From Xylophilus sp. GOD-11R (GTDB taxonomy: Bacteria; Pseudomonadota; Gammaproteobacteria; Burkholderiales; Burkholderiaceae_C): 64,000 nt of DNA. This document shows, piece by piece, positions 1 through 64,000 of the stretch. Every line of letters begins with the position of its first letter. Within the stretch, counting starts at the first letter, position 1. The stretch lies in NCBI RefSeq assembly GCF_033546935.1, contig NZ_CP137854.1:4774001-4838000 (forward strand), in the 5' to 3' direction. The notes under the pieces were generated by a model that worked only from the letters and a program-made list of their open reading frames with translations, did not search any database and was not told where the DNA came from. Position numbers and translations under genes: made by a program.

Positions 1-51
1 TTTTTCGGCATCGCTAAACTCCGCGTTCCGCGACAGCCCCGGTCAGCACCG

Positions 52-555
52 GTGATCCCCGTGATCGTCCCCAGAGCCCAAGTCAGCCTGATCTCGCCCT
101 CCACCCCTTCGGAGCTGGAAGCCGCGCGCGACATCATCCGCGAATACGCCTCCAGCCTCAATATTGACCTGGCCTTCCAGGAGATCGCGGACGAGCTGGA
201 AAAGCTTCCGGGCGAGTATGTCGAGCCCCGTGGCGGGCTGCTGCTGGCCTTGGTCGACGGTGCCGTCGCCGGCTGTTGCGCGTTGCGGCCGCTCGACGTT
301 TCGGACTATCCCAACGCCTGTGAGATGAAACGCCTGTTCGTGCGCCGCGCCTTTCGCGGATTCGGGCTCGGGCGGCAACTCGCCGAGGCGACACTCGATC
401 TCGCGCGCCGCGGCGGCTACGCCAATGTGCTGCTCGACACACTCGACGAGATGGAGTCGGCGCGGGTGCTCTATGCCGATCTTGGCTTCGAGGACATCCC
501 GCCCTACTACCACAACCCGATCGCCGGGGCCCACTATCTCAAGGCTTCGCTGTAG
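52..555 (+). CDS. GNAT family N-acetyltransferase
   Basis: A 167-residue protein with a single GNAT fold, predicted to transfer an acetyl group from acetyl-CoA to an amine. The acetyl-CoA site is the segment RRAFRGFGLGRQL around residues 99-111 (R/Q-x-x-G-x-G/A pattern). The C-terminal part (LYADLGFEDIPPYYHNP) is the usual beta6-beta7 end of amino-acid or small-molecule acetyltransferases. The chosen start is GTG at 52; an in-frame GTG at 61 is an alternative. The gene converges on the peroxiredoxin gene. The substrate cannot be predicted from sequence. Confidence 0.85.
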   Translation: MIPVIVPRAQVSLISPSTPSELEAARDIIREYASSLNIDLAFQEIADELEKLPGEYVEPRGGLLLALVDGAVAGCCALRPLDVSDYPNACEMKRLFVRRAFRGFGLGRQLAEATLDLARRGGYANVLLDTLDEMESARVLYADLGFEDIPPYYHNPIAGAHYLKASL

Positions 556-576
556 CGGTTGCTCCCGACGTCGGGT

Positions 577-598
577 AAGCCGCTATCAGGCGGCTTTT
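577..598 (+). terminator. Probable rho-independent terminator of the GNAT gene
   Basis: The inverted repeat AAGCCGC / GCGGCTT has a 6-nt loop and is followed by T's on the plus strand. It lies between two convergent genes and overlaps the last codons of the peroxiredoxin gene on the other strand. Confidence 0.5.
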
Positions 599-1095
599 GC
601 CTGGCCCAGCATCGTCGTCGCGTCACTGACCTCGAACTTGCCCGGCGCTTCCACGTTCAGCGTCTTCACGACGCCATCCTTCACCAGCATCGAATAGCGG
701 TTGCTACGCACGCCCATGCCGCGCGCCTGCAAGTCGAGCGTCAGGCCCAGCGCCTGCGCGAAAGCCGCGCTGCCGTCGGCAAGCATGCGCACCTTGCCGG
801 CAGTCTTCTGCTCGCGAGCCCAAGCCCCCATCACGAAGGCATCGTTGACGCTGAGGCACCAGATTTCATCGACACCGGCCATCTTGAAGGCGTCGGCGTT
901 TTCGACATACCCCGGCACGTGTTTGGCAGAGCAGGTCGGCGTGAATGCTCCCGGCACTGCAAATACCGCGACGGTCTTGCCGGCGAGCGATTTCTCGATG
1001 TCGACCGCATTCGGTCCGATGCTGCAGCCCTCGCCCTCGACTTCCGAATATTCCATCAGGGTGCCCGCAGGCAGTTTTTCGCCGACCTTGATCAT
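586..1095 (-). CDS. Peroxiredoxin (Prx5/redoxin type)
   Basis: A 169-residue thiol peroxidase that reduces hydrogen peroxide and alkyl hydroperoxides in the cytoplasm. The family motif PGAFTPTC gives the peroxidatic cysteine C55; C24 and C80 are further cysteines. The length matches stand-alone Prx5 proteins (about 160-170 aa). It follows the S10 ribosomal operon on the same strand but is separated from it by a strong terminator (1136-1162), so it is probably expressed on its own. Reducing partner unknown; there is no fused glutaredoxin domain. Confidence 0.93.
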   Translation of the reverse strand: MIKVGEKLPAGTLMEYSEVEGEGCSIGPNAVDIEKSLAGKTVAVFAVPGAFTPTCSAKHVPGYVENADAFKMAGVDEIWCLSVNDAFVMGAWAREQKTAGKVRMLADGSAAFAQALGLTLDLQARGMGVRSNRYSMLVKDGVVKTLNVEAPGKFEVSDATTMLGQAKAA

Positions 1096-1133
1096 GGAGT
1101 TTTCCTTCTTTCAAAAAATGAGAGTCAAAAATG

Positions 1134-1162
1134 AAAAACGGCCCACACGAGGTGGGCCGTTT
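1134..1162 (-). terminator. Rho-independent terminator of the S10 operon
   Basis: A perfect 11-bp stem (1136-1146 with 1152-1162, loop ACGAG) is followed on the minus strand by five T's. It lies just after rpsQ, so it ends the rplC-rpsQ transcript before the peroxiredoxin gene. Confidence 0.85.
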
Positions 1163-1193
1163 CAGGGGTGCACAAACGTGGACCCGGTCGTCT

Positions 1194-1463
1194 TCAGACG
1201 AGAACTGCCTTCTGGACCAGACGGGTGGCAACCCAGTTCTTGGTCTTGGAGATCGGACGGCTCTCGGTGATTTCGATGATGTCACCTGTGTGGAATTCAC
1301 CGGTTTCGTCGTGCGCGTGGTACTTGCTCGACTTGGCGACGATCTTGTCGTACACCGGGTGCTTAACGCGGCGTTCGACCAGAACGGTCACGGTCTTGGC
1401 ACGCTTGTCGCTGACCACCTTGCCAATCAAGGTGCGCTTGAGGGATTTTTTAGCTTCCGTCAT
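1194..1463 (-). CDS. rpsQ: 30S ribosomal protein S17
   Basis: An 89-residue S17 protein, a primary binder of the 5' domain of 16S rRNA in the 30S subunit. The OB-fold sequence is typical ([19 protein letters not shown] near the N terminus, then [16 protein letters not shown]). It is the last gene of the S10 operon, 9 nt after rpmC, and a terminator follows. In E. coli the spc operon (rplN onward) would come next; here it does not within the window. Confidence 0.98.
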
Positions 1464-1472
1464 GTCGGCTCC

Positions 1473-1676
1473 TTACTTGGCGGCTTGCTTTTCAGCAAGG
1501 ATGGTCTTCGCACGAGCGATGTCACGGCGCGTGACGCGCAGCGAACGGACGTTCGTGAGTTGTTGCGTGGCTTTCTGCATGCGCAGACCGAAATGGGCCT
1601 TCTGCAGGTCCTTGATTTCGGCGGTCACGCCGGCAACGTCTTTTTGGCGCAGGTCAGCAGCTTTGGTCATTTCCAT
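1473..1676 (-). CDS. rpmC: 50S ribosomal protein L29
   Basis: A 67-residue L29 protein, a small helical hairpin near the nascent-chain exit tunnel that contacts L23. It starts [12 protein letters not shown] and has the usual length of about 63-70 aa. It lies between rplP and rpsQ with gaps of 8 and 9 nt. Confidence 0.97.
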
Positions 1677-1684
1677 TCTCCTGA

Positions 1685-2101
1685 TCAGGCGCCGAGCTGG
1701 CGTGCGACGAACGTGGTGCGCAGCGGCAGCTTGGCAGCTGCCAGCTTGAACGCTTCACGGGCCAGTTCTTCCGGAACACCGACGATCTCGAAAACGATCT
1801 TGCCGGGCTGGATTTCAGCGACGTAGTACTCGGGGTTGCCCTTGCCGTTACCCATCCGCACTTCTGCGGGCTTGGTGGAGATCGGCTTGTCGGGGAACAC
1901 ACGGATCCAGATACGACCGCCACGCTTGACGTGACGGGAAATCGCACGACGTGCGGCTTCGAGCTGGCGGGCCGTGAGGCGGCCGCGATCGGTGCACTTC
2001 AGACCGAAGTCACCGAACGCCACCGAGTTGCCTCGGGTGGCGACGCCGGTGTTGCGGCCTTTTTGCTCCTTGCGGAACTTGCGGCGAGCGGGTTGCAGCA
2101 T
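1685..2101 (-). CDS. rplP: 50S ribosomal protein L16
   Basis: A 138-residue L16 protein, which organises the A-site side of the peptidyl transferase region of 23S rRNA. The N-terminal block [17 protein letters not shown] and the segment [15 protein letters not shown] are the family signatures. Length matches the family (about 137 aa). It lies between rpsC and rpmC in the S10 operon. Confidence 0.98.
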
Positions 2102-2125
2102 GTTATTTCTTCCTTAAACGGCTGA

Positions 2126-3037
2126 TTACTCAGCCTTGGCACCGTCCGCTGCTGCAGCGGGCGCGGCTACCTTGCGGACGCGCTTAACGGTAGAGGGATC
2201 GACGGCACCGCCTGCACCGGCGGGCTTGTCGCTGCCATCGGCAGGGGCGACATTGCCACCGAACGTACGGCCACCATCGCGGCGGGGAGCACCGGCGCCC
2301 GGACCACGGCGGTCAGAACCAGGGCGATCGCCCGGACGACCATCGCGGCGCGGACCGCGCGGACGACGTTCTTCGTCACGCGGCTCGACAGCTGCGGGCA
2401 GGTCGTTGCGACCCAGCGTGTCACCCTTGTAGACCCAGACCTTGACGCCGATGACGCCGTAGGTGGTCTTGGCTTCCGAAACACCGTAGTCGATGTCGGC
2501 ACGCAGGGTGTGCAGCGGCACGCGGCCTTCGCGATACCACTCGGTACGAGCGATTTCGATGCCGTTCAGACGACCGGCGGACATGATCTTGATGCCCTGG
2601 GCGCCCAGACGCATCGCGTTCTGCATTGCGCGCTTCATGGCGCGGCGGAACATGATGCGCTTTTCGAGCTGCTGGGTGATCGAGTCGGCGATCAGCTTGG
2701 CATCGATTTCAGGCTTGCGCACTTCTTCGATGTTCACGGCGACCGGCACCTTCAAGCGGAGCGCGAGCTCCTTCTTCAGGTTCTCGATGTCTTCACCCTT
2801 CTTGCCGATCACCACGCCCGGACGTGCCGAGAAAATGGTGATGCGGGCGTTCTTGGCTGGACGCTCGATCAGGACGCGCGAAACCGCGGCGTTCTTGAGC
2901 TTCGTCTTCAGGTACTCACGAACCTTGATGTCTTCGCTCAGCATGCCGGCGAAATCACGGTTGTTCGCGTACCAGCGGCTGGCCCAGTTGCGGCTCACCG
3001 ACAGACGGAAGCCGGTAGGATGGATTTTCTGTCCCAT
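2126..3037 (-). CDS. rpsC: 30S ribosomal protein S3 with long C-terminal extension
   Basis: S3 binds the 3' domain of 16S rRNA at the mRNA entry channel. Residues 1-210 are a normal S3: [12 protein letters not shown] start, a KH domain around the [11 protein letters not shown] motif, then the C-terminal alpha/beta domain. The protein is 303 residues against about 230 in E. coli. Roughly the last 90 residues are a low-complexity tail rich in Arg, Gly, Pro, Asp and Ala. Long tails on S3 are known in Comamonadaceae; a function for this one is not evident. There is no frameshift: the tail is in frame up to the stop. Confidence 0.97.
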
Positions 3038-3051
3038 ATTTCTTCCTGGCC

Positions 3052-3384
3052 TTAGTTGCCGACCGTCACGTAGACGTGGCAGGTGGGCTTGCTGATGCGA
3101 TTGCCGCGACCCTTGGCACGCGCGGTGAAGCGCTTGAGGGTGGTGCCCTGCTCGACGTAGATGGTCTTGACCTTCAGTTCGTCGATGTCGGCGCCGTCGT
3201 TGTGCTCGGCGTTGGCAATAGCAGACTCCAGCACCTTTTTAACGATGCCGGCGGCCTTCTTCTGGGTGAAGGACAGGATGTTCAGGGCTTGATCGACCTT
3301 CTTGCCGCGGATCAGGTCGGCAACCAGCCGGCCCTTGTCCACGGAGAGGCGAACGCCACGGAGGACTGCACGAGTTTCGGACAT
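3052..3384 (-). CDS. rplV: 50S ribosomal protein L22
   Basis: A 110-residue L22 protein, which lines the nascent-peptide exit tunnel with its extended hairpin. The start [14 protein letters not shown] and the hairpin region [13 protein letters not shown] are typical, and the length matches the family. It lies between rpsS (9 nt) and rpsC (14 nt). Confidence 0.98.
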
Positions 3385-3393
3385 GTCTGCTCC

Positions 3394-3672
3394 TTACTTC
3401 TTCTGGACTTTTTTGTCCGCGGGATGGCCCTTGAAGGTGCGCGTCAGGGCGAATTCGCCGAGCTTGTGGCCCACCATCTGGTCGGTGATATAGACCGGCA
3501 CGTGTTGCTTGCCGTTGTGGACCGCGATGGTCAGACCGATGAAATCGGGCAGCACCATGGAGCGACGCGACCAGGTCTTGATCGGCTTCTTGTCCTTGCC
3601 GGTGACGGCCTTGTCGACCTTCGCCACCAGGTGATGGTCAACAAACGGACCCTTTTTAAGAGAGCGAGTCAT
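3394..3672 (-). CDS. rpsS: 30S ribosomal protein S19
   Basis: A 92-residue S19 protein of the 30S head that forms a complex with S13. The start [15 protein letters not shown] and the [16 protein letters not shown] block are the family signature. It lies 10 nt after rplB. Confidence 0.98.
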
Positions 3673-3682
3673 TTGTCAATCC

Positions 3683-4507
3683 TTACTTCTTGCGGCGCGA
3701 CACGATCATGGACTGCGTGCGCTTGTTATTGCGGGTACGGTAGCCCTTGGTCAGGTTGCCCCAAGGATCCACAGGCGCCATGCCGGTGCCGGTGCGGCCT
3801 TCGCCACCACCGTGCGGGTGATCGACCGGGTTCATGGCCACGCCGCGAACCGTCGGACGAATACCCATCCAGCGCTTGACGCCGGCCTTGCCCAGTTGGC
3901 GAAGGCTGTGTTCTTCGTTGGCGACTTCACCGATGGTGGCGCGGCACTCGATGTGGATCTTGCGAACCTCACCGGAGCGCAGGCGGACCTGGGCGTAGAT
4001 GCCTTCACGAGCCAGCAGCGTCGCGGAGGTGCCAGCCGAGCGGCAGATCTGCGCGCCCTTGCCAGGCTGCAGTTCGATCGCATGGATGGTCGAACCCACC
4101 GGGATGTTGCGGATCGGCAGGGTGTTGCCGGCGCGGATCGGCGCTTCGGCGCCCGACATCAGCGTTGCACCCGGCTCCACGCCACGCGGAGCGATGATGT
4201 AGCGACGCTCGCCGTCGGCATACACCACCAGGGCGATGTGCGCGGTACGGTTCGGATCGTATTCAATACGCTCGACCTTGGCCGGAATACCGTCCTTGTT
4301 GCGAACGAAGTCGACAACACGGTAATGATGCTTGTGGCCGCCGCCGCGATGGCGAATGGTGATGTGACCGTTGTTGTTACGGCCGGCTGCCTGGAACTGG
4401 GGTTCCAGCAGCGGTGCGTGCGGAGCACCCTTGTACAGGTGATCACGCGTGACCTTGACCACGGCACGTTGGCCGGGCGAGGTCGGTTTCATCTTGATGA
4501 CAGCCAT
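3683..4507 (-). CDS. rplB: 50S ribosomal protein L2
   Basis: A 274-residue L2 protein needed for subunit joining and peptidyl transfer. The C-terminal motif [13 protein letters not shown] contains the conserved histidine near the catalytic centre. Length matches the family. It lies 2 nt after rplW, so the two are probably translationally coupled. Confidence 0.98.
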
Positions 4508-4509
4508 GA

Positions 4510-4845
4510 TTACGCAGCCTCCCCGGACAGGTTCAGCTCTTGGCCCGGCTTCAGCGTGACGTACGCCTTGCGGACATTATCGCGACGACCGAAAGACTTG
4601 CCGAAACGCTTGGCCTTGCCCTTGGTATTGAGCACGGAGACACCCTTGACCTCGACCTTGAACAGCAGTTCGACCGCTGCCTTGATCTCGGGCTTGGTGG
4701 CGTCCTGCAGCACCTTGAAGGTCACTGCGTTGGACTTTTCGCCGACCAGCGTTGCCTTCTCGGAAACGATGGGCGCGACGAGGACGGACATCAGTCGGCC
4801 TTCGGCGAAGGTGCGCTGAGCGGGAGTGGGATTGACGCGGCTCAT
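4510..4845 (-). CDS. rplW: 50S ribosomal protein L23
   Basis: L23 sits at the exit tunnel and is the docking site for trigger factor and SRP. The core [13 protein letters not shown] and the C-terminal [12 protein letters not shown] are typical. The chosen ATG at 4845 overlaps the rplD stop in an ATGA arrangement and gives 111 residues; an internal Met at residue 19 ([12 protein letters not shown]) would give a shorter protein of about 93 residues. The overlap favours the longer form. Confidence 0.96.
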
Positions 4846-5459
4846 GCGAACATCTCCTTGAGCTTGTCGACGGCACCCTTGGTCACGACGACCTTCTTGA
4901 AGTGAACCAGCGACACCGGATCGGCGTAACGCGGCTCGACGACGAGGACGTTGGTCAGGTTGCGCGAAGCCAGGTACAGGTTCTCGTCGACTTCTTCGGC
5001 GATGACCAGCACGGATTCGAGGTTCATCGCCTTGAACTTGGCGGCCAGCGCCTTGGTCTTGGGCGAATCGACGGTCAGCGAATCGACGACCACCAGGCGG
5101 CCTTCACGAGCCAGCTGCGAGTAGATCGAAGCCATACCGGCGCGGTACATCTTCTTGTTGATCTTCTGCGTGAAGTTTTCGTCCGGGCTGTTCGGGAAGG
5201 TGCGACCGCCCCCACGCCACAGCGGCGAGGACGTCATACCGGCGCGAGCGCGGCCGGTGCCCTTTTGCTTGAACGGCTTCTTGGTGGAGTGATGGACCTG
5301 TTCACGATCCTTCTGAGCGCGGGTGCCCTGGCGTGCGTTGGCACGGTAGGCGACCACGATCTGGTGGATCAGGTCTTCGTTGTAGGCGCGGCCGAAAACG
5401 GTTTCGGGCACTTCGAATTTCGAAGCCTGGCCTTGTTCGTTCAGGAGTTCGAGTTCCAT
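4842..5459 (-). CDS. rplD: 50S ribosomal protein L4
   Basis: A 205-residue L4 protein of the exit tunnel; in E. coli L4 also represses the S10 operon through its leader RNA. The tunnel loop [19 protein letters not shown] and the segment [19 protein letters not shown] are conserved. Its start codon overlaps the rplC stop by one base (TAATG), and its stop overlaps the rplW start, so translation of the three is coupled. Confidence 0.98.
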
Positions 5460-6136
5460 TACTTCGCTCCCTTGTCGGCTGCCTTGGCCTTGATGGCCGG
5501 GCGAACGGTGACGAAGCCGCCCTTGGCGCCGGGAATTGCACCCTTGATCATCAGCAGCTGACGCGCTTCATCCACACGGATCACGTCCAGGTTCTGGACG
5601 GTGGTGGTGACATCACCGCGGTGGCCGGACATCTTCTTGCCCGGAAACACGCGACCAGGATCTTGCGCCATGGAAATCGAGCCCGGCACGTTGTGCGAAC
5701 GGCTGTTGCCGTGCGACGCGCGCTGCGACTTGAAGTTGTGACGCTTGATGGTGCCGGTGAAGCCTTTGCCGATGGAGGTGCCTTGCACGTCCACTTGCTG
5801 ACCCACGGTGAACAGGGCTTCCGCCTTGATCACGCCGCCGGCGGCGTATTGCCCGGCGGTATCGGCCGTGACGCGGAATTCGCGCACGATTTCGCCGGCT
5901 TCGACGCCGGCCTTGGCCAGATGACCGGCCTGGGGCTTGCTGACGCGCGATGCCTTGCGGGCACCGAAGGTCACTTGCAAGGCCACATAGCCATCGGTCT
6001 CTTGGGCCTTGACTTGGGTCACGCGGTTGTTGGACACGTCCACTACCGTGACAGGCACTGCATCGCCGTCATCGGTGAAGAGGCGCATCATGCCCACCTT
6101 GCGGCCCAGCAACCCAGGGGAGTTGCTTTGACTCAT
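5459..6136 (-). CDS. rplC: 50S ribosomal protein L3
   Basis: A 225-residue L3 protein, one of the first proteins to assemble on 23S rRNA. The start [18 protein letters not shown] at 6136 was chosen because the frame upstream runs into the promoter region. The loop with [14 protein letters not shown], including the glutamine-bearing tip, is typical. It is the first gene after an internal terminator and promoter, so it heads its own transcription unit, unlike E. coli where rpsJ is first. Confidence 0.97.
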
Positions 6137-6300
6137 GGTTTTTCTCCGAAACTCCCACCGCAGCCACTGCAATTGGCGACTACGTTCCTGAACCGTCGAC
6201 CGATTGGCCGCGCGGCACGGATGAGAGAAGGTTAATAAAAACTGCGCAATTCGTTTTTTTGACAACGACAAAACGTTGCCCAAAATTTGCGCAGCCCGTG

Positions 6301-6329
6301 AATGTAGCATGGCGCATTAGGGTCGGCAA
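6301..6329 (-). promoter_or_regulatory. Promoter for rplC and downstream ribosomal genes
   Basis: On the minus strand a -35 box TTGCCG (6324-6329) is separated by exactly 17 bp from an extended -10 box TGC-TACATT (-10 at 6301-6306). It lies between the rpsJ terminator and the rplC start, leaving a leader of about 160 nt that could hold an L4-type autoregulation site. Boxes read by eye. Confidence 0.7.
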
Positions 6330-6350
6330 GGCTTTGTGAGTCCGGGCATG

Positions 6351-6388
6351 AAAAAACCCCGCCTGGTGTTGCCACCAGGCGGGGTTTT
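6351..6388 (-). terminator. Strong rho-independent terminator after rpsJ
   Basis: A perfect 12-bp GC-rich stem (6357-6368 with 6373-6384, loop TTGC) is followed on the minus strand by six T's. A T4 on the other side makes it partly bidirectional. It separates rpsL-rpsG-fusA-tuf-rpsJ from rplC onward. Confidence 0.92.
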
Positions 6389-6409
6389 CAACGCCGGAGC
6401 GCTCTTTTC

Positions 6410-6721
6410 TTACTGCAGCTTGATTTCGACGTCGACGCCTGCTGGCAGGTCGAGCTTCATCAGCGCGTCGACGGTCTTGTCGGTCGGGTCGACGATGTCC
6501 ATCAGGCGCTGATGCGTACGGATTTCGAACTGGTCACGGCTGGACTTGTTCACGTGCGGCGAGCGCAGGATGTCGAAGCGCTTCATGCGGGTCGGCAGGG
6601 GCACGGGGCCCTTGACGATCGCACCGGTACGCTTGGCGGTGTCGACGATTTCTGCCGCGGACTGGTCGATCAACTTGTAATCGAAAGCCTTCAGGCGGAT
6701 ACGGATCATTTGCTTGCTCAT
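6410..6721 (-). CDS. rpsJ: 30S ribosomal protein S10
   Basis: A 103-residue S10 protein, the family's exact usual length; it also works as NusE in transcription antitermination. The start [17 protein letters not shown] at 6721 was chosen over an in-frame upstream extension that would reach into tuf. It is 25 nt after tuf and before a strong terminator, so it belongs to the str transcript and not to the rplC unit. Confidence 0.98.
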
Positions 6722-6746
6722 GGTCGTGTTCCTTCGAGGTTGACGA

Positions 6747-7937
<1,191 letters not shown>

Positions 7938-8082
7938 TTCTATTCCTAGGTAAAGAGCTATGCCCGTGATTGGGTTTTAGGTCTGCACCGTGTTGCTGAT
8001 TCCCCACCACGGGCAGCGGGGGCACACGATCGCAGACCGATTCATCCCAGCTTGCGAACCATCTCCGCTGCCTTACCAAGAG

Positions 8083-8163
8083 GTGCCGAGGACCGGCTTG
8101 GCCGGTCCGCCAGCGCCGCCCCTGGAAGGGGAAGGCGAAGACACGAAGTGCGCAGCCTGGGGT
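8083..8163 (-). repeat. Stop-proximal repeat element, family A (copy after fusA)
   Basis: On the minus strand the element starts with CCCCAGGCT 7 nt after the fusA stop. It continues with the core GCACTTCGTGTCTTCGCC, a C4/G4 hairpin, and a second perfect hairpin GACCGGC-TTG-GCCGGTC (8091-8107). The same core occurs after corA (17706 on) and after the mlaE-like gene (22029 down). The remaining 145 nt to tuf show no gene. Confidence 0.8.
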
Positions 8164-8169
8164 CGCGCC

Positions 8170-10269
8170 TTATTTAGCGCGAGCGGCCATGATGGCTTCG
8201 GCGACGTTACGGGGAGCTTCGGCGTAGTGCTTGAACTCCATCGTGTAGGTCGCGCGGCCTTGCGACATCGAACGCAGCGTGGTCGAGTAGCCGAACATTT
8301 CCGACAGCGGGACTTCGGCCTTGATGGCCTTGCCGCCACCGACCATGTCGTCCATGCCCTGGACCATGCCGCGACGCGAGGACAGGTCGCCCATCACGTT
8401 GCCGGCGTAGTCTTCCGGCGTTTCGACTTCCACGGCCATCATCGGCTCAAGGATGACCGGGTTGGCCTTCTTGGCACCTTCCTTGAAACCGAAGATGGCG
8501 GCCATCTTGAAGGCCAGTTCGTTCGAGTCCACGTCGTGGTACGAGCCGAAGTGCAGGGTGACCTTGACGTCGACGACCGGGTAACCGGCCAGCACGCCCT
8601 GGGTCACCGCTTCGTTGATGCCCTTTTCCACGGCCGGGATGAATTCGCGCGGAACCACACCACCCTTGATCGCATCGACGAATTCGACGCCCTTGCCGGC
8701 TTCGTTTGGCTCGATCTTGAGCACCACATGGCCGTATTGGCCCTTACCGCCAGACTGGCGCACGAACTTGCCTTCGGCCTCTTCGACGGTCTTGCGGATG
8801 GTTTCGCGGTAGGCCACCTGCGGCTTGCCGACGTTGGCTTCGACGCCGAATTCACGCTTCATGCGGTCGACGATGATTTCCAGGTGGAGCTCGCCCATGC
8901 CGGAAATGATGGTCTGGCCGGATTCTTCGTCGGTCTTCACGCGGAAAGACGGATCTTCCTGCGCCAGGCGCTGCAGCGCGATACCCATCTTCTCCTGGTC
9001 GGCCTTGGTCTTGGGTTCGACGGCCTGGGAGATCACCGATTCCGGGAACACCATGCGTTCGAGGGTGACGACGGCCGACGGGTCGCACAGGGTTTCGCCC
9101 GTGGTGACTTCCTTCAGGCCCACGCAGGCGGCGATGTCGCCGGCGCGGATTTCACCCACTTCTTCGCGGTTGTTGGCGTGCATCTGCACGATACGGCCGA
9201 TACGCTCCTTCTTGCCACGAACCGGGTTGAAGACGCTGTCGCCCTTGGTCAGCACGCCGGAATAGACGCGCACGAAGGTCAGCTGGCCGACGAAGGGGTC
9301 GGTCATCAGCTTGAAAGCCAGCGCCGAGAACTTTTCGGCGTCGTCGGCCTTGCGAACCACCGGCTGGTCGTCTTCGTCGGTGCCCGAAACCGGTGGAATG
9401 TCGGTAGGAGCCGGCATGTAGTCGATCACGGCGTCGAGCATGGCCTGCACGCCCTTGTTCTTGAAGGCGGAGCCACAGAGCATCGGCTGGATCTCGCCGG
9501 CGATGGTGCGGGTACGCAGTGCCAGCTTGATTTCAGCTTCCGTCAGTTCCTCGCCTTCGAGGTACTTGTTCATGAGCTCTTCGCTGGCTTCGGCAGCGGC
9601 TTCGACCAGCTTCTCGCGGTATTCGTTGCAGACATCGGCGATGTTCGCCGGGATGTCGCCGTACTGGAAGGTGACGCCCTTGTCTTCGTCCCAGATGATG
9701 GCCTTCATCTTGACGAGATCGACGATGCCCTGGAAGTGCTCTTCGGCACCGATCGGGATCTGGATGACGACCGGGTTGGCCTTCAGGCGATCCACCATCA
9801 TCTGGCGCACGCGCAGGAAATCGGCGCCGGTACGGTCCATCTTGTTGACGAACGCGAGGCGGGGTACCTTGTACTTGTTGGCCTGGCGCCAGACGGTCTC
9901 GGACTGCGGCTGCACGCCACCCACCGCGTCGTACACCATGACGGCGCCGTCGAGCACGCGCATCGAGCGCTCGACTTCGATGGTAAAGTCGACGTGGCCC
10001 GGGGTGTCGATGATGTTGATGCGGTGCTCGTCGTAGTTCGACGCCATGCCCTTCCAGAAGCAGGTGGTGGCAGCCGAGGTGATCGTGATGCCACGCTCCT
10101 GCTCCTGCTCCATCCAGTCCATCGTGGCGGCACCGTCGTGCACTTCACCGATCTTGTGGTTCACACCGGTGTAGAACAGGATGCGCTCGGTGGTGGTGGT
10201 CTTGCCGGCGTCGATGTGCGCGGAAATACCGATGTTGCGGTAGCGCTCGATGGGGGTCTTGCGGGACAT
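8170..10269 (-). CDS. fusA: Elongation factor G
   Basis: A 699-residue translocase GTPase that moves tRNA and mRNA after peptide bond formation and acts in ribosome recycling. The P-loop AHIDAGKT is at residues 17-24, followed by DTPGHVDF and NKMDR. The start [14 protein letters not shown] at 10269 was chosen over a 12-codon extension without similarity to the family. It lies between rpsG and tuf. A long hairpin sits in its 5' leader (10292-10331) and a repeat element follows its stop. Confidence 0.99.
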
Positions 10270-10291
10270 GAAAATTACTCCGTTAACGGAC

Positions 10292-10331
10292 GGAAGCCCG
10301 CCCACCCCAGAAATGGGTGGATCGGGCTTCC
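10292..10331 (-). other. Long intercistronic hairpin between rpsG and fusA
   Basis: A perfect 9-bp outer stem (GGAAGCCCG / CGGGCTTCC, 10292-10300 with 10323-10331) encloses an inner CCCACC / GGGTGG stem. There is no T-run, so it does not look like a terminator. It ends 22 nt before the fusA start. It could be a mRNA processing, stability or translational control site. Confidence 0.6.
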
Positions 10332-10366
10332 GGCCAGTCTATTTTGAGAGACGGCTGTGACAGCTT

Positions 10367-10840
10367 TTAGAAGCGGAAGTGGCTGAAGGCCTTGTTGGCT
10401 TCTGCCATGCGGTGCACTTCGTCACGCTTCTTCATGGCGCCGCCACGGCCTTCGGTGGCTTCGAGCAGCTCGTTGGCCAGACGCTGGGCCATCGACTTCT
10501 CGCCACGCTTGCGGGCGGCTTCCTTGATCCAGCGCATCGACAGCGCCAGGCGACGCACCGGGCGCACTTCGACCGGCACCTGGTAGTTGGCGCCACCGAC
10601 GCGGCGGGACTTCACTTCGACCATGGGCTTGACGTTGTTGATGGCAACGACGAAGGCTTCCAGCGGGTCCTTGTCAGGATTCTTCTTCTCGATCAGGTCG
10701 AGCGCGCCGTAGATGATGCGCTCGGCAACGGCCTTCTTGCCGCCTTCCATGATCACGTTCATGAACTTCGAGAGTTCGACATTGCCGTACTTGGGATCCG
10801 GCAGGATTTCACGTTTAGGGACTTCGCGACGACGTGGCAT
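10367..10840 (-). CDS. rpsG: 30S ribosomal protein S7
   Basis: A 157-residue S7 protein, the assembly initiator of the 30S head and, in E. coli, the translational repressor of the str operon. The start [19 protein letters not shown] and the segment [16 protein letters not shown] are family signatures. The gap to rpsL is 157 nt, long enough for an S7-binding control site as in E. coli, though I could not identify one. Confidence 0.98.
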
Positions 10841-10997
10841 TTTTCACCTCTTGATTTGCTTCAGTTGGCACCCTTGGCGGATGCCGCGAGAGCCAGATGG
10901 AACTCTCACTTACTCGACCCGGAACATCGGGTCACTACGCTGCAACTCCGCGCCACGCGGAAAACAGCACCTTGGAAAACGAACGAAAGCGCAGGGC

Positions 10998-11375
10998 TTA
11001 CTTGGCCTTGGGCTTCTTGGCACCGTACTTGGAACGCGATTGCTTGCGATCCTTGACGCCTTGCAGGTCGAGGGAACCGCGGACGATGTGGTAACGCACA
11101 CCCGGCAGATCCTTGACGCGACCGCCACGAACCAGCACGACGCTGTGTTCCTGGAGGTTGTGGCCTTCACCGCCGATGTAGGAGATCACTTCGAAGCCAT
11201 TGGTCAGGCGGACCTTGGCGACCTTGCGCAGAGCCGAGTTAGGCTTCTTCGGGGTCGTGGTGTAGACGCGGGTGCAGACACCACGGCGCTGCGGCGAGTT
11301 TTGCATCGCGGGGCTCTTGGAGTTGGTCTTCTCGACCTCACGCCCCTGACGCACGAGCTGGTTGATGGTTGGCAT
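10998..11375 (-). CDS. rpsL: 30S ribosomal protein S12
   Basis: A 125-residue S12 protein of the decoding centre, where mutations give streptomycin resistance. The start [13 protein letters not shown] at 11375 gives the usual length; the longer in-frame upstream reading runs through the promoter. The decoding motif [18 protein letters not shown] is intact, with the conserved lysine. It is the first gene of the str transcript. Confidence 0.98.
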
Positions 11376-11458
11376 GGATAAAAACCCTGTGAAAACGTCC
11401 CTAAACGTTCTGGAAACGAAAACGTGAAACCCTTCGGCAAATTTCCGAAAAGCCCGCG

Positions 11459-11486
11459 AGTGTAGCAGCGATGCGGGGTTTGGCAA
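11459..11486 (-). promoter_or_regulatory. Promoter of the str operon (rpsL)
   Basis: On the minus strand TTGCCA (11481-11486) is 16 bp from an extended -10, TGC-TACACT (-10 at 11459-11464). The -10 is nearly the same as that of the rplC promoter. The upstream hairpin 11474-11495 overlaps the -35. Confidence 0.6.
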
Positions 11487-11495
11487 AACCCCGCG
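11474..11495 (-). terminator. Hairpin after the carboxypeptidase gene
   Basis: The inverted repeat GCGGGGTTT / AAACCCCGC with a 4-nt loop follows the stop of the D,D-carboxypeptidase gene. It lacks a clear T-run, so it is at best a weak terminator. It overlaps the proposed rpsL -35. Confidence 0.4.
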
Positions 11496-11506
11496 ACGTC
11501 AACGAC

Positions 11507-12682
11507 TCATTTGATCCAGAGACGGATCGAGTCCCAGGCCCGGCCGAGCACGCCGGCCTGCGGTACTTCCTGCAGCGCGACCAAAGGCACCTCGAGCAGC
11601 GGCTGGTCGCCGGCGGCGATACGCAGCGTGCCGACCTTCTGCCCCTTGGCGAACGGCGCGACCAACGGGTCCGGCCGCGAGACTTCGGTCTTGACCTTGC
11701 CCGCCGTGCCGGACGGCACCGCCACCACGATGGCGCCGGGCTGGCCGAGCGCCAGCGTGTTCTGGGTGCCTTTCCATACCGGCGGGCTGACGACCGCCTG
11801 GCCGCCGTCGAACAGCTTGACCGCTTCATAGGCGGTGTAGCCCCAGTTCAGCAGCTTCTGCGACTCGTTGGCGCGCGCGCTTTCGCTGGAAGTGCCGAGC
11901 ACGATGGTCAGCAGGCGGCGGCTGCCCACGCCCGGAAAGTCACGGTGCGCGGTGGCGACGAGGCAGTAGCCGGCAGCGTCGGTGTGGCCCGTCTTCAGAC
12001 CGTCGACCGTGGGGTCGCGAAACAGCAGCAGGTTGCGGTTGTTGCCGTTGGCCGCCGGGGTGCCCGGGTAGCGGTACTGCTTGATCGCGTAGTAGCCGAT
12101 GTACTCCGGAAAGTCGTGCATCAGCCGGGTGGCCAGGATGGACAGGTCACGCGCGGTGGTGGTGTGGCCGGCCTCGGTCAGGCCTTCGGGGTTGCGGTAG
12201 CTGGTGTGCTGCATGCCGAGCACCTTGGCCTGGTCGTTCATCATCTGAACGAAGCGCTCCATGCTGCCACCCACGCCCTCGGCCAGCGCCATGGTGGCGT
12301 CGTTGCCGGACTGCACGATCATGCCCTTGACCAGGTCTTCGACCGGCACCTGCATCTTGGGATCGATGAACATGCGCGAGCCGGGCATCTTCCAGGCCTT
12401 CGGGCTGACCGGGAAGGTCTGCGTCAGGGTAATCTTTTTGGACTTGAGCGCATCGAACACCAGGTAGGCGCTCATCAGCTTGGTGAGTGACGCCGGCTCG
12501 ACCGGCATGTCGATGTCCTTTTGCGCCAGGATCTGGTTGGCGGTGACGTCGAGCAGCAGATAGGAGCGCGCGGCGATCTCGGGCGGCACCGGCGTGGTCT
12601 GCGCGAGGGCGGCGGAAAAAGTGACGGGCAGGGCCAGGGCGGCCAGGACAAGCGCGCGCAGCGCCGGCAAGAAGCGGGTCAT
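11507..12682 (-). CDS. D-alanyl-D-alanine carboxypeptidase (PBP5/6 type)
   Basis: A 391-residue penicillin-binding protein that removes the terminal D-Ala from peptidoglycan pentapeptides in the periplasm. Residues 1-28 form a signal peptide ending near AALAQ. The serine-peptidase motifs are complete: SLTK (S65, K68), SGN (S125-N127) and KTG (K230-G232). A C-terminal beta domain ends in a short amphipathic-looking segment (LGRAWDSIRLWIK) of the kind that anchors PBP5 to the inner membrane. It corresponds to dacA or dacC. It lies upstream of rpsL on the same strand. Confidence 0.95.
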   Translation of the reverse strand: MTRFLPALRALVLAALALPVTFSAALAQTTPVPPEIAARSYLLLDVTANQILAQKDIDMPVEPASLTKLMSAYLVFDALKSKKITLTQTFPVSPKAWKMPGSRMFIDPKMQVPVEDLVKGMIVQSGNDATMALAEGVGGSMERFVQMMNDQAKVLGMQHTSYRNPEGLTEAGHTTTARDLSILATRLMHDFPEYIGYYAIKQYRYPGTPAANGNNRNLLLFRDPTVDGLKTGHTDAAGYCLVATAHRDFPGVGSRRLLTIVLGTSSESARANESQKLLNWGYTAYEAVKLFDGGQAVVSPPVWKGTQNTLALGQPGAIVVAVPSGTAGKVKTEVSRPDPLVAPFAKGQKVGTLRIAAGDQPLLEVPLVALQEVPQAGVLGRAWDSIRLWIK

Positions 12683-12718
12683 GGATGGGCGGGGAGCAGG
12701 GGGGATGCGGAGACGGAC

Positions 12719-13360
12719 TCAGGGCGCCGAAAGATGGCGCACGACCAAGCTTTTGAGCAGCGGCAATTGTCCGTGAAAAAAGTGCCCGACCCCGGGGACA
12801 ACCGTTACCGGCAGTGTCTGCGGACGGGCCCATTCGATTACATCGGACAGTGGCACGGTGTCGTCGGTTTCGCCATGGATGACCAGGGTGCGCTCGTGCG
12901 CCTCGGGCGGCACCGTCGCGACCGAAAAACGCGTGGTGGCGGTGCCGACGAAAACCACCTTCTGCGGCGAACGCGCGGCCCACAGGGCCTCCAGCACGTG
13001 GCTGGTGACGTAGGAGCCGAACGAGAAACCGGCGAGCGCCAGCGGGCCGTCGGGCGCGACTTGCTCCACCACCGCGAGCATGTCCTGCGCTTCGGCCTTG
13101 CCGGCGTCGTATTCGCCGGCGCTGGCCCCCACGCCGCGGAAATTGAAGCGCACCGCCGTCCAGCCGCATTGCACGAAGGCACGCGCCAGGGTCTGCACGA
13201 CCTTGTTGTCCATGGTGCCGCCGAACAGTGGATGCGGATGGGCGATGACCACCGTGCCGCGTCGCTCGACACCGGCAGAAGGTTGGTCGCGCGCGGCCTC
13301 GATGGCACCGGCGCTGCCGGTCAGCTGGAGGGCTTCGGTCTGGGCGTTCACCGATATCAC
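12719..13360 (-). CDS. Alpha/beta hydrolase
   Basis: A 213-residue serine hydrolase of the small cytoplasmic family with the N-terminal signature HPHPLFGGTMDNKVV. The nucleophile elbow is GFSFGS (S113); the acid is probably the Asp in HGETDDTVP and the base the His in GVGHFF. Members often act as esterases, but the substrate is unknown. Its ATG overlaps the stop of the ferredoxin gene by 4 nt (ATGA), so the two are co-translated. Confidence 0.85.
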   Translation of the reverse strand: MISVNAQTEALQLTGSAGAIEAARDQPSAGVERRGTVVIAHPHPLFGGTMDNKVVQTLARAFVQCGWTAVRFNFRGVGASAGEYDAGKAEAQDMLAVVEQVAPDGPLALAGFSFGSYVTSHVLEALWAARSPQKVVFVGTATTRFSVATVPPEAHERTLVIHGETDDTVPLSDVIEWARPQTLPVTVVPGVGHFFHGQLPLLKSLVVRHLSAP

Positions 13361-13716
13361 CTCCCGACGTCCGGCGGCAGGCGCAGGCGCTCGACCGGGC
13401 GGCCGTGCTTGAGATGCGACTCGACGATCTCGTCGATGTCCTCGCTGTCCACGAAGGTGTACCAGACGCCTTCCGGATAGACGACCGCGACCGGGCCGCC
13501 GGCGCAGCGGTCGAGGCAGCCCGCCTTGTTCACGCGCACGCCGCCGCGACCGGCGAGGCCTGCGGCCTTGACCTGCTTCTTGCAGTGGTCGAAGCCTTCC
13601 TTGGCGTCGTGCAGCGCGCAGCTGTCTTCTCCGTTGGCCCGCTCGTTGAGGCAGAAGAACACGTGGCGCTGGTAATACGGCGCCTCGCCCGGGGAATCGT
13701 GGGGGATATCGCTCAT
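13357..13716 (-). CDS. (2Fe-2S) ferredoxin, thioredoxin-like fold
   Basis: A 119-residue protein of the thioredoxin-like [2Fe-2S] ferredoxin family. Candidate cluster ligands are C22, C33 (or C45), C67 and C71, in the CX(n)C...CXXXC pattern; the motif GCLDRCAGGPV is typical. It is a cytoplasmic electron carrier of unknown partner. It is translationally coupled to the alpha/beta hydrolase that follows. VanZ lies just upstream on the same strand. Confidence 0.88.
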   Translation of the reverse strand: MSDIPHDSPGEAPYYQRHVFFCLNERANGEDSCALHDAKEGFDHCKKQVKAAGLAGRGGVRVNKAGCLDRCAGGPVAVVYPEGVWYTFVDSEDIDEIVESHLKHGRPVERLRLPPDVGR

Positions 13717-13726
13717 CGTGCCGATT

Positions 13727-16608
<2,882 letters not shown>

Positions 16609-16622
16609 GCAGCCGGGCCGCG

Positions 16623-17699
16623 ATGCGTGTCATCTCGCTGCAGGGCACCCGGGTGGTCGAAGGCGAAGGCCTCGACACCAACCTGCCGGCCGGCGGCTTT
16701 CTCTGGATTTCCTGTACCCGCCAGGAGCTCGAGGCGCAGCAGCCACGCATCCAGGAAACGCTGCAGCGGCTGATCGGCATCCAGCTGGTCGACCTGCACG
16801 TCAGCGATCTGCTCAACCGCCAGCTGCCCTCGCACTACGACTACACCTCGCAGTACGACCTGCTGGTGTTCCGCCGCCTGGTCGCCACGCAGAACACCGG
16901 CGGCGACGCCTCGCAGGGACCGGCCGCGCTGCGCCGTGTCGACACCACGCCGGTCGGCTTCGCCGTATTCGACCAGGTGCTGCTCACCGTGCACCCCGAC
17001 GACTGCACCGTGCGCGACGCCTTTGCCGCGCGGCTGCTGGCCGGCCACGCCACCGAGGCCCGCGCCACCGGCGCCCGCACGCCGTCGAGCCCGGCCGATC
17101 TGATGCTGCGGCTGGTCAATCTGATGGTCGACGGCTACCTGGAACTGCGCCGCGTGCTCACCCGCCAGCTCGACCACTGGCAGGCCGAACTGCTGCATCC
17201 GCGCAGTCGCACCACCGACTGGAGCGGCCTGCTCGACGCGCGGCTCGCGCTGCACCACCTCGACGAGATCTGCGAGGACCAACGCGCGTCGGTGCAGGAC
17301 TGGGTCGATGCCCTGGAGACCTGGCCGGCGCCGCAGACGCCGGCGGCCCAGCGCGAACGCGACCTGCTGATGGTGCGCAGCCGCGACGTGCTGGAACACA
17401 TCGAGCGCGTGGTGCACCACGTGCGGCGCCTGGAGCAGAGCGCCGAGACCGCGGTGCAGATCCACTTCAGCGTGCAGAGCAACCGGGCCAACGACATCAT
17501 GCGGCTGCTGACCACGCTCACCGCCATCTTCCTGCCGCTGAACCTGATCGCCGGCATTTTCGGCATGAACTTCGAGTTCATTCCGCTGGTGCACAAGCAG
17601 GATGGCTTCTGGTGGGCGATGGGGTCGATGACGGTGATCGCGCTGGTGCTGATCGGGTGGTTCTGGCGAAAAAAGTACCTGGCCCGACCAGAGAAATAG
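16623..17699 (+). CDS. CorA family magnesium/divalent cation transporter
   Basis: A 358-residue protein with a large cytoplasmic N-terminal domain and two C-terminal membrane helices. The first helix ends in the GMN signature (IFGMNFEFIP) that forms the ion selectivity loop, and the protein ends in a basic tail. It could move Mg2+, Co2+, Ni2+ or, as in ZntB, Zn2+; the sequence alone does not decide. It starts 14 nt after hemB. A tandem repeat array begins 6 nt after its stop. Confidence 0.9.
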   Translation: MRVISLQGTRVVEGEGLDTNLPAGGFLWISCTRQELEAQQPRIQETLQRLIGIQLVDLHVSDLLNRQLPSHYDYTSQYDLLVFRRLVATQNTGGDASQGPAALRRVDTTPVGFAVFDQVLLTVHPDDCTVRDAFAARLLAGHATEARATGARTPSSPADLMLRLVNLMVDGYLELRRVLTRQLDHWQAELLHPRSRTTDWSGLLDARLALHHLDEICEDQRASVQDWVDALETWPAPQTPAAQRERDLLMVRSRDVLEHIERVVHHVRRLEQSAETAVQIHFSVQSNRANDIMRLLTTLTAIFLPLNLIAGIFGMNFEFIPLVHKQDGFWWAMGSMTVIALVLIGWFWRKKYLARPEK

Positions 17700-17705
17700 G
17701 GTCTC

Positions 17706-18545
17706 CCCCAGGCTACGCACTTCGTGTCTTCGCCTACCCCCTTCCGGGGGCGGCTTGCTGGCTCGGCGTAGCCTCGCCGCCTCGCCCCTGAGGCAGTCGG
17801 CCGGCCTGCTGGCGCGGCCTCCGGCGAGGGGTTGTTCGCCCACTCTGATGCTGGCGGGCGCTGGATGGGATCGCCCCCCAGGCTACGCACTTCGTGTCTT
17901 CGCCTACCCCCTTCCGGGGGCGGATTGCTGGCTCGGCGTAGCCTCGCCGCCTCGCCCCTGAGGCAGTCGGCCGGCCTGCTGGCGCGGCCTCCGGCGAGGG
18001 GTTGTTCGCCCACTCTGATGCTGGCGGGCGCTGGATGGGATCGCCCCCCAGGCTACGCACTTCGTGTCTTCGCCTACCCCCTTTCGGGGGCGGCTTGCTG
18101 GCTCGGCGTAGCCTCGCCGCCTCGCCCCTGTGGCAGTCGGCCGGCCTGCTGGCGCGGCCTCGGGCGAGGGGTTGTTCGCCCACTCTGATGCTGGCGGGCG
18201 CTGGATAGGATCGTCCCCAGGCTACGCACTTCGTGTCTTCGCCTACCCCCTTCCGGGGGCGGCTTGCTGGCTCGGCGTAGCCTCGCCGCCTCGCCCCTGT
18301 GGCAGTCGGCCGGCCTGCTGGCGCGGCCTCCGGAGAGGGGTTGTTCGCGCGCTCTGATGCTGGCGGGCGCTGGATGGGATCGCCCCCCAGGCTACGCACT
18401 TCGTGTCTTCGCCTACCCCCTTTCGGGGGCGGCTTGCTGGCTCGGCGTAGCCTCGCCGCCTCGCCCCTGTGGCAGTCGGCCGGCCTGCTGGCGCGGCCTC
18501 CGGAGAGGGGTGTTCGCGCGCTCTGATGCCGGCGGGCTCCAGAGC
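17706..18545 (+). repeat. Tandem array of five ~170-bp repeats (family A)
   Basis: Five direct repeats start at 17711, 17881, 18051, 18220 and 18390 (first base of GGCTACGCAC), with spacing 170, 170, 169 and 170 bp. Each has the core GCACTTCGTGTCTTCGCC, a C5/G5 hairpin and a GGCCGGCC-rich second half. Units 1-2 share CTGAGGC where 3-5 have CTGTGGC; units 1-3 share TTCGCCCACTC where 4-5 have TTCGCGCGCTC. The array fills the space from the corA stop to the dienelactone hydrolase stop. There are no unique spacers, so it is not a CRISPR. Open frames inside it shift because 170 is not a multiple of 3. Confidence 0.95.
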
Positions 18546-18600
18546 GGCTTTGGCTCCGGCAGTCGGTGCGCTGCGGGCTACCTCAGCGCAGCGCCTGCCA

Positions 18601-19287
18601 TCAGCCGATGTGTTCGGCGAAAAAGGCCAGGGATCGTTCGCGGGCGAGCTGGGCGGCGGGGGCGTTGTAGGAGCCGCGCTGGTCGCAGTTGAAGCCGTGG
18701 TCGGCGTCGTAGAGGTAGACCTTCACCTCGGGGTGCGCGGCTTCGAAGGCCTTGACGCTTTCGACGCTGATGTGGCCGTCGTGCTCGCCGAAATGCGCGA
18801 TGGTCGGCACCAGGGGCTTGCGCGCCGCTTCCGATTCGGTGGTCATGCCGCCGCCGTAATAAGCCACTGCCGCCGACAGGCCCTGCACCTGCGCGGCCGA
18901 GCGCCACACCAGCAGGCCGCCCCAGCAATAACCCACGATGCCGACCTTGCCGGCCTTGGCGGCGAAAGCCACCGCGGCCTGGATGTCCTGCAGCACGCCG
19001 GGCGCAGGCAGCGCCTCGACGGCGGCCTTCAGGCGCACGCCTTCCTGCATGTCGGGGCCGGCATAGCCGAGCTCTACGCCCTTCTGCACCCGGCTGAAGG
19101 TGGTGGGCGCGACGGCCAGGTAGCCCTCGGCGGCATAGGCGTCGGCGACCGAGCGGATGTGCGAGTTGACGCCGAAGATTTCCTGCAGCACCACGATGGC
19201 GCCACGCGGCTTGCCTTCGGGCTCGGAGACGTAGGCGGAAAATTCGAATCCGTCGGCGGCGATGAGGTCGATGTCGTGGGCGTGCAT
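18601..19287 (-). CDS. Dienelactone hydrolase family protein
   Basis: A 228-residue alpha/beta hydrolase of the carboxymethylenebutenolidase family, which opens lactone rings in aromatic breakdown. The cysteine nucleophile is in GYCWGG (C121), with acid and base in EHDGHIS and ADHGFNC. The N-terminal signature IVVLQEIFGVNSHIR is typical. No other aromatic-degradation gene is nearby, so a general lactone or ester hydrolase role is as likely. The tandem repeat array lies directly beyond its stop. Confidence 0.92.
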   Translation of the reverse strand: MHAHDIDLIAADGFEFSAYVSEPEGKPRGAIVVLQEIFGVNSHIRSVADAYAAEGYLAVAPTTFSRVQKGVELGYAGPDMQEGVRLKAAVEALPAPGVLQDIQAAVAFAAKAGKVGIVGYCWGGLLVWRSAAQVQGLSAAVAYYGGGMTTESEAARKPLVPTIAHFGEHDGHISVESVKAFEAAHPEVKVYLYDADHGFNCDQRGSYNAPAAQLARERSLAFFAEHIG

Positions 19288-19371
19288 GCGGGAGAACTCC
19301 TGAAAGTGCTGAATGGCTGGATGGATGAGGGGCCTCGTTTTACCTGAACCGACCGCAGTCTGCAGGCCGGC

Positions 19372-20070
19372 TCAGGGGCGGGGCGGCCGCATCGGCGCGC
19401 TCGCCGCCTGCGGCGCCAGCCGGGCGAGCCAGGCCTCGATTTCGGCAGCGGCGGCGTCGGTCGCCGCCGCGAGGGCCTGCACGCCACCAGGGGCATCGGG
19501 CGTCGTCGCCGGGCGACGCACCACGAAGACCCGCTGGCCGACGAAGTTCTCGCCCTGTACGGTGTTGTCGACCAGAGTGGCGCGCAGGCGCAGCACGCCT
19601 TCGCTGCGCGACGGGCTCTCGAAGACCTGGCTGAATTCCTCCAGCTGCAGCCGCAGGATGCGCGGCAGGCCGCCTTCGACCCGGCGCTGCGCCAGCACGT
19701 CGTCGGCATCGAGGATGGGCCGGCGCTGACCCAGCGCCTCGCGCACCCGTAGCCGCACCAGTTGCGCCGGCGGCAACGCCCAACGAGCCTGCGCGTAGGG
19801 CCGCAGCTGCTGGGCGTCGGTGTATTGCAGGCGGTAGGTAATGGCGGCGGTGTCGGCCAGTGCGGCGGCGTCGACGTCGGCCAGCGCGATCGGCGGCAGC
19901 GAGATGGCGACCTCGGTGACCGAGGGCGGCGCGATGCCGGTGCCGAAGTCGTAGGAGACCGGTCGGGCCGGCTTGTCGGGCAGCACCGAGCAGGCGCCCA
20001 GCGCCAGGGTGGCGATCACGCCAGCGATGGCGGCAGTGGAAAAGCGGCGGTCGAACAGGCGAGTTTTCAT
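19372..20070 (-). CDS. ABC-type transport auxiliary lipoprotein
   Basis: A 232-residue lipoprotein of the ABC_trans_aux (PqiC-like) family. The signal peptide ends in a lipobox LGAC (cysteine at about residue 27), so it should be lipidated and probably sorted to the outer membrane. It is the last gene of an MCE lipid transport operon and overlaps the MlaD-like gene by 4 nt. PqiC-type proteins link the MCE tunnel to the outer membrane, which fits the context. Confidence 0.88.
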   Translation of the reverse strand: MKTRLFDRRFSTAAIAGVIATLALGACSVLPDKPARPVSYDFGTGIAPPSVTEVAISLPPIALADVDAAALADTAAITYRLQYTDAQQLRPYAQARWALPPAQLVRLRVREALGQRRPILDADDVLAQRRVEGGLPRILRLQLEEFSQVFESPSRSEGVLRLRATLVDNTVQGENFVGQRVFVVRRPATTPDAPGGVQALAAATDAAAAEIEAWLARLAPQAASAPMRPPRP

Positions 20071-21074
20071 GGGCGGCTGGCTCCTGCGGTAGCGGCGGGC
20101 GCGCGTTCGGGCGGCGCGACGAAGCCCTGTTCGCCAGGGCCGGGTCGGGCCTGTCCGTTGCCGAAGATGAGCGATTGCGGGTTGTCGTTGATGCCGGTGA
20201 CGGTGCGGCCGAGCTGGCGCATGGCGCGCGAGGCTTCGTCGCTGACGCGGTTGACGCGCGGCAGCGTGCTGTTGCCCAGGACGTCTACCGCATGGCTCAA
20301 TGCGCCGGTGCCTTCGGCCAGGCGGTCGAGCGGGCCGTCCTTTTCGTTCAGGCGCGCCGCCGTGGTGCCGATCTGCTGCGCCGCGCCGGAGATGTCGCCG
20401 GCCGCTCCCTGCAGCGAGCGCAGCGTGACGTTGGCCTGTTCGAAGGTGCGCGGCATGGCGGCGAGCGCGGGGTCGACCCGCTCGGTCATGGTGACCTGCA
20501 CCCGCTCGGTCAGTACGGCCAGGTTGTTCGCGGCCTTGCCGATGTTCTCCAGGGCGATGGCGATGCGTTTCTGGTTGTCGTCGTTGAGCAGATCGTTGAA
20601 GCGCTTGGTGGCGTCTTCCACGCCCGCCAGGATGGCCGGCGCGCTCTCCGACAGCCGGCCGAGTTGCGAAGGCTTGATCGGCAGACGGTCGATGCCGTCC
20701 TCGCCCGGCGGCACCACCGGCTGCGGCTGGTCGTCGTCGTCGAGCAGCACGAAGGCCAGCCCGGTCACGCCCTGGTAGGCGAGCGAGGCGAAGGTGGTCG
20801 GCGTGACCGGCGTGCCCTCGCGCACCGCCAGCTGCACCAGCACATTGCCGGGCGCTTGCGGATCGAAGCCGATGCGCGTCACCTTGCCCACCGGCACGCC
20901 CTTGAAACGTACCGGCGCCTGCAACTGCAGGCCGGTGACGTTGTCGCCGGTGCTGAGTTCGTAGTCGTGATAACTGCCGGTGTCGCGCGTGAGCCAGAAG
21001 GCCATGCCGATGAGCATGGCGGTGAGCACCAGCACGAAGATGCCGGCGGCCAGGGCGTGCGATTTGTTTTCCAT
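20067..21074 (-). CDS. MlaD family (MCE domain) protein
   Basis: A 335-residue periplasmic protein with one N-terminal membrane anchor (about residues 9-30) and a single MCE domain (NVTGLQLQAPVRFKGVPVGKV), then a long helical region. MCE proteins form hexameric tunnels that carry lipids between inner and outer membranes. The start MENKSHALAAGIF at 21074 was chosen; upstream codons lie in the ATPase gene. The helical C-terminal part is longer than in MlaD (183 aa), as in PqiB/YebT-like or mycobacterial types. Confidence 0.92.
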   Translation of the reverse strand: MENKSHALAAGIFVLVLTAMLIGMAFWLTRDTGSYHDYELSTGDNVTGLQLQAPVRFKGVPVGKVTRIGFDPQAPGNVLVQLAVREGTPVTPTTFASLAYQGVTGLAFVLLDDDDQPQPVVPPGEDGIDRLPIKPSQLGRLSESAPAILAGVEDATKRFNDLLNDDNQKRIAIALENIGKAANNLAVLTERVQVTMTERVDPALAAMPRTFEQANVTLRSLQGAAGDISGAAQQIGTTAARLNEKDGPLDRLAEGTGALSHAVDVLGNSTLPRVNRVSDEASRAMRQLGRTVTGINDNPQSLIFGNGQARPGPGEQGFVAPPERAPAATAGASRP

Positions 21075-21075
21075 A

Positions 21076-21924
21076 TCAATCCTCGGTGGCCACCGTGGGC
21101 GGTGGCGTGGGCGGCACGGGGGCCATGGCGCGACGACCGCGCTCGCCCTGGAAATAGTGGCGGATGAAAGGATGGTCGACCTGCGCCACCTCGCGCGGCG
21201 GCGCATCGGCGATCACCCGCCGATCAGCCAGCACCGCGACCCGGCTCGACAGTGCGAACAGGGTGTCGAGGTCGTGCGTCACCATCACGACCGTGAGGCA
21301 GAGCTCCTGGTGCAGCGAGCGCAGCAGGTCGCAGAATTCGTCGGAGGCGTTGGGATCGAGCCCGGCGGTGGGCTCGTCGAGCAGCAGCAGCGGCGGATCC
21401 ATGATCAGCGCGCGCGCCAGCGCCACCCGCTTGATCATGCCGCCCGACAGGTCCGACGGCATCTTCAGCGCGTCGGCCGCCTTCAGCCCGACCATCTGCA
21501 GCTTGACCATCGCCGCGTCGCGGGCCAGCGCGGTGGGCAGGGTGTTGAGTTCGCGCAGTGCGAAGGCCACGTTGTCGAGCACGTTGAAGGCCGAGAACAG
21601 CGCGCCTTGCTGGAACAGCATGCCCACCCGGCTCGACGCCCCGCGCCGCCCGAGCTGCGCTGCGGGCTCCCCGAGCACCTCCACCGTGCCGCGCTCGGGC
21701 GTCTCCAGCCCGAGCATCTGGCGCAGCAACACCGTCTTGCCCGTGCCCGACCCGCCGACCAGCGACACGATCTCGCCCTGCTCGATCGACAGCGCCAGGT
21801 TCTCGTGAATCACCACCCGCCGCTTGCCGGTGCCGAACGCGGTCCACAGACCCTCGATGCGCACCACCGGCCCGGTCGCCGCACCGCAAACAGGGCTGAC
21901 ATTGGCCGCCGGGCTCGAGTTCAC
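21076..21924 (-). CDS. MCE/Mla-type ABC transporter ATP-binding protein
   Basis: A 282-residue ABC ATPase. Walker A is GGSGTGKT, the signature LSGGMIKRVALARAL, and Walker B LLLLDEPTAGLDP. It energises lipid transport with the MlaE-like permease upstream and the MlaD-like protein 1 nt downstream. A GTG start at 21924 was chosen, with AAGG 7 nt before it. The frame stays open upstream, but that part reads through a repeat element (21943-22029) and is not protein-like. Confidence 0.93.
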   Translation of the reverse strand: MNSSPAANVSPVCGAATGPVVRIEGLWTAFGTGKRRVVIHENLALSIEQGEIVSLVGGSGTGKTVLLRQMLGLETPERGTVEVLGEPAAQLGRRGASSRVGMLFQQGALFSAFNVLDNVAFALRELNTLPTALARDAAMVKLQMVGLKAADALKMPSDLSGGMIKRVALARALIMDPPLLLLDEPTAGLDPNASDEFCDLLRSLHQELCLTVVMVTHDLDTLFALSSRVAVLADRRVIADAPPREVAQVDHPFIRHYFQGERGRRAMAPVPPTPPPTVATED

Positions 21925-21942
21925 CGTACGCCCTTCATGGAA

Positions 21943-22029
21943 CACCGCGGGGCCGGCTTTGCCGGACCGCTGGTGTTGCCCCCTGCGAGGGGGTGGGCGA
22001 AGCGACACGAAGTGCGCGAAGCCTGGGGG
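21943..22029 (-). repeat. Stop-proximal repeat element, family A (copy after mlaE-like gene)
   Basis: On the minus strand it starts with CCCCCAGGCT 7 nt after the permease stop. It has the core GCACTTCGTGTCGCTTCGCC, a C5/G5 hairpin and a CCGGC-TTT-GCCGG hairpin. It lies inside the MCE operon, between permease and ATPase genes. Confidence 0.8.
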
Positions 22030-22036
22030 TGAGCCG

Positions 22037-23161
22037 TCATATGCCGACGTTCCGGAAGACGATGGCGAACAAGGCATCCACCAGGATCACCACCGTGATC
22101 GACGTCACCACCGACGCCGTCGTGCCCTTGCCCAGGCTCTCGGTATTGGGCTCCACCCGCATGCCGTAGTGGCAGCCGATCAGCGCGATCAGCACACCGA
22201 ACACGATCGACTTGAGCACGGCGATGCCCAGGTTGGGCAGGCTCACCGCGCCCGGCAGCGCATTGACGAAATACGCCGGCGTGATGTTCATCGCGAGGTC
22301 GGCCGCCAGCATGCCGCCGGCCAGCGATGCCAGGATGGTCCACACGCCGATCAGCGGCATGGCGACCGCCATGGCCAGCGAGCGCGGCATCACCAGCCGG
22401 TAGCTGTGCGATATGCCCATGACCCGCATCGCATCGAGCTCCTCGGTCACCCGCATCACCCCGATCTGCGCGGTGATCGCCGAGCCCGAGCGCCCCGCTA
22501 CCAGGATCGCGGCCAGCAGCGGCCCCAGCTCGCGCACCAGCGAAATGCCGAGGATGTTGACGATGAAGGAGTCGGCGCCGTACTGCCGCAGTTGCATCGA
22601 CATCAGGTAGGCCAGCACCACCCCGATCAGAAAACCCACCAGCGCGGTGATCGGCAACGCGGTCGTGCCCATCTGGTAGAGGTGGCCGGAGAGATCGCGC
22701 CACGGCCCGTTGGCCGGCCGACGCACCAGGCGCAGCACGTCGAGCAGCAACTGGCCGATCATCAGCGTGACCGCGCGCATCTGCTCCAAAGCTTCGATCA
22801 CCCGGCGACCCAGGGATTCCAGGCCGCGCATGGCGGTGAACGGCCGTTCGGCGGGCGCATCCACGCTGAACCGCTCGACCCGCTCGAACATGGTTCGCTG
22901 GGTGTCCGACAGGTCCACATGTGCCGGCCAGCCGTGGCCCCACACGTTCCATAACAGCTGCGCACCGACATGGTCGAGCAGCCCGATGGTGCTCAGGTCC
23001 CAGTGCAGTTCCGCGTCGCCGCAGGCTCGCCGCAGCTCGGGCACCAGGCTGCTCCACACACTGCGCGAGCCCAATTGCGCCGAAGTCCAGCGCCCCACCA
23101 GCCGCATCGACGCCGGCGCGACGGATGCGTCACGGACGATGCGAGGGGAAAAGTCCTCCAT
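22037..23161 (-). CDS. MlaE family permease with N-terminal STAS-like domain
   Basis: A 374-residue inner-membrane permease. About the first 110 residues are soluble and look like a STAS/MlaB domain (HWDLSTIGLLDHVGAQLLW). The rest is a MlaE domain with five or six helices and the coupling segment SLVRELGPLLAAILVAGRSGSAITAQIG. In E. coli MlaB and MlaE are separate, so this is a natural fusion. The start MEDFSPRIVRD at 23161 was chosen by the end of similarity. It is the first gene of the operon. Confidence 0.9.
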   Translation of the reverse strand: MEDFSPRIVRDASVAPASMRLVGRWTSAQLGSRSVWSSLVPELRRACGDAELHWDLSTIGLLDHVGAQLLWNVWGHGWPAHVDLSDTQRTMFERVERFSVDAPAERPFTAMRGLESLGRRVIEALEQMRAVTLMIGQLLLDVLRLVRRPANGPWRDLSGHLYQMGTTALPITALVGFLIGVVLAYLMSMQLRQYGADSFIVNILGISLVRELGPLLAAILVAGRSGSAITAQIGVMRVTEELDAMRVMGISHSYRLVMPRSLAMAVAMPLIGVWTILASLAGGMLAADLAMNITPAYFVNALPGAVSLPNLGIAVLKSIVFGVLIALIGCHYGMRVEPNTESLGKGTTASVVTSITVVILVDALFAIVFRNVGI

Positions 23162-23373
23162 GGATTGCAAGATGCGGCGCTGGTGGAAAGTGGATGGGTG
23201 GGGAAGACGAAACGCCGGAAAAGCGCAGAGCACACGCTCTGCCCAGACCCGCGAAGGCCGTCGAGATGTTACGGCCTGCGAAAAGCCCCCGCCTGTCAGC
23301 CATAGGCGCAACCCCGTCCACCCCCTTTCGGGCGACGAGCGGATACTTTTCACCGACAAAGGGCGCGGGTAAG

Positions 23374-23553
23374 CCCCTATGCACTAAAAGTGCGCATGGG
23401 CGTAAAGTCCTGCCTGCTGCAGGGCCTTAGAGCCTCTGCGAGAGCGAGGCCCGAGGAGACATACGCCAAATCAAGAATCGAAATCCAGCCCGAGCATCCC
23501 TCGAGAGATGCGGGCAGCCTCCCGAACGCCAGGTCTGACCTGGCGTTTTTTTT
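23374..23553 (+). ncRNA. Candidate structured small RNA or leader upstream of pabBC
   Basis: This 474-nt gap between the MCE operon and pabBC holds a run of inverted repeats on the plus strand. They are: CCC-ATGCAC/GTGC-CAT-GGG (23374-23400); a closing GGCGTA/TACGCC pair (23399-23404 with 23462-23467) around CCTGC/GCAGG and GGGCCT/AGGCCC hairpins; GCCC-GCATC/GATGC-GGGC (23488-23515); and a perfect terminator. It ends 83 nt before the pabBC start. I could not match it to a known riboswitch or to 6S RNA. It may be a free small RNA or an attenuator. No confident promoter was found. Confidence 0.6.
23526..23553 (+). terminator. Rho-independent terminator before pabBC
   Basis: A perfect 9-bp stem (23526-23534 with 23538-23546, loop CTG) is followed by eight T's (23546-23553). 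No protein gene on the plus strand ends nearby, so it must serve a small RNA or leader. Confidence 0.9.
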
Positions 23554-23635
23554 CGTCCCGACGATTCCTCGCATACCGCCGATCCACCCCGTGCAGCGCT
23601 GCCGGCGGCCTAACGCCAGCAGCGAGAATGCGCCG

Positions 23636-25387
23636 ATGACCCCGCGTTCCCGCCCTCGAGCCCTCGTCGATTTCCTCTCCGAGAACGACCAGCCGCCGCT
23701 GCGCCTGGCTTTCGCCGATTGCCGCGAGATCCTGCGGGCCGACCGCATCGAAGCGGTGCGCGGCGTGCTGGAGCGCGCCGAACGGGCGTCCGCCGACGGC
23801 GCCTGGTGCGTCGGTTTTCTGCGCTACGAGGCCGCCGCCGCCTTCGATCCGGCCTTTGCCACCCATCCGGGCGAGGGGCCGCTGGCCTGGTTCGGCGTGT
23901 TCGATCGGGCCGAGCCCTGGGCCCCCGATACCGAAAACGCCACTTGGCAGGCATCACCCTGGTGCACCACGCTGGAACGCGCCGCCTTCGACGACCGCGT
24001 CGCGCGCATCCACGACGCGATCCGCGCTGGCGAGACCTACCAGATCAACCTGACCGAACCGCTGCACAGCGACTTCGACGGCGATGCCGAAGCCTGGTTC
24101 CGCGCCCTGCAACGCGCCCAGCCCATGGGCTACGGGGCCTTCGTCGACACCGGTGAGGAGCAGATCCTGTCGGTGTCGCCCGAACTGTTCTTCGACTGGC
24201 AGGACGGCCGCATCGTGTCGCGCCCCATGAAAGGCACCGCGCCGCGCGGCGAATCGGCCGAAGACGATGCCCGGCAGGCGCAGGCGCTGGTGGCGTCCGA
24301 GAAGGAGCGCGCCGAGAACCTGATGATCGTGGACCTGATCCGCAACGACCTGTCGCGCATCGCCCGCCCGCATTCGGTGCGGGTGCACCAGCTGTTCCAG
24401 CCGCGCGCCTGGCCGACGGTCTGGCAGATGACCTCCGACGTGGTGGCGCAGACGCGCGAAGGGGTACGCCTGGCCGACGTCTTCGGCGCGCTGTTTCCGT
24501 GCGGCTCGGTCACCGGCGTGCCCAAGGTGCGGGCGACCGAGCTGATCCGCTCGCTGGAGCCCCGACCACGCGGCGTGTACTGCGGCGCGGTCGGCCTGCT
24601 GCGGCCGGGCGGCGGCGCCACCTTCAACGTGCCGATCCGCACGGTGCAACTGCGCGGCGATGTCGCCGTCTGCGGCATCGGCAGCGGCATCACCATCGAC
24701 GCGCAGAGCCAGGGCGAATGGGACGAATGGCGCAACAAGCGGCGTTTTCTGGACGCGGCGCGCGAGCCCTTCGACCTGATCGAAACCCTGCGGCTGCAAG
24801 ACGGCCGTTACCGCGCTCTCGACGGCCACCTCGCGCGCATGCAGGCCAGCGCACGGCATTTCGGCTTCGGCTGGGACGATGCCGCCGCCGGTCGCGCCAT
24901 CGAGCGACTGGCCGCCGCCCACCCGGTCGGCACCTGGCGGGTGCGGCTGGTGCTGACCGCCTCGTCCGGACTGCGTGCTGAAGCCTTCGCCCTGGCCGAC
25001 ACGCCGGCGCCGGTCTCGGTGCGCCTCGCCGATCGGCCGATGGAGCCGGTGCACGCGGACTTTTTGCTGCACAAGACCAGCCGCCGCGCGCACTACGAGC
25101 GGCTGGCGCCTGCCGCCGGCAGCGGCGTCTTCGACACCTTGCTGTGGAACGCCCGCGGCGAGCTGACCGAGTTCACCCGCGGCAATGTGCTGCTGCAGAC
25201 GGCCGACGGCCGCTGGCTCACGCCGCCGCTGGCGGCCGGCGTGTTGCCGGGCGTGGCGCGTGGCCGGCTGATCGCCGAAGGCCGCATCGCCGAAGCGCCG
25301 CTGCGGGTGGAAGACCTGCGCAGTCGGCGCGCGCTGGCGTTCGTCAACAGCCTGCGCGGCTGGCTGCCGGCCGAGCTGGCCGAGTGA
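23636..25387 (+). CDS. pabB: Aminodeoxychorismate synthase component I / aminodeoxychorismate lyase fusion
   Basis: A 583-residue bifunctional protein for p-aminobenzoate synthesis in the folate pathway. Residues 1 to about 330 are a chorismate-binding (PabB) domain with EKERAENLMIVDLIRND and PCGSVTGVPKVRATEL. The C-terminal part is a class IV aminotransferase (PabC) domain with the PLP lysine in LLHKTSRRAHYE and the ending GRLIAEGRI...LRSRRALAFVNSLRGW. ATG at 23636 was chosen where similarity begins; the open frame upstream runs through the small RNA. The glutamine amidotransferase partner pabA is not in the window. Confidence 0.93.
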   Translation: MTPRSRPRALVDFLSENDQPPLRLAFADCREILRADRIEAVRGVLERAERASADGAWCVGFLRYEAAAAFDPAFATHPGEGPLAWFGVFDRAEPWAPDTENATWQASPWCTTLERAAFDDRVARIHDAIRAGETYQINLTEPLHSDFDGDAEAWFRALQRAQPMGYGAFVDTGEEQILSVSPELFFDWQDGRIVSRPMKGTAPRGESAEDDARQAQALVASEKERAENLMIVDLIRNDLSRIARPHSVRVHQLFQPRAWPTVWQMTSDVVAQTREGVRLADVFGALFPCGSVTGVPKVRATELIRSLEPRPRGVYCGAVGLLRPGGGATFNVPIRTVQLRGDVAVCGIGSGITIDAQSQGEWDEWRNKRRFLDAAREPFDLIETLRLQDGRYRALDGHLARMQASARHFGFGWDDAAAGRAIERLAAAHPVGTWRVRLVLTASSGLRAEAFALADTPAPVSVRLADRPMEPVHADFLLHKTSRRAHYERLAPAAGSGVFDTLLWNARGELTEFTRGNVLLQTADGRWLTPPLAAGVLPGVARGRLIAEGRIAEAPLRVEDLRSRRALAFVNSLRGWLPAELAE

Positions 25388-25402
25388 CGGAGCCGCCGCC
25401 GT

Positions 25403-27343
25403 TCAGGGCGCGGCGAGCGTGATGTCCTCGACCTTGCGCGGCGTGCCGATCGGTGCGGAGCTCTTGCCGATGCGGGTGGCGGCAATGTCTTCCTCGCTCG
25501 GGTAGAGGCCCGCCAGCCAGTAGTCCAGCACCCGCCGTGCGATGGGCGCTGCCGCGCCGGTGCCCCAGCCCGCGTTCTCGACGATCACCGCCAGCGCGAT
25601 CTTGGGGTTCTGCGCCGGGCCGAAGGCCATGTAGAGCGAATGGTCGCGCTGGTGTTCTTCGAGGGCCTTGGCGTTGTACTTGGTGTTCTGCGCCTGGGTC
25701 ACCGCCTGCGCGGTACCGGTCTTGCCCGCCGACACATAAGCTGCGCCGGCGAACACGCCGCGTGCCGTGCCGCCGGTGGTCACCGCGACCAGGCCGGCGC
25801 GTACCGCATCCAGGTTGGACCGTTTGAAGCCGAGGTCGATCGCCGGTGGCTGCGGCACTTCGGACAGCGTGCCCGTCACCGGGTCGCGCACCGCGCGCAC
25901 CAGGTGCGGCCGGTGCTTGATGCCGCCGTCGGCCAGGATCGACGTGGCCTGCGCCACCTGCAGCATGGTGAAGTTGTTGTAGCCCTGGCCGATGCCCAGC
26001 GAGATGGTTTCGCCCGCATACCACTTGCGCTGCTCGGGGCGCTTGTAAGTGCGCCGTTTCCAGTCGGTGCTGGGCAGCACGCCGGTCACTTCGCCCGGCA
26101 GGTCGATGCCGGTCACCTGGCCGAAACCCAGCGGCGCCATGAAATCATGGATCGCATCCACACCCAGCTCGTTGGCCAGCGAATAGAAGTACACGTTGGA
26201 CGACAGCATGATCGCCCGCTGCAGGTCGACCCCGCCCAGGTAGCCTTCCGGGCTGCCGAACCGGTGCCCGGCGAACATGTAGAAGCCCGGGTCGTTGATG
26301 ACGGTGCCTGGCGTGCGCTTGCCCGTTTCCAATCCGGCCAGGCCCATGAAAGGCTTGTAGGTGGAGCCGGTCGGATAGGTGCCGCGCAGCGCCCGGTTGA
26401 GCAACGGCCGGTCGTAGGATTCGTTGAGCGCGGCCCAGCTTTCCTGGTCGATGCCGTCGACGAAAAGATTGGGGTCGAAGGTCGGCTTGCTCACGAAGGC
26501 AAGGATCTCGCCGGTGTTCGGATCGATCGCCACCAGCGCGCCGCGCCGGTCGCCGAAGAGCTCTTCCACCATCTGCTGCAGCTTGATGTCGATCGACAGC
26601 TGCACCGTCTGGCCCGGCGTGGCCGCGTGCGTGGCCAGGCGCCGCACCGCACGGCCGCCGGCCGAGGTTTCCATTTGCTCCACGCCGGTCGTGCCGTGCA
26701 ACTGGCGCTCGAAACTCTGCTCCACCCCGAGCTTGCCGATGTGATCGGTACCGCGGTAGTTGGACGAGTCCTCGGAGTCCTCGATGCGTTCCTTCTCGCG
26801 CTGGTTGATTCGGCCGATGTAGCCGATGACGTGGCTGGCCAGGTCGCCGAAGGGGTAGTTGCGGAACAGCCGCGCTTTGATCTCCACGCCCGGGAACTTG
26901 AAGCTCTGCGCCGCGAACTTGGCCACCTCGGTGTCGGACAGCCGGGTGCGGATCGGCACCGACTCGAAGTTGCGCGATTCCTCGGTCAGCTTCTTGAAGC
27001 GGCGACGGTCACGCGGCGTGATCTCCACCAGCGCAGCCAGGCGCGAGATGGTGTCTTCGAGATCGCCCGCCTTCGACGGCGTGATCTCCAGCGTGTAGGC
27101 CGAGTAGTTGGTGGCCAGCACCACCCCGTTGCGGTCGAGGATCAGCCCCCGATTGGGCACGATAGGCACCACCGCCGTCCGGTTGCTCTCCGCCTGCTCG
27201 GCCAGGTCCTCGTGCCGCACGATCTGCAGATAGATCAGCCTGCTGACCAGCAGCCCGAAGCAGAACAGCATCAGCAATGCCACAGCCAGGATCCGGCGCT
27301 TGAACCGCGCCAGCTCCATCTCGGTGCTGCGGATTTCGGTCAT
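25403..27343 (-). CDS. mrdA: Penicillin-binding protein 2
   Basis: A 646-residue peptidoglycan transpeptidase of the rod-shape elongation machinery. There is one N-terminal membrane helix (about residues 17-37), a dimerisation domain, and a transpeptidase domain with GSTYKPF (SxxK), SSN and KTGTAQ motifs. The start MTEIRSTEMELARFKRR at 27343 was chosen. It is downstream of mreBCD, as expected, but the gap to mreD is 388 nt and filled with repeats. The usual partner rodA does not follow: pabBC converges instead. Confidence 0.96.
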   Translation of the reverse strand: MTEIRSTEMELARFKRRILAVALLMLFCFGLLVSRLIYLQIVRHEDLAEQAESNRTAVVPIVPNRGLILDRNGVVLATNYSAYTLEITPSKAGDLEDTISRLAALVEITPRDRRRFKKLTEESRNFESVPIRTRLSDTEVAKFAAQSFKFPGVEIKARLFRNYPFGDLASHVIGYIGRINQREKERIEDSEDSSNYRGTDHIGKLGVEQSFERQLHGTTGVEQMETSAGGRAVRRLATHAATPGQTVQLSIDIKLQQMVEELFGDRRGALVAIDPNTGEILAFVSKPTFDPNLFVDGIDQESWAALNESYDRPLLNRALRGTYPTGSTYKPFMGLAGLETGKRTPGTVINDPGFYMFAGHRFGSPEGYLGGVDLQRAIMLSSNVYFYSLANELGVDAIHDFMAPLGFGQVTGIDLPGEVTGVLPSTDWKRRTYKRPEQRKWYAGETISLGIGQGYNNFTMLQVAQATSILADGGIKHRPHLVRAVRDPVTGTLSEVPQPPAIDLGFKRSNLDAVRAGLVAVTTGGTARGVFAGAAYVSAGKTGTAQAVTQAQNTKYNAKALEEHQRDHSLYMAFGPAQNPKIALAVIVENAGWGTGAAAPIARRVLDYWLAGLYPSEEDIAATRIGKSSAPIGTPRKVEDITLAAP

Positions 27344-27442
27344 GGCAGAGCCTCCGGCGCGAGGGCGATGCGCAATCGACCGGCACCGGCGGGCGCCCTC
27401 CCGCACTCCACCGCCGCGCGAGGCGCCACCCGGCGGCCGCCG

Positions 27443-27725
27443 CCGGGCCGCCCCAAGGCGAGCCGCGCCTTCCCCTCGGGGGATGGCGAATCACACGAAG
27501 CCGCAAGCGCAGTGAAAAGCCGAGGGGCTCGCGGCACGCCGCCGGGCCGCCCCAAGGCGAGCCGCGCCCTCCCCTCGGGGGATGGCGAATTACACGAAGC
27601 CGCAAGCGCAGTGAAAAGCCGAGGGGCTCGCGGCACGCCGCCGGGCCGCCCCAAGGCGAGCCGCGCCTTCCCCTCGGGGGATGGCGAATTACACGGAGCC
27701 GCAGGCGCAGTGAAAAGCCGAGGGG
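27443..27725 (-). repeat. Tandem array of three 99-bp repeats (family B) between mreD and mrdA
   Basis: Three near-identical direct repeats have CCGGGCCGCC at 27443, 27542 and 27641, an exact 99-bp period. Read on the minus strand, the array starts CCCCTCGGCT 6 nt after the mreD stop, with the core CTTCGTGTAATTCGCC and a C5/G4 hairpin. The core resembles family A. Because 99 is a multiple of 3, frames stay open through it, but none looks like a gene. The region 27344-27442 shows nothing else clear. Confidence 0.93.
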
Positions 27726-27731
27726 CCATAG

Positions 27732-28244
27732 TCACAACGGGCGGTTCTCGTCGCGATCGGGGGCGCGACGCTGGGGCGCCAGCAACACCACGCTCAGCGG
27801 CACCCACAGCAACGACTCGAGCAGGGGCGCGGCCAGCACGCCCCAGCCAGGCAGCGACGCACCGAGGATCAGCCGGATCACCGTCTGCAAGGCATGCGCA
27901 CCGACGAACAACGGCAGCAACTGCACCGCCTGCAGCGGAATGCCGAACCACAGCAGCCGGCGCTGCAGGCTCACGCCCAGGTAGACCATGACGGTGTAAA
28001 TCAGCGCGTTCTGCCCAAGCAGCGCCGCGTGCTGCACATCCACGCACAGCCCCAGCACGAAGGCAGCGCCCATGCCCACCCGCGAGGGCTGGTGCACGCT
28101 CCAGAAGACCAGCACCAGCATCAGCACGTCGGGCACCCAGCCGGAGCGGCCGAGCGGCAGCAGCGCCACCAGCAGGCCGACGAACAGCGTGCTCCAGATG
28201 AAGACCGGGTTGACCGGCAGCAGGAGTTGTTGTGCGCGTGCCAT
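27732..28244 (-). CDS. mreD: Rod shape-determining protein MreD
   Basis: A 170-residue integral membrane protein with about five helices, part of the MreBCD-PBP2-RodA complex that directs sidewall peptidoglycan synthesis. The starting region NPVFIWSTLFVGLLVALLPLG and length fit the family. It is 2 nt from mreC, so the two are translationally coupled. A repeat array follows its stop. Confidence 0.92.
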   Translation of the reverse strand: MARAQQLLLPVNPVFIWSTLFVGLLVALLPLGRSGWVPDVLMLVLVFWSVHQPSRVGMGAAFVLGLCVDVQHAALLGQNALIYTVMVYLGVSLQRRLLWFGIPLQAVQLLPLFVGAHALQTVIRLILGASLPGWGVLAAPLLESLLWVPLSVVLLAPQRRAPDRDENRPL

Positions 28245-28246
28245 GG

Positions 28247-29185
28247 TCAGGGAGCCGGTGTGACGCGGGGAGGCAGCAGGCGGCGCTTGCTCTCGGCCGG
28301 CGCCGGATCTTCGGCGGGTCGTGGCGGAATCTGGTCACTCAGAGGTTGCAGCACCAGCACGTGGCGCGCGCCCTGGGTGCTGGCCAGCGGCAGGCAGTGG
28401 ATGCGGGCGAAGGCCGATTCGGAGCGGCGCTCCACATGGCTCACCTTGGCCACCGGCAGGCCGGCCGGATAGACGCCGTCGACACCGCTGGTGGTGAGCA
28501 GGTCGCCCTCTTCCACATCGGCGTTGCCCGGCATGAACCGCAGTTCGAGCGCGCCGCCGCCGGCGGGATCGCCGTAGGCCACGCTGCGCGCGCCGGTGCG
28601 GGTGTTGAGGACGGGAATGGCGAAGTCGCGATCGACCAGCAGCGACACTTCGGCCAGCAGTGGATGCAGCCGGGTGACCTGGCCCAGCACGCCGGTCTCG
28701 TCGAGCACCGGCGCACCGAGCTCAACGCCCTGCAGCTGACCACGGTCGATGATGACGCGGCGGGTGTAGGGGTCGGGCGCGTCGTACAGCACCTCGGCCG
28801 CCTGCTCGGGTGCGTTGAGCCGCTGGCGCAAGGCCAGCAGGTCGCGCAGCCGGCGGTTCTCGAGCAGCAGTTCCTCGACCTGGCTGGCGCGCTGCGCCTG
28901 CTGGAGGATGTTGCGGCGCGCCGTGTCTTCCACCGATTGCGCCGAGCGGACGGTGGCCAGGTAATCGGTGGACTGGCGGCCGATGCGCACCGGCTGCAGG
29001 GCGAGCCACTGCACCGGATACAGGATGGTGGACAGCGCCGAGCGGACCGGCGGCGTGATCCCCAGGCGGGTGTCGGCCACCATCAGGAACAGCGACAGCG
29101 CCGTCAGCACCGCCAGCGTGGACCGCGCGGAAGGGCCCTGCTTGAAGAAGGGCGGCGCGGTGCGATCCAGGGTACCCAGGGGCAT
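28247..29185 (-). CDS. mreC: Rod shape-determining protein MreC
   Basis: A 312-residue periplasmic scaffold with one N-terminal membrane helix (about residues 25-42), a coiled-coil (ILQQAQRASQVEELLLENRRL) and two beta domains with the family signature DRGQLQGVELGAPVLDETGVLGQV. The C-terminal tail after residue 280 is Pro/Ala/Arg-rich and probably flexible. It lies between mreB and mreD. Confidence 0.95.
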   Translation of the reverse strand: MPLGTLDRTAPPFFKQGPSARSTLAVLTALSLFLMVADTRLGITPPVRSALSTILYPVQWLALQPVRIGRQSTDYLATVRSAQSVEDTARRNILQQAQRASQVEELLLENRRLRDLLALRQRLNAPEQAAEVLYDAPDPYTRRVIIDRGQLQGVELGAPVLDETGVLGQVTRLHPLLAEVSLLVDRDFAIPVLNTRTGARSVAYGDPAGGGALELRFMPGNADVEEGDLLTTSGVDGVYPAGLPVAKVSHVERRSESAFARIHCLPLASTQGARHVLVLQPLSDQIPPRPAEDPAPAESKRRLLPPRVTPAP

Positions 29186-29420
29186 GGCGGAGTGAAGGAA
29201 GAGGGGATCGAACCCGGTGACGGGAAGCGTCGGATGATAGGGGAGCCCGGCGGTGCGCGAAAGGTTCCCCGCGGCCGGGGAGGGCTAGCGGCGGTGCGAG
29301 GACTACCGCACGGTTCGCCACCATTCGGATCCTTGGGGCGGCTCTCGCCCAACATGCCTGACTTCCCCGGCAGCGGTCGAGGCGGTTCACGGCAGCAGTC
29401 GGGAAATTCCACCAGCCCCG

Positions 29421-29547
29421 GCCGCCGGGCCGCCGGGGCCGCCCCAAAGCCCGGGGCTCCATCCCTTCGGGGATGCGAAATTACACGGAGCCGGAGGCGG
29501 AGTGAAAAGCCGATGGGCTCAACTCACCGCAGTGAAAAGCCAAGGGG
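29421..29547 (-). repeat. Repeat element, family B (copy after mreB)
   Basis: On the minus strand it begins CCCCTTGGCTTTTCACTGCGG 4 nt after the mreB stop and then repeats the GGCTTTTCACT start before a core with CTCCGTGTAATTTCGC and a C4/G3 hairpin. It matches the 99-bp repeats after mreD. The rest of the 366-nt gap to mreC (29186-29420) shows no gene. Confidence 0.75.
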
Positions 29548-29551
29548 CTGC

Positions 29552-30634
<1,083 letters not shown>

Positions 30635-30854
30635 TCACCGGTTTTTGCTGTGTATGTCGGGGGGTGTCGCGGAGGGTCGGATCCGGGGACGAATACTTCG
30701 ACTAGTAAGACCGGCGCGGGGCGCGGGCGGTGCCTCCGGGCGAAGGCGGGATAATACCCGATGCTGCCGGCGCGCCGAGCCTCATCGGACTGCCGAACAG
30801 CCTAAATCCCGGAACCGAACTACAGCCCAGGCGCCTTCGTGGCGCCCGCTCGCC

Positions 30855-31154
30855 ATGGCCCTGACCCCCCAAGACATCGAACGCATCGCCAACCTGGCGC
30901 GCCTCGAGCCCCGTCCCGACGAGAGCGCTCGTGTGCTTTCGCAGCTCAACGAGTTCTTCGCCATCGTCGGAAAGATGCGCGCGGTCGACACCACCGGCGT
31001 CGAGCCGCTGGCGCATCCGGTCGCCGCCTTTGAAGACGTGGCCCTGCGGCTACGCGAGGACGCCGTGGGCGTCTTCCCGTCGCGCGAGGACAGCCAGCGC
31101 AGCGCCCCCGCCGTGGAAAACGGCCTCTTCCTGGTGCCGAAGGTGATCGAATGA
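30855..31154 (+). CDS. gatC: Asp-tRNA(Asn)/Glu-tRNA(Gln) amidotransferase subunit C
   Basis: A 99-residue small subunit that holds GatA and GatB together in the tRNA-dependent amidotransferase. The start [17 protein letters not shown] and the end [13 protein letters not shown] are family signatures. Its stop overlaps the gatA start (ATGATGA). Confidence 0.96.
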
Positions 31155-32656
31155 TGAGCGTCGACAAGAACAAGCCCCTGCACGATCTGGGCGTGGCAGA
31201 ACTCGCCGCCCGCATCGCCGCGCGTGAGGTGTCGGCGGTGGAGGCCGCCCGGCATTTCCTGGACCGCGCCGCGGCGCACCAGCACCTGGCCGCCTATGTA
31301 TCGATCGACGAGGAGGCCACGCTCGCCCAGGCACGCGCCGCCGACGCCCGCATCGCAGCCGGCACCGCCGGCCGGCTGGAAGGCGTGCCGATCGCGCACA
31401 AGGACATCTTCGTCACCCGCGACTTCCCCACCACCGCCGGCTCGAAGATGCTGGCCGGCTACCGCTCGCCCTTCGACGCCACCGTGGTCGCCAACCTGGC
31501 GGCACAGGGCGCGGTCACGCTCGGCAAGCTGAGCTGCGACGAGTTCGCCATGGGCTCGGCCAACGAGAGCGTGGCCGTCGCGCCGGTCGGTGGCGATGTG
31601 CCCCGCACGCCGCTGAACCCCTGGGACCACACCCGCGTGGCGGGCGGCTCGTCGGGCGGCAGCGCCGTGGCCGTGGCCGCGCGCCTGGCGCCGGCGGCCA
31701 CCGGCACCGACACCGGTGGCTCGATCCGCCAGCCGGCTGCCTTCTGCGGCATCACCGGCATCAAGCCCACCTACGGCCGCGCCTCGCGCTACGGCATGGT
31801 GGCCTATGCCTCCAGCCTCGACCAGGCCGGCCCCATGGCCCGCAGCGCCGAGGACTGCGCCCTGCTGCTGTCGGCCCTGTGCGGCCCGGATCCGGACCGC
31901 GATTCCACCTCGCTGGACCGCCCCGCCGAAGACTATTCGCGCTCGCTGGCCGACGATCTTTCGGGTCTGCGCATCGGCATCCCCCAGGAGTTCTTCGGCG
32001 AAGGCCTGCAGCCCGACGTGCGGGCCGCCATCGACACCGCCCTGGCCACCTACCAGGGTCTGGGCGCCACGCTGGTCCCGGTGTCGCTGCCCCGCACCGA
32101 GCTGTCGATTCCCGTCTACTACATCATCGCGCCGGCCGAGGCCTCGTCCAACCTGAGCCGCTTCGACGGCGTGAAGTTCGGACACCGCGCAGAGCGCTAC
32201 GGCGACCTGCTCGACATGTACAAGAAGACCCGCTCCGAAGGTTTCGGCGACGAGGTCAAGCGCCGCATCATGATCGGCACCTACGTGCTCTCGCACGGCT
32301 ACTACGACGCCTACTACCTGCAGGCGCAAAAGATCCGCCGCATGATCGCCGACGACTTCCGCGCCGCCTTCGCGCAGTGCGACGTCATCGCCGGTCCGGT
32401 GGCGCCCAGCGTGGCCTGGAAGATCGGCGAGAAGTCCGATGACCCGGTCGCCAACTACCTCGCCGACATCTTCACGCTGCCCGCATCGCTCGCCGGCCTG
32501 CCCGGCATGAGCCTGCCGGTGGGCAGCGGCGCGGGCGGCATGCCGGTGGGCCTGCAGCTCATCGGCAACTACTTCGGCGAGTCGCGGCTGCTCAATGCGG
32601 CGCACCGCTTTCAGCTGGCTACCGACTTCCATCTCCGCGCACCCGAATCCATCTGA
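31151..32656 (+). CDS. gatA: Asp-tRNA(Asn)/Glu-tRNA(Gln) amidotransferase subunit A
   Basis: A 501-residue amidase that releases ammonia from glutamine for conversion of Glu-tRNA(Gln) or Asp-tRNA(Asn) to the amidated form. The amidase signature is complete: catalytic lysine in IAHKDIF, and the serines in [13 protein letters not shown] and [12 protein letters not shown] second ATG one codon on (31154) is an alternative start. Cells with gatCAB usually lack a glutaminyl- or asparaginyl-tRNA synthetase, or keep both routes. Confidence 0.98.
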
Positions 32657-32665
32657 CGCACACCC

Positions 32666-34111
32666 ATGACCTCGCCACTCGTCCAGGGCTATGAAGTCGT
32701 GATCGGCTTCGAAACCCACACCCAGCTCTCCACCGCCTCCAAGATCTTCAGCCGGGCGCCGACGGCCTTCGGCGCCGAGGCCAACACCCAGGCCGCGCCG
32801 GTCGACCTGGCCCTGCCCGGCACGCTGCCGGTGATGAACCGGGGCGCGGTCGAACGCGCCATCGAACTCGGCCTGGCGCTGGGCTCGGTCATCGCGCCGC
32901 GCAGCGTGTTCGCGCGCAAAAACTACTTCTATCCGGACCTGCCCAAGGGCTACCAGATCAGTCAGTTCGAGATTCCCGTGGTGCAAGGCGGTTCGGTCGA
33001 ATTCATGCTCGGCGACGAGAAGAAGACCGTGCGCCTGGTGCGCGCCCATTTGGAAGAAGATGCCGGCAAGTCGCTGCACGAAGACTTCGTCGGCATGAGC
33101 GGCATCGACCTGAACCGCGCCGGCACGCCGCTGCTGGAGATCGTCACCGAGCCCGACATGCGCAGCACCGCCGAAGCGGTGGCCTATGCGCGCGAACTGC
33201 ACAAGATCGTCACCTGGATCGGCATCTGCGACGGCAACATGCAGGAAGGCTCGTTCCGCTGCGACGCCAACGTCTCGGTGCGCAAGCCCGGCCAGCCGCT
33301 GGGCACCCGGCGCGAGATCAAGAACCTGAACAGCTTCAAGTTCATGCAGCAGGCGATCGACTACGAGATCCGCTGGCAGATCGAGGAGATCGAGGACGGC
33401 CGCGCGATCCAGCAAGCCACCGTGCTGTTCGACCCGGACACCGGCGAGACTCGCGCCATGCGCACCAAGGAAGACGCCGCCGATTACCGCTATTTCCCCG
33501 ATCCCGACCTGCCGCCGCTGGTGGTGGCGGCCGACTGGGTGGAGCAGGTGCGCGCACGCATGCCCGAGCTGCCGCGCACCATGGCCGCGCGCTTCGTGGC
33601 CGACTACGGCCTGCCCGAATACGACGCCGCCACGCTCACCCAGAGCAAGGCGATGGCCGGCTATTTCGAGACGGCCGCCAAAGCCAGCGGCCAGGCCAAG
33701 CTGGCCAGCAATTGGATCATGGGCGAGGTGTCGCGCCGGCTAAACGCCAGCGAGTCCGGCATCGCCGATGCGCCGGTCTCGGCCGCGCAACTGGCCGCGC
33801 TGGTCGGCCGCATCGCCGACGGCACCATCAGCAACAACGCCGCGCGCCAGGTGTTCGACGCACTCTGGACCGGCGAGGGCAGCGAGGTCGACGCAGTCAT
33901 CGAAGCCAAGGGCCTCAAGCAGATGAACGACAGCGGCGCGCTGGAAAAGATCATCGACGAGGTGATCGCCGCCAACCCCGACAACGTGGCCCAGTACCGC
34001 GCGGGCAAGGACAAGGCCTTCAACGCCCTGGTCGGCCAGGCGATGAAGGCGAGCAAGGGCAAGGCCAACCCGGCCGAAGTCAACGCGATGCTCAAGGCCC
34101 GGCTGGCCTGA
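32666..34111 (+). CDS. gatB: Asp-tRNA(Asn)/Glu-tRNA(Gln) amidotransferase subunit B
   Basis: A 481-residue subunit that phosphorylates the misacylated tRNA and transfers ammonia to it. The N-terminal cradle domain ([15 protein letters not shown]) and the [13 protein letters not shown] segment are typical, and the C-terminal YqeY-like tail domain binds tRNA. It starts 9 nt after gatA. Confidence 0.98.
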
Positions 34112-34181
34112 GCTCGGCCGTCGGCGCAAAGCCCCCATGCGCGGGGCGGCGTCGGCGCTTTCACGGAGCAGCATCCGCAAT

Positions 34182-34200
34182 AATGGGAATCCGTCTCATT
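34182..34200 (+). promoter_or_regulatory. Putative Fur box upstream of the PepSY gene
   Basis: The 19-bp site AATGGGA-ATCCG-TCTCATT is an inverted repeat with one mismatch in 7-bp arms and fits the Fur consensus half-sites. It lies 38 nt before the PepSY start, a place where Fur would block transcription when iron is plentiful. Confidence 0.6.
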
Positions 34201-34238
34201 CTCCGTGGCACGCCGTTCACCGGCCAGCCGCATCCGCC

Positions 34239-35402
34239 ATGTCTTCCTCCGCCGTCCCTCCGGAATCGATTTCCGACGCCCCGGCTGCCGCCCCGCGCAA
34301 GGCGCCGCACCGATACCTGAGCAGCGCCGCCATCCGCCAATGGAGCTGGGTGCACAAGTGGTCCAGTCTCGTCAGCACGGTCTTCATGCTGCTGCTCTGC
34401 GTCACCGGCCTGCCGCTGCTGTTCCACCACGAGATCGGCCACCTGCTCGGCACCGAGATCGAGCCGCCGGCGCTGTCCGCCGACGCGCCGCGCGCCAGCA
34501 TCGACACCACCATCGCCAACGCCATGGCCAAGCATCCCGGCAAGGTGGTGCAGTTCTACGGCCCCGACGACGACGACGACCGCATGGCTTTCGTCACGCT
34601 CAACGACAAGGTCGATTCCGCCGTCGGGTTTACCAGCCTGATGATGGACGCCCGCACCGGCGAGGCGCTGCCGCACGCGCCCTTCGACGAGGGCTTCATG
34701 TACATCATGTTCAAGCTCCACGTCGACCTGTTCATGGACTTGCCTGGCAAGCTCTTCCTGGGCTTCATGGGCTTTCTGCTGCTGCTGGCCATCATCTCGG
34801 GCGTGGTGCTGTACGCGCCCTTCATGCGCAAGCTGGAGTTCGGCGCGGTGCGCCGCGACCGCACCACCCGCACCAAGTGGCTCGATCTGCACAACCTGCT
34901 CGGCGTGGTCACGCTCGTGTGGGCTTTCGTGGTGGGCGGCACCGGCATGATCAACACCTGGGCCGATCTGGTCTTCAAGTACTGGCAGAACGACCAGATG
35001 GCGCAGATGGTGGCGCCCTACCAGGGTCTGCCGCCGCCGTCTCACACCGTGCCGGTGCAGCGGGCCGCCGACGCCGCGCGCGCACTGCTGCCGGAGATGG
35101 ACCTGCGCTTCATCGCCTTCCCGGGCAGCAACTTTTCCAGCCCGCACCACTTCGCCGTGTTCATGAAAGGCGCCACGCCGCTGACCTCGCGCCTGCTGCA
35201 GCCGGTGCTGGTCGACGCCGAGACCGGCCAGGTCACCGACAGCCGTCCGCTGCCCTGGTATGGCACCGCATTGCTCATCTCGCAGCCGCTGCACTTCGGC
35301 GACTACGGTGGCACCCCCCTGCAGATCCTGTGGGCGCTGCTCGACATCGCCACCATCGTCGTGCTGGCCAGCGGCCTGTATCTCTGGATCAAGAAACGAT
35401 GA
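34239..35402 (+). CDS. PepSY-associated TM helix domain protein
   Basis: A 387-residue inner-membrane protein with four predicted helices (first near residues 45-65, last at the C terminus) and periplasmic PepSY-like segments. The motif WVHKWSSLVSTVFMLLLCVTGLPL with its histidine, and WLDLHNLLGVVTLVWAFVVGGTG, are typical of the group. Relatives lie beside TonB-dependent siderophore receptors and some act as ferric-siderophore reductases. The Fur box in front supports an iron role. The start at 34239 follows the box; upstream in-frame codons would cover it. Confidence 0.85.
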   Translation: MSSSAVPPESISDAPAAAPRKAPHRYLSSAAIRQWSWVHKWSSLVSTVFMLLLCVTGLPLLFHHEIGHLLGTEIEPPALSADAPRASIDTTIANAMAKHPGKVVQFYGPDDDDDRMAFVTLNDKVDSAVGFTSLMMDARTGEALPHAPFDEGFMYIMFKLHVDLFMDLPGKLFLGFMGFLLLLAIISGVVLYAPFMRKLEFGAVRRDRTTRTKWLDLHNLLGVVTLVWAFVVGGTGMINTWADLVFKYWQNDQMAQMVAPYQGLPPPSHTVPVQRAADAARALLPEMDLRFIAFPGSNFSSPHHFAVFMKGATPLTSRLLQPVLVDAETGQVTDSRPLPWYGTALLISQPLHFGDYGGTPLQILWALLDIATIVVLASGLYLWIKKR

Positions 35403-35620
35403 GCCATTCGCATTCGAACATCCACCATCACCGTGGCGAACGCTGGGCACTGTGGCGCTGGCCCCTGGCCATGGGCGTGCTGTCGGCCGTGGGCTTGATC
35501 GCCGGGCTGGTCTGGGACGGCTGGGGCGACTGGCTGTCGTGGGCTGCGCTGGGCGTTCCGGTGGTGGTGATGCTCTGGTTCGGCTGGCTGCGCCGCGCAC
35601 AGCGCCGGCCGCGCGACTAG
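35399..35620 (+). CDS. Small membrane protein of unknown function
   Basis: A 73-residue protein overlapping the PepSY gene stop by 4 nt (ATGA). The N terminus is His-rich (SHSHSNIHHHRGE), two hydrophobic helices follow (about residues 18-38 and 45-64), and the C terminus is basic. I do not recognise a family. Translational coupling to the PepSY gene and the shared Fur box suggest a role in the same iron-related process; the histidines could bind metal, which is speculation. Confidence 0.75.
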   Translation: MSHSHSNIHHHRGERWALWRWPLAMGVLSAVGLIAGLVWDGWGDWLSWAALGVPVVVMLWFGWLRRAQRRPRD

Positions 35621-35650
35621 CCAATCAGACGACCGGGCGCCGCGGCGTCC

Positions 35651-36361
35651 CTACGCCTGGTCCTGCACGCCGTAGCGCAACCGGTAGGCCGCCACGGCGG
35701 CATGGTGGGCCGACACGTCTTCGGCGCCGTGGCTCGACAGGTAGGACAGCAGATCGGCCAGCCGCGCCACGGTGCAGACCTCCATGCCCAGGCGGTTGCG
35801 CACGTACTGCACCGCGCTGTAGTCCACGTCCTGGCCGTTCTCGGTCGCCTTTTCCTGGCGGTCGAGCGCGATCGCCATGGCCTGCGGAATGGCGCCGGCC
35901 GCCTTGATCAGCGCGATGGATTCCCGCGCGGCGGTGCCGGCCGACATCACGTCGTCGACGATCAGCACCCGGCCCTTGAGCGGCGCGCCGACCAGGCTGC
36001 CGCCCTCGCCGTGGTCCTTGGCTTCCTTGCGGTTGTAGGCGAATGGCACGCTGCGGCCACGCCGCGCCAGCTCGATCGCCACCGCTGCGGCCAGCGGAAT
36101 GCCCTTGTAGGCCGGGCCGAAGATCATGTCGAAGCCGATATCGCTGGCGATCAGGGCGTCTGCATAGAATCCGGCGAGCCGACCGAGCTTGGCGCCGTCG
36201 TCGAACAGACCGGCGTTGAAGAAGTAGGGCGACAGCCGCCCTGCCTTGGTCTTGAATTCACCAAAACGCAATACGCCGGATTCGATGCAGAACTGCACGA
36301 ACTCCTGGGCCAGCGGCCCTGCCGCGCTTGCGCCCGGGGCGCCATTGCCATCCACCACCAT
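35651..36361 (-). CDS. pyrE: Orotate phosphoribosyltransferase
   Basis: A 236-residue enzyme that joins orotate to PRPP in pyrimidine synthesis. The PRPP loop is RVLIVDDVMSAGTA and the orotate loop is in FNAGLFDDGAKL. The ATG at 36361 gives a slightly long N terminus (MVVDGNGAPGASAAGP). The divergent xth start is only 12 nt away, so each promoter must lie inside the other's coding region or be shared. Confidence 0.95.
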   Translation of the reverse strand: MVVDGNGAPGASAAGPLAQEFVQFCIESGVLRFGEFKTKAGRLSPYFFNAGLFDDGAKLGRLAGFYADALIASDIGFDMIFGPAYKGIPLAAAVAIELARRGRSVPFAYNRKEAKDHGEGGSLVGAPLKGRVLIVDDVMSAGTAARESIALIKAAGAIPQAMAIALDRQEKATENGQDVDYSAVQYVRNRLGMEVCTVARLADLLSYLSSHGAEDVSAHHAAVAAYRLRYGVQDQA

Positions 36362-36373
36362 GGGACGATTTCC

Positions 36374-37177
36374 TTGTTCAAATTGACGAGCCTGAACCTC
36401 AACGGCATCCGATCTGCCACCAGCAAGGGGCTGGAGGCCTGGATCGCGCAGACCGCGCCGGATTGTATTTGCGTGCAGGAAGTGAAAGCACAGGCCGCCG
36501 ATGTGGCCGGGCGTTTCGAACAGCTGGCCGGCATGCAGGGCCACTTCCACTTCGCCGAGAAAAAGGGCTATTCGGGCGTGGCCATCTACACCCGGCACGA
36601 GCCGAGCGATGTCGTCATCGGCTACGGCTCGCCCGAGTTCGACGCCGAAGGCCGCTTCATCGAACTGCGCTTCGACACGCCGGCGCGCAAGCTGTCGATC
36701 ATCAGCTGCTACTTCCCCAGCGGCTCGTCGGGCGAGGAGCGGCAGCTCGCCAAGTACCGCTTTCTGGCCGAGGTCCACCCGATCCTGATGAAACTCAAGG
36801 GCGAGCGCGAATTCATCCTTTGCGGCGACATCAACATCGCCCACCAGGAAGCCGACCTGAAGAACTTCAAGGGCAACCGCAAGAACAGCGGCTTCCTGCC
36901 CGAGGAGCGCGACTGGATGAGCCGCATCCTGCACCTCACCGACGCCACCGGCGGCCTGGTCGATGTGTACCGCCGTCTGCACCCCGACACCACCGACACC
37001 TGCTACACGTGGTGGAGCAACCGCGGCCAGGCGTACGCCAAGAACGTGGGCTGGCGCCTCGATTACCAGATCGCCACCCCGGGCATCGCCCAGGCCGCCC
37101 GCAGTGCGGCCATCTACAAGGACGTGAAGTTCAGCGACCACGCGCCGTTGACGATCGACTACGACTTCGCGGCCTGA
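36374..37177 (+). CDS. xth: Exodeoxyribonuclease III (AP endonuclease)
   Basis: A 267-residue Mg-dependent nuclease of base-excision repair that cuts at abasic sites. Key motifs are SLNLNGIRS, VQEVKAQ (catalytic Glu), CGDINIAH, GWRLDYQI and SDHAP (catalytic His). No ATG fits the frame; a TTG at 36374 gives MFKLTSLNLNGIRS, as in relatives, and was chosen. It is divergent from pyrE and converges on the GH19-like gene. Confidence 0.93.
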   Translation: MFKLTSLNLNGIRSATSKGLEAWIAQTAPDCICVQEVKAQAADVAGRFEQLAGMQGHFHFAEKKGYSGVAIYTRHEPSDVVIGYGSPEFDAEGRFIELRFDTPARKLSIISCYFPSGSSGEERQLAKYRFLAEVHPILMKLKGEREFILCGDINIAHQEADLKNFKGNRKNSGFLPEERDWMSRILHLTDATGGLVDVYRRLHPDTTDTCYTWWSNRGQAYAKNVGWRLDYQIATPGIAQAARSAAIYKDVKFSDHAPLTIDYDFAA

Positions 37178-37190
37178 TCGCCCTTGCCGG

Positions 37191-37222
37191 CCGACTCGGC
37201 GGTGTGTGGGCGGCCGAGTCGG
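37191..37222. terminator. Hairpin between convergent xth and GH19-like genes
   Basis: A perfect 10-bp stem CCGACTCGGC / GCCGAGTCGG with a 12-nt loop lies in the 56-nt gap between two convergent genes. It lacks a T-run on either side, so it may be a weak or rho-assisted terminator. Confidence 0.45.
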
Positions 37223-37233
37223 GCCCGAGCCTC

Positions 37234-38439
37234 TCAACGGGCTGCGGTGAGCCCCTGCAGCGCCTGTCGGTAGACAGCGTCGAACTTCGGCAGTTGCGTG
37301 GCGCCACCGGTCAGCAGCCTGCGCACCGCGGCGGTGTCGGAATAGTCCAGCCTGGCACGTGCGGTGGCGGCTTCGGGGCGCATCACCCAGGCCACGAGCA
37401 CCCGCGACGCGACTTCCGGGCTGTTGATGTCCTGCGGCGAATCGACCAGGCGCGTGCCCAGTCCGAGTTGCTCGCCGATGCGCTGGTAGTTGGCGCGGCC
37501 GGTGAGTGCCAGGAAGCCGCGGCCGCGGTACTTCACACCGTCGCCCGTATCGGTGTTGCCGAAGCGGCTCTCGTATTTCGCCGCCGCGCCAGCGGCTTCC
37601 TCGAGCGGGCCGAAGCTCGGGTCTTCCACCGCGATGGTGGCGACTATCGCGGCCACCAGGCGCGAATCGGCCACACCGAACTCCTGCAATGCCGCCCGGA
37701 GATAGGGCGCGTTGGCGTCGATGTTGGCGGCGGCGCTCGCGGGAAAGAGGGGTTTCAAAAATGCCGCGTCGACCCGCTCGGTGAGGGCCGTGACGCGCCG
37801 CGCCGTGTCGGCGGCTAGCACGGTCGCCGCCGGCCCTGTCGCGGTCGACGGCGCCTTGCCGAGCCGCTCGATGTTGCCCGCCGCCGCCGCGAGCGCCAGC
37901 GCCCGCGACTTCTCCACCAGTTGCCGCTGAAGCTCGTCGCGCTGGCTCGGGTTCTCCATGGCGGCGGCGATCCGCACGTTCAGCACCTGGATGTCGGCGA
38001 CATAGCTCGCCGTGCTTTCGCTCATGTTCGCCGCCGGGCCAAGCGCCGCAGCAGCGGCCTGGTCTTCGAAGGCTTTCCTCAGGCTGGCCTGCGAGCGTTG
38101 GTAGTCGTCGTAGCGTTGCTGCGCCCAGGGCTGCAGCGGATGGTCCTTGAGCTGCCCGAGTGCGCTGTAGAGGATGGCTCGGCCGTCTTCCGGGGTGTCC
38201 TTGGCCAAGATCAGCTTGAGATAGCTTTCGGCCAGCGCGCTGCGTTCCTTGAGGTCGGCCAGCTGCAGTTCGCGCCGAGTTTTCTCGCGCTCCATGTCGG
38301 CGTGGAAATGGCCATCGATCCACGAGGACGCTGACTGGCCGACAGCAATCAGCGCTCCGGCCACCGCCGCAACCCTCGTCAGCGACGCAGTCCAGCCTGC
38401 GCTGGTGGGCGGCGGCGCCGGATCGTGGCTGCTGGGCAT
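37234..38439 (-). CDS. Membrane-anchored protein with GH19 chitinase/lysozyme-like domain
   Basis: A 401-residue protein. A hydrophobic segment (about residues 20-37) could anchor it, with the bulk outside the cytoplasm. Residues 45-235 are helical and Ala/Glu/Arg-rich, probably coiled coil. The C-terminal ~150 residues resemble GH19 endolysins: IAVEDPSF (E272, likely catalytic acid), KYESRFGN (E290) and GDGVKYRGRGFLALTGRANYQRIG. This would cut glycan chains of peptidoglycan or chitin. The family assignment rests on the C-terminal motif only. Its neighbours are a GntR regulator and AmpG. Confidence 0.65.
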   Translation of the reverse strand: MPSSHDPAPPPTSAGWTASLTRVAAVAGALIAVGQSASSWIDGHFHADMEREKTRRELQLADLKERSALAESYLKLILAKDTPEDGRAILYSALGQLKDHPLQPWAQQRYDDYQRSQASLRKAFEDQAAAAALGPAANMSESTASYVADIQVLNVRIAAAMENPSQRDELQRQLVEKSRALALAAAAGNIERLGKAPSTATGPAATVLAADTARRVTALTERVDAAFLKPLFPASAAANIDANAPYLRAALQEFGVADSRLVAAIVATIAVEDPSFGPLEEAAGAAAKYESRFGNTDTGDGVKYRGRGFLALTGRANYQRIGEQLGLGTRLVDSPQDINSPEVASRVLVAWVMRPEAATARARLDYSDTAAVRRLLTGGATQLPKFDAVYRQALQGLTAAR

Positions 38440-38520
38440 GGCTTCGGTCCTTCGCCGCGGACTCGGCGCGCGGCACTCCGGCAGGCTAAGGGGATGCGGC
38501 GGCGCTGTAAAGCGGGGCGT

Positions 38521-39279
38521 TCACGACTGCGGCGGCGCCTCGTCGGCTCGAACCGATCGCGCCGCGCGCTGCGCCATGTGCACCTGGTGCAGCGTGATCT
38601 TGTGCACCTCGGCCTGGCTGGCCTCGATGTGTGCGCGCAGCAGCATCGCCGCCTGGTTGCCGCGCTTGGTGAGGATGGCCGACAGGATCTGGCCGTGCTC
38701 CTGGTAGGCCGCGTCGATGCGCGGCAGCCGGGTGAAGTCGAGCCGGCGGATGATGCGGATGCGCCCCGTCACCTCGCGGTGCACCCGCGCCATTTCGTCG
38801 TTGCCGGCGGCCGCGACGATGTCGCAGTGGAAGTCTTCGTCCCACAGGGCGATCTCGGCAGCATCGGTGCTGCGCTCCTGGGGCGTCACCAGCCAGCGGT
38901 GGGCCAGCGCGTCGAGCAGCGCGTGGCCCGGCGTGCGGCCGGCTTCGCAGAGCCGGTGCACGGCCGTCACCTCCAGCACGCGGCGCAGTTCGTAGAGTTG
39001 CTCGAAGCGCGCGAAGTTGAAGGGCAGCACCCGCCAGCCGCTGCGAAACAGCACCTCCAGATAGCCTTCGTCGCGCAGGCGGAACAGCGCCTGGCGCACC
39101 GGCGTGCGCGACACGCCGAACTGCTCGGCGATCTCTCCCTCGGTGAAGCGGTCGCCGGGGACGCGTCGAAACTGCGCGATGTCCTGCTGGATGTACAGGT
39201 AGATTTCCTCCGCGCGCCGCCCCAGCGCGGGGACGGCGGCCTCGGGGTCGGGGGGGAGCAGCAGGGGAAGATCGGCCAC
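38521..39279 (-). CDS. GntR family transcriptional regulator (FCD type)
   Basis: A 252-residue DNA-binding regulator. The winged-helix domain is at about residues 25-85 (FTEGEIAEQFGVSRTPVRQALFRLRDEGYLEV), followed by an all-helical FCD ligand domain with the metal-binding pattern (D in EDFHCDI, H in YQEHGQI, H in LRAHIE). FCD regulators sense small acids and sugars. It is divergent from ampG; its target is unknown. Confidence 0.9.
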   Translation of the reverse strand: MADLPLLLPPDPEAAVPALGRRAEEIYLYIQQDIAQFRRVPGDRFTEGEIAEQFGVSRTPVRQALFRLRDEGYLEVLFRSGWRVLPFNFARFEQLYELRRVLEVTAVHRLCEAGRTPGHALLDALAHRWLVTPQERSTDAAEIALWDEDFHCDIVAAAGNDEMARVHREVTGRIRIIRRLDFTRLPRIDAAYQEHGQILSAILTKRGNQAAMLLRAHIEASQAEVHKITLHQVHMAQRAARSVRADEAPPQS

Positions 39280-39346
39280 GACCGGATGTTAGCGACCCGG
39301 CCCGTCCGGCTCCGCGCCAATAATAGGCAGCCCCTCGCCACACGCC

Positions 39347-40699
39347 ATGCCGCCAGCCGCATATCCCACCTCATCCGCCGACCTCGACACGGCCCCCGCA
39401 CCATCGTCCTGGCGCCAGGCCTTGCGGGTCTACGCCGAACCCGCCAGCTTGCGCATGCTGGCGCTCGGCTTCTCGTCGGGACTGCCGCTGCTGCTGGTGC
39501 TGGGCTCCTTCGGCTTCTGGCTGCGCGAGGCCTCGATCGACCGCTCCTCCATCGGCCACCTCAGCTGGATCGGCCTGGTCTACGCCTTCAAGTGGGTCTG
39601 GTCACCGCTGGTCGACCGCATGCCGCTGCCGTTGCTCAGCCGCCTGCTCGGCCAGCGCCGTGCCTGGCTGATGCTGGCGCAGTGCGGCGTGGCGGCTGGT
39701 CTGGCGGGCATGGCGCTGAACGACCCCCAAACGGCGCTCGGGCCCATCGTCTGGTGCGCGCTGGCAGTGGCGTTCGCCTCGGCCACGCAGGACGTGGCGC
39801 TGGACGCCTTCCGCATCGAATCGGCCGGCGTAGAGCGGCAGGCGGCGCTGGCCGCCACCTACCAGACCGGCTACCGGCTCGCCATGATCTGGGCCGGCGC
39901 CGGTGTCCTGGCGCTCGCGGCTTATGCCGAAGTTGCGGGCGCCGGCTACCAACCCGGTGCCTGGCGCTTCGCGTACGGCGCCATGGCCGCGTCGATGGCG
40001 GTGGGCATTCTCACCACGCTGCTGTCGCCCGAACCCGCGCCGCGCCCGCCGAGCGCCGCACGCGGCGCGGCCGCCTGGCTGCGCGAAACGCTGGTCGAGC
40101 CCTTCGCCGACTTCTTCCGCAGCCACGGGCGCGGCGCGCTGGTGGTGCTGGCGCTGATCGCCGTCTACCGCATCAGCGACGTGGTGATGGGCATCATGGC
40201 CAACCCCTTCTACGTGGACATGGGCTACAGCAAGGCCGAGGTCGCCACCGTCACCAAGGTGTATGGCGTGGTCATGACGCTCGTCGGCGCCTTCGTCGGC
40301 GGCGCGCTGGCCATGCGCCTGGGCGTGATGCGCGTGCTGATGGCCGGCGCGGCGCTGTCGGCGCTGACCAACCTGCTCTTCGCCTGGCTCGGCACCCGCG
40401 GGCACGACGTGACCGGCCTGGTGCTGGTGGTGGCAGCCGACAACCTGGCCGGCGGCATCGCCACCTCGGCCTTCGTGGCCTATCTCTCGGGCCTCACCAA
40501 CATCCGCTATTCGGCCACGCAGTACGCGCTGTTCAGCTCGCTGATGCTGGTGCTTCCCAAGTTCATCGCCGGCTTCTCGGGCGACGTGGTCGACCGGTTC
40601 GGCTACGGCGCCTTTTTCGTGGCGACCGCCTTGCTCGGCCTGCCGGTGCTGGCGTTGGTGGCCCTGGCACGACGCTCGACGCCGGTACGCACGCCCTGA
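39347..40699 (+). CDS. ampG: AmpG-like muropeptide transporter (MFS)
   Basis: A 450-residue major facilitator with about 12 membrane helices. The N-terminal signature ALGFSSGLPLLLVLGSFGFWLREASID and the loop KWVWSPLVDRMPLPLLSRLLGQRRAWL are typical of AmpG, which imports anhydromuropeptides for cell-wall recycling and feeds beta-lactamase induction. It is divergent from the GntR regulator. Confidence 0.9.
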   Translation: MPPAAYPTSSADLDTAPAPSSWRQALRVYAEPASLRMLALGFSSGLPLLLVLGSFGFWLREASIDRSSIGHLSWIGLVYAFKWVWSPLVDRMPLPLLSRLLGQRRAWLMLAQCGVAAGLAGMALNDPQTALGPIVWCALAVAFASATQDVALDAFRIESAGVERQAALAATYQTGYRLAMIWAGAGVLALAAYAEVAGAGYQPGAWRFAYGAMAASMAVGILTTLLSPEPAPRPPSAARGAAAWLRETLVEPFADFFRSHGRGALVVLALIAVYRISDVVMGIMANPFYVDMGYSKAEVATVTKVYGVVMTLVGAFVGGALAMRLGVMRVLMAGAALSALTNLLFAWLGTRGHDVTGLVLVVAADNLAGGIATSAFVAYLSGLTNIRYSATQYALFSSLMLVLPKFIAGFSGDVVDRFGYGAFFVATALLGLPVLALVALARRSTPVRTP

Positions 40700-40723
40700 G
40701 CAGCAACCCCTAGGCCCGGGGCT

Positions 40724-40738
40724 TTTACCTAACTTTAC
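40724..40738 (-). promoter_or_regulatory. CpxR-like direct repeat before the two-component genes
   Basis: Read on the minus strand the site is GTAAA-GTTAG-GTAAA, exactly the GTAAA-N5-GTAAA pattern bound by CpxR-type OmpR-family regulators. It lies 46 nt before the response regulator start, so autoregulation is likely. Confidence 0.5.
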
Positions 40739-40783
40739 GGCAGTGACAACGCCACACCAGCGCAAGCGCAGGAGGATCCACCG

Positions 40784-41503
40784 ATGCCCAGTCCCCAACT
40801 CCTGATGATCGAAGACGACACCCGCCTGGCCCAGATGGTCGGCGAGTATTTGGCCCAATCGGGCTTCGGCTTCACCCACGCCGGCACCGCTTCCGACGGC
40901 CTGCAGAAACTGCAGGGCGACGGCGCCGCCGCCACGCCGGACCTGGTCATTCTCGACCTGATGCTGCCCGACATGGATGGCCTCGACGTCTGCCGCCGCA
41001 TCCGCGGCCTGCACGGTGCCGCCGCGCAGGTGCCGGTGCTCATGCTCACCGCCAAGGGCGATCCGATGGACCGCATCATCGGCCTGGAGCTCGGCGCCGA
41101 CGACTACCTGCCCAAGCCCTTCGAACCGCGCGAACTGCTCGCGCGCATCCGCGCGATCCTGCGCCGCCGCAGCGAAGGCGCGGCCAGCACCACCCGCACC
41201 ATGCAGTTCGGCTCGCTGGAGATCGATCGCGACGCGCGCACGGTGAACGTGGCCGGCCGGTCGGCCGAGGTCACCTCCTACCAGTTCGACCTGCTGGTGG
41301 CCCTGGCCGAACGCGCCGGCCGTGTGCTCACCCGCGACCAGATCATGGAAGCCGTGCGTGGCCGTGAGCTCGAAGCCTTCGACCGGTCGATCGATGTGCA
41401 CATGGGCCGCATCCGCGCCGCGATCGAAGCCGACGCCAAGAACCCCAAGCGCATCCTCACCGTGCGCGGCGTCGGCTACGTCTTCGCCAAGCAGCAGGAC
41501 TAA
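40784..41503 (+). CDS. OmpR-family response regulator
   Basis: A 239-residue regulator. The receiver domain holds the acid pocket E10/D11/D12, phospho-acceptor D58 (LVILDLMLPD), T89 and K111 (LPKPF). The C-terminal winged helix ends in RVLTRDQIMEAVRG and RGVGYVFAKQ. A good ribosome site (AGGAGG) precedes it. It pairs with the kinase 80 nt downstream. A CpxR-like box is upstream. Confidence 0.95.
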   Translation: MPSPQLLMIEDDTRLAQMVGEYLAQSGFGFTHAGTASDGLQKLQGDGAAATPDLVILDLMLPDMDGLDVCRRIRGLHGAAAQVPVLMLTAKGDPMDRIIGLELGADDYLPKPFEPRELLARIRAILRRRSEGAASTTRTMQFGSLEIDRDARTVNVAGRSAEVTSYQFDLLVALAERAGRVLTRDQIMEAVRGRELEAFDRSIDVHMGRIRAAIEADAKNPKRILTVRGVGYVFAKQQD

Positions 41504-41583
41504 TACCCCCGCCTCCCGCGCCATCCGCCGGGAGCATGCGGGAGAACGCGGGCCGGAGCCCGCGCCATCGAACAGGAGCAGGC

Positions 41584-42867
41584 GTGGCGAACGTCGACAT
41601 GAAGACCACCATCGCACGGCGCTCGCGTGCGATGGCCCGGATGACCCAGCGTCTCTACGTGCGCATCTGGCTGGCCGTGGTGGTCGCCGTCGCGGTGCTG
41701 ACCTTCCTGGTGGGCTGGGCCTGGCAGATGGCGTCCGATCCGCCCTTGCGCGAGGTGTTCGTGCGCAACGCCGCCGGCGAGGTCGTCGGCAGCGGCGCGC
41801 TCCGTGGCCGGCGCGGTCCACGCGGCGAAGGCCCGCCACCCGGGGCCGACGCCCGTCCGCGCGCGCCGGAATCCGAAGCCGAGGGCGACGATGGACCGCC
41901 ACGCAATGGCCCTGAATTCGCGGTCTCCATGCGCGATGGCGAAATGCTCACGGTCCACCTGCCCCGCCCGCCCCGCAACTTCTGGAACCGCCCTCCCTTC
42001 GGCTTCTTCTGGACGCTCGGCCTGGTGGGCGTGGCGGTGGCGCTGGCCACCTACCCCATCATCCGCAAACTCACGCGCCGGCTGGAAGAACTGCGCACCG
42101 GCGTGGAGCAATGGGGGCGAGGCGACCTGTCGGCGCGTGTTTCCGTCGGAGGCGCCGACGAGGTGGCGTTTCTGGCGCGGCGCTTCAACCAGTCGGCCGA
42201 ACGCATCGAGCAACTGGTGAAGTCGCACAAGTCCCTGCTGGCCAACGCCTCGCACGAATTGCGCTCGCCGCTGGCACGCATCCGCATGGGGCTGGAGCTG
42301 ATGAACCCGGCCGGTTCCACGGCGCGCGACGAGATCAGCCGCAACATCGGCGAGCTCGACCAGCTGATCGACGAGATCCTGCTGGCCAGCCGGCTGGATG
42401 CGGATGAGGCCGACATCGGCACGGTCGAGATGGTCGACCTGGTCGGCCTCACTGCCGAGGAATGCGCCCACACCGGCGCGGAGCTCGACATCGCCGAGGG
42501 CGAAGTCGACACGGTCGAAGCGCGGGGCGTGTCGCGACTGCTGCGCCGCGCGGTGCGCAACCTGCTCGAGAACGCCCGGCGCTACGGCCAGGGCGAGATC
42601 GTGGCCTCGGTACGGCGCGAGGGTGACAAAGCGGTGCTGCGGGTGAGCGACCGCGGCCCGGGTGTACCGCCCGAATTGCGCGAGCGCATCTTCGAGCCCT
42701 TCTACCGCTTGCCGGGCGCCAGCGAACGCGAAGGCGGCGTCGGGCTGGGGCTTGCCCTGGTGAAATCGATCGCGGAGCGCCATGGCGGCACGGTGCGTTG
42801 CGAGGGCCGCGTGGGCGGTGGCGCGAGCTTTGTCATCGTGTTGCCACACGGAGCGCCGTCGAAATAA
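41584..42867 (+). CDS. Sensor histidine kinase
   Basis: A 427-residue inner-membrane kinase. Two helices (about residues 22-45 and 137-155) enclose a periplasmic loop rich in Pro, Gly, Arg and Glu (RGRRGPRGEGPPPGADARP). A HAMP domain, the H box SHELRSPLARIR (H224), the N box NLLENARRYG and the G boxes DRGPGVPPEL and GGVGLGLALVK follow. The start is GTG at 41584, with an AGGAG about 8 nt before it; an earlier in-frame ATG at 41536 lacks a good site. The signal is unknown; the odd loop recalls envelope or metal sensors. Confidence 0.93.
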   Translation: MANVDMKTTIARRSRAMARMTQRLYVRIWLAVVVAVAVLTFLVGWAWQMASDPPLREVFVRNAAGEVVGSGALRGRRGPRGEGPPPGADARPRAPESEAEGDDGPPRNGPEFAVSMRDGEMLTVHLPRPPRNFWNRPPFGFFWTLGLVGVAVALATYPIIRKLTRRLEELRTGVEQWGRGDLSARVSVGGADEVAFLARRFNQSAERIEQLVKSHKSLLANASHELRSPLARIRMGLELMNPAGSTARDEISRNIGELDQLIDEILLASRLDADEADIGTVEMVDLVGLTAEECAHTGAELDIAEGEVDTVEARGVSRLLRRAVRNLLENARRYGQGEIVASVRREGDKAVLRVSDRGPGVPPELRERIFEPFYRLPGASEREGGVGLGLALVKSIAERHGGTVRCEGRVGGGASFVIVLPHGAPSK

Positions 42868-42899
42868 GGTGGCGCAAAGCCCCTCCTAGAATCTCGGAC

Positions 42900-44141
42900 A
42901 TGTGGAGAAAATCGTTGGCCCGCCCCGCAGCGGCGCTCTGGGGTGCGGTAGTGTTCATGCCGGTGGGCGTTAACTACGGCGCATTCATTCTGTTGTGGCT
43001 GGCTTTTCTGGTGGGTGGCGATTGGCGCGAACGCGCGCAGCGGGTGCGCCACCATCCGTTGTGGTGGCCGGTGGTGTTCTACATGGCCTGGACGCTGCTG
43101 GTGCTGGCTTTCGGCAAGCACTACCCCCAGACGCCGGGCAACACCCTGCACGGGCTGCGCATCGCCGCCACCGTGCTGGCCGCCCTGGCGCTGACACGGG
43201 ACGAAACGGTCTGGGCGCTGCGGGCCTTTCTGGCCATGGCGGTGGCGGGCCTGGTGCTGATCGGGCTTCACGCCCTCATCGGTTTTCCACCATTTCCACC
43301 TTTCGATGCCCTGCTGGAACTGGTGGGAAACAAGTCGATCAGCAATGCCTTGCTGCTGACCATCGTCGCGACCGGCGCGGCGCTGCTGGGCTTCGAAGCG
43401 CTGCACGGTCCGCACCGCTGGCGCGCCGTGATCGCCTTTGGCGTGGTCGCGGCGGTGCTCGCGGTCATCTCGCAGACGCTGCCTTCGCGCACCTCCATGC
43501 TTGGATTTCTGCTCGCCATGGTGCTGGCGGGCCTGCACCGCTGGCGCCGTGAATTGCGCTCCTTCGCGCTGGCGCTGCTGCTGGGCGGCGCGGTCATCGG
43601 CGTGGCGGTGTGGCAGTCACCGACCGTGCAGCAGCGATTCGAAAAAGGCGTGCAGGAAATCGAGGCCGCGCAGGCGGGTGCGGTGTCCGAGGGCAGTTGG
43701 GTGGTGCGCTTCTACATGTACCGCGACACCGCTCTGATGATGGCCGACCGTCCGATCTTCGGCTGGGGCATCGGCGGCTGGACCGAGCAATGGCACTTGC
43801 GCGGCCCGAAGCTGCTGGCCGACTACAACATGCCGCACAACGATTTTCTGTGGATGGGCTCGCAGGCCGGCGTGCCGGGTGCGTTCAGTCTGCTGCTCAT
43901 CATGATCGTGGGGCTGCGCCAGGCATGGCGCAGGCAGGACCTCACCGGGCGCTTCGCCTTCGCCGCGATGGTGGTGCTGACGGTGGGCACCAGCCTCAAC
44001 TCGGCGCTGCGCGACGCGCAGATCGGTCTGAGCCTGCTCTGGGTCGCGATGCTCTACCTGCGCTGCGTCCAGGAGCCCGGCGAGCCCTGGCGCAATGTGC
44101 TGACGCTCAGTGGCCGTGCGCCACGACTTCACCGGCCTTGA
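42900..44141 (+). CDS. O-antigen ligase family protein
   Basis: A 413-residue membrane protein with about 11-12 helices. The large periplasmic loop has the conserved histidine in NMPHNDFLWMGSQAGVPG, as in the Wzy_C / O-antigen ligase (WaaL) family, which transfers undecaprenyl-linked glycans to lipid A or proteins. No glycan synthesis gene is nearby, so it is an orphan. Protein O-glycosylation or another WaaL-like role is possible. Its 3' end overlaps the convergent Zn-ribbon gene by 35 nt. Confidence 0.85.
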   Translation: MWRKSLARPAAALWGAVVFMPVGVNYGAFILLWLAFLVGGDWRERAQRVRHHPLWWPVVFYMAWTLLVLAFGKHYPQTPGNTLHGLRIAATVLAALALTRDETVWALRAFLAMAVAGLVLIGLHALIGFPPFPPFDALLELVGNKSISNALLLTIVATGAALLGFEALHGPHRWRAVIAFGVVAAVLAVISQTLPSRTSMLGFLLAMVLAGLHRWRRELRSFALALLLGGAVIGVAVWQSPTVQQRFEKGVQEIEAAQAGAVSEGSWVVRFYMYRDTALMMADRPIFGWGIGGWTEQWHLRGPKLLADYNMPHNDFLWMGSQAGVPGAFSLLLIMIVGLRQAWRRQDLTGRFAFAAMVVLTVGTSLNSALRDAQIGLSLLWVAMLYLRCVQEPGEPWRNVLTLSGRAPRLHRP

Positions 44142-44352
44142 GCCGGTAGAGCGTGCCGCAATAAGGGCACTTGGCCTCGCCGGTGCGGGCCACGTCGAGG
44201 TAGACCTTGGGATGCGAGTTCCAGAGCTTCATGTGCGCCTTGGGGCTGGGGCAGAAGACGCCCCCCTGCGCATTGAGGTCGGCCGCGACCAGTTCGACGA
44301 TGGCGGCGGGATCGCGCGGGGCGGAAGCGGGGAAGTAGGCGGGGCTGCTCAT
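44107..44352 (-). CDS. Zinc-ribbon domain protein
   Basis: An 81-residue protein with a C-terminal zinc site: C34, H40 and CPYCG (about C62, C65) in the pattern of the zinc-finger CHCC family, found also as a mitochondrial complex I assembly subunit. It ends in HGH. It lies 10 nt after ilvE and is likely in its operon. Function unknown in bacteria. The start MSSPAYFPASAPRD at 44352 was chosen. Confidence 0.85.
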   Translation of the reverse strand: MSSPAYFPASAPRDPAAIVELVAADLNAQGGVFCPSPKAHMKLWNSHPKVYLDVARTGEAKCPYCGTLYRLKAGEVVAHGH

Positions 44353-44362
44353 GTGACGACTC

Positions 44363-45307
44363 TCAGACCTTGGTGAGCCAATGGGCGTACTTGGGATTGC
44401 GACCGTTGACGATGTCGAAGAAGGCCTTCTGCACCTTCTCGGTGACCGGACCGCGGCTGCCGGCGCCGATCTCGACACGGTCGAGCTCGCGGATCGGCGT
44501 TACTTCGGCGGCGGTGCCGGTGAAGAACGCTTCGTCGGCGATGTAGACCTCGTCGCGTGTGATGCGCTTCTGCACGATTTCGATGCCCAGGTCGGCGGCG
44601 ATGTGCATGATCGTGTTGCGGGTGATGCCGTTGAGCGCACCGGCCGACAGGTCGGGCGTGTAGATGACGCCCTTCTTGACGATGAAGACGTTCTCGCCGG
44701 CGCCTTCGGACACGAAGCCGGAGGCGTCGAGCAGCAGCGCCTCGTCGTAGCCGTCGTCCAGGGCTTCCATGTTGGCGAGGATGGAGTTGCTGTAGTTGCT
44801 CACCGCCTTGGCCTGCGTCATGGTGATGTTGACGTGGTGGCGGGTGTAGCTGCTGGTCTTGACGCGGATGCCGCGCGCCATGCCTTCGTCGCCCAGGTAG
44901 GCGCCCCAGGACCAGGCCGCCGCCATCACGTGCACCGTGTTGCCGCGTGGGCTGACGCCGAGCTTCTCGGAGCCGATCCAGGCCAGCGGCCGGATGTAGC
45001 CCGACTTCAGGTCGTTCTCGCGCACCACGGCGCACTGGGCTTCGTTGATCTGCTCCTGGCTGAAGGGCAGCTTCATGCGCAGGATCTTGGCGCTGTTGAA
45101 CAGGCGCTCGGTGTGCTCCTGCAGGCGAAACACCGCCGGGCCGTCGACGGTGTCGTAGGCGCGCACGCCTTCGAAGACGCCGCAGCCGTAATGCAGGGTG
45201 TGGGTCAGGACGTGGATCTTGGCATCGCGCCAGTCGACGAGCTGGCCGTCCATCCAGATCTTGCCGTCACGGTCGGAGAGCGAGGGTGCGGGAGGCACGA
45301 GAGTCAT
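44363..45307 (-). CDS. ilvE: Branched-chain amino acid aminotransferase
   Basis: A 314-residue class IV PLP aminotransferase that makes valine, leucine and isoleucine from their keto acids. It starts with SDRDGKIWMDGQLVDWRDAKIHVLTHTLHYG, carries EGAGENVFIVKKG in the cofactor region, and has the family's usual length of about 305-310. The Zn-ribbon gene follows. Confidence 0.95.
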   Translation of the reverse strand: MTLVPPAPSLSDRDGKIWMDGQLVDWRDAKIHVLTHTLHYGCGVFEGVRAYDTVDGPAVFRLQEHTERLFNSAKILRMKLPFSQEQINEAQCAVVRENDLKSGYIRPLAWIGSEKLGVSPRGNTVHVMAAAWSWGAYLGDEGMARGIRVKTSSYTRHHVNITMTQAKAVSNYSNSILANMEALDDGYDEALLLDASGFVSEGAGENVFIVKKGVIYTPDLSAGALNGITRNTIMHIAADLGIEIVQKRITRDEVYIADEAFFTGTAAEVTPIRELDRVEIGAGSRGPVTEKVQKAFFDIVNGRNPKYAHWLTKV

Positions 45308-45400
45308 GCGCGAAGTCCTTCAGAGAGGCCCGCGACCCGCAGAAAAAGGTCGGCCGCCGGGCGATGCGCCGCCAGGAAATGACGGCAAAAGCCCGGCATT

Positions 45401-45823
45401 TTACGGCGCGGAGGCGGCTTCGTTCTCGTCGGGTGCCGGCGGCCGGGTGAGGTTCCAGCGCGCGAGCTTGCCGGACTCGAAGGTGCAGTCCACGTACGAC
45501 TGCGAACCGTCGGTCCAGCGGTAGGTTTCGGACTGGGTGCCGATGCCGTCGCGCTGCTCGCCGAGCGAGCGGGTCATGGCCACCACGTGCAGCAAATTCA
45601 CACCCGGCTTGAGCTTGGCGTTGAGCATGACCGCGCTGCCGACATAGCCCACCGGCCGTTCGGCCGCACGCTTGAGCACGGTCATCATCCGGGTGAAATG
45701 CAGCAGCAGCCACATGGTGATGCCGCCACCGACAACGGCCAGGCCGCGCCAGCCGTAAGTGTTGAAGGCCACCGCGAGCAGGGCGAGGCAGCCGATCGGA
45801 ACGAGGATCTTGGGCAATTTCAT
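45401..45823 (-). CDS. Conserved hypothetical membrane protein
   Basis: A 140-residue protein with two N-terminal hydrophobic segments (about residues 5-20 and 24-44) and a soluble C-terminal part with SETYRWTDGSQSYVDCTFESGKL. I do not recognise a family. The start MKLPKILVPIGCLALL at 45823 was chosen, since it begins at the membrane segment. It lies between ilvE and the DUF4198 gene on the same strand. Confidence 0.7.
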   Translation of the reverse strand: MKLPKILVPIGCLALLAVAFNTYGWRGLAVVGGGITMWLLLHFTRMMTVLKRAAERPVGYVGSAVMLNAKLKPGVNLLHVVAMTRSLGEQRDGIGTQSETYRWTDGSQSYVDCTFESGKLARWNLTRPPAPDENEAASAP

Positions 45824-45917
45824 GGCGGGTATTTTCGCAGTGCGCCGCGAACCACTCTTGCCCACCTCGCGGACCCGCCACGGACCGGGGCGCCGGACAC
45901 CGCCGGCCCGGCACCGA

Positions 45918-46670
45918 TCACTTGTTCGGCGCGGCGGCGGGAGGCGCCGGCAGGGCGGGCAGACCGGTGTCGCGCACCAGCGTCAGCGAGGTGACGTAGC
46001 TGCCCTTCTCGAACTTCTGGCCGTCTGCGCGCTGACCGGCCGGGCCGTTGTGGCTGAGCTCCATCACATAGGTGCCGTTCCAGGGCAGCGACACGGTGAG
46101 CTTGCCCTCGGCATCGGTGTGATGCTCCTGCGCCCAGCCCGAGGCGGTGACCACCGCGACCTTGGCCTTGGCCAACGGCTTGCCTTCGAAGAAGGCCTGC
46201 AGCGTGGCGCCCTCGGCGGTCTGGGTGCCAGTGGGCACCAGGTCGAGCGTGAGCAGCGGCTTCTGGGCCGACAGGTCGGTCACCAGGCGGGCGGCCGGCA
46301 GGTACATGCCGCGGCCGGTCTGGCCGGGGCCTTTGAGGTCCCACATCGGATAGGTGGCATCTTCGGCGATCAGCGATTCGCCCTTGGCCGCGCTGAAGGG
46401 AATGCTGAAGTTCGCAGCCGCCTTGGTCACCTCGGCCGGCTGGCCGACGCCCTGGGCGGTGGCCTTGCGAGCGATCGGCTTGCCAAACTTGTCCAGCAGG
46501 CCGGGCGATACCTCGCGCAGGTTCTCGCCGTATTCGCCGAAGAACAAACGCGCGCCGCCGGCGTCCTGCTCGATCCAGATCTGGTGCGCCGACACGGCGG
46601 TGCCGGCCAGGAGCGCGGCGGTGGCGGCGGCGGCGAATGCCAGGGCGCGGACTTGGGTTTTCAGCTGCAT
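45918..46670 (-). CDS. DUF4198 domain-containing periplasmic protein
   Basis: A 250-residue secreted protein. Residues 1-28 are a signal peptide ending AVSAHQ; the mature protein begins with HQIWIEQ, as in DUF4198 proteins, and contains a beta-sandwich region (AKVAVVTASGWAQEHHTDAEGKLTVSLPWNGTY) like carboxypeptidase-regulatory or NikM-like domains. The family is often linked to metal uptake. A near-perfect Fur box lies 45 nt before its start, so it is probably iron-repressed. Confidence 0.85.
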   Translation of the reverse strand: MQLKTQVRALAFAAAATAALLAGTAVSAHQIWIEQDAGGARLFFGEYGENLREVSPGLLDKFGKPIARKATAQGVGQPAEVTKAAANFSIPFSAAKGESLIAEDATYPMWDLKGPGQTGRGMYLPAARLVTDLSAQKPLLTLDLVPTGTQTAEGATLQAFFEGKPLAKAKVAVVTASGWAQEHHTDAEGKLTVSLPWNGTYVMELSHNGPAGQRADGQKFEKGSYVTSLTLVRDTGLPALPAPPAAAPNK

Positions 46671-46714
46671 GGAGATACGTGGCCTCGAGTGGAAAAATCC
46701 GGTCGAGTCTACTG

Positions 46715-46733
46715 GACGAGAATTATTCTCATC
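46715..46733 (-). promoter_or_regulatory. Fur box upstream of the DUF4198 gene
   Basis: The minus-strand site GATGAGAATAATTCTCGTC contains a perfect 13-bp palindrome GAGAAT-A-ATTCTC and matches the Fur consensus closely. It lies between the DUF4198 and radA genes, both on the minus strand. Confidence 0.75.
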
Positions 46734-46773
46734 ATGAAGCCCGCCGCCGGCGCGGGGTTTAGCGCAGCGGTGT

Positions 46774-48162
46774 TCACTGCAACTGGCGCAGCAGCTCGAT
46801 CGCTTCTTCCACCCGCTCCACCGGATGGATCGTCAGGCCTTCGACCGGCTTCTTGGGCGCATTCGCCTTGGGCACGACGGCGATCGAGAACCCGAGCTTG
46901 GCGGCTTCCTTCAGGCGCTCCTGGCCGCGCGGCGCGGGCCGCACTTCGCCAGCCAGACCGACTTCGCCGAACGCCAGGAAGCCGCTCGGCAGCGGCTTGC
47001 CGCGCAGGCTCGAGGCGATCGCCAGGATCACCGCCAGATCGGCCGCCGGCTCGCTGATGCGCACACCACCCACCGCGTTGACGAACACGTCCTGGTCCAT
47101 GCAGGCCACGCCCGCATGGCGATGCAACACCGCCAGCAGCATGGCGAGGCGGTCGCGGTCCAGGCCGACCGACAGCCGGCGCGGGCTCGGGCCGCCGCTG
47201 TCGACCAGCGCCTGGATCTCCACCAGCATCGGCCGCGTGCCTTCCAGCGTGACCAGCACGCAGCTGCCGGGCACCGGTTCGCTGTGCTGGCTGAGAAAGA
47301 TCGCGCTCGGGTTGGCCACGCCGCGCAGGCCGCGCTCGGTCATGGCGAACACGCCGATCTCGTTGACCGCGCCGAAGCGGTTCTTGATGGCGCGCACCAG
47401 GCGGAAGGCGCTGTGGGTTTCGCCCTCGAAATACAGCACGGTGTCGACCATGTGCTCCAGCACGCGCGGCCCGGCCAGGGCGCCTTCCTTGGTGACGTGG
47501 CCGACCAGCACGATGGCGATGCCGCTGGCCTTGGCCGCGCGGGTGAGATGCGCAGCACATTCGCGCACCTGTGCCACCGAACCGGGCGCGCTGGTGAGCT
47601 GATCGGAATACATGGTCTGGATCGAGTCGATCACCGCGACCGAAGGCTGGCGGGTGTCGAGCGTGGCGAGGATCTTCTCCAGCTGGATCTCGGCGAGTAC
47701 CGGAACCTGCGAGCCGTCGAGGCCGAGCCGGCGCGCGCGCAAGGCGATCTGCGCGCCGGATTCCTCGCCGGTGACGTAGAGCGTTTCCAGCCCGCTGCGC
47801 TCCAGCGCGTCGAGCGCCTGCAACAGCAGGGTCGACTTGCCGATGCCGGGGTCGCCGCCGATCAGCACCACGCCGCCTTCGACGATGCCACCGCCGAGCA
47901 CCCGGTCGAGCTCGTCGATGCCGGTGGTGGCGCGGGCGACGTCGGCGGCCTCGATCTCCGACAGCACGGTCACCTCGGCCGTCTGCGCCAGCGCGGCAAA
48001 GGCGGGTGCCTGGCCCAGGCGGTTCTTGCCGGCAGCCGCGGGCGGTTGGGCGACTGTCTCCACGAGCGTGTTCCAGGCGCCGCAATGCGGGCATTTTCCG
48101 AGCCAGCGCGGGCTGTTGCCGCCGCATTCGCTGCAGGTGTAGGTCGATTTTTCTTTGGCCAT
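46774..48162 (-). CDS. radA: DNA repair protein RadA
   Basis: A 462-residue RecA-like ATPase that processes recombination intermediates. An N-terminal zinc finger (C10, C13, C24, C27), Walker A GDPGIGKST (103-111), the RadA-specific KNRFGAVNE motif and a C-terminal Lon-like domain are all present. Length matches the family. The neighbouring DUF4198 promoter lies just after its stop. Confidence 0.97.
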   Translation of the reverse strand: MAKEKSTYTCSECGGNSPRWLGKCPHCGAWNTLVETVAQPPAAAGKNRLGQAPAFAALAQTAEVTVLSEIEAADVARATTGIDELDRVLGGGIVEGGVVLIGGDPGIGKSTLLLQALDALERSGLETLYVTGEESGAQIALRARRLGLDGSQVPVLAEIQLEKILATLDTRQPSVAVIDSIQTMYSDQLTSAPGSVAQVRECAAHLTRAAKASGIAIVLVGHVTKEGALAGPRVLEHMVDTVLYFEGETHSAFRLVRAIKNRFGAVNEIGVFAMTERGLRGVANPSAIFLSQHSEPVPGSCVLVTLEGTRPMLVEIQALVDSGGPSPRRLSVGLDRDRLAMLLAVLHRHAGVACMDQDVFVNAVGGVRISEPAADLAVILAIASSLRGKPLPSGFLAFGEVGLAGEVRPAPRGQERLKEAAKLGFSIAVVPKANAPKKPVEGLTIHPVERVEEAIELLRQLQ

Positions 48163-48264
48163 GAGCCGGCCGACTATACGGCCCGATCAACCCGCGACCG
48201 GGCAGGGGTTACGGGCTCGAGGGGATGGCAAACCGCGATCTTTTGTGCATGCTTGAACCCGATT

Positions 48265-48316
48265 GGACACGTGTCCTTTCTAATGAGCCGGAAAACCCGG
48301 CCTCATTCGGGTTTTC
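48265..48316 (+). promoter_or_regulatory. Palindrome and hairpin upstream of the 108-aa gene
   Basis: GGACACGTGTCC (48265-48276) is a perfect 12-bp palindrome that could be an operator. The inverted repeat GAAAACCCG / CGGGTTTTC (48291-48299 with 48308-48316) follows in what would be the leader of the gene at 48350. There is no T-run. Confidence 0.4.
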
Positions 48317-48349
48317 ACCAGGGATGAAGGCCTGAAGATTGGCAAACGT

Positions 48350-48676
48350 ATGAACAAGTTTGATGAACTCCTCGCCAAGGTCGCGCTGCTGACGCGCACC
48401 GACGGCAGTCAGGTCGAGACGGTCATGAACGTCGCCTTCGATGCGAAGGCGGAGCTCGACGCCGAATTCGGTACCGGCAACCGCTACTCCATCTCGCTGA
48501 CCCGCCTGATGCTGCGGCTGAACCATTCGGCCGACCGCCGAGAGCGCATCGACACCACGTTCCGTGTGACCGAACTGCTGAGCGCGGCTTCCGACCAGGT
48601 CAACCGTCGGCGCGGCAAGCCGGTGAAGTACCACCAGCCCGATTTCGTCGACACCAATTTCGGCACGCCTTCCTGA
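48350..48676 (+). CDS. Hypothetical protein, 108 aa
   Basis: A soluble, mostly helical protein (MNKFDELLAKVALLTR start) with no signal peptide or membrane segment. I do not recognise it. The codon use and GC pattern look like the neighbours, which supports a real gene. It stands alone, divergent from radA and before the Bug receptor gene, with a palindrome and hairpin upstream. Confidence 0.75.
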   Translation: MNKFDELLAKVALLTRTDGSQVETVMNVAFDAKAELDAEFGTGNRYSISLTRLMLRLNHSADRRERIDTTFRVTELLSAASDQVNRRRGKPVKYHQPDFVDTNFGTPS

Positions 48677-48772
48677 AAGCGACAGCGTCCGGGCCGCCTG
48701 CGGGACACCCCTGACGGCCGTTCGGCGCCGGGCGACGACAATCGCGGGTTCCCCGCATTGCCCGTACCCACC

Positions 48773-49768
48773 ATGTTTTCCGCTCCTCGTCGCCGCCTGC
48801 TGCAGGCGGCCGCCCTGTTGCCCGCAGCCGCCAGCCCGTGGCGGATAGCCCATGCCCAGGGCACCGTTCTCGAATCGACCCGCGTGATCAACGGTTTCGC
48901 CGCCGGCGGCACCGCCGACGCGGCCAGCCGGCGCGTCGCCGAAAAGCTGCACCCGGCGTTTGCCCAGACCGCCTATGTGGAAAACCGCACCGGTGCCGGC
49001 GGGCAGATCGCGGTGCAGTACGTCAAGAGCCAGCCGGCCGACGGCGCCACCATGCTGCTGACGCCGATGTCGATGCTCGGCATCTATCCGCACACCTACA
49101 AGCGCCTGCCCTACGACCCGGTCGCCGACCTGGCGCCGGTGGGCATCGCCGCCACCTTCGACTACGGCTTCGCGGTCGGTCCCTCGGTGCCGGACCGCAT
49201 CCGCACCGTGGTGGAGTTCATGGCCTGGTGCAAGTCGCGGCCCGACCGCGCGGCCTTCGGTTCGCCGGCGGCCGGGTCTTCGCCGCACTTCATCGGCATC
49301 CTGCTCGGCCGCGCCCACGGCATCGACATGACGCATGCGGCCTACCGCGGCACGCAGCCGGCCATCATGGACATGATCGGCGGGCAGATCCCCGCCGTGT
49401 GCGGCCCGGTCGGCGAGTTCATCCAGTACGTGCAGGCCGGCAAATGCCGCCTGCTCGGCACCTCGGGCGCGCGCCGCAGCCGGTTTTCGCCGGGCGTGCC
49501 GACCCTGGTCGAACAGGGCTACAAGGACCTGGCCTTCAGCGAGTGGTACGGTGTGTTCCTGCCGGCCAGGGCCACACCGGAACTGGTGCAGCGTCTCAAC
49601 ACCGTGATGCGCGCCGGCCTGGCGCAGCGCGACACCATCGAGGGCATGGCCGCCGTCGGGCTGGAAGCCCAGGGCAGCACGCCCGAGCAACTCGCCGCCG
49701 CGTTGCGCGCGGACACCGAACGCTGGCGCGGCATCGTCAAGTCGATCGGCTTCAGCGCCGACACCTGA
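48773..49768 (+). CDS. Tripartite tricarboxylate transporter substrate-binding protein (Bug family)
   Basis: A 331-residue periplasmic solute receptor. A twin-arginine-like signal (RRRLLQAAALLPAA) is cut near AHAQ; the mature part has the Bug motifs INGFAAGGTADAASR, ENRTGAGGQIAV and DLAPVGIAA. These proteins are highly amplified in Burkholderiales and bind small carboxylates. No TctA/TctB genes are adjacent, as is common for Bug receptors. The ligand cannot be predicted. Confidence 0.93.
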   Translation: MFSAPRRRLLQAAALLPAAASPWRIAHAQGTVLESTRVINGFAAGGTADAASRRVAEKLHPAFAQTAYVENRTGAGGQIAVQYVKSQPADGATMLLTPMSMLGIYPHTYKRLPYDPVADLAPVGIAATFDYGFAVGPSVPDRIRTVVEFMAWCKSRPDRAAFGSPAAGSSPHFIGILLGRAHGIDMTHAAYRGTQPAIMDMIGGQIPAVCGPVGEFIQYVQAGKCRLLGTSGARRSRFSPGVPTLVEQGYKDLAFSEWYGVFLPARATPELVQRLNTVMRAGLAQRDTIEGMAAVGLEAQGSTPEQLAAALRADTERWRGIVKSIGFSADT

Positions 49769-49792
49769 GGCGCGCCGATTCGCGGCCGCGCC

Positions 49793-50680
49793 TCAGGCGA
49801 ACCAGTCGGCGAGCAGACGGCTGGCGACGGCCGGCTGCTCGTACTGCACCCAGTGCCCGGCGTTGGGCACGATGACGAGTTCGCGGCTGGCGACGCCCGC
49901 CACCAACTGCGGCCCCACCTGCGACGGCACCGCCGTCACGTCGTGTTCGCCCCATGCCAGCAGCACCGACACCTGGCGCTCCGCCAGCGCGTCGAGCGCC
50001 TGCGGCAGCGCCGAACGCCGCGAGATGCCCTTGCTGCGGAACCGAGTGTTGACCGCCGATTGGCGGTGCAACGCGAGTGCCAGCGGGTCGATGCAGGCCT
50101 CGTCGTGCAGCATCAGCGCGGCCAGGTTGTGGCGCAGGCGGGCATCGCGCTCATCGCCCGGCGGCAGCCCTTTCCAGTCGAGCATGCCCAGGCGTTCGCG
50201 CCGGGCCTGGCCGTGGCCGGCGGGGCCGAGCAGCGCCGCCTTGCGCACGGCCGTCCGGCGCGCTGAGAGCGTGGCCGCGCACAGGCCACCGAAGGAAAAA
50301 CCGGCGATGTCGATCGGCTGGTCCGCGCCCAACAGGCGGTCGACCGCGCGGCCAAGCACGTCGACCAGCAGGTCCAGCGTCTGCGCGCCTTCCGGCGCGT
50401 CCGAATCACCGTAGCCCGGCATGTCCGCCAGCCAGAGGGTGTGATGCGCGGCCAGTGCGTCGATGTTGCGTATCCAATGCAGCCAGCTGCCGTGGCCGCC
50501 GTGCAGCAGGAGCAGCGGCGGGCCGTCGCCGATGCGGCGGAAGACGACACGGCAGCCGTCGATGTCGACGCTTTCGCGTGGGGTGCGGGCGTCGAGCCGG
50601 GCGATGGTGTCGAGCGCGCGGGCGTCGGCATCCGCGTCGACGGTGGCGGGTAGGGCGGTCGGGAAAACGTCGTCGGACAT
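49793..50680 (-). CDS. Alpha/beta fold hydrolase
   Basis: A 295-residue hydrolase. The oxyanion motif is LLLLHGGHGS, the nucleophile elbow GFSFGG (S129), the acid probably D in WGEHDVTAV and the base H in NAGHWVQYEQP. The pattern resembles meta-cleavage hydrolases of aromatic degradation, but there is no supporting cluster. It is divergent from the nucleoside-recognition gene; start MSDDVFPTALP at 50680. Confidence 0.88.
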   Translation of the reverse strand: MSDDVFPTALPATVDADADARALDTIARLDARTPRESVDIDGCRVVFRRIGDGPPLLLLHGGHGSWLHWIRNIDALAAHHTLWLADMPGYGDSDAPEGAQTLDLLVDVLGRAVDRLLGADQPIDIAGFSFGGLCAATLSARRTAVRKAALLGPAGHGQARRERLGMLDWKGLPPGDERDARLRHNLAALMLHDEACIDPLALALHRQSAVNTRFRSKGISRRSALPQALDALAERQVSVLLAWGEHDVTAVPSQVGPQLVAGVASRELVIVPNAGHWVQYEQPAVASRLLADWFA

Positions 50681-50816
50681 GCGGCAGGAGTTCCAGGCGA
50701 GGAATGATCGGTTTCGCGGCACGACAATCGCCGGCACCGCGTGTGCGACGATTTTCGCCGCGCAAGCTTCACCGACCGTTCGCGCCGGTTTCCGCTTTCC
50801 GCCCTCCACTGCTCGC

Positions 50817-52064
50817 ATGGTCATCAACCTCGTTTGGCTCGGCTTCTTTTTGGCCGCCGTCTGCACCGCCTGCGTCCGCTTCGCCTTCGGCGATGCCGAG
50901 GTGTTCGCCCGGCTGGTCGCGGCGCTGTTCGACGCGGCCCGCAGCGGCTTCGACATCGCCATCGGCCTGACCGGCGTGATGGCGCTCTGGCTGGGTTTTC
51001 TGAAGGTGGGCGAACGCGCCGGCCTGGTGGAAGCCCTGGCGCGCCGGGCCGCGCCCTTGCTGCGGGCAGTGTTTCCCGGCGTGCCGGCCGGCCATCCCGC
51101 CCAGGGGGCGATGACCATGAACCTGTCGGCCAACCTGCTCGGCCTCGACAACGCCGCCACGCCGCTGGGGCTGTCGGCGATGCGCGAACTGCAGACGCTC
51201 AACCCGCGCGCCGCCACCGCGAGCGACGCGCAGATCATGTTCATGGTGCTCAACACCGCCGGGCTCACGCTGGTGCCCACCTCGGTGATCGCGATCCGCC
51301 AGAGCATCGCGCTGCAGCAGAAGGTGGCGCACTTCGACGCGGCGGCGATCTTTCTGCCCACCCTGCTGGCGACCGCGGCGTCGTGCATGGCGGGCTTTCT
51401 GGCGGTCGCCGTTTGCCAGCGCTTCCCCCTTTGGCGGGCCCGCTGGTGCCTGCCGCTGCTGGGCCTGATCGGCGCCGGTGCCGTGATGCTGTACGGCCTG
51501 TCGCGACTGCCGCCGGCTTTGGTGGCGCAGGTCGCGGGCATCGCCGGCGCGGCCTGCATCCTGGGGCTGGTCACGCTGTTCCTGCTGGTCGGTGCCTGGC
51601 GGCGCGTGGCGGTGTACGAAGTCTTCGTCGAAGGCGCCAAGGAAGGCTTCGGCGTGGCGATTCAGATCGTGCCCTATCTGGTCGCGATGCTTTGCGGCAT
51701 TGCACTTTTTCGCGCTGCTGGCTGCATGGACGCGGTGCTCGGCGTCATCGGCCAGGGTGTCGCGGCGCTTGGCCTGGACGCCCGCTTCCTGCCGGCCTTG
51801 CCGGTGGGGCTGATGAAGATCCTGTCGGGCTCCGGAGCGCGGGCGCTGATGGTGGATGTGATGTCCACCTATGGCGTCGATTCCTTCGCCGGCAGGCTGG
51901 CGGCGATCGTGCAGGGATCGACCGAAACCACCTTTTACGTGCTGGCCGTCTACAGCGGCAGCGTCGGCCTGCGCGACACCCGGCACGCCCTGGGCTGCGC
52001 GCTGTTCGCCGACGTGGTGGGGCTGGTCGCGGCCATCTTCATCGGCTACGCCTTCTTCGGCTGA
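50817..52064 (+). CDS. Nucleoside recognition domain membrane protein (SpmA/SpmB-like fusion)
   Basis: A 415-residue membrane protein with two Gate (nucleoside recognition) domains. The first half has NLSANLLGLDNAATPLGLSAM, the signature of SpmA; the second has LMKILSGSGARALMVDVM and GSTETTFYVLAVYSGSVG, the signature of SpmB. In Bacillus these are separate spore-maturation proteins; fused forms are common in proteobacteria that do not sporulate. The transported substrate is unknown. The start MVINLVWLGFF at 50817 was chosen. Confidence 0.9.
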   Translation: MVINLVWLGFFLAAVCTACVRFAFGDAEVFARLVAALFDAARSGFDIAIGLTGVMALWLGFLKVGERAGLVEALARRAAPLLRAVFPGVPAGHPAQGAMTMNLSANLLGLDNAATPLGLSAMRELQTLNPRAATASDAQIMFMVLNTAGLTLVPTSVIAIRQSIALQQKVAHFDAAAIFLPTLLATAASCMAGFLAVAVCQRFPLWRARWCLPLLGLIGAGAVMLYGLSRLPPALVAQVAGIAGAACILGLVTLFLLVGAWRRVAVYEVFVEGAKEGFGVAIQIVPYLVAMLCGIALFRAAGCMDAVLGVIGQGVAALGLDARFLPALPVGLMKILSGSGARALMVDVMSTYGVDSFAGRLAAIVQGSTETTFYVLAVYSGSVGLRDTRHALGCALFADVVGLVAAIFIGYAFFG

Positions 52065-52225
52065 AGCACCCTACGGCGGTGGCCGATACGTCCTACAGGC
52101 ATCGGTCACCGGCACCGACGCTTGTGATGCGGACGGGGCCCAAACATGGAGTGTCCGAGGGCGACAAGGTGTCATTCAACGACGCCGACCGCCCGCCTCG
52201 CCAACCCTGATTCAAGGAGATCCAC

Positions 52226-52681
52226 ATGACCGATCGCACCGATGTCATCGACACCCTCAACGACCTGATCGAAACCTCGCATGACGGCGAGTACGGCTTC
52301 CGCGAACTGGCGGACCGTGCCGAAGCACCGGAACTCAAGCAGAACTTTCAGCGCCGCGCCGACGAGATTCACGCTTCGCTTGCCGACCTGGAACAGGCCG
52401 TCGTCGCCAATGGCGGCAAGCCCGAAGACGGTGGCACCGCCGCCGGTGCCCTGCACCGCGGCTGGGTAGCCGTGCGCAGCAAGCTGACGACCTCTACCGA
52501 TCTATCGCTCCTCGAAGAAGCCGAACGCGGCGAGGACTCGGCCCTCGCCCGCTACCGCAAGGCATCCAAGCAGGAACTGCCGGCGCCGGTGCGTGCACTG
52601 GTCGAACAGCAGCTGCAGGGTGTGCAACGCAACCACGACCAGATCAAGCTGCTGCGCGACCGCCAGCGCCAGATGTCCTGA
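52226..52681 (+). CDS. PA2169 family four-helix-bundle protein (DUF2383)
   Basis: A 151-residue protein of the ferritin-like PA2169 family, with DRTDVIDTLNDLIETSHDGEYGFRELADRAE at the start and conserved Glu/His residues in the helices. It has a strong ribosome site (AAGGAGAT). Members are stress-induced in some species; a biochemical role is not known. A strong terminator follows. Confidence 0.92.
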   Translation: MTDRTDVIDTLNDLIETSHDGEYGFRELADRAEAPELKQNFQRRADEIHASLADLEQAVVANGGKPEDGGTAAGALHRGWVAVRSKLTTSTDLSLLEEAERGEDSALARYRKASKQELPAPVRALVEQQLQGVQRNHDQIKLLRDRQRQMS

Positions 52682-52721
52682 TTGACACCCGCATGCAGCC
52701 TGCCGCCACATGGCCGGCAGC

Positions 52722-52750
52722 AAAAGGCCCCGCGCTGCGGGGCCTTTTTT
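52722..52750. terminator. Bidirectional rho-independent terminator
   Basis: A perfect 12-bp stem AAAAGGCCCCGC / GCGGGGCCTTTT (52722-52733 with 52737-52748, loop GCT) is flanked by A's and T's. It serves the PA2169-family gene on the plus strand and the SHMT-like gene on the minus strand, whose stop codon it touches. Confidence 0.92.
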
Positions 52751-54099
52751 CATGCAAACACTTCTTCTCGCAGCCGAACCCCGTGTGGTGCATCGTATTG
52801 GCTGTCGAGCGAGTAATGCAGCGGGTTCAACGGAAAGCTGCGCAGGAACAGTGCCACCTCGTGGCGTATCGCGTCCGGCGGCTCCCGTCTCAGCACGACC
52901 CGCGCGATGAAGCGGGCGACGGTCGCCATATCGACTTCGGTAATGCCGCGACGTGTCAGCGCCTGCACGCCCAGCCGAAGGCCATGGCGGCCGCCCGAGC
53001 CGGGAATCTCGATGTTGTTGCAGCGAACTCCAGCGCGCGCCAAGGCGTTAGACGCCATGTGCAGGGCGTCCTGGGGGCTGCCGATGGTGACGTGCACCTG
53101 ATGCGTTTCGGTATAGCCGAACGACTCTCCCGCCACCTGCAATCCCTCGGCCCGCAGGCAGAGCGCCAGCACCTTGGCGTTCTTCACGATTTGCTGCGCA
53201 TAGGGCCGACCGAACAGCGACATCTCGACCATCGCGAGATAGAACGGCGCCAGCAACTCCGCGTGCGAATTGCTCTGCATCAGCGGGCAGACCCAGTCCG
53301 AAACAGATTTGAGTTGCGGATGTTCCGCGTTGCCGAAGGCCACGAAGCCTTTCTGCGGCCCCGGAATGGTCTTGTGCGTGTTGCCGAGGAGAACGTCAGC
53401 GCCTTCTTCCAGCGGCTGCGGCACCACACCGCCCAAAATCAGCCCGGCGTCGTGGCTCGCGTCGTAGGCCAGCAGTACTGCAGGCGGAAGCACGCTGCGA
53501 ATGGCCGCCAGCGGCTGCCACCGCAACTTGAACGACTGGTCCAGCATCACCATTCGGATCTCGGGATGCGAAGCGACCAATTGCGCCAGCCGCTCGACGT
53601 CGATCAGCAGGTCGTCGGCGCGCACCGGCAGATGGAATATGCCGATGCCGACCTTGCGCGCCAGTTCTTCCAGCGACGAGTGACCGCCGTCGCTATGGGC
53701 GAAATGCACAAAGGCGTCGCCGCGCGAGCAGGTGCCGAGCAGGACCGCCTGTTCGGCGGCGGCACCACCGTTGGGACGCCAGTCGAATGTCTGGGCGCGA
53801 AACCCCTCACAGCCGATGCGAGTGAGCTTTTGCACCAAAGCCGACTGGGCGCCGGAGTCTGGAAAGTGCCACTCGCCGTGTTCTTCAAAATAAGGTGGAG
53901 CGAACTCATAGAAGGCGCCCTGCATGCCGGCGCCCATGGTGCGAACGAAGCGACTGGGATAGTTCTCGCTGGCCGTCATGCTCAGGTGCGAGGCCCGATA
54001 ATGATTATCGCGAAAGAAATCGGTGGCGAGCGCATCGCATACCGACTCTATTTTGGATAATTCGATGGGAGCTTTTTTGATATCGGGAAATGAAAGCAT
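52750..54099 (-). CDS. Serine hydroxymethyltransferase-like PLP enzyme
   Basis: A 449-residue fold-type I PLP enzyme related to GlyA. TASENYPS matches the ASEN motif, YDASHDAGLILGG matches the aspartate region, and GNTHKTIPGPQKG matches THKT with the PLP lysine. Elsewhere it is divergent, for example the N-terminal substrate segment is GAFYEFAPPYFEEHG rather than the GlyA form, so it is probably not the housekeeping enzyme. L-threonine transaldolases and alpha-methylserine hydroxymethyltransferases share this scaffold; either is possible. It stands alone after a structured leader. Confidence 0.8.
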   Translation of the reverse strand: MLSFPDIKKAPIELSKIESVCDALATDFFRDNHYRASHLSMTASENYPSRFVRTMGAGMQGAFYEFAPPYFEEHGEWHFPDSGAQSALVQKLTRIGCEGFRAQTFDWRPNGGAAAEQAVLLGTCSRGDAFVHFAHSDGGHSSLEELARKVGIGIFHLPVRADDLLIDVERLAQLVASHPEIRMVMLDQSFKLRWQPLAAIRSVLPPAVLLAYDASHDAGLILGGVVPQPLEEGADVLLGNTHKTIPGPQKGFVAFGNAEHPQLKSVSDWVCPLMQSNSHAELLAPFYLAMVEMSLFGRPYAQQIVKNAKVLALCLRAEGLQVAGESFGYTETHQVHVTIGSPQDALHMASNALARAGVRCNNIEIPGSGGRHGLRLGVQALTRRGITEVDMATVARFIARVVLRREPPDAIRHEVALFLRSFPLNPLHYSLDSQYDAPHGVRLREEVFA

Positions 54100-54105
54100 G
54101 ATTTA

Positions 54106-54178
54106 ACCTCGCTGGAGTAAGACGGATCGCTGCGCCGCGCTCGCTGCCGGGAGCGCGGGGGCGGATCGTTACTCCAAA
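54106..54178 (-). promoter_or_regulatory. Structured leader of the SHMT-like gene
   Basis: On the minus strand GGAGTAA...TTACTCC arms (about 50 nt apart) enclose CCGCGCTC / GAGCGCGG and two direct copies of CGATCCG. The outer stem ends just before the likely ribosome site AGCGAGG. A -35/-10 pair TTGATT-N17-GACATT lies about 110 nt before the start. This may control translation. I could not match it to a known riboswitch. Confidence 0.5.
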
Positions 54179-54308
54179 GCGGTATTCGTGCAATGCGATC
54201 AGCGGCCGTTTTACCGACGTTTTCCCTCGAATCACAATGTCACGGCGCAGACCTCGAAAATCAACCGGATATGCACTGCGCATTATCCAAATGAATCTGG
54301 AATGCCAT

Positions 54309-54326
54309 GTATCTGAGCATCAGATA
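54309..54326. other. Inverted repeat after alr
   Basis: A perfect TATCTGA / TCAGATA inverted repeat with a short loop lies 13 nt after the alr stop, in a more AT-rich stretch. There is no clear T-run, so it is at best a weak terminator; it could also be an operator for the SHMT-like gene. Confidence 0.4.
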
Positions 54327-54338
54327 ATCAAAACCCGA

Positions 54339-55433
54339 TCAAGCTGCCAACACGGCCACCCGCGGCGCGACCGCGCAGAGCAGTTCGTAGCCAATGGTGC
54401 CGGCCGCGTGCGCCACCTGCTCCACCGGCAACACCGCGCCGTTGCCGGCCCGGCCCCAGAGAATGACTTCCGCGCCGGGCCCGGCATCGGGCACGTGCGT
54501 GAGGTCCACCGTCAGCATGTCCATGCTGACGCGCCCCAGGGTGCGGGTGCGCACGCCGTCCACCAGCACCGGCGTGCCGGTGCCGGCCTGGCGCGGATAG
54601 CCGTCGGCATAGCCGCAGGCCGCGATGCCGATGCGCATCGGCACCTCGGCCACGAAGCTCGATCCGTAACCGACGCTTTCACCGGCGGCCAGGAGCTGCA
54701 CCGCGATCAGGCGGGTGGACAGCGTCATGGCCGGCTGCAGCTGCCAATGCGCGGCGTCGTGCCCGGGAAAGTCCGGCGCGCAGCCGTAGAGGCCGATGCC
54801 GGGGCGCACCCAGTCGGCGGCCAGTACCGCATCGCCGCCCTGGCGCAGCAGCGCGGCCGTGTTGCACAGGCTGCGCTCGCCCGGCAGATCGGCGGTGGCC
54901 CGCTCGAACACCGCCCGCTGGTGCTCGATGCCGCGTTCGCCATCGGCATCGCTGAAGTGCGTCATGAACGAGATCTCGTCGACCTGCGGCAAGGCCTGCA
55001 GCCGCGCATGGGCGGTGCGAAAACGGTGGGGCGCGAATCCGAGCCGGTTCATGCCCGAGTTGAGTTTCAGGAACACCCGGTGTGGCGCCTGTGTCTTGTG
55101 AGCGGCGAGCATGTCGATCTGCTCGTCGCAGTGCACCGCATGCCACAGCGACAGGCGCGAACACAGTTCCAGGTCGCGCGCCTCGAACACGCCTTCGAGC
55201 AGCAGGATCGGCCCCCGCCAGCCGAGCGCGCGCACCCGCTCGGCTTCGGCGATGTCGAGCAGCGCAAAACCGTCGGCGGCGCGCAGGGCGTCGAACGCGC
55301 GCTCGATGCCGTGCCCGTACGCGTTGGCCTTGACCACCGCCCACACCCGCGCATCGCCCGCAGCGCGACGCATGCGGTCCAGGTTGTGGTGCAAGGCGTC
55401 GGCGTGGATGGTGGCGAGGATCGGGCGGGGCAT
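54339..55433 (-). CDS. alr: Alanine racemase
   Basis: A 364-residue PLP enzyme that makes D-alanine for peptidoglycan. The PLP lysine is K35 in [10 protein letters not shown]; the second catalytic tyrosine is in [10 protein letters not shown]. The start [17 protein letters not shown] at 55433 was chosen; the longer frame upstream has no similarity. It is divergent from lplT. Confidence 0.96.
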
Positions 55434-55600
55434 GGGACTGGGTATCTCCGAAACGGGACGTGGCATTCTGTGCGGCGATAACTCACCGGCACCCGGGTGG
55501 GACATTGCGAAGGCCCTCCCAGGCCTGCATGCTATAACCCGCGTTCCCCAAGAAACCCGAGAGCAGACACTTCTTACCGCCGGCATCGCAGCCGGCCTGC

Positions 55601-56914
55601 ATGCCATCGATGAAACGCGGTTTCTTCACGATCATGTCGGCGCAGTTCTTCTCGTCGCTGGCAGACAACGCGCTCTTCGTCGCAGCTGTCGAATTGCTCC
55701 GTACCTCGGGTGCCGCCGAATGGCAGCGGGCGGCGCTGGTGCCGATGTTCGCGCTGTTCTATGTGGTGCTGGCGCCCTTCGTCGGCGCCTTTGCGGACGC
55801 GCTGCCCAAGGGCCGCGTCATGTTCTACAGCAACGCGATCAAGGTGGTCGGCTGCCTGATGATGCTGTTCGGCGCCCACCCGCTGGCCGCCTACGCCATT
55901 GTGGGGCTCGGCGCTGCCGCCTACTCGCCGGCCAAGTACGGCATTCTCACCGAACTGCTGCCGGCCTCCCAGCTGGTCAAGGCCAACGGCTGGATCGAAG
56001 GCCTGACCATCGGCTCGATCATTCTCGGCGTGCTGCTGGGCGGGCAGCTGGTCGGTCACCACGTGTCGGGCGTGCTGCTCGGTTTCGATCTGCCGTATGT
56101 CGACACCGGCATCGATACGCCTCCCGAGGCGGCGATTCTTCTGCTGATCTTCGTCTACATCCTGGCAGCCTGGTTCAACACCCGCATTCCGCATACCGGC
56201 GTGCAGATGCGCCCGCTGCGCAAGGACCGCGATCGCAGCGTCATGTGCAACGCACTGGAACTGCTGCCCGACTTCTGGACCTGCAACTCGCGCCTGTGGC
56301 GCGACCGACTGGGCCAGATTTCGCTGTCGACCACCACGCTGTTCTGGGGTGTTTCCGGCAACCTGCGCTACATCGTGCTGGCCTGGAGCGCCGCCGCGCT
56401 CGGCTATGGCACCACCCAGGCTTCGTCGCTGGTGGGGGTGGTGGCCATCGGCACCGCCGTCGGTGCGGTGGCGGCCTCCATGCGCATGCGGCTGGACATG
56501 GCCACCCGGGTGATTCCGCTGGGCATCTGCATGGGCCTGCTGGTGATCCTGATGAACTACATCACCAATGTGTGGGTAGCGGCACCGTTCCTGATCGTCC
56601 TCGGCGGCATCGGAGGCTTCCTGGTGGTGCCGATGAACGCCCTGCTGCAGCATCGCGGCCACAACCTGATGGGCGCCGGCCGCTCGATCGCCGTGCAGAA
56701 CTTCAACGAGCAGGCCTGCATTCTGGGACTTGGCGCGTTCTACAGCGTGTCGACCAAGTTCGGCCTGTCGGCCTTCGGCGCCATCACCGCCTTCGGCCTG
56801 GTGGTGGCCGGCATGATGTGGGCGATCAAGCGCTGGCACGACAACAACCTCAAGCGCTACCCGGAAGAAGTCGAGCATCTGCTGCAGATCGCCCGGCACG
56901 ACGACCACCACTGA
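55601..56914 (+). CDS. lplT: Lysophospholipid transporter LplT
   Basis: A 437-residue major-facilitator flippase that brings lysophospholipids to the cytoplasmic face for re-acylation. The N-terminal signature [22 protein letters not shown] and [20 protein letters not shown] are typical, with about 12 helices. ATG at 55610 (MKRGF) is equally likely as the start. The usual partner aas (acyltransferase) is not next to it. Confidence 0.92.
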
Positions 56915-56922
56915 GGCGCCGA

Positions 56923-56937
56923 GCCGCACGATGCGGC
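56923..56937. terminator. Hairpin between convergent lplT and small secreted protein gene
   Basis: GCCGCA-CGA-TGCGGC is a perfect 6-bp stem in a 30-nt convergent gap. There is no T-run. Confidence 0.35.
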
Positions 56938-56944
56938 CCGCCGC

Positions 56945-57319
56945 TCAGAAGCGGATATCCACCCGTACCGGCGTGGCCCCCACGTTCACCTCACGCGAGC
57001 GCACCAGCTCGCCGCTGCGCGCTTCCACGCGATAGCGGCCTGGCGGCAGGTCGAGCAGGCAGACCGGGCCGTCCGCCTTCCAGTCCAGCAGCCACTTGCC
57101 ATCGGCGTCGGCCAGACGCACCGCCACATCGGCCAGGTAATCTCCGCCCGGCTTGGCGAACAGCAGCGAGAGCGGATGATTCTTCATGTCTTCGCGCATG
57201 CGCGTCGACTCGTCGGAGCCGATACCGCCACAGGTTTGGCGGATCGGCTGCGGCTGGGCCATGGCGGCGCTGCCGCAAAGGACGAAAGCCAGCAGGACGC
57301 TGGCGGATGCGGGTTTCAT
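56945..57319 (-). CDS. Small secreted protein with Ig-like/carboxypeptidase-regulatory fold
   Basis: A 124-residue protein with a signal peptide (residues 1-21, cut after SAAMA). The C-terminal half (GPVCLLDLPPGRYRVEARSGEL) looks like a carboxypeptidase-regulatory beta-sandwich. I do not recognise a specific family. Its ATG is one base after the T-run of the proQ terminator, so its ribosome site (GGAGG) lies inside that hairpin. Confidence 0.75.
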   Translation of the reverse strand: MKPASASVLLAFVLCGSAAMAQPQPIRQTCGGIGSDESTRMREDMKNHPLSLLFAKPGGDYLADVAVRLADADGKWLLDWKADGPVCLLDLPPGRYRVEARSGELVRSREVNVGATPVRVDIRF

Positions 57320-57358
57320 AAAAAAGCGGTCCTCCAGGCGCAGGGCGCGAAAGACCGC
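57320..57358 (-). terminator. Terminator after the ProQ-family gene
   Basis: On the minus strand GCGGTC (57353-57358) pairs with GACCGC (57326-57331) and six T's follow (57320-57325). T's on the other side could make it bidirectional. It abuts the start codon of the next gene. Confidence 0.7.
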
Positions 57359-57409
57359 ATTTTTGGCGGGCGCCGGCAGCGCCGGCGCACCCGCTTGTAA
57401 CAGCCAGGA

Positions 57410-58279
57410 TCAGGCGACGGGCTGGGTGGCCAGTTCGCGCCGGCGCCGCGCGGCATCGAGCACCTGGCCGGTCTGGCGCGGATCGAGCCCGTACATGTCG
57501 GCAAAGGCCTCGACACCGGTGTTGCCGGATTCGAAGGCACGCAGCAGCGCCTCGTCCTTGGCGGCACGCGCCGAAGCCTCTGCCAGCGCTTCGTCGAGCA
57601 GCGCACTGGCGGCCTCGTCGCGGGTACGAACCAGCTCGGCATAGGCATCGCGGCCCAGGCCCGAGGCTTCGTAGGCACGCACGATGCGGCGGCGCCAGTC
57701 GTCGCGCAGCTCGGCCAGGCCGGCTTCGGGCGTGCGGTGGCCACGGCGGCGCCAGAGTTCGATCAGCGCCTGGTAGACATGCTCCGGCGCCAGTGCTTCG
57801 ACCACCTGGCCGGCCAGGTCGTGGCGCGGACGCGCGGCGGCGATGGCCTGCAGGTAGCGGGTGGAACGGGTGTGCTGGCCGAGCGCTTCCTTGAGGGCGT
57901 CCGGAGCCAGTTGCTCGGGATGCGCCTCGCGCAGGTCCTGGAAGATGCCGCGCTTGAGCGGCAGGAACTCGCTGCCGAACAGCTGGGGATAGAGCGCTGC
58001 CAGTTGCTCCAGCAGCGGATGCACCGTGCGGGCGCCGGAAGCGCCTTTGCGGGCGGGGGCGGCACCGGGCGTGGCGGCCATCGGTGCACCGGCATCCTTG
58101 TCGCTGCGGCCACTGCGGCCTCCACGGCCGCCTCGGCGATTGGCGCCCGGCCGTTTGGCCGGCGATCCCGCCTCGACGGTGGAGCTGGAACCGCTGGGCG
58201 CGTCGGATGCCGGCGTGGCGGCGGACTCGGCCACGGGGCTGTCGGGGGTGGTATCGGTTGCGTTCACGGCGTCGGTCAA
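57410..58279 (-). CDS. ProQ/FinO family RNA chaperone
   Basis: A 289-residue RNA-binding protein. Residues 1-80 are disordered and rich in Ala, Pro, Ser, Gly and Arg. The FinO/ProQ domain follows (HPLLEQLAALYPQLFGSEFLPLKRGIFQDL; YLQAIAAARPRHDLAGQVVEAL), then a helical C-terminal region rich in Arg and Ala. ProQ proteins bind terminator hairpins of mRNAs and small RNAs. The start is a TTG at 58279; no ATG fits, and a GTG at 58267 is an alternative. Confidence 0.9.
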   Translation of the reverse strand: MTDAVNATDTTPDSPVAESAATPASDAPSGSSSTVEAGSPAKRPGANRRGGRGGRSGRSDKDAGAPMAATPGAAPARKGASGARTVHPLLEQLAALYPQLFGSEFLPLKRGIFQDLREAHPEQLAPDALKEALGQHTRSTRYLQAIAAARPRHDLAGQVVEALAPEHVYQALIELWRRRGHRTPEAGLAELRDDWRRRIVRAYEASGLGRDAYAELVRTRDEAASALLDEALAEASARAAKDEALLRAFESGNTGVEAFADMYGLDPRQTGQVLDAARRRRELATQPVA

Positions 58280-58336
58280 ATCGGGAGCGAACCCGCGATC
58301 ATGCCAGCCTGCGGCGCGTACGCGGTATCAGGGCGC

Positions 58337-59575
58337 TCAAAACTTCGGCAACAAGGCGGCGTCGAGCACTTCGATCCAGTGCTTGACGGGCAGGTCGGTG
58401 CCGCTCTGCAGATGCGTGATGCAGCCGATGTTGGACGACAGGATCGCCGCTGGCCGCAAGCGCCCCAGGTGCTGCAGCTTGCGGTCGCGCAACGGTTGGG
58501 CGAGTTCCGGCTGCAACACCGAATAGGTGCCGGCGGAGCCACAGCACAGGTGCGACTCCTCGGGTGCGGTGCGCAGGTCGAAGCCGAGCGCCTTCAGATT
58601 CGACTCGACCCCGCCACGCAGTTTTTGCCCATGCTGCAGGGTGCAGGGCGGGTGGTAGGCCAACACCTCACCGGACGCTGGCGGTGCGATCTGCTCGCGC
58701 AGACGGGGCAGCAGTTCGGGCAGCAGTTCACTGAGGTCGCGCGCCGCCGCCGATACGCGGGCGGCCTTGTCGGCATAAGCGGGGTCGTCGCGCAGCAGAT
58801 GGCCGTATTCCTTGACGGTGACGCCGCAGCCCGACGCATTGACGACGATGGCCTCGGCCTCGCCGCTGTCGAGCAGCGGCCACCAGGCGTCGATGGCCGC
58901 GCGCATCTGCTGCAGGCCGCCCTGCTGGTCGTTGAGGTGGAATTTCACCGCGCCGCAGCAGCCGGCCGACGGTGCGACGACGGCCTGGATGCCGCAGGCG
59001 TCGAGCACGCGGGCCGTGGCCGCATTGATATTGGGCGCCATGGACGGCTGAACGCAGCCGGCCAGCAGGAGCATGCGGCGGGCATGGGTGCGCGTCGGCC
59101 AAGCGCCTGCTTTTTGCGGCTCGGGCACCTTGGCCTTGAGCGCCGCGGGCAGCACGCCGCGCATCGCCTGGCCGAGCTTCATCGCCGGCCCGAACAGCGG
59201 CGAGGTCAGGCCTTCCTTCAAGGTCCAGCGCAGGGCGCGCTCGCCGGTACGCCGTGGCACTTTCTCTTCGACGATGCGCCGCCCGATGTCGACCAGGTGC
59301 CCGTACTGCACGCCGCTCGGGCAGGTGGTCTCGCAGTTGCGGCAGGTGAGGCATCGGTCGAGATGGGTGCGCGTCTTCTCGGTGGGCGCCTGGCCTTCGA
59401 GCACCTGCTTGATGAGATAGATGCGCCCGCGCGGCCCGTCGAGTTCGTCGCCCAGCAGCTGGTAGGTTGGGCAGGTGGCGGTGCAGAAGCCGCAATGCAC
59501 GCATTTGCGCAGGATGGCTTCGGCCTCGCGGCCGTCGGCGGTGTCGATGAATTCGGGTGCCAGCGTGGTCTGCAT
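58337..59575 (-). CDS. glcF: Glycolate oxidase iron-sulfur subunit GlcF
   Basis: A 412-residue subunit with two 4Fe-4S clusters (C25, C28, C31, C35 and C75, C78, C81, C85) and two CCG-like domains (GCCGAVKFHL and CCGSAGTYSVL). With GlcD and GlcE it oxidises glycolate to glyoxylate and passes electrons to quinones. It follows a YoaK-family gene rather than glcE directly. Confidence 0.95.
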   Translation of the reverse strand: MQTTLAPEFIDTADGREAEAILRKCVHCGFCTATCPTYQLLGDELDGPRGRIYLIKQVLEGQAPTEKTRTHLDRCLTCRNCETTCPSGVQYGHLVDIGRRIVEEKVPRRTGERALRWTLKEGLTSPLFGPAMKLGQAMRGVLPAALKAKVPEPQKAGAWPTRTHARRMLLLAGCVQPSMAPNINAATARVLDACGIQAVVAPSAGCCGAVKFHLNDQQGGLQQMRAAIDAWWPLLDSGEAEAIVVNASGCGVTVKEYGHLLRDDPAYADKAARVSAAARDLSELLPELLPRLREQIAPPASGEVLAYHPPCTLQHGQKLRGGVESNLKALGFDLRTAPEESHLCCGSAGTYSVLQPELAQPLRDRKLQHLGRLRPAAILSSNIGCITHLQSGTDLPVKHWIEVLDAALLPKF

Positions 59576-59591
59576 GGATCGTGTCTCGTTC

Positions 59592-60398
59592 TTATGGATG
59601 ACGGGGTCGCACCAGCCGACGCAGGCGCTCGCGGCCCCGCACCATCACCGTGTGCAGGTGGCTGTGCTGGCGCAGGTCGTGCAGCACCGGCGGCAGGGCC
59701 AGCGCCAGCAGCAGAGAGGCCAGCGGTACGACCCAGAAGAAGCCGACGTAATGGAAGCCCGCCGCGCCGAAGAGGCCGCCGCCGATGAAGGCCGACAGCA
59801 GGCCGCCGTACATGCGCATGCGGTTGCGGTCGGCGCGCACCTGTGCGGCCGGCGGCAGGTCTTGCCGGTTGCGATAGAAGAGCTTGCCGAGCTCGATGCC
59901 GAGGTCGGTGATGTTGCCGGTCATGTGGGTGCTGCGCACCCGGCCGCCGGATGCCTGGGTGCCGAGCGCGTTCTGCAAGCCCATGATGAAAGCCAGCAGC
60001 AGCACCGTCGGCGGCACCGCGAACGGGGTGTTCCAGTTGAGCGTGATGGCGCCCATCAGCCCGAAGGGCAGCAGGAGCGCGGCTTCCAGCAGCAGCGGCA
60101 GGGCGAAGGCGCTGCGCAGTCGGTGCTGGCGGGCCCAGGAAACCAGCAAGCCGGTGCAGGCCGCGCCGACCAGAAAGGACAGCAGGGCGCCAAGCGCGCT
60201 CAGCAGCATGGAGCCGCGCCCCAGCACCATGCTGTCGGCCACCTGCGACGCGAAGCCGGTCATGTGCGAGGTGTACATGCCCACCACCAGGATGCCGCCC
60301 GCGTTCACCGCGCCGGCGTTGAACGCCAGCACCAGTCCGAGCCACCGGGTGGTGGAGGCGCTGCGATGGCGGTCGGCGATGTGGAGCAGGCGTTGCAT
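59592..60398 (-). CDS. YoaK/DUF1275 family membrane protein
   Basis: A 268-residue membrane protein with about six helices. The signature motifs are AGAVNAGGILVVGMYTSHMTG and GLQNALGTQASGGRVRSTHMTGNITDLG. The function of the family is unknown. It lies between glcE (8 nt) and glcF (16 nt) on the same strand, so it is co-transcribed with them. The start MQRLLHIADRH at 60398 was chosen. Confidence 0.9.
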   Translation of the reverse strand: MQRLLHIADRHRSASTTRWLGLVLAFNAGAVNAGGILVVGMYTSHMTGFASQVADSMVLGRGSMLLSALGALLSFLVGAACTGLLVSWARQHRLRSAFALPLLLEAALLLPFGLMGAITLNWNTPFAVPPTVLLLAFIMGLQNALGTQASGGRVRSTHMTGNITDLGIELGKLFYRNRQDLPPAAQVRADRNRMRMYGGLLSAFIGGGLFGAAGFHYVGFFWVVPLASLLLALALPPVLHDLRQHSHLHTVMVRGRERLRRLVRPRHP

Positions 60399-60406
60399 GG
60401 CGTCGA

Positions 60407-61558
60407 TCAGGCTGCGGCGGCGTGCAGGCGGCCGCGATGGAAGATGCCGCCCGGATCGAAGCTGTGCTGGATGGCCTCCTGGATGCGCGCCAATGCGGGA
60501 GACAGTGGCGCGAACCGGTCCGGTGCGAGTGGATCGGCACACCGGAAGCGAACCGCGTGCCCGCCTGCGTCGGCGGCCGCCCGGCGCAGCGCGGCGGCGA
60601 GCGATGCGTCAGCGGCATCGGCCCGGTACCAGCGCTGGCCGCCGTGCCATTCCACGAGCGGCTCGCCTGCCGCCGCAACGCTGCCGGCGAGCACCGGCGT
60701 GGTCTGCGGCACCGACAGGCGCCAGAGGTCGTGGCCGGCGGCGCGCGCGGCGAACCAGTCCAGTCGATGGTCGCGGCAGGCCGACCAGTCGGCTGCCGCC
60801 TGCGCCCGGCCGGCCTCGTCGGCATCGCGTCGTGTACCGCCCAAGTGGGCGCAGGCCGATTGCACCGCCGCCACCGCACCGCGCAGCCTCAGGTGCAGCG
60901 CGCCGGAGGCCGGATCTGCCGGGTCTTGCAGCGCCCAGCGGCTGGCGTCGAGCGGCCAGGGCTGGCCACCCCAGCCGTGCAGCAGTTCCAGCGCCTCGTC
61001 CTGGTCGCAGTCGAAGTGCAGCGTGGCTTCGGCCGGCGCGATCGGCAGCACCTTCAGGCTGACGCGGGTGATGAGGCCGAGCGTACCGAGCGAGCCGGCG
61101 AGCAGGCGCGATACGTCGTAGCCGGCGACGTTCTTCATGACCTGGCCGCCGAAGTCGAGCAGTTCGGCCCGGCCGTTGAGCAGTTGCGCACCCAGCACGT
61201 AGTCGCGCACCGAACCCACCGCCGCCCGGGCCGGACCGCTCAGGCCGGCAGCCACCATGCCGCCCACCGTGGCGCCGACAGCGAAATGCGGTGGATCGAA
61301 CGGCAGACACTGGCCCTTCTCGGCCAGCACGGCCTGAAGCTCGGAGAGCGGCGTGCCGGCCATCGCCGTGACGACCAGCTCGCTCGGCTCGAAGTCGACG
61401 ATGCCCGTCAGCGGCCGTGTGTCCAATATTTCACCCTCGGCGGGCTGGCCGTAGAAGTCCTTGGTGCCGCCGCCCCGGATGGACAGGCGAGTGTGATCGG
61501 CGGCTGCGGCGCGTACGCGCTCTGTCAAAGAATCGAGGGCAGATGACATCTGCCACAT
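60407..61558 (-). CDS. glcE: Glycolate oxidase FAD-binding subunit GlcE
   Basis: A 383-residue FAD-binding (VAO/PCMH type) subunit. The nucleotide-binding segment is SIRGGGTKDFYG and the FAD loop AVGATVGGMVAAGLSGPARAAVGSVRDYVLG. An ATG three codons further in (MSSALDS, 61549) is an alternative start. glcD, the usual first gene, is not upstream: an SMP-30 gene is there instead. An AT-rich patch (61585-61605) before it may hold the promoter. Confidence 0.93.
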   Translation of the reverse strand: MWQMSSALDSLTERVRAAAADHTRLSIRGGGTKDFYGQPAEGEILDTRPLTGIVDFEPSELVVTAMAGTPLSELQAVLAEKGQCLPFDPPHFAVGATVGGMVAAGLSGPARAAVGSVRDYVLGAQLLNGRAELLDFGGQVMKNVAGYDVSRLLAGSLGTLGLITRVSLKVLPIAPAEATLHFDCDQDEALELLHGWGGQPWPLDASRWALQDPADPASGALHLRLRGAVAAVQSACAHLGGTRRDADEAGRAQAAADWSACRDHRLDWFAARAAGHDLWRLSVPQTTPVLAGSVAAAGEPLVEWHGGQRWYRADAADASLAAALRRAAADAGGHAVRFRCADPLAPDRFAPLSPALARIQEAIQHSFDPGGIFHRGRLHAAAA

Positions 61559-61639
61559 GTTACGGCGCAGGCCGAGAGCGGTGATTTGAAATTTATGGCG
61601 AGCTTGGCGTCATTTGGCGCAAGAACATGCGCGTAAACC

Positions 61640-62578
61640 CTAGCCGGCCGGGCCGGGATCGAAGAAGTTGACCGGCAGCCCCGGTACGTCGACCCGCGCC
61701 TTCAGCACCCGGCCAGACCACGGCATGCGCGCGATTTCGGCGTCGGAGCGCTTCTCGCGCCCGGTGGTGACGAAGAGCGTGCGCAGATCGTCGCCGCCGA
61801 AGCAGGGCATGGTCGGGCAGGCCGCCGGCAGCGCGATGCTGGTCTCGCCAACACCGTCGGCATCGATGCGCAGCAGGCGCGCGCCCTCGAACATGGCGCA
61901 GTGATAGCGGCCCTCGCTGTCCATGGCCGCGCCGTCGGGCCGGCCGCCGTAGCTGTCGGAGCCGACATCCTCGGCCGTCCAACCTTCGGGCTTGGGCGCG
62001 AACTGCCGGAACACGCGGTGATGGCGCAAGACTGCCGGGCCGGATTCGAAATCCCAGGCATGGATGCGGTGGCGCGGCGTGTCGGACCAGAAGGCGGTGC
62101 GGTCGTCAGGCGTCCAGAGCACGCCGTTGGCGGTGGTGGCGTTGCCGGCCTTGAGGCCGATCTCGACCTTGCCGCTGCGCATGTCGATGCACCACAGTTC
62201 CGCCGCCCGCTTGTCGCGCGGCTCGTACAGGGTGCCGGCCCAGAACCGGCCGAGGCTGTCGCACTTTCCGTCGTTGAAGCGGGTCGTGGCCGGATCGTGT
62301 GGGAACCGCGCCAGCAATGTCAGATCGCCGCCCCAGGTACGAGCGCGGTAGACACCGTCGCGCAGCGCGATGACCAGGCCACCGCCCCTGATCGGTGCAA
62401 TGCAGCCGGGCTCGGAAGGCATGTTCCAGCCTTCCTTGGAGCCGGTTTCAGGGTTACCGCGCAGCAGCCTGCGTGCGGGAATATCGACCCAGTAGAGCAG
62501 GCGCTCGGCGGGGTGCCAGAAAGGAGATTCGCCCAGGATCTCGGGCGTGTCGAAGGCGGGCGTCCAGGAGATTTGCAT
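61640..62578 (-). CDS. SMP-30/gluconolactonase family protein
   Basis: A 312-residue six-bladed propeller that hydrolyses sugar lactones. The metal ligands lie in LGESPFWHP (Glu), NDGKCDSLGRFWAGT (Asn, Asp) and TTANGVLWTPDDRTAFWSDT (Asn, Asp). The start MQISWTPAFDT at 62578 was chosen. It follows amt after a strong terminator, so it has its own promoter, and precedes glcE by 81 nt. Confidence 0.93.
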   Translation of the reverse strand: MQISWTPAFDTPEILGESPFWHPAERLLYWVDIPARRLLRGNPETGSKEGWNMPSEPGCIAPIRGGGLVIALRDGVYRARTWGGDLTLLARFPHDPATTRFNDGKCDSLGRFWAGTLYEPRDKRAAELWCIDMRSGKVEIGLKAGNATTANGVLWTPDDRTAFWSDTPRHRIHAWDFESGPAVLRHHRVFRQFAPKPEGWTAEDVGSDSYGGRPDGAAMDSEGRYHCAMFEGARLLRIDADGVGETSIALPAACPTMPCFGGDDLRTLFVTTGREKRSDAEIARMPWSGRVLKARVDVPGLPVNFFDPGPAG

Positions 62579-62626
62579 CGCACGACCATACGTCCTGGCA
62601 ACGCGCGCCGGCGTTTCAGGACGCAG

Positions 62627-62656
62627 AAAAAAAAGGGCCCGCGGTGAGGCGGGCCC
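62627..62656 (-). terminator. Rho-independent terminator of amt
   Basis: A perfect 8-bp stem GGGCCCGC / GCGGGCCC (62649-62656 with 62635-62642, 6-nt loop) is followed on the minus strand by eight T's (62627-62634). Confidence 0.92.
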
Positions 62657-62740
62657 AACATCCAAAGGAGACTCTCGCTACAAAGCAAGTTCGCAGCCCC
62701 GAGAACAATGCAAGCATCGTGCCCGGGTCTCCACGATGTC

Positions 62741-64000
62741 TTAGTGGTAGGCGGTTTCGCCGTGGGTCGTGATGTCCAGGCCTTCGCGCTCGGACTCTTC
62801 GCTGACGCGCAGGCCGATGGTCATGTCGACCAGCTTGTAGGCGATGAACGAAACCACGCCGGACCAGACGATGGTGAGGATCACGCCCTTGAGCTGCGTC
62901 CAGACCTGCGAACCGATCGAGTAGGCGTCGGCGGTGATGACCGTGGCGGTCGTCCAGTCGGCGACGAAGCCGGGGCCACCCAGGCTCGGAGCGTTGAACA
63001 CACCGGTCAGCACCGCACCCAGGATGCCGCAGACGCCGTGCACGCCGAACACGTCGAGCGTGTCGTCCGCGCCGAGCATGCGCTTCAGGCCGGTCACGCC
63101 CCACAGGCCGGCGAAGCCGGAGATGAGACCGATGACCAGGCCACCGCCGATGCCGACGTTGCCGGCGGCCGGGGTGATCGCCACCAGGCCGGCGACGGCG
63201 CCGGAAGCGGCACCCAGCATCGAGGCCTTGCCACGCAGCATGGACTCGCCGAGTGCCCAGGTCAGCACCGCACCGGCGGTCGCCAGCATGGTGTTGGCGA
63301 AGGCCAGAGCGGAGGTGCCGTTGGCTTCCAGGGCGGAGCCGGCGTTGAAGCCGAACCAGCCGACCCACAGCAGGGAGGCGCCGACCATGGTGAGCGTCAG
63401 GCTGTGAGGCGTCAGCGCCTCCTTGCCGAAGCCGATGCGCTTGCCCACGCAGTACGCACCGACCAGACCGGCGACGGCCGCGTTGATGTGCACCACGGTA
63501 CCGCCGGCGAAGTCCAGCGCGCCCCATTGCCACAGCAGACCGGCCTTGGCGTTCATCGCATCGACGACGTCGGCACCGGTGTAGGCGTCAGGCCCCATCC
63601 AGAACCAGACCATGTGGGCCATCGGGATGTAGCTGAAGGTGAACCACAGGACCATGAAGGCCAGCACGGCGGAGAACTTGATGCGCTCGGCGAACGAACC
63701 GACGATCAGTGCGCAGGTGATGCCGGCGAACGTGGCCTGGAAGCAGGCGAACACGATTTCCGGAATGACCACGCCCTTGCTGAAGGTCGCGCCGTTGGCG
63801 AAGGTGCCGGCGACGTTGTCCCAGATGCCCTTCATGAAGAAGCGATCGAAACCGCCGATGAAGGCATTGCCTTCGGTGAAAGCCAGGCTGTAGCCGTAGA
63901 TGAACCAGAGCACGACGATGAGCGAGAAGGTGACCAGCACCTGCATCAGCACCGACAGCATGTTCTTGCTGCGGACCAGGCCGCCGTAGAACAGCGCCAG
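62741..64000 (-). CDS. amt: Ammonium transporter (5' end beyond the window)
   Basis: At least 419 residues of an Amt/MEP/Rh channel. The fragment begins LALFYGGLVRSKNML, the usual second-helix segment, and continues to the window edge, so the N terminus is missing; an apparent Met start at 63961 is internal. The pore histidines are in AVHINAA-type and GVHGVCGILGAV segments. It ends DITTHGETAYH. A glnK gene would be expected upstream, outside the window. Confidence 0.96.
   Translation of the reverse strand: MALFYGGLVRSKNMLSVLMQVLVTFSLIVVLWFIYGYSLAFTEGNAFIGGFDRFFMKGIWDNVAGTFANGATFSKGVVIPEIVFACFQATFAGITCALIVGSFAERIKFSAVLAFMVLWFTFSYIPMAHMVWFWMGPDAYTGADVVDAMNAKAGLLWQWGALDFAGGTVVHINAAVAGLVGAYCVGKRIGFGKEALTPHSLTLTMVGASLLWVGWFGFNAGSALEANGTSALAFANTMLATAGAVLTWALGESMLRGKASMLGAASGAVAGLVAITPAAGNVGIGGGLVIGLISGFAGLWGVTGLKRMLGADDTLDVFGVHGVCGILGAVLTGVFNAPSLGGPGFVADWTTATVITADAYSIGSQVWTQLKGVILTIVWSGVVSFIAYKLVDMTIGLRVSEESEREGLDITTHGETAYH

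What the first reader, a model, noticed from the sequence alone, without database searches (positions are those of the whole stretch)
8083..29547. Dispersed repeat family that always begins 4-7 nt after a stop codon, on the coding strand
Five genes in this window (fusA, corA, mlaE-like, mreD, mreB) are followed by related elements that start CCCC(C/T)(A/C/T)GGCT at 7, 6, 7, 6 and 4 nt after the stop, always in the sense orientation. All carry a core like CTTCGTGT-(2-4)-TTCGCC-NN-CCCC and a C/G hairpin. Two sub-families (A and B) differ outside the core. Constant position and strand suggest a 3'-UTR function (mRNA stability, termination, a protein or RNA-chaperone site) or an element that inserts at stop codons. 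I know of no named family with this rule.
Basis: partly seen in the sequence, partly recalled or inferred. Interest (0 to 1): 0.8.

Follow-up and report, generated by a model that had tools for sequence, protein, structure and literature searches.

The report
Hairpin repeat locked behind stop codons
A roughly 100-letter mobile DNA repeat with three hairpins, scattered through a group of soil and water bacteria, sits mostly directly after the stop signal of genes and in the reading direction of the gene, which points to a role at the ends of messages or to a very unusual way of settling in the genome.

Summary
Confirmed and extended. The element (about 100 nt: CCCCCAGGCT, hairpin H0 in GGC...GCC, C/G hairpin H1, long hairpin H2) has at least 129 model hits in this genome. 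Of 77 array heads or single copies examined, 61 begin within 15 nt of a sense stop codon, against 0 of 77 in the antisense control. The rule repeats in G006 (44 of 53) and in named genomes, mostly Variovorax (74 of 85). Orthologous sites show gain or loss between species, often inside operons. At mreB and fusA it stands where relatives carry an intrinsic terminator. The 5' module next to the stop changes five to six times more slowly than silent sites, but H2 shows about as many A-C as G-U mispairs, so nothing in it betrays RNA-level selection. It is no canonical terminator, and no REP transposase is flanked by it. Best reading: a mobile REP-like repeat kept behind stop codons as an intercistronic or 3'-end mRNA element. 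It may belong to the published BRE repeat (PMC3110155), whose sequence I could not compare; the stop-codon rule is not in the parts of that paper I saw.

The parts
8076..8162 (-). Type A element, 7 nt after the fusA stop (8172-8170), between fusA and tufA
   Evidence: Sequence; EF-G by NCBIfam; orthologous sites
8163..8169 (-). Gap GGCGCGA between the fusA stop and the element
   Evidence: across copies such gaps resemble suffixes of a longer 5' end, TGGCTCN
17705..18537 (+). Tandem array of about 4.9 type A units (170 bp), first unit 5 nt after the stop of the corA-like gene (17697-17699)
21934..22029 (-). Type A element (GC-extended H0), 7 nt after the stop of the mlaE-like gene
   Evidence: gene family
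27433..27725 (-). Three tandem type B units (99 bp), first unit 6 nt after the mreD stop, between mreD and mrdA
29428..29547 (-). Type B element (truncated copy plus fuller copy), 4 nt after the mreB stop, between mreB and mreC
   Evidence: orthologous sites

Best explanation
It is a non-autonomous, REP-like mobile repeat of about 100 nt: a C-rich 5' module that holds hairpin H0, then H1, then H2. It spreads in Comamonadaceae and is kept mostly in sense, directly after stop codons. Shown: position, strand, insertion or loss at orthologous sites, a conserved fold, and slow change of the 5' module. Inferred: it works in the mRNA. Placed mostly 6-19 nt behind the stop, H0 would lie at the leading edge of the terminating ribosome. 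H0-H1-H2 would then block 3'-to-5' exonucleases, protect the upstream cistron, and lower or uncouple expression of the next gene without ending transcription completely.
For: 61 of 77 heads or singletons follow a sense stop within 15 nt, antisense 0 of 77; 44 of 53 in G006 and 36 of 38 other Xylophilus copies examined, of 42 found; 74 of 85 in named genomes. Among 158 stop-linked copies (a set chosen for being near a stop), 113 are followed by a co-directional gene and 45 by a convergent one; the gap stays at 13 nt or less in 26 of the 27 with more than 150 nt of room downstream. H0 begins 6-19 nt after the stop in 173 of 176. The 5' module changes at 11 of 561 sites against 131 of 1035 fourfold sites and 76 of 563 flank sites (14 pairs, not independent; in the 4 pairs where neither copy was found by motif: 4 of 164, 37 of 294, 21 of 156). 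The element stands in for an intrinsic terminator at mreB and fusA.
Against: No expression data. In H2, G-U and A-C mispairs are about equal (44 and 46 of 3225 cells, 215 distinct H2; 56 and 49 at a looser cut), which is not what selection on an RNA hairpin should leave. Empty orthologous sites are common (42 of 60 by my reading; 26 of 35), so no single copy is essential. Gene conversion among copies could also slow the change of the 5' module.
Confidence: 0.45

Rival explanations
1. A spreading, U-tract-less terminator or attenuator: the C-rich 5' module works as a Rho loading site freed when the ribosome leaves at the stop, and H1/H2 protect the new 3' end.
For: The first 38 nt are 49% C and 20% G and the 5' module is the most conserved part. 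At mreB, 5 Variovorax genomes have a type A element and Xylophilus Leaf220 a type B one, where 18 other Variovorax and one Pseudacidovorax have an intrinsic terminator. At fusA, 4 Xylophilus genomes have the element and 3 a terminator-like hairpin.
Against: Many copies lie between genes that in relatives abut or overlap and would need read-through (cysD-cysN, sspA-sspB, ruvX-pyrR). Most empty orthologous sites have no terminator. H0 covariation suggests that the C-rich stretch is paired.
Confidence: 0.25
2. A purely selfish element with no host function. Insertions survive only where they break neither a gene nor a ribosome-binding site, and the insertion machinery (perhaps stem-loop replacement, as described for IS1272) favours gene 3' ends.
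For: Presence or absence between related species; tandem arrays; hairpins kept as palindromes with G-U about equal to A-C; no terminator hairpin left where the element sits at mreB and fusA, like the inverted-repeat replacement of IS1272 (PMC5678879, abstract and passages).
Against: Does not explain the sense-only orientation (0 of 77 antisense), nor the lock to the stop where there is ample room downstream (26 of 27), nor the slow change of the 5' module. Most empty sites have no evident stem-loop to replace.
Confidence: 0.2
3. It tunes translation of the upstream gene: the structure within 15 nt of the stop stalls the terminating ribosome, as reported for E. coli REPs.
For: Distance matches the 15-nt limit reported for E. 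coli REPs (PMC12306157, passages); H0 lies mostly 6-19 nt after the stop.
Against: fusA, a highly expressed gene (recalled), carries it, which fits poorly with ribosome stalling. No test in this group was found.
Confidence: 0.1

Closest known systems
BRE, Beta-proteobacterial repeat element (Hot et al. 2011, PMC3110155)
   Same: About 90 bp, GC-rich, partly in tandem, mostly intergenic, in Bordetella and in Comamonadaceae (Polaromonas, Rhodoferax, Acidovorax, Delftia); the listed Bordetella loci lie between co-directional or convergent genes (section 14 read).
   Different: Sequence not available to me, so identity is untested. The section and passages I saw state no stop-codon distance or strand rule ('stop codon' occurs 0 times in the main text), and report some copies inside coding sequences.
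REP / BIME elements with RAYT transposases
   Same: High copy, palindromic, intergenic, mostly downstream of genes; some E. coli REPs lie within 15 nt of a stop (passages).
   Different: About 100 nt with three hairpins rather than 20-40 bp; no GTAG or CGTC foot in the consensus; arrays head to tail (one close opposite-strand pair seen); no Y1 gene with the element beside it in nine loci. Most copies are at a stop, against 446 of 4,072 predicted E. coli REPs, or 260 of 496 in an earlier count quoted there (PMC12306157).
Intrinsic terminators
   Same: Occupy the same place after mreB and fusA in relatives.
   Different: No U-tract; sequence-related copies at many loci; often between co-directional genes.
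IS1272 inverted-repeat-replacing transposition (PMC5678879)
   Same: A mobile element that replaces a stem-loop without target duplication (abstract and passages).
   Different: IS1272 carries its own transposase; here most empty sites show no evident stem-loop.

Membership tests
REP (GTAG/CGTC-tagged, RAYT-associated) | 20-40 bp unit with a GTAG or CGTC tag at the foot of a hairpin | tested here: not met
   Consensus of 60 copies is about 100 nt with three hairpins and no such tag; definition from the abstract and passages of PMC3733652
REP (GTAG/CGTC-tagged, RAYT-associated) | A RAYT (Y1_Tnp) gene flanked by the repeat | tested here: not met
   Y1_Tnp found in 9 of 13 genomes (8 over the cut-off), 0 in G006 with its 53 motif copies; no model match up to E = 0.1 in the 2.5-3.1 kb around the nine Y1 genes
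REP (GTAG/CGTC-tagged, RAYT-associated) | Neighbouring copies in alternating orientation (BIME) | tested here: not met
   Arrays are head to tail on one strand; among 124 own-genome hits only one pair lies within 300 nt on opposite strands
BRE (PMC3110155) | Sequence similarity to the Bordetella bprJ repeat | not testable with these tools
   Alignment is in a figure and supplementary files that are not available; the sequence strings I looked for are not in the main text
BRE (PMC3110155) | About 90 bp, partly tandem, intergenic, in Comamonadaceae | tested here: met
   description read
Intrinsic (Rho-independent) terminator | GC-rich hairpin followed by a run of U | tested here: not met
   No terminator-like site on the sense strand within the four elements or arrays of window 7900-27800; 0 of 38 sites that a script scored as filled had one within 250 nt (loops up to 8 only; two of the 38, L354 and L383, are false calls by eye)
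Rfam RNA families | Match to one of 4227 covariance models | tested here: not met
   No match at the elements at gathering threshold in the window, nor up to E = 1 at the elements of 5 loci

The most novel reading that the evidence does not exclude
The element's settling in the genome is itself tied to translation: copies are laid down, or selected, exactly at in-frame stop codons, in sense, with the element's own 5' end trimmed back to the stop, so that it acts as a portable 3' end which can take the place of an intrinsic terminator or split an operon.
Probability: 0.2. Interest if true: 0.85.

Novelty: new variant of a known kind. Interest (0 to 1): 0.66.

Why it matters
Dispersed bacterial repeats are usually described as loosely intergenic. 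Here position and strand are fixed to within a few bases of the stop codon, in well over a hundred copies and several genera, and filled and empty versions of the same operon exist in nature. That makes the old question of what stop-proximal repeats do to mRNA directly testable with natural pairs of strains. It also raises the question of how a mobile sequence finds, or is kept at, in-frame stop codons.

Tried and rejected
A first codon model trained on long ORFs picked wrong frames and was replaced. RNAalifold on 60 copies showed almost no variation in H0; variants from more loci were needed to see H0 covary. A first script for mispairs found only 2 copies because of its regular expression and was redone; there 18 of the 44 G-U cells come from one pair position. 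The same test on H0 was too noisy to use (567 loose matches, many false). The terminator scan allows loops up to 8 and so misses most mreB terminators, and its filled/empty calls are imperfect; the mreB and fusA counts rest on my reading. A strict type B pattern found only the four window copies, so type B was not counted genome-wide. Mobility by a neighbouring RAYT was rejected; help in trans was not excluded. In one search the 5' flank of L451 was misplaced by the script, so one search was run over the whole loci. A replication-strand bias was not tested. Stop codon usage differs mildly from control genes, but overlapping genes, which favour TGA, may explain it.

Papers: abstract starts or passages only for PMC12306157, PMC2817692, PMC3733652, PMC5678879, PMC1590033 and PMC2759123; section 14 and passages for PMC3110155; other listed papers only as search listings. 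That the stop-codon rule was not found in print rests (open-licence PMC papers only). 'Ribosome leading edge' and 'fusA highly expressed' are recalled, from no call.
Full report
WHAT IS THERE. The corA copy heads a 170-bp tandem array and the mreD copy a 99-bp one. The window lies in a 5.13-Mb, one-contig genome. Its genus mate G001 has mreB at the same contig coordinates as the genome holding the Xylophilus sp. Leaf220 locus, so the genus is most likely Xylophilus (inference).

GENOME-WIDE RULE. A strict core pattern hits 51 times in this genome, with 0 for the reversed control, and in 7 of 7 genomes of the genus, but in 0 of 33 genomes of other genera. A sequence model of the 5' module gives 129 hits in this genome (a lower bound, as only 150 candidates were scored). 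Of these, 124 had sequence; 47 are later copies in arrays (same strand, within 260 nt). Of 77 heads or singletons, 61 start -3 to +15 nt from a sense stop, 6 at 16-30 nt (at least two behind a partial copy), 4 further off (most behind another copy or partial copy, by eye), and 6 without a called stop. Measured the same way on the antisense side: 0 of 77 within 30 nt. By the strict pattern, 44 of 53 copies in G006 and 36 of 38 examined copies (of 42 found) in the other Xylophilus genomes have their core within 35 nt of a sense stop; in the own genome 22 of 51, most of the rest being later array copies. Of 88 copies there, 85 were usable, and 74 of these begin 0-13 nt after a sense stop (the Leaf220 locus is also in the Xylophilus set). 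Gene ends in these counts come from a codon model of mine. In four plasmid records with their own annotation, CCCC begins 9, 4 and 11 nt after an annotated CDS end in three, and the fourth copy follows a truncated one that begins 6 nt after; of three unannotated plasmid hits, two follow a called stop and one does not.

The lock is not just lack of room. Among 158 stop-linked copies with a called next gene (a set selected for nearness to a stop), 27 have more than 150 nt free downstream, and 26 of these still have a gap of 13 nt or less. The gap is not random sequence: right-justified it reads TGGCTCN, the letters that also precede CCCCC inside several arrays. So the element's own 5' end seems to run up to the stop and to be cut there at varying points.

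ANATOMY. From 5' to 3': CCCCCA; H0, a hairpin closed by GGC/GCC; H1, CCCCC/GGGGG; H2, a long hairpin; then a few nt of weaker consensus. Some copies, in the corA array for one, have a different 3' part. Sixty copies align along their length. Eleven of 22 predicted pairs have changes on both sides, ten of them in H2. H0 has 87 distinct forms among 330 copies, and most fold into GGC-hairpin-GCC; they include compensatory pairs and replaced hairpins, and the type B form is a longer H0. Rfam has no match at the elements. A related 5' module with another 3' part was found in one genome of another family, G285; one of its four copies is near a stop. In 60 family genomes the model reached 10, in 9 of 59 genera; in 200 order genomes 3, two of them this genome and G001 (both with strict filters, so lower bounds).

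MOBILITY. At 60 orthologous ends of 22 G006 genes, 18 carry an element by my reading and 42 do not. At 35 orthologous ends of 9 Variovorax CAN15 genes, 9 carry one (one decayed, one type B) and 26 do not. Examples are sspA-sspB, yqgE-ruvX, ruvX-pyrR and cysD-cysN (names recalled from the protein ends). In empty sites the two genes often abut or overlap; in filled ones the element sits between the stop and the next gene's start region. At one site the empty relative has the post-stop sequence ACACCTGAATCTGC, and in the filled relatives much the same sequence lies behind the element, as insertion right after the stop predicts. The mreD-mrdA junction has type A in CAN15, type B in V. boronicumulans, and nothing in three others. 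A Y1 transposase gene lies upstream of gltB (name recalled from the protein start) in nine of 13 genomes; no element lies in the 2.5-3.1 kb around it, and G006 has no Y1 gene.

TERMINATOR SITES. After mreB, 29 named genomes show: element in 6, intrinsic terminator in 19, neither in 4 (read). In Xylophilus, 4 have type B and 2 a terminator (Leaf220 is in both sets). After fusA, 4 of 7 have the element and 3 a terminator-like hairpin, one with a weak T-run. So at these two junctions the element takes the terminator's place. Elsewhere empty sites mostly have no terminator, and 113 of 158 stop-linked copies precede a co-directional gene, so it is unlikely to be a complete terminator everywhere.

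CONSTRAINT. In 14 pairs of orthologous copies (not independent), the 5' module differs at 11 of 561 sites, H1/H2 at 49 of 800, the 45-nt flank at 76 of 563, and fourfold sites of the gene at 131 of 1035. The bias from finding copies by motif does not explain this: in the four pairs where neither copy was so found the figures are 4 of 164, 12 of 228, 21 of 156 and 37 of 294 (one decayed copy, L420, was not among the pairs, and the pairs were chosen by hand). Against an RNA role of H2: among 215 distinct H2 sequences, 3085 of 3225 cells are Watson-Crick, 44 G-U and 46 A-C (56 and 49 at a looser cut). Selection on an RNA hairpin should favour G-U. H2 may therefore be kept, or recently copied, as a DNA palindrome, while the stop-proximal module is the constrained part.

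HOW IT WORKS, BEST GUESS. A mobile hairpin repeat kept behind stop codons, acting in the transcript next to the terminating ribosome (H0 begins 6-19 nt after the stop in 173 of 176 stop-linked copies): an exonuclease block and an insulator between cistrons, perhaps partly an attenuator. Rivals are a Rho-type terminator (the first 38 nt are 49% C, 20% G), a selfish element with a strange insertion rule, and stop-proximal ribosome stalling as reported for E. coli REPs (passages of PMC12306157).

KNOWN? The nearest named family is BRE (PMC3110155; section 14 read): about 90 bp, tandem, in Bordetella and Comamonadaceae. The sequence could not be compared. The stop rule is not in the parts I saw, nor in the searches listed under Tried and rejected.

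Noticed in passing
window 15330-15425 (-): Rfam anti-hemB (RF02837) match just above its gathering score, 50.2 against 49.5 bits.
   Followed up: no
L450-L458: A Y1 (RAYT-like) transposase gene, one match per genome, sits directly upstream of gltB (name recalled from the protein start) in Variovorax, Xylophilus and two other genera, with TCTGACCC-type sequences in its flanks rather than the element.
   Followed up: partly
window 7940-8060 and L274-L280: The fusA-tufA spacer carries a conserved GTCTGC...GCAGAC stem in the seven Xylophilus genomes, with or without the element.
   Followed up: no
L221, L066 and other G006 loci: An ACATCC sub-family has an extra 3' hairpin, GGCCTGCTCCGCGGCC, shared between Xylophilus G006 and Pseudacidovorax.
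   Followed up: no
genome G005: No close mreB ortholog was found in this draft genome (best match 26% identity); it may be missing from the assembly.
   Followed up: no
window 27433-27725 and Variovorax loci L399, L447, L157: The mreB-mreC and mreD-mrdA junctions carry elements in different genera, of type A in some and type B in others, which suggests separate insertions at the same place.
   Followed up: partly
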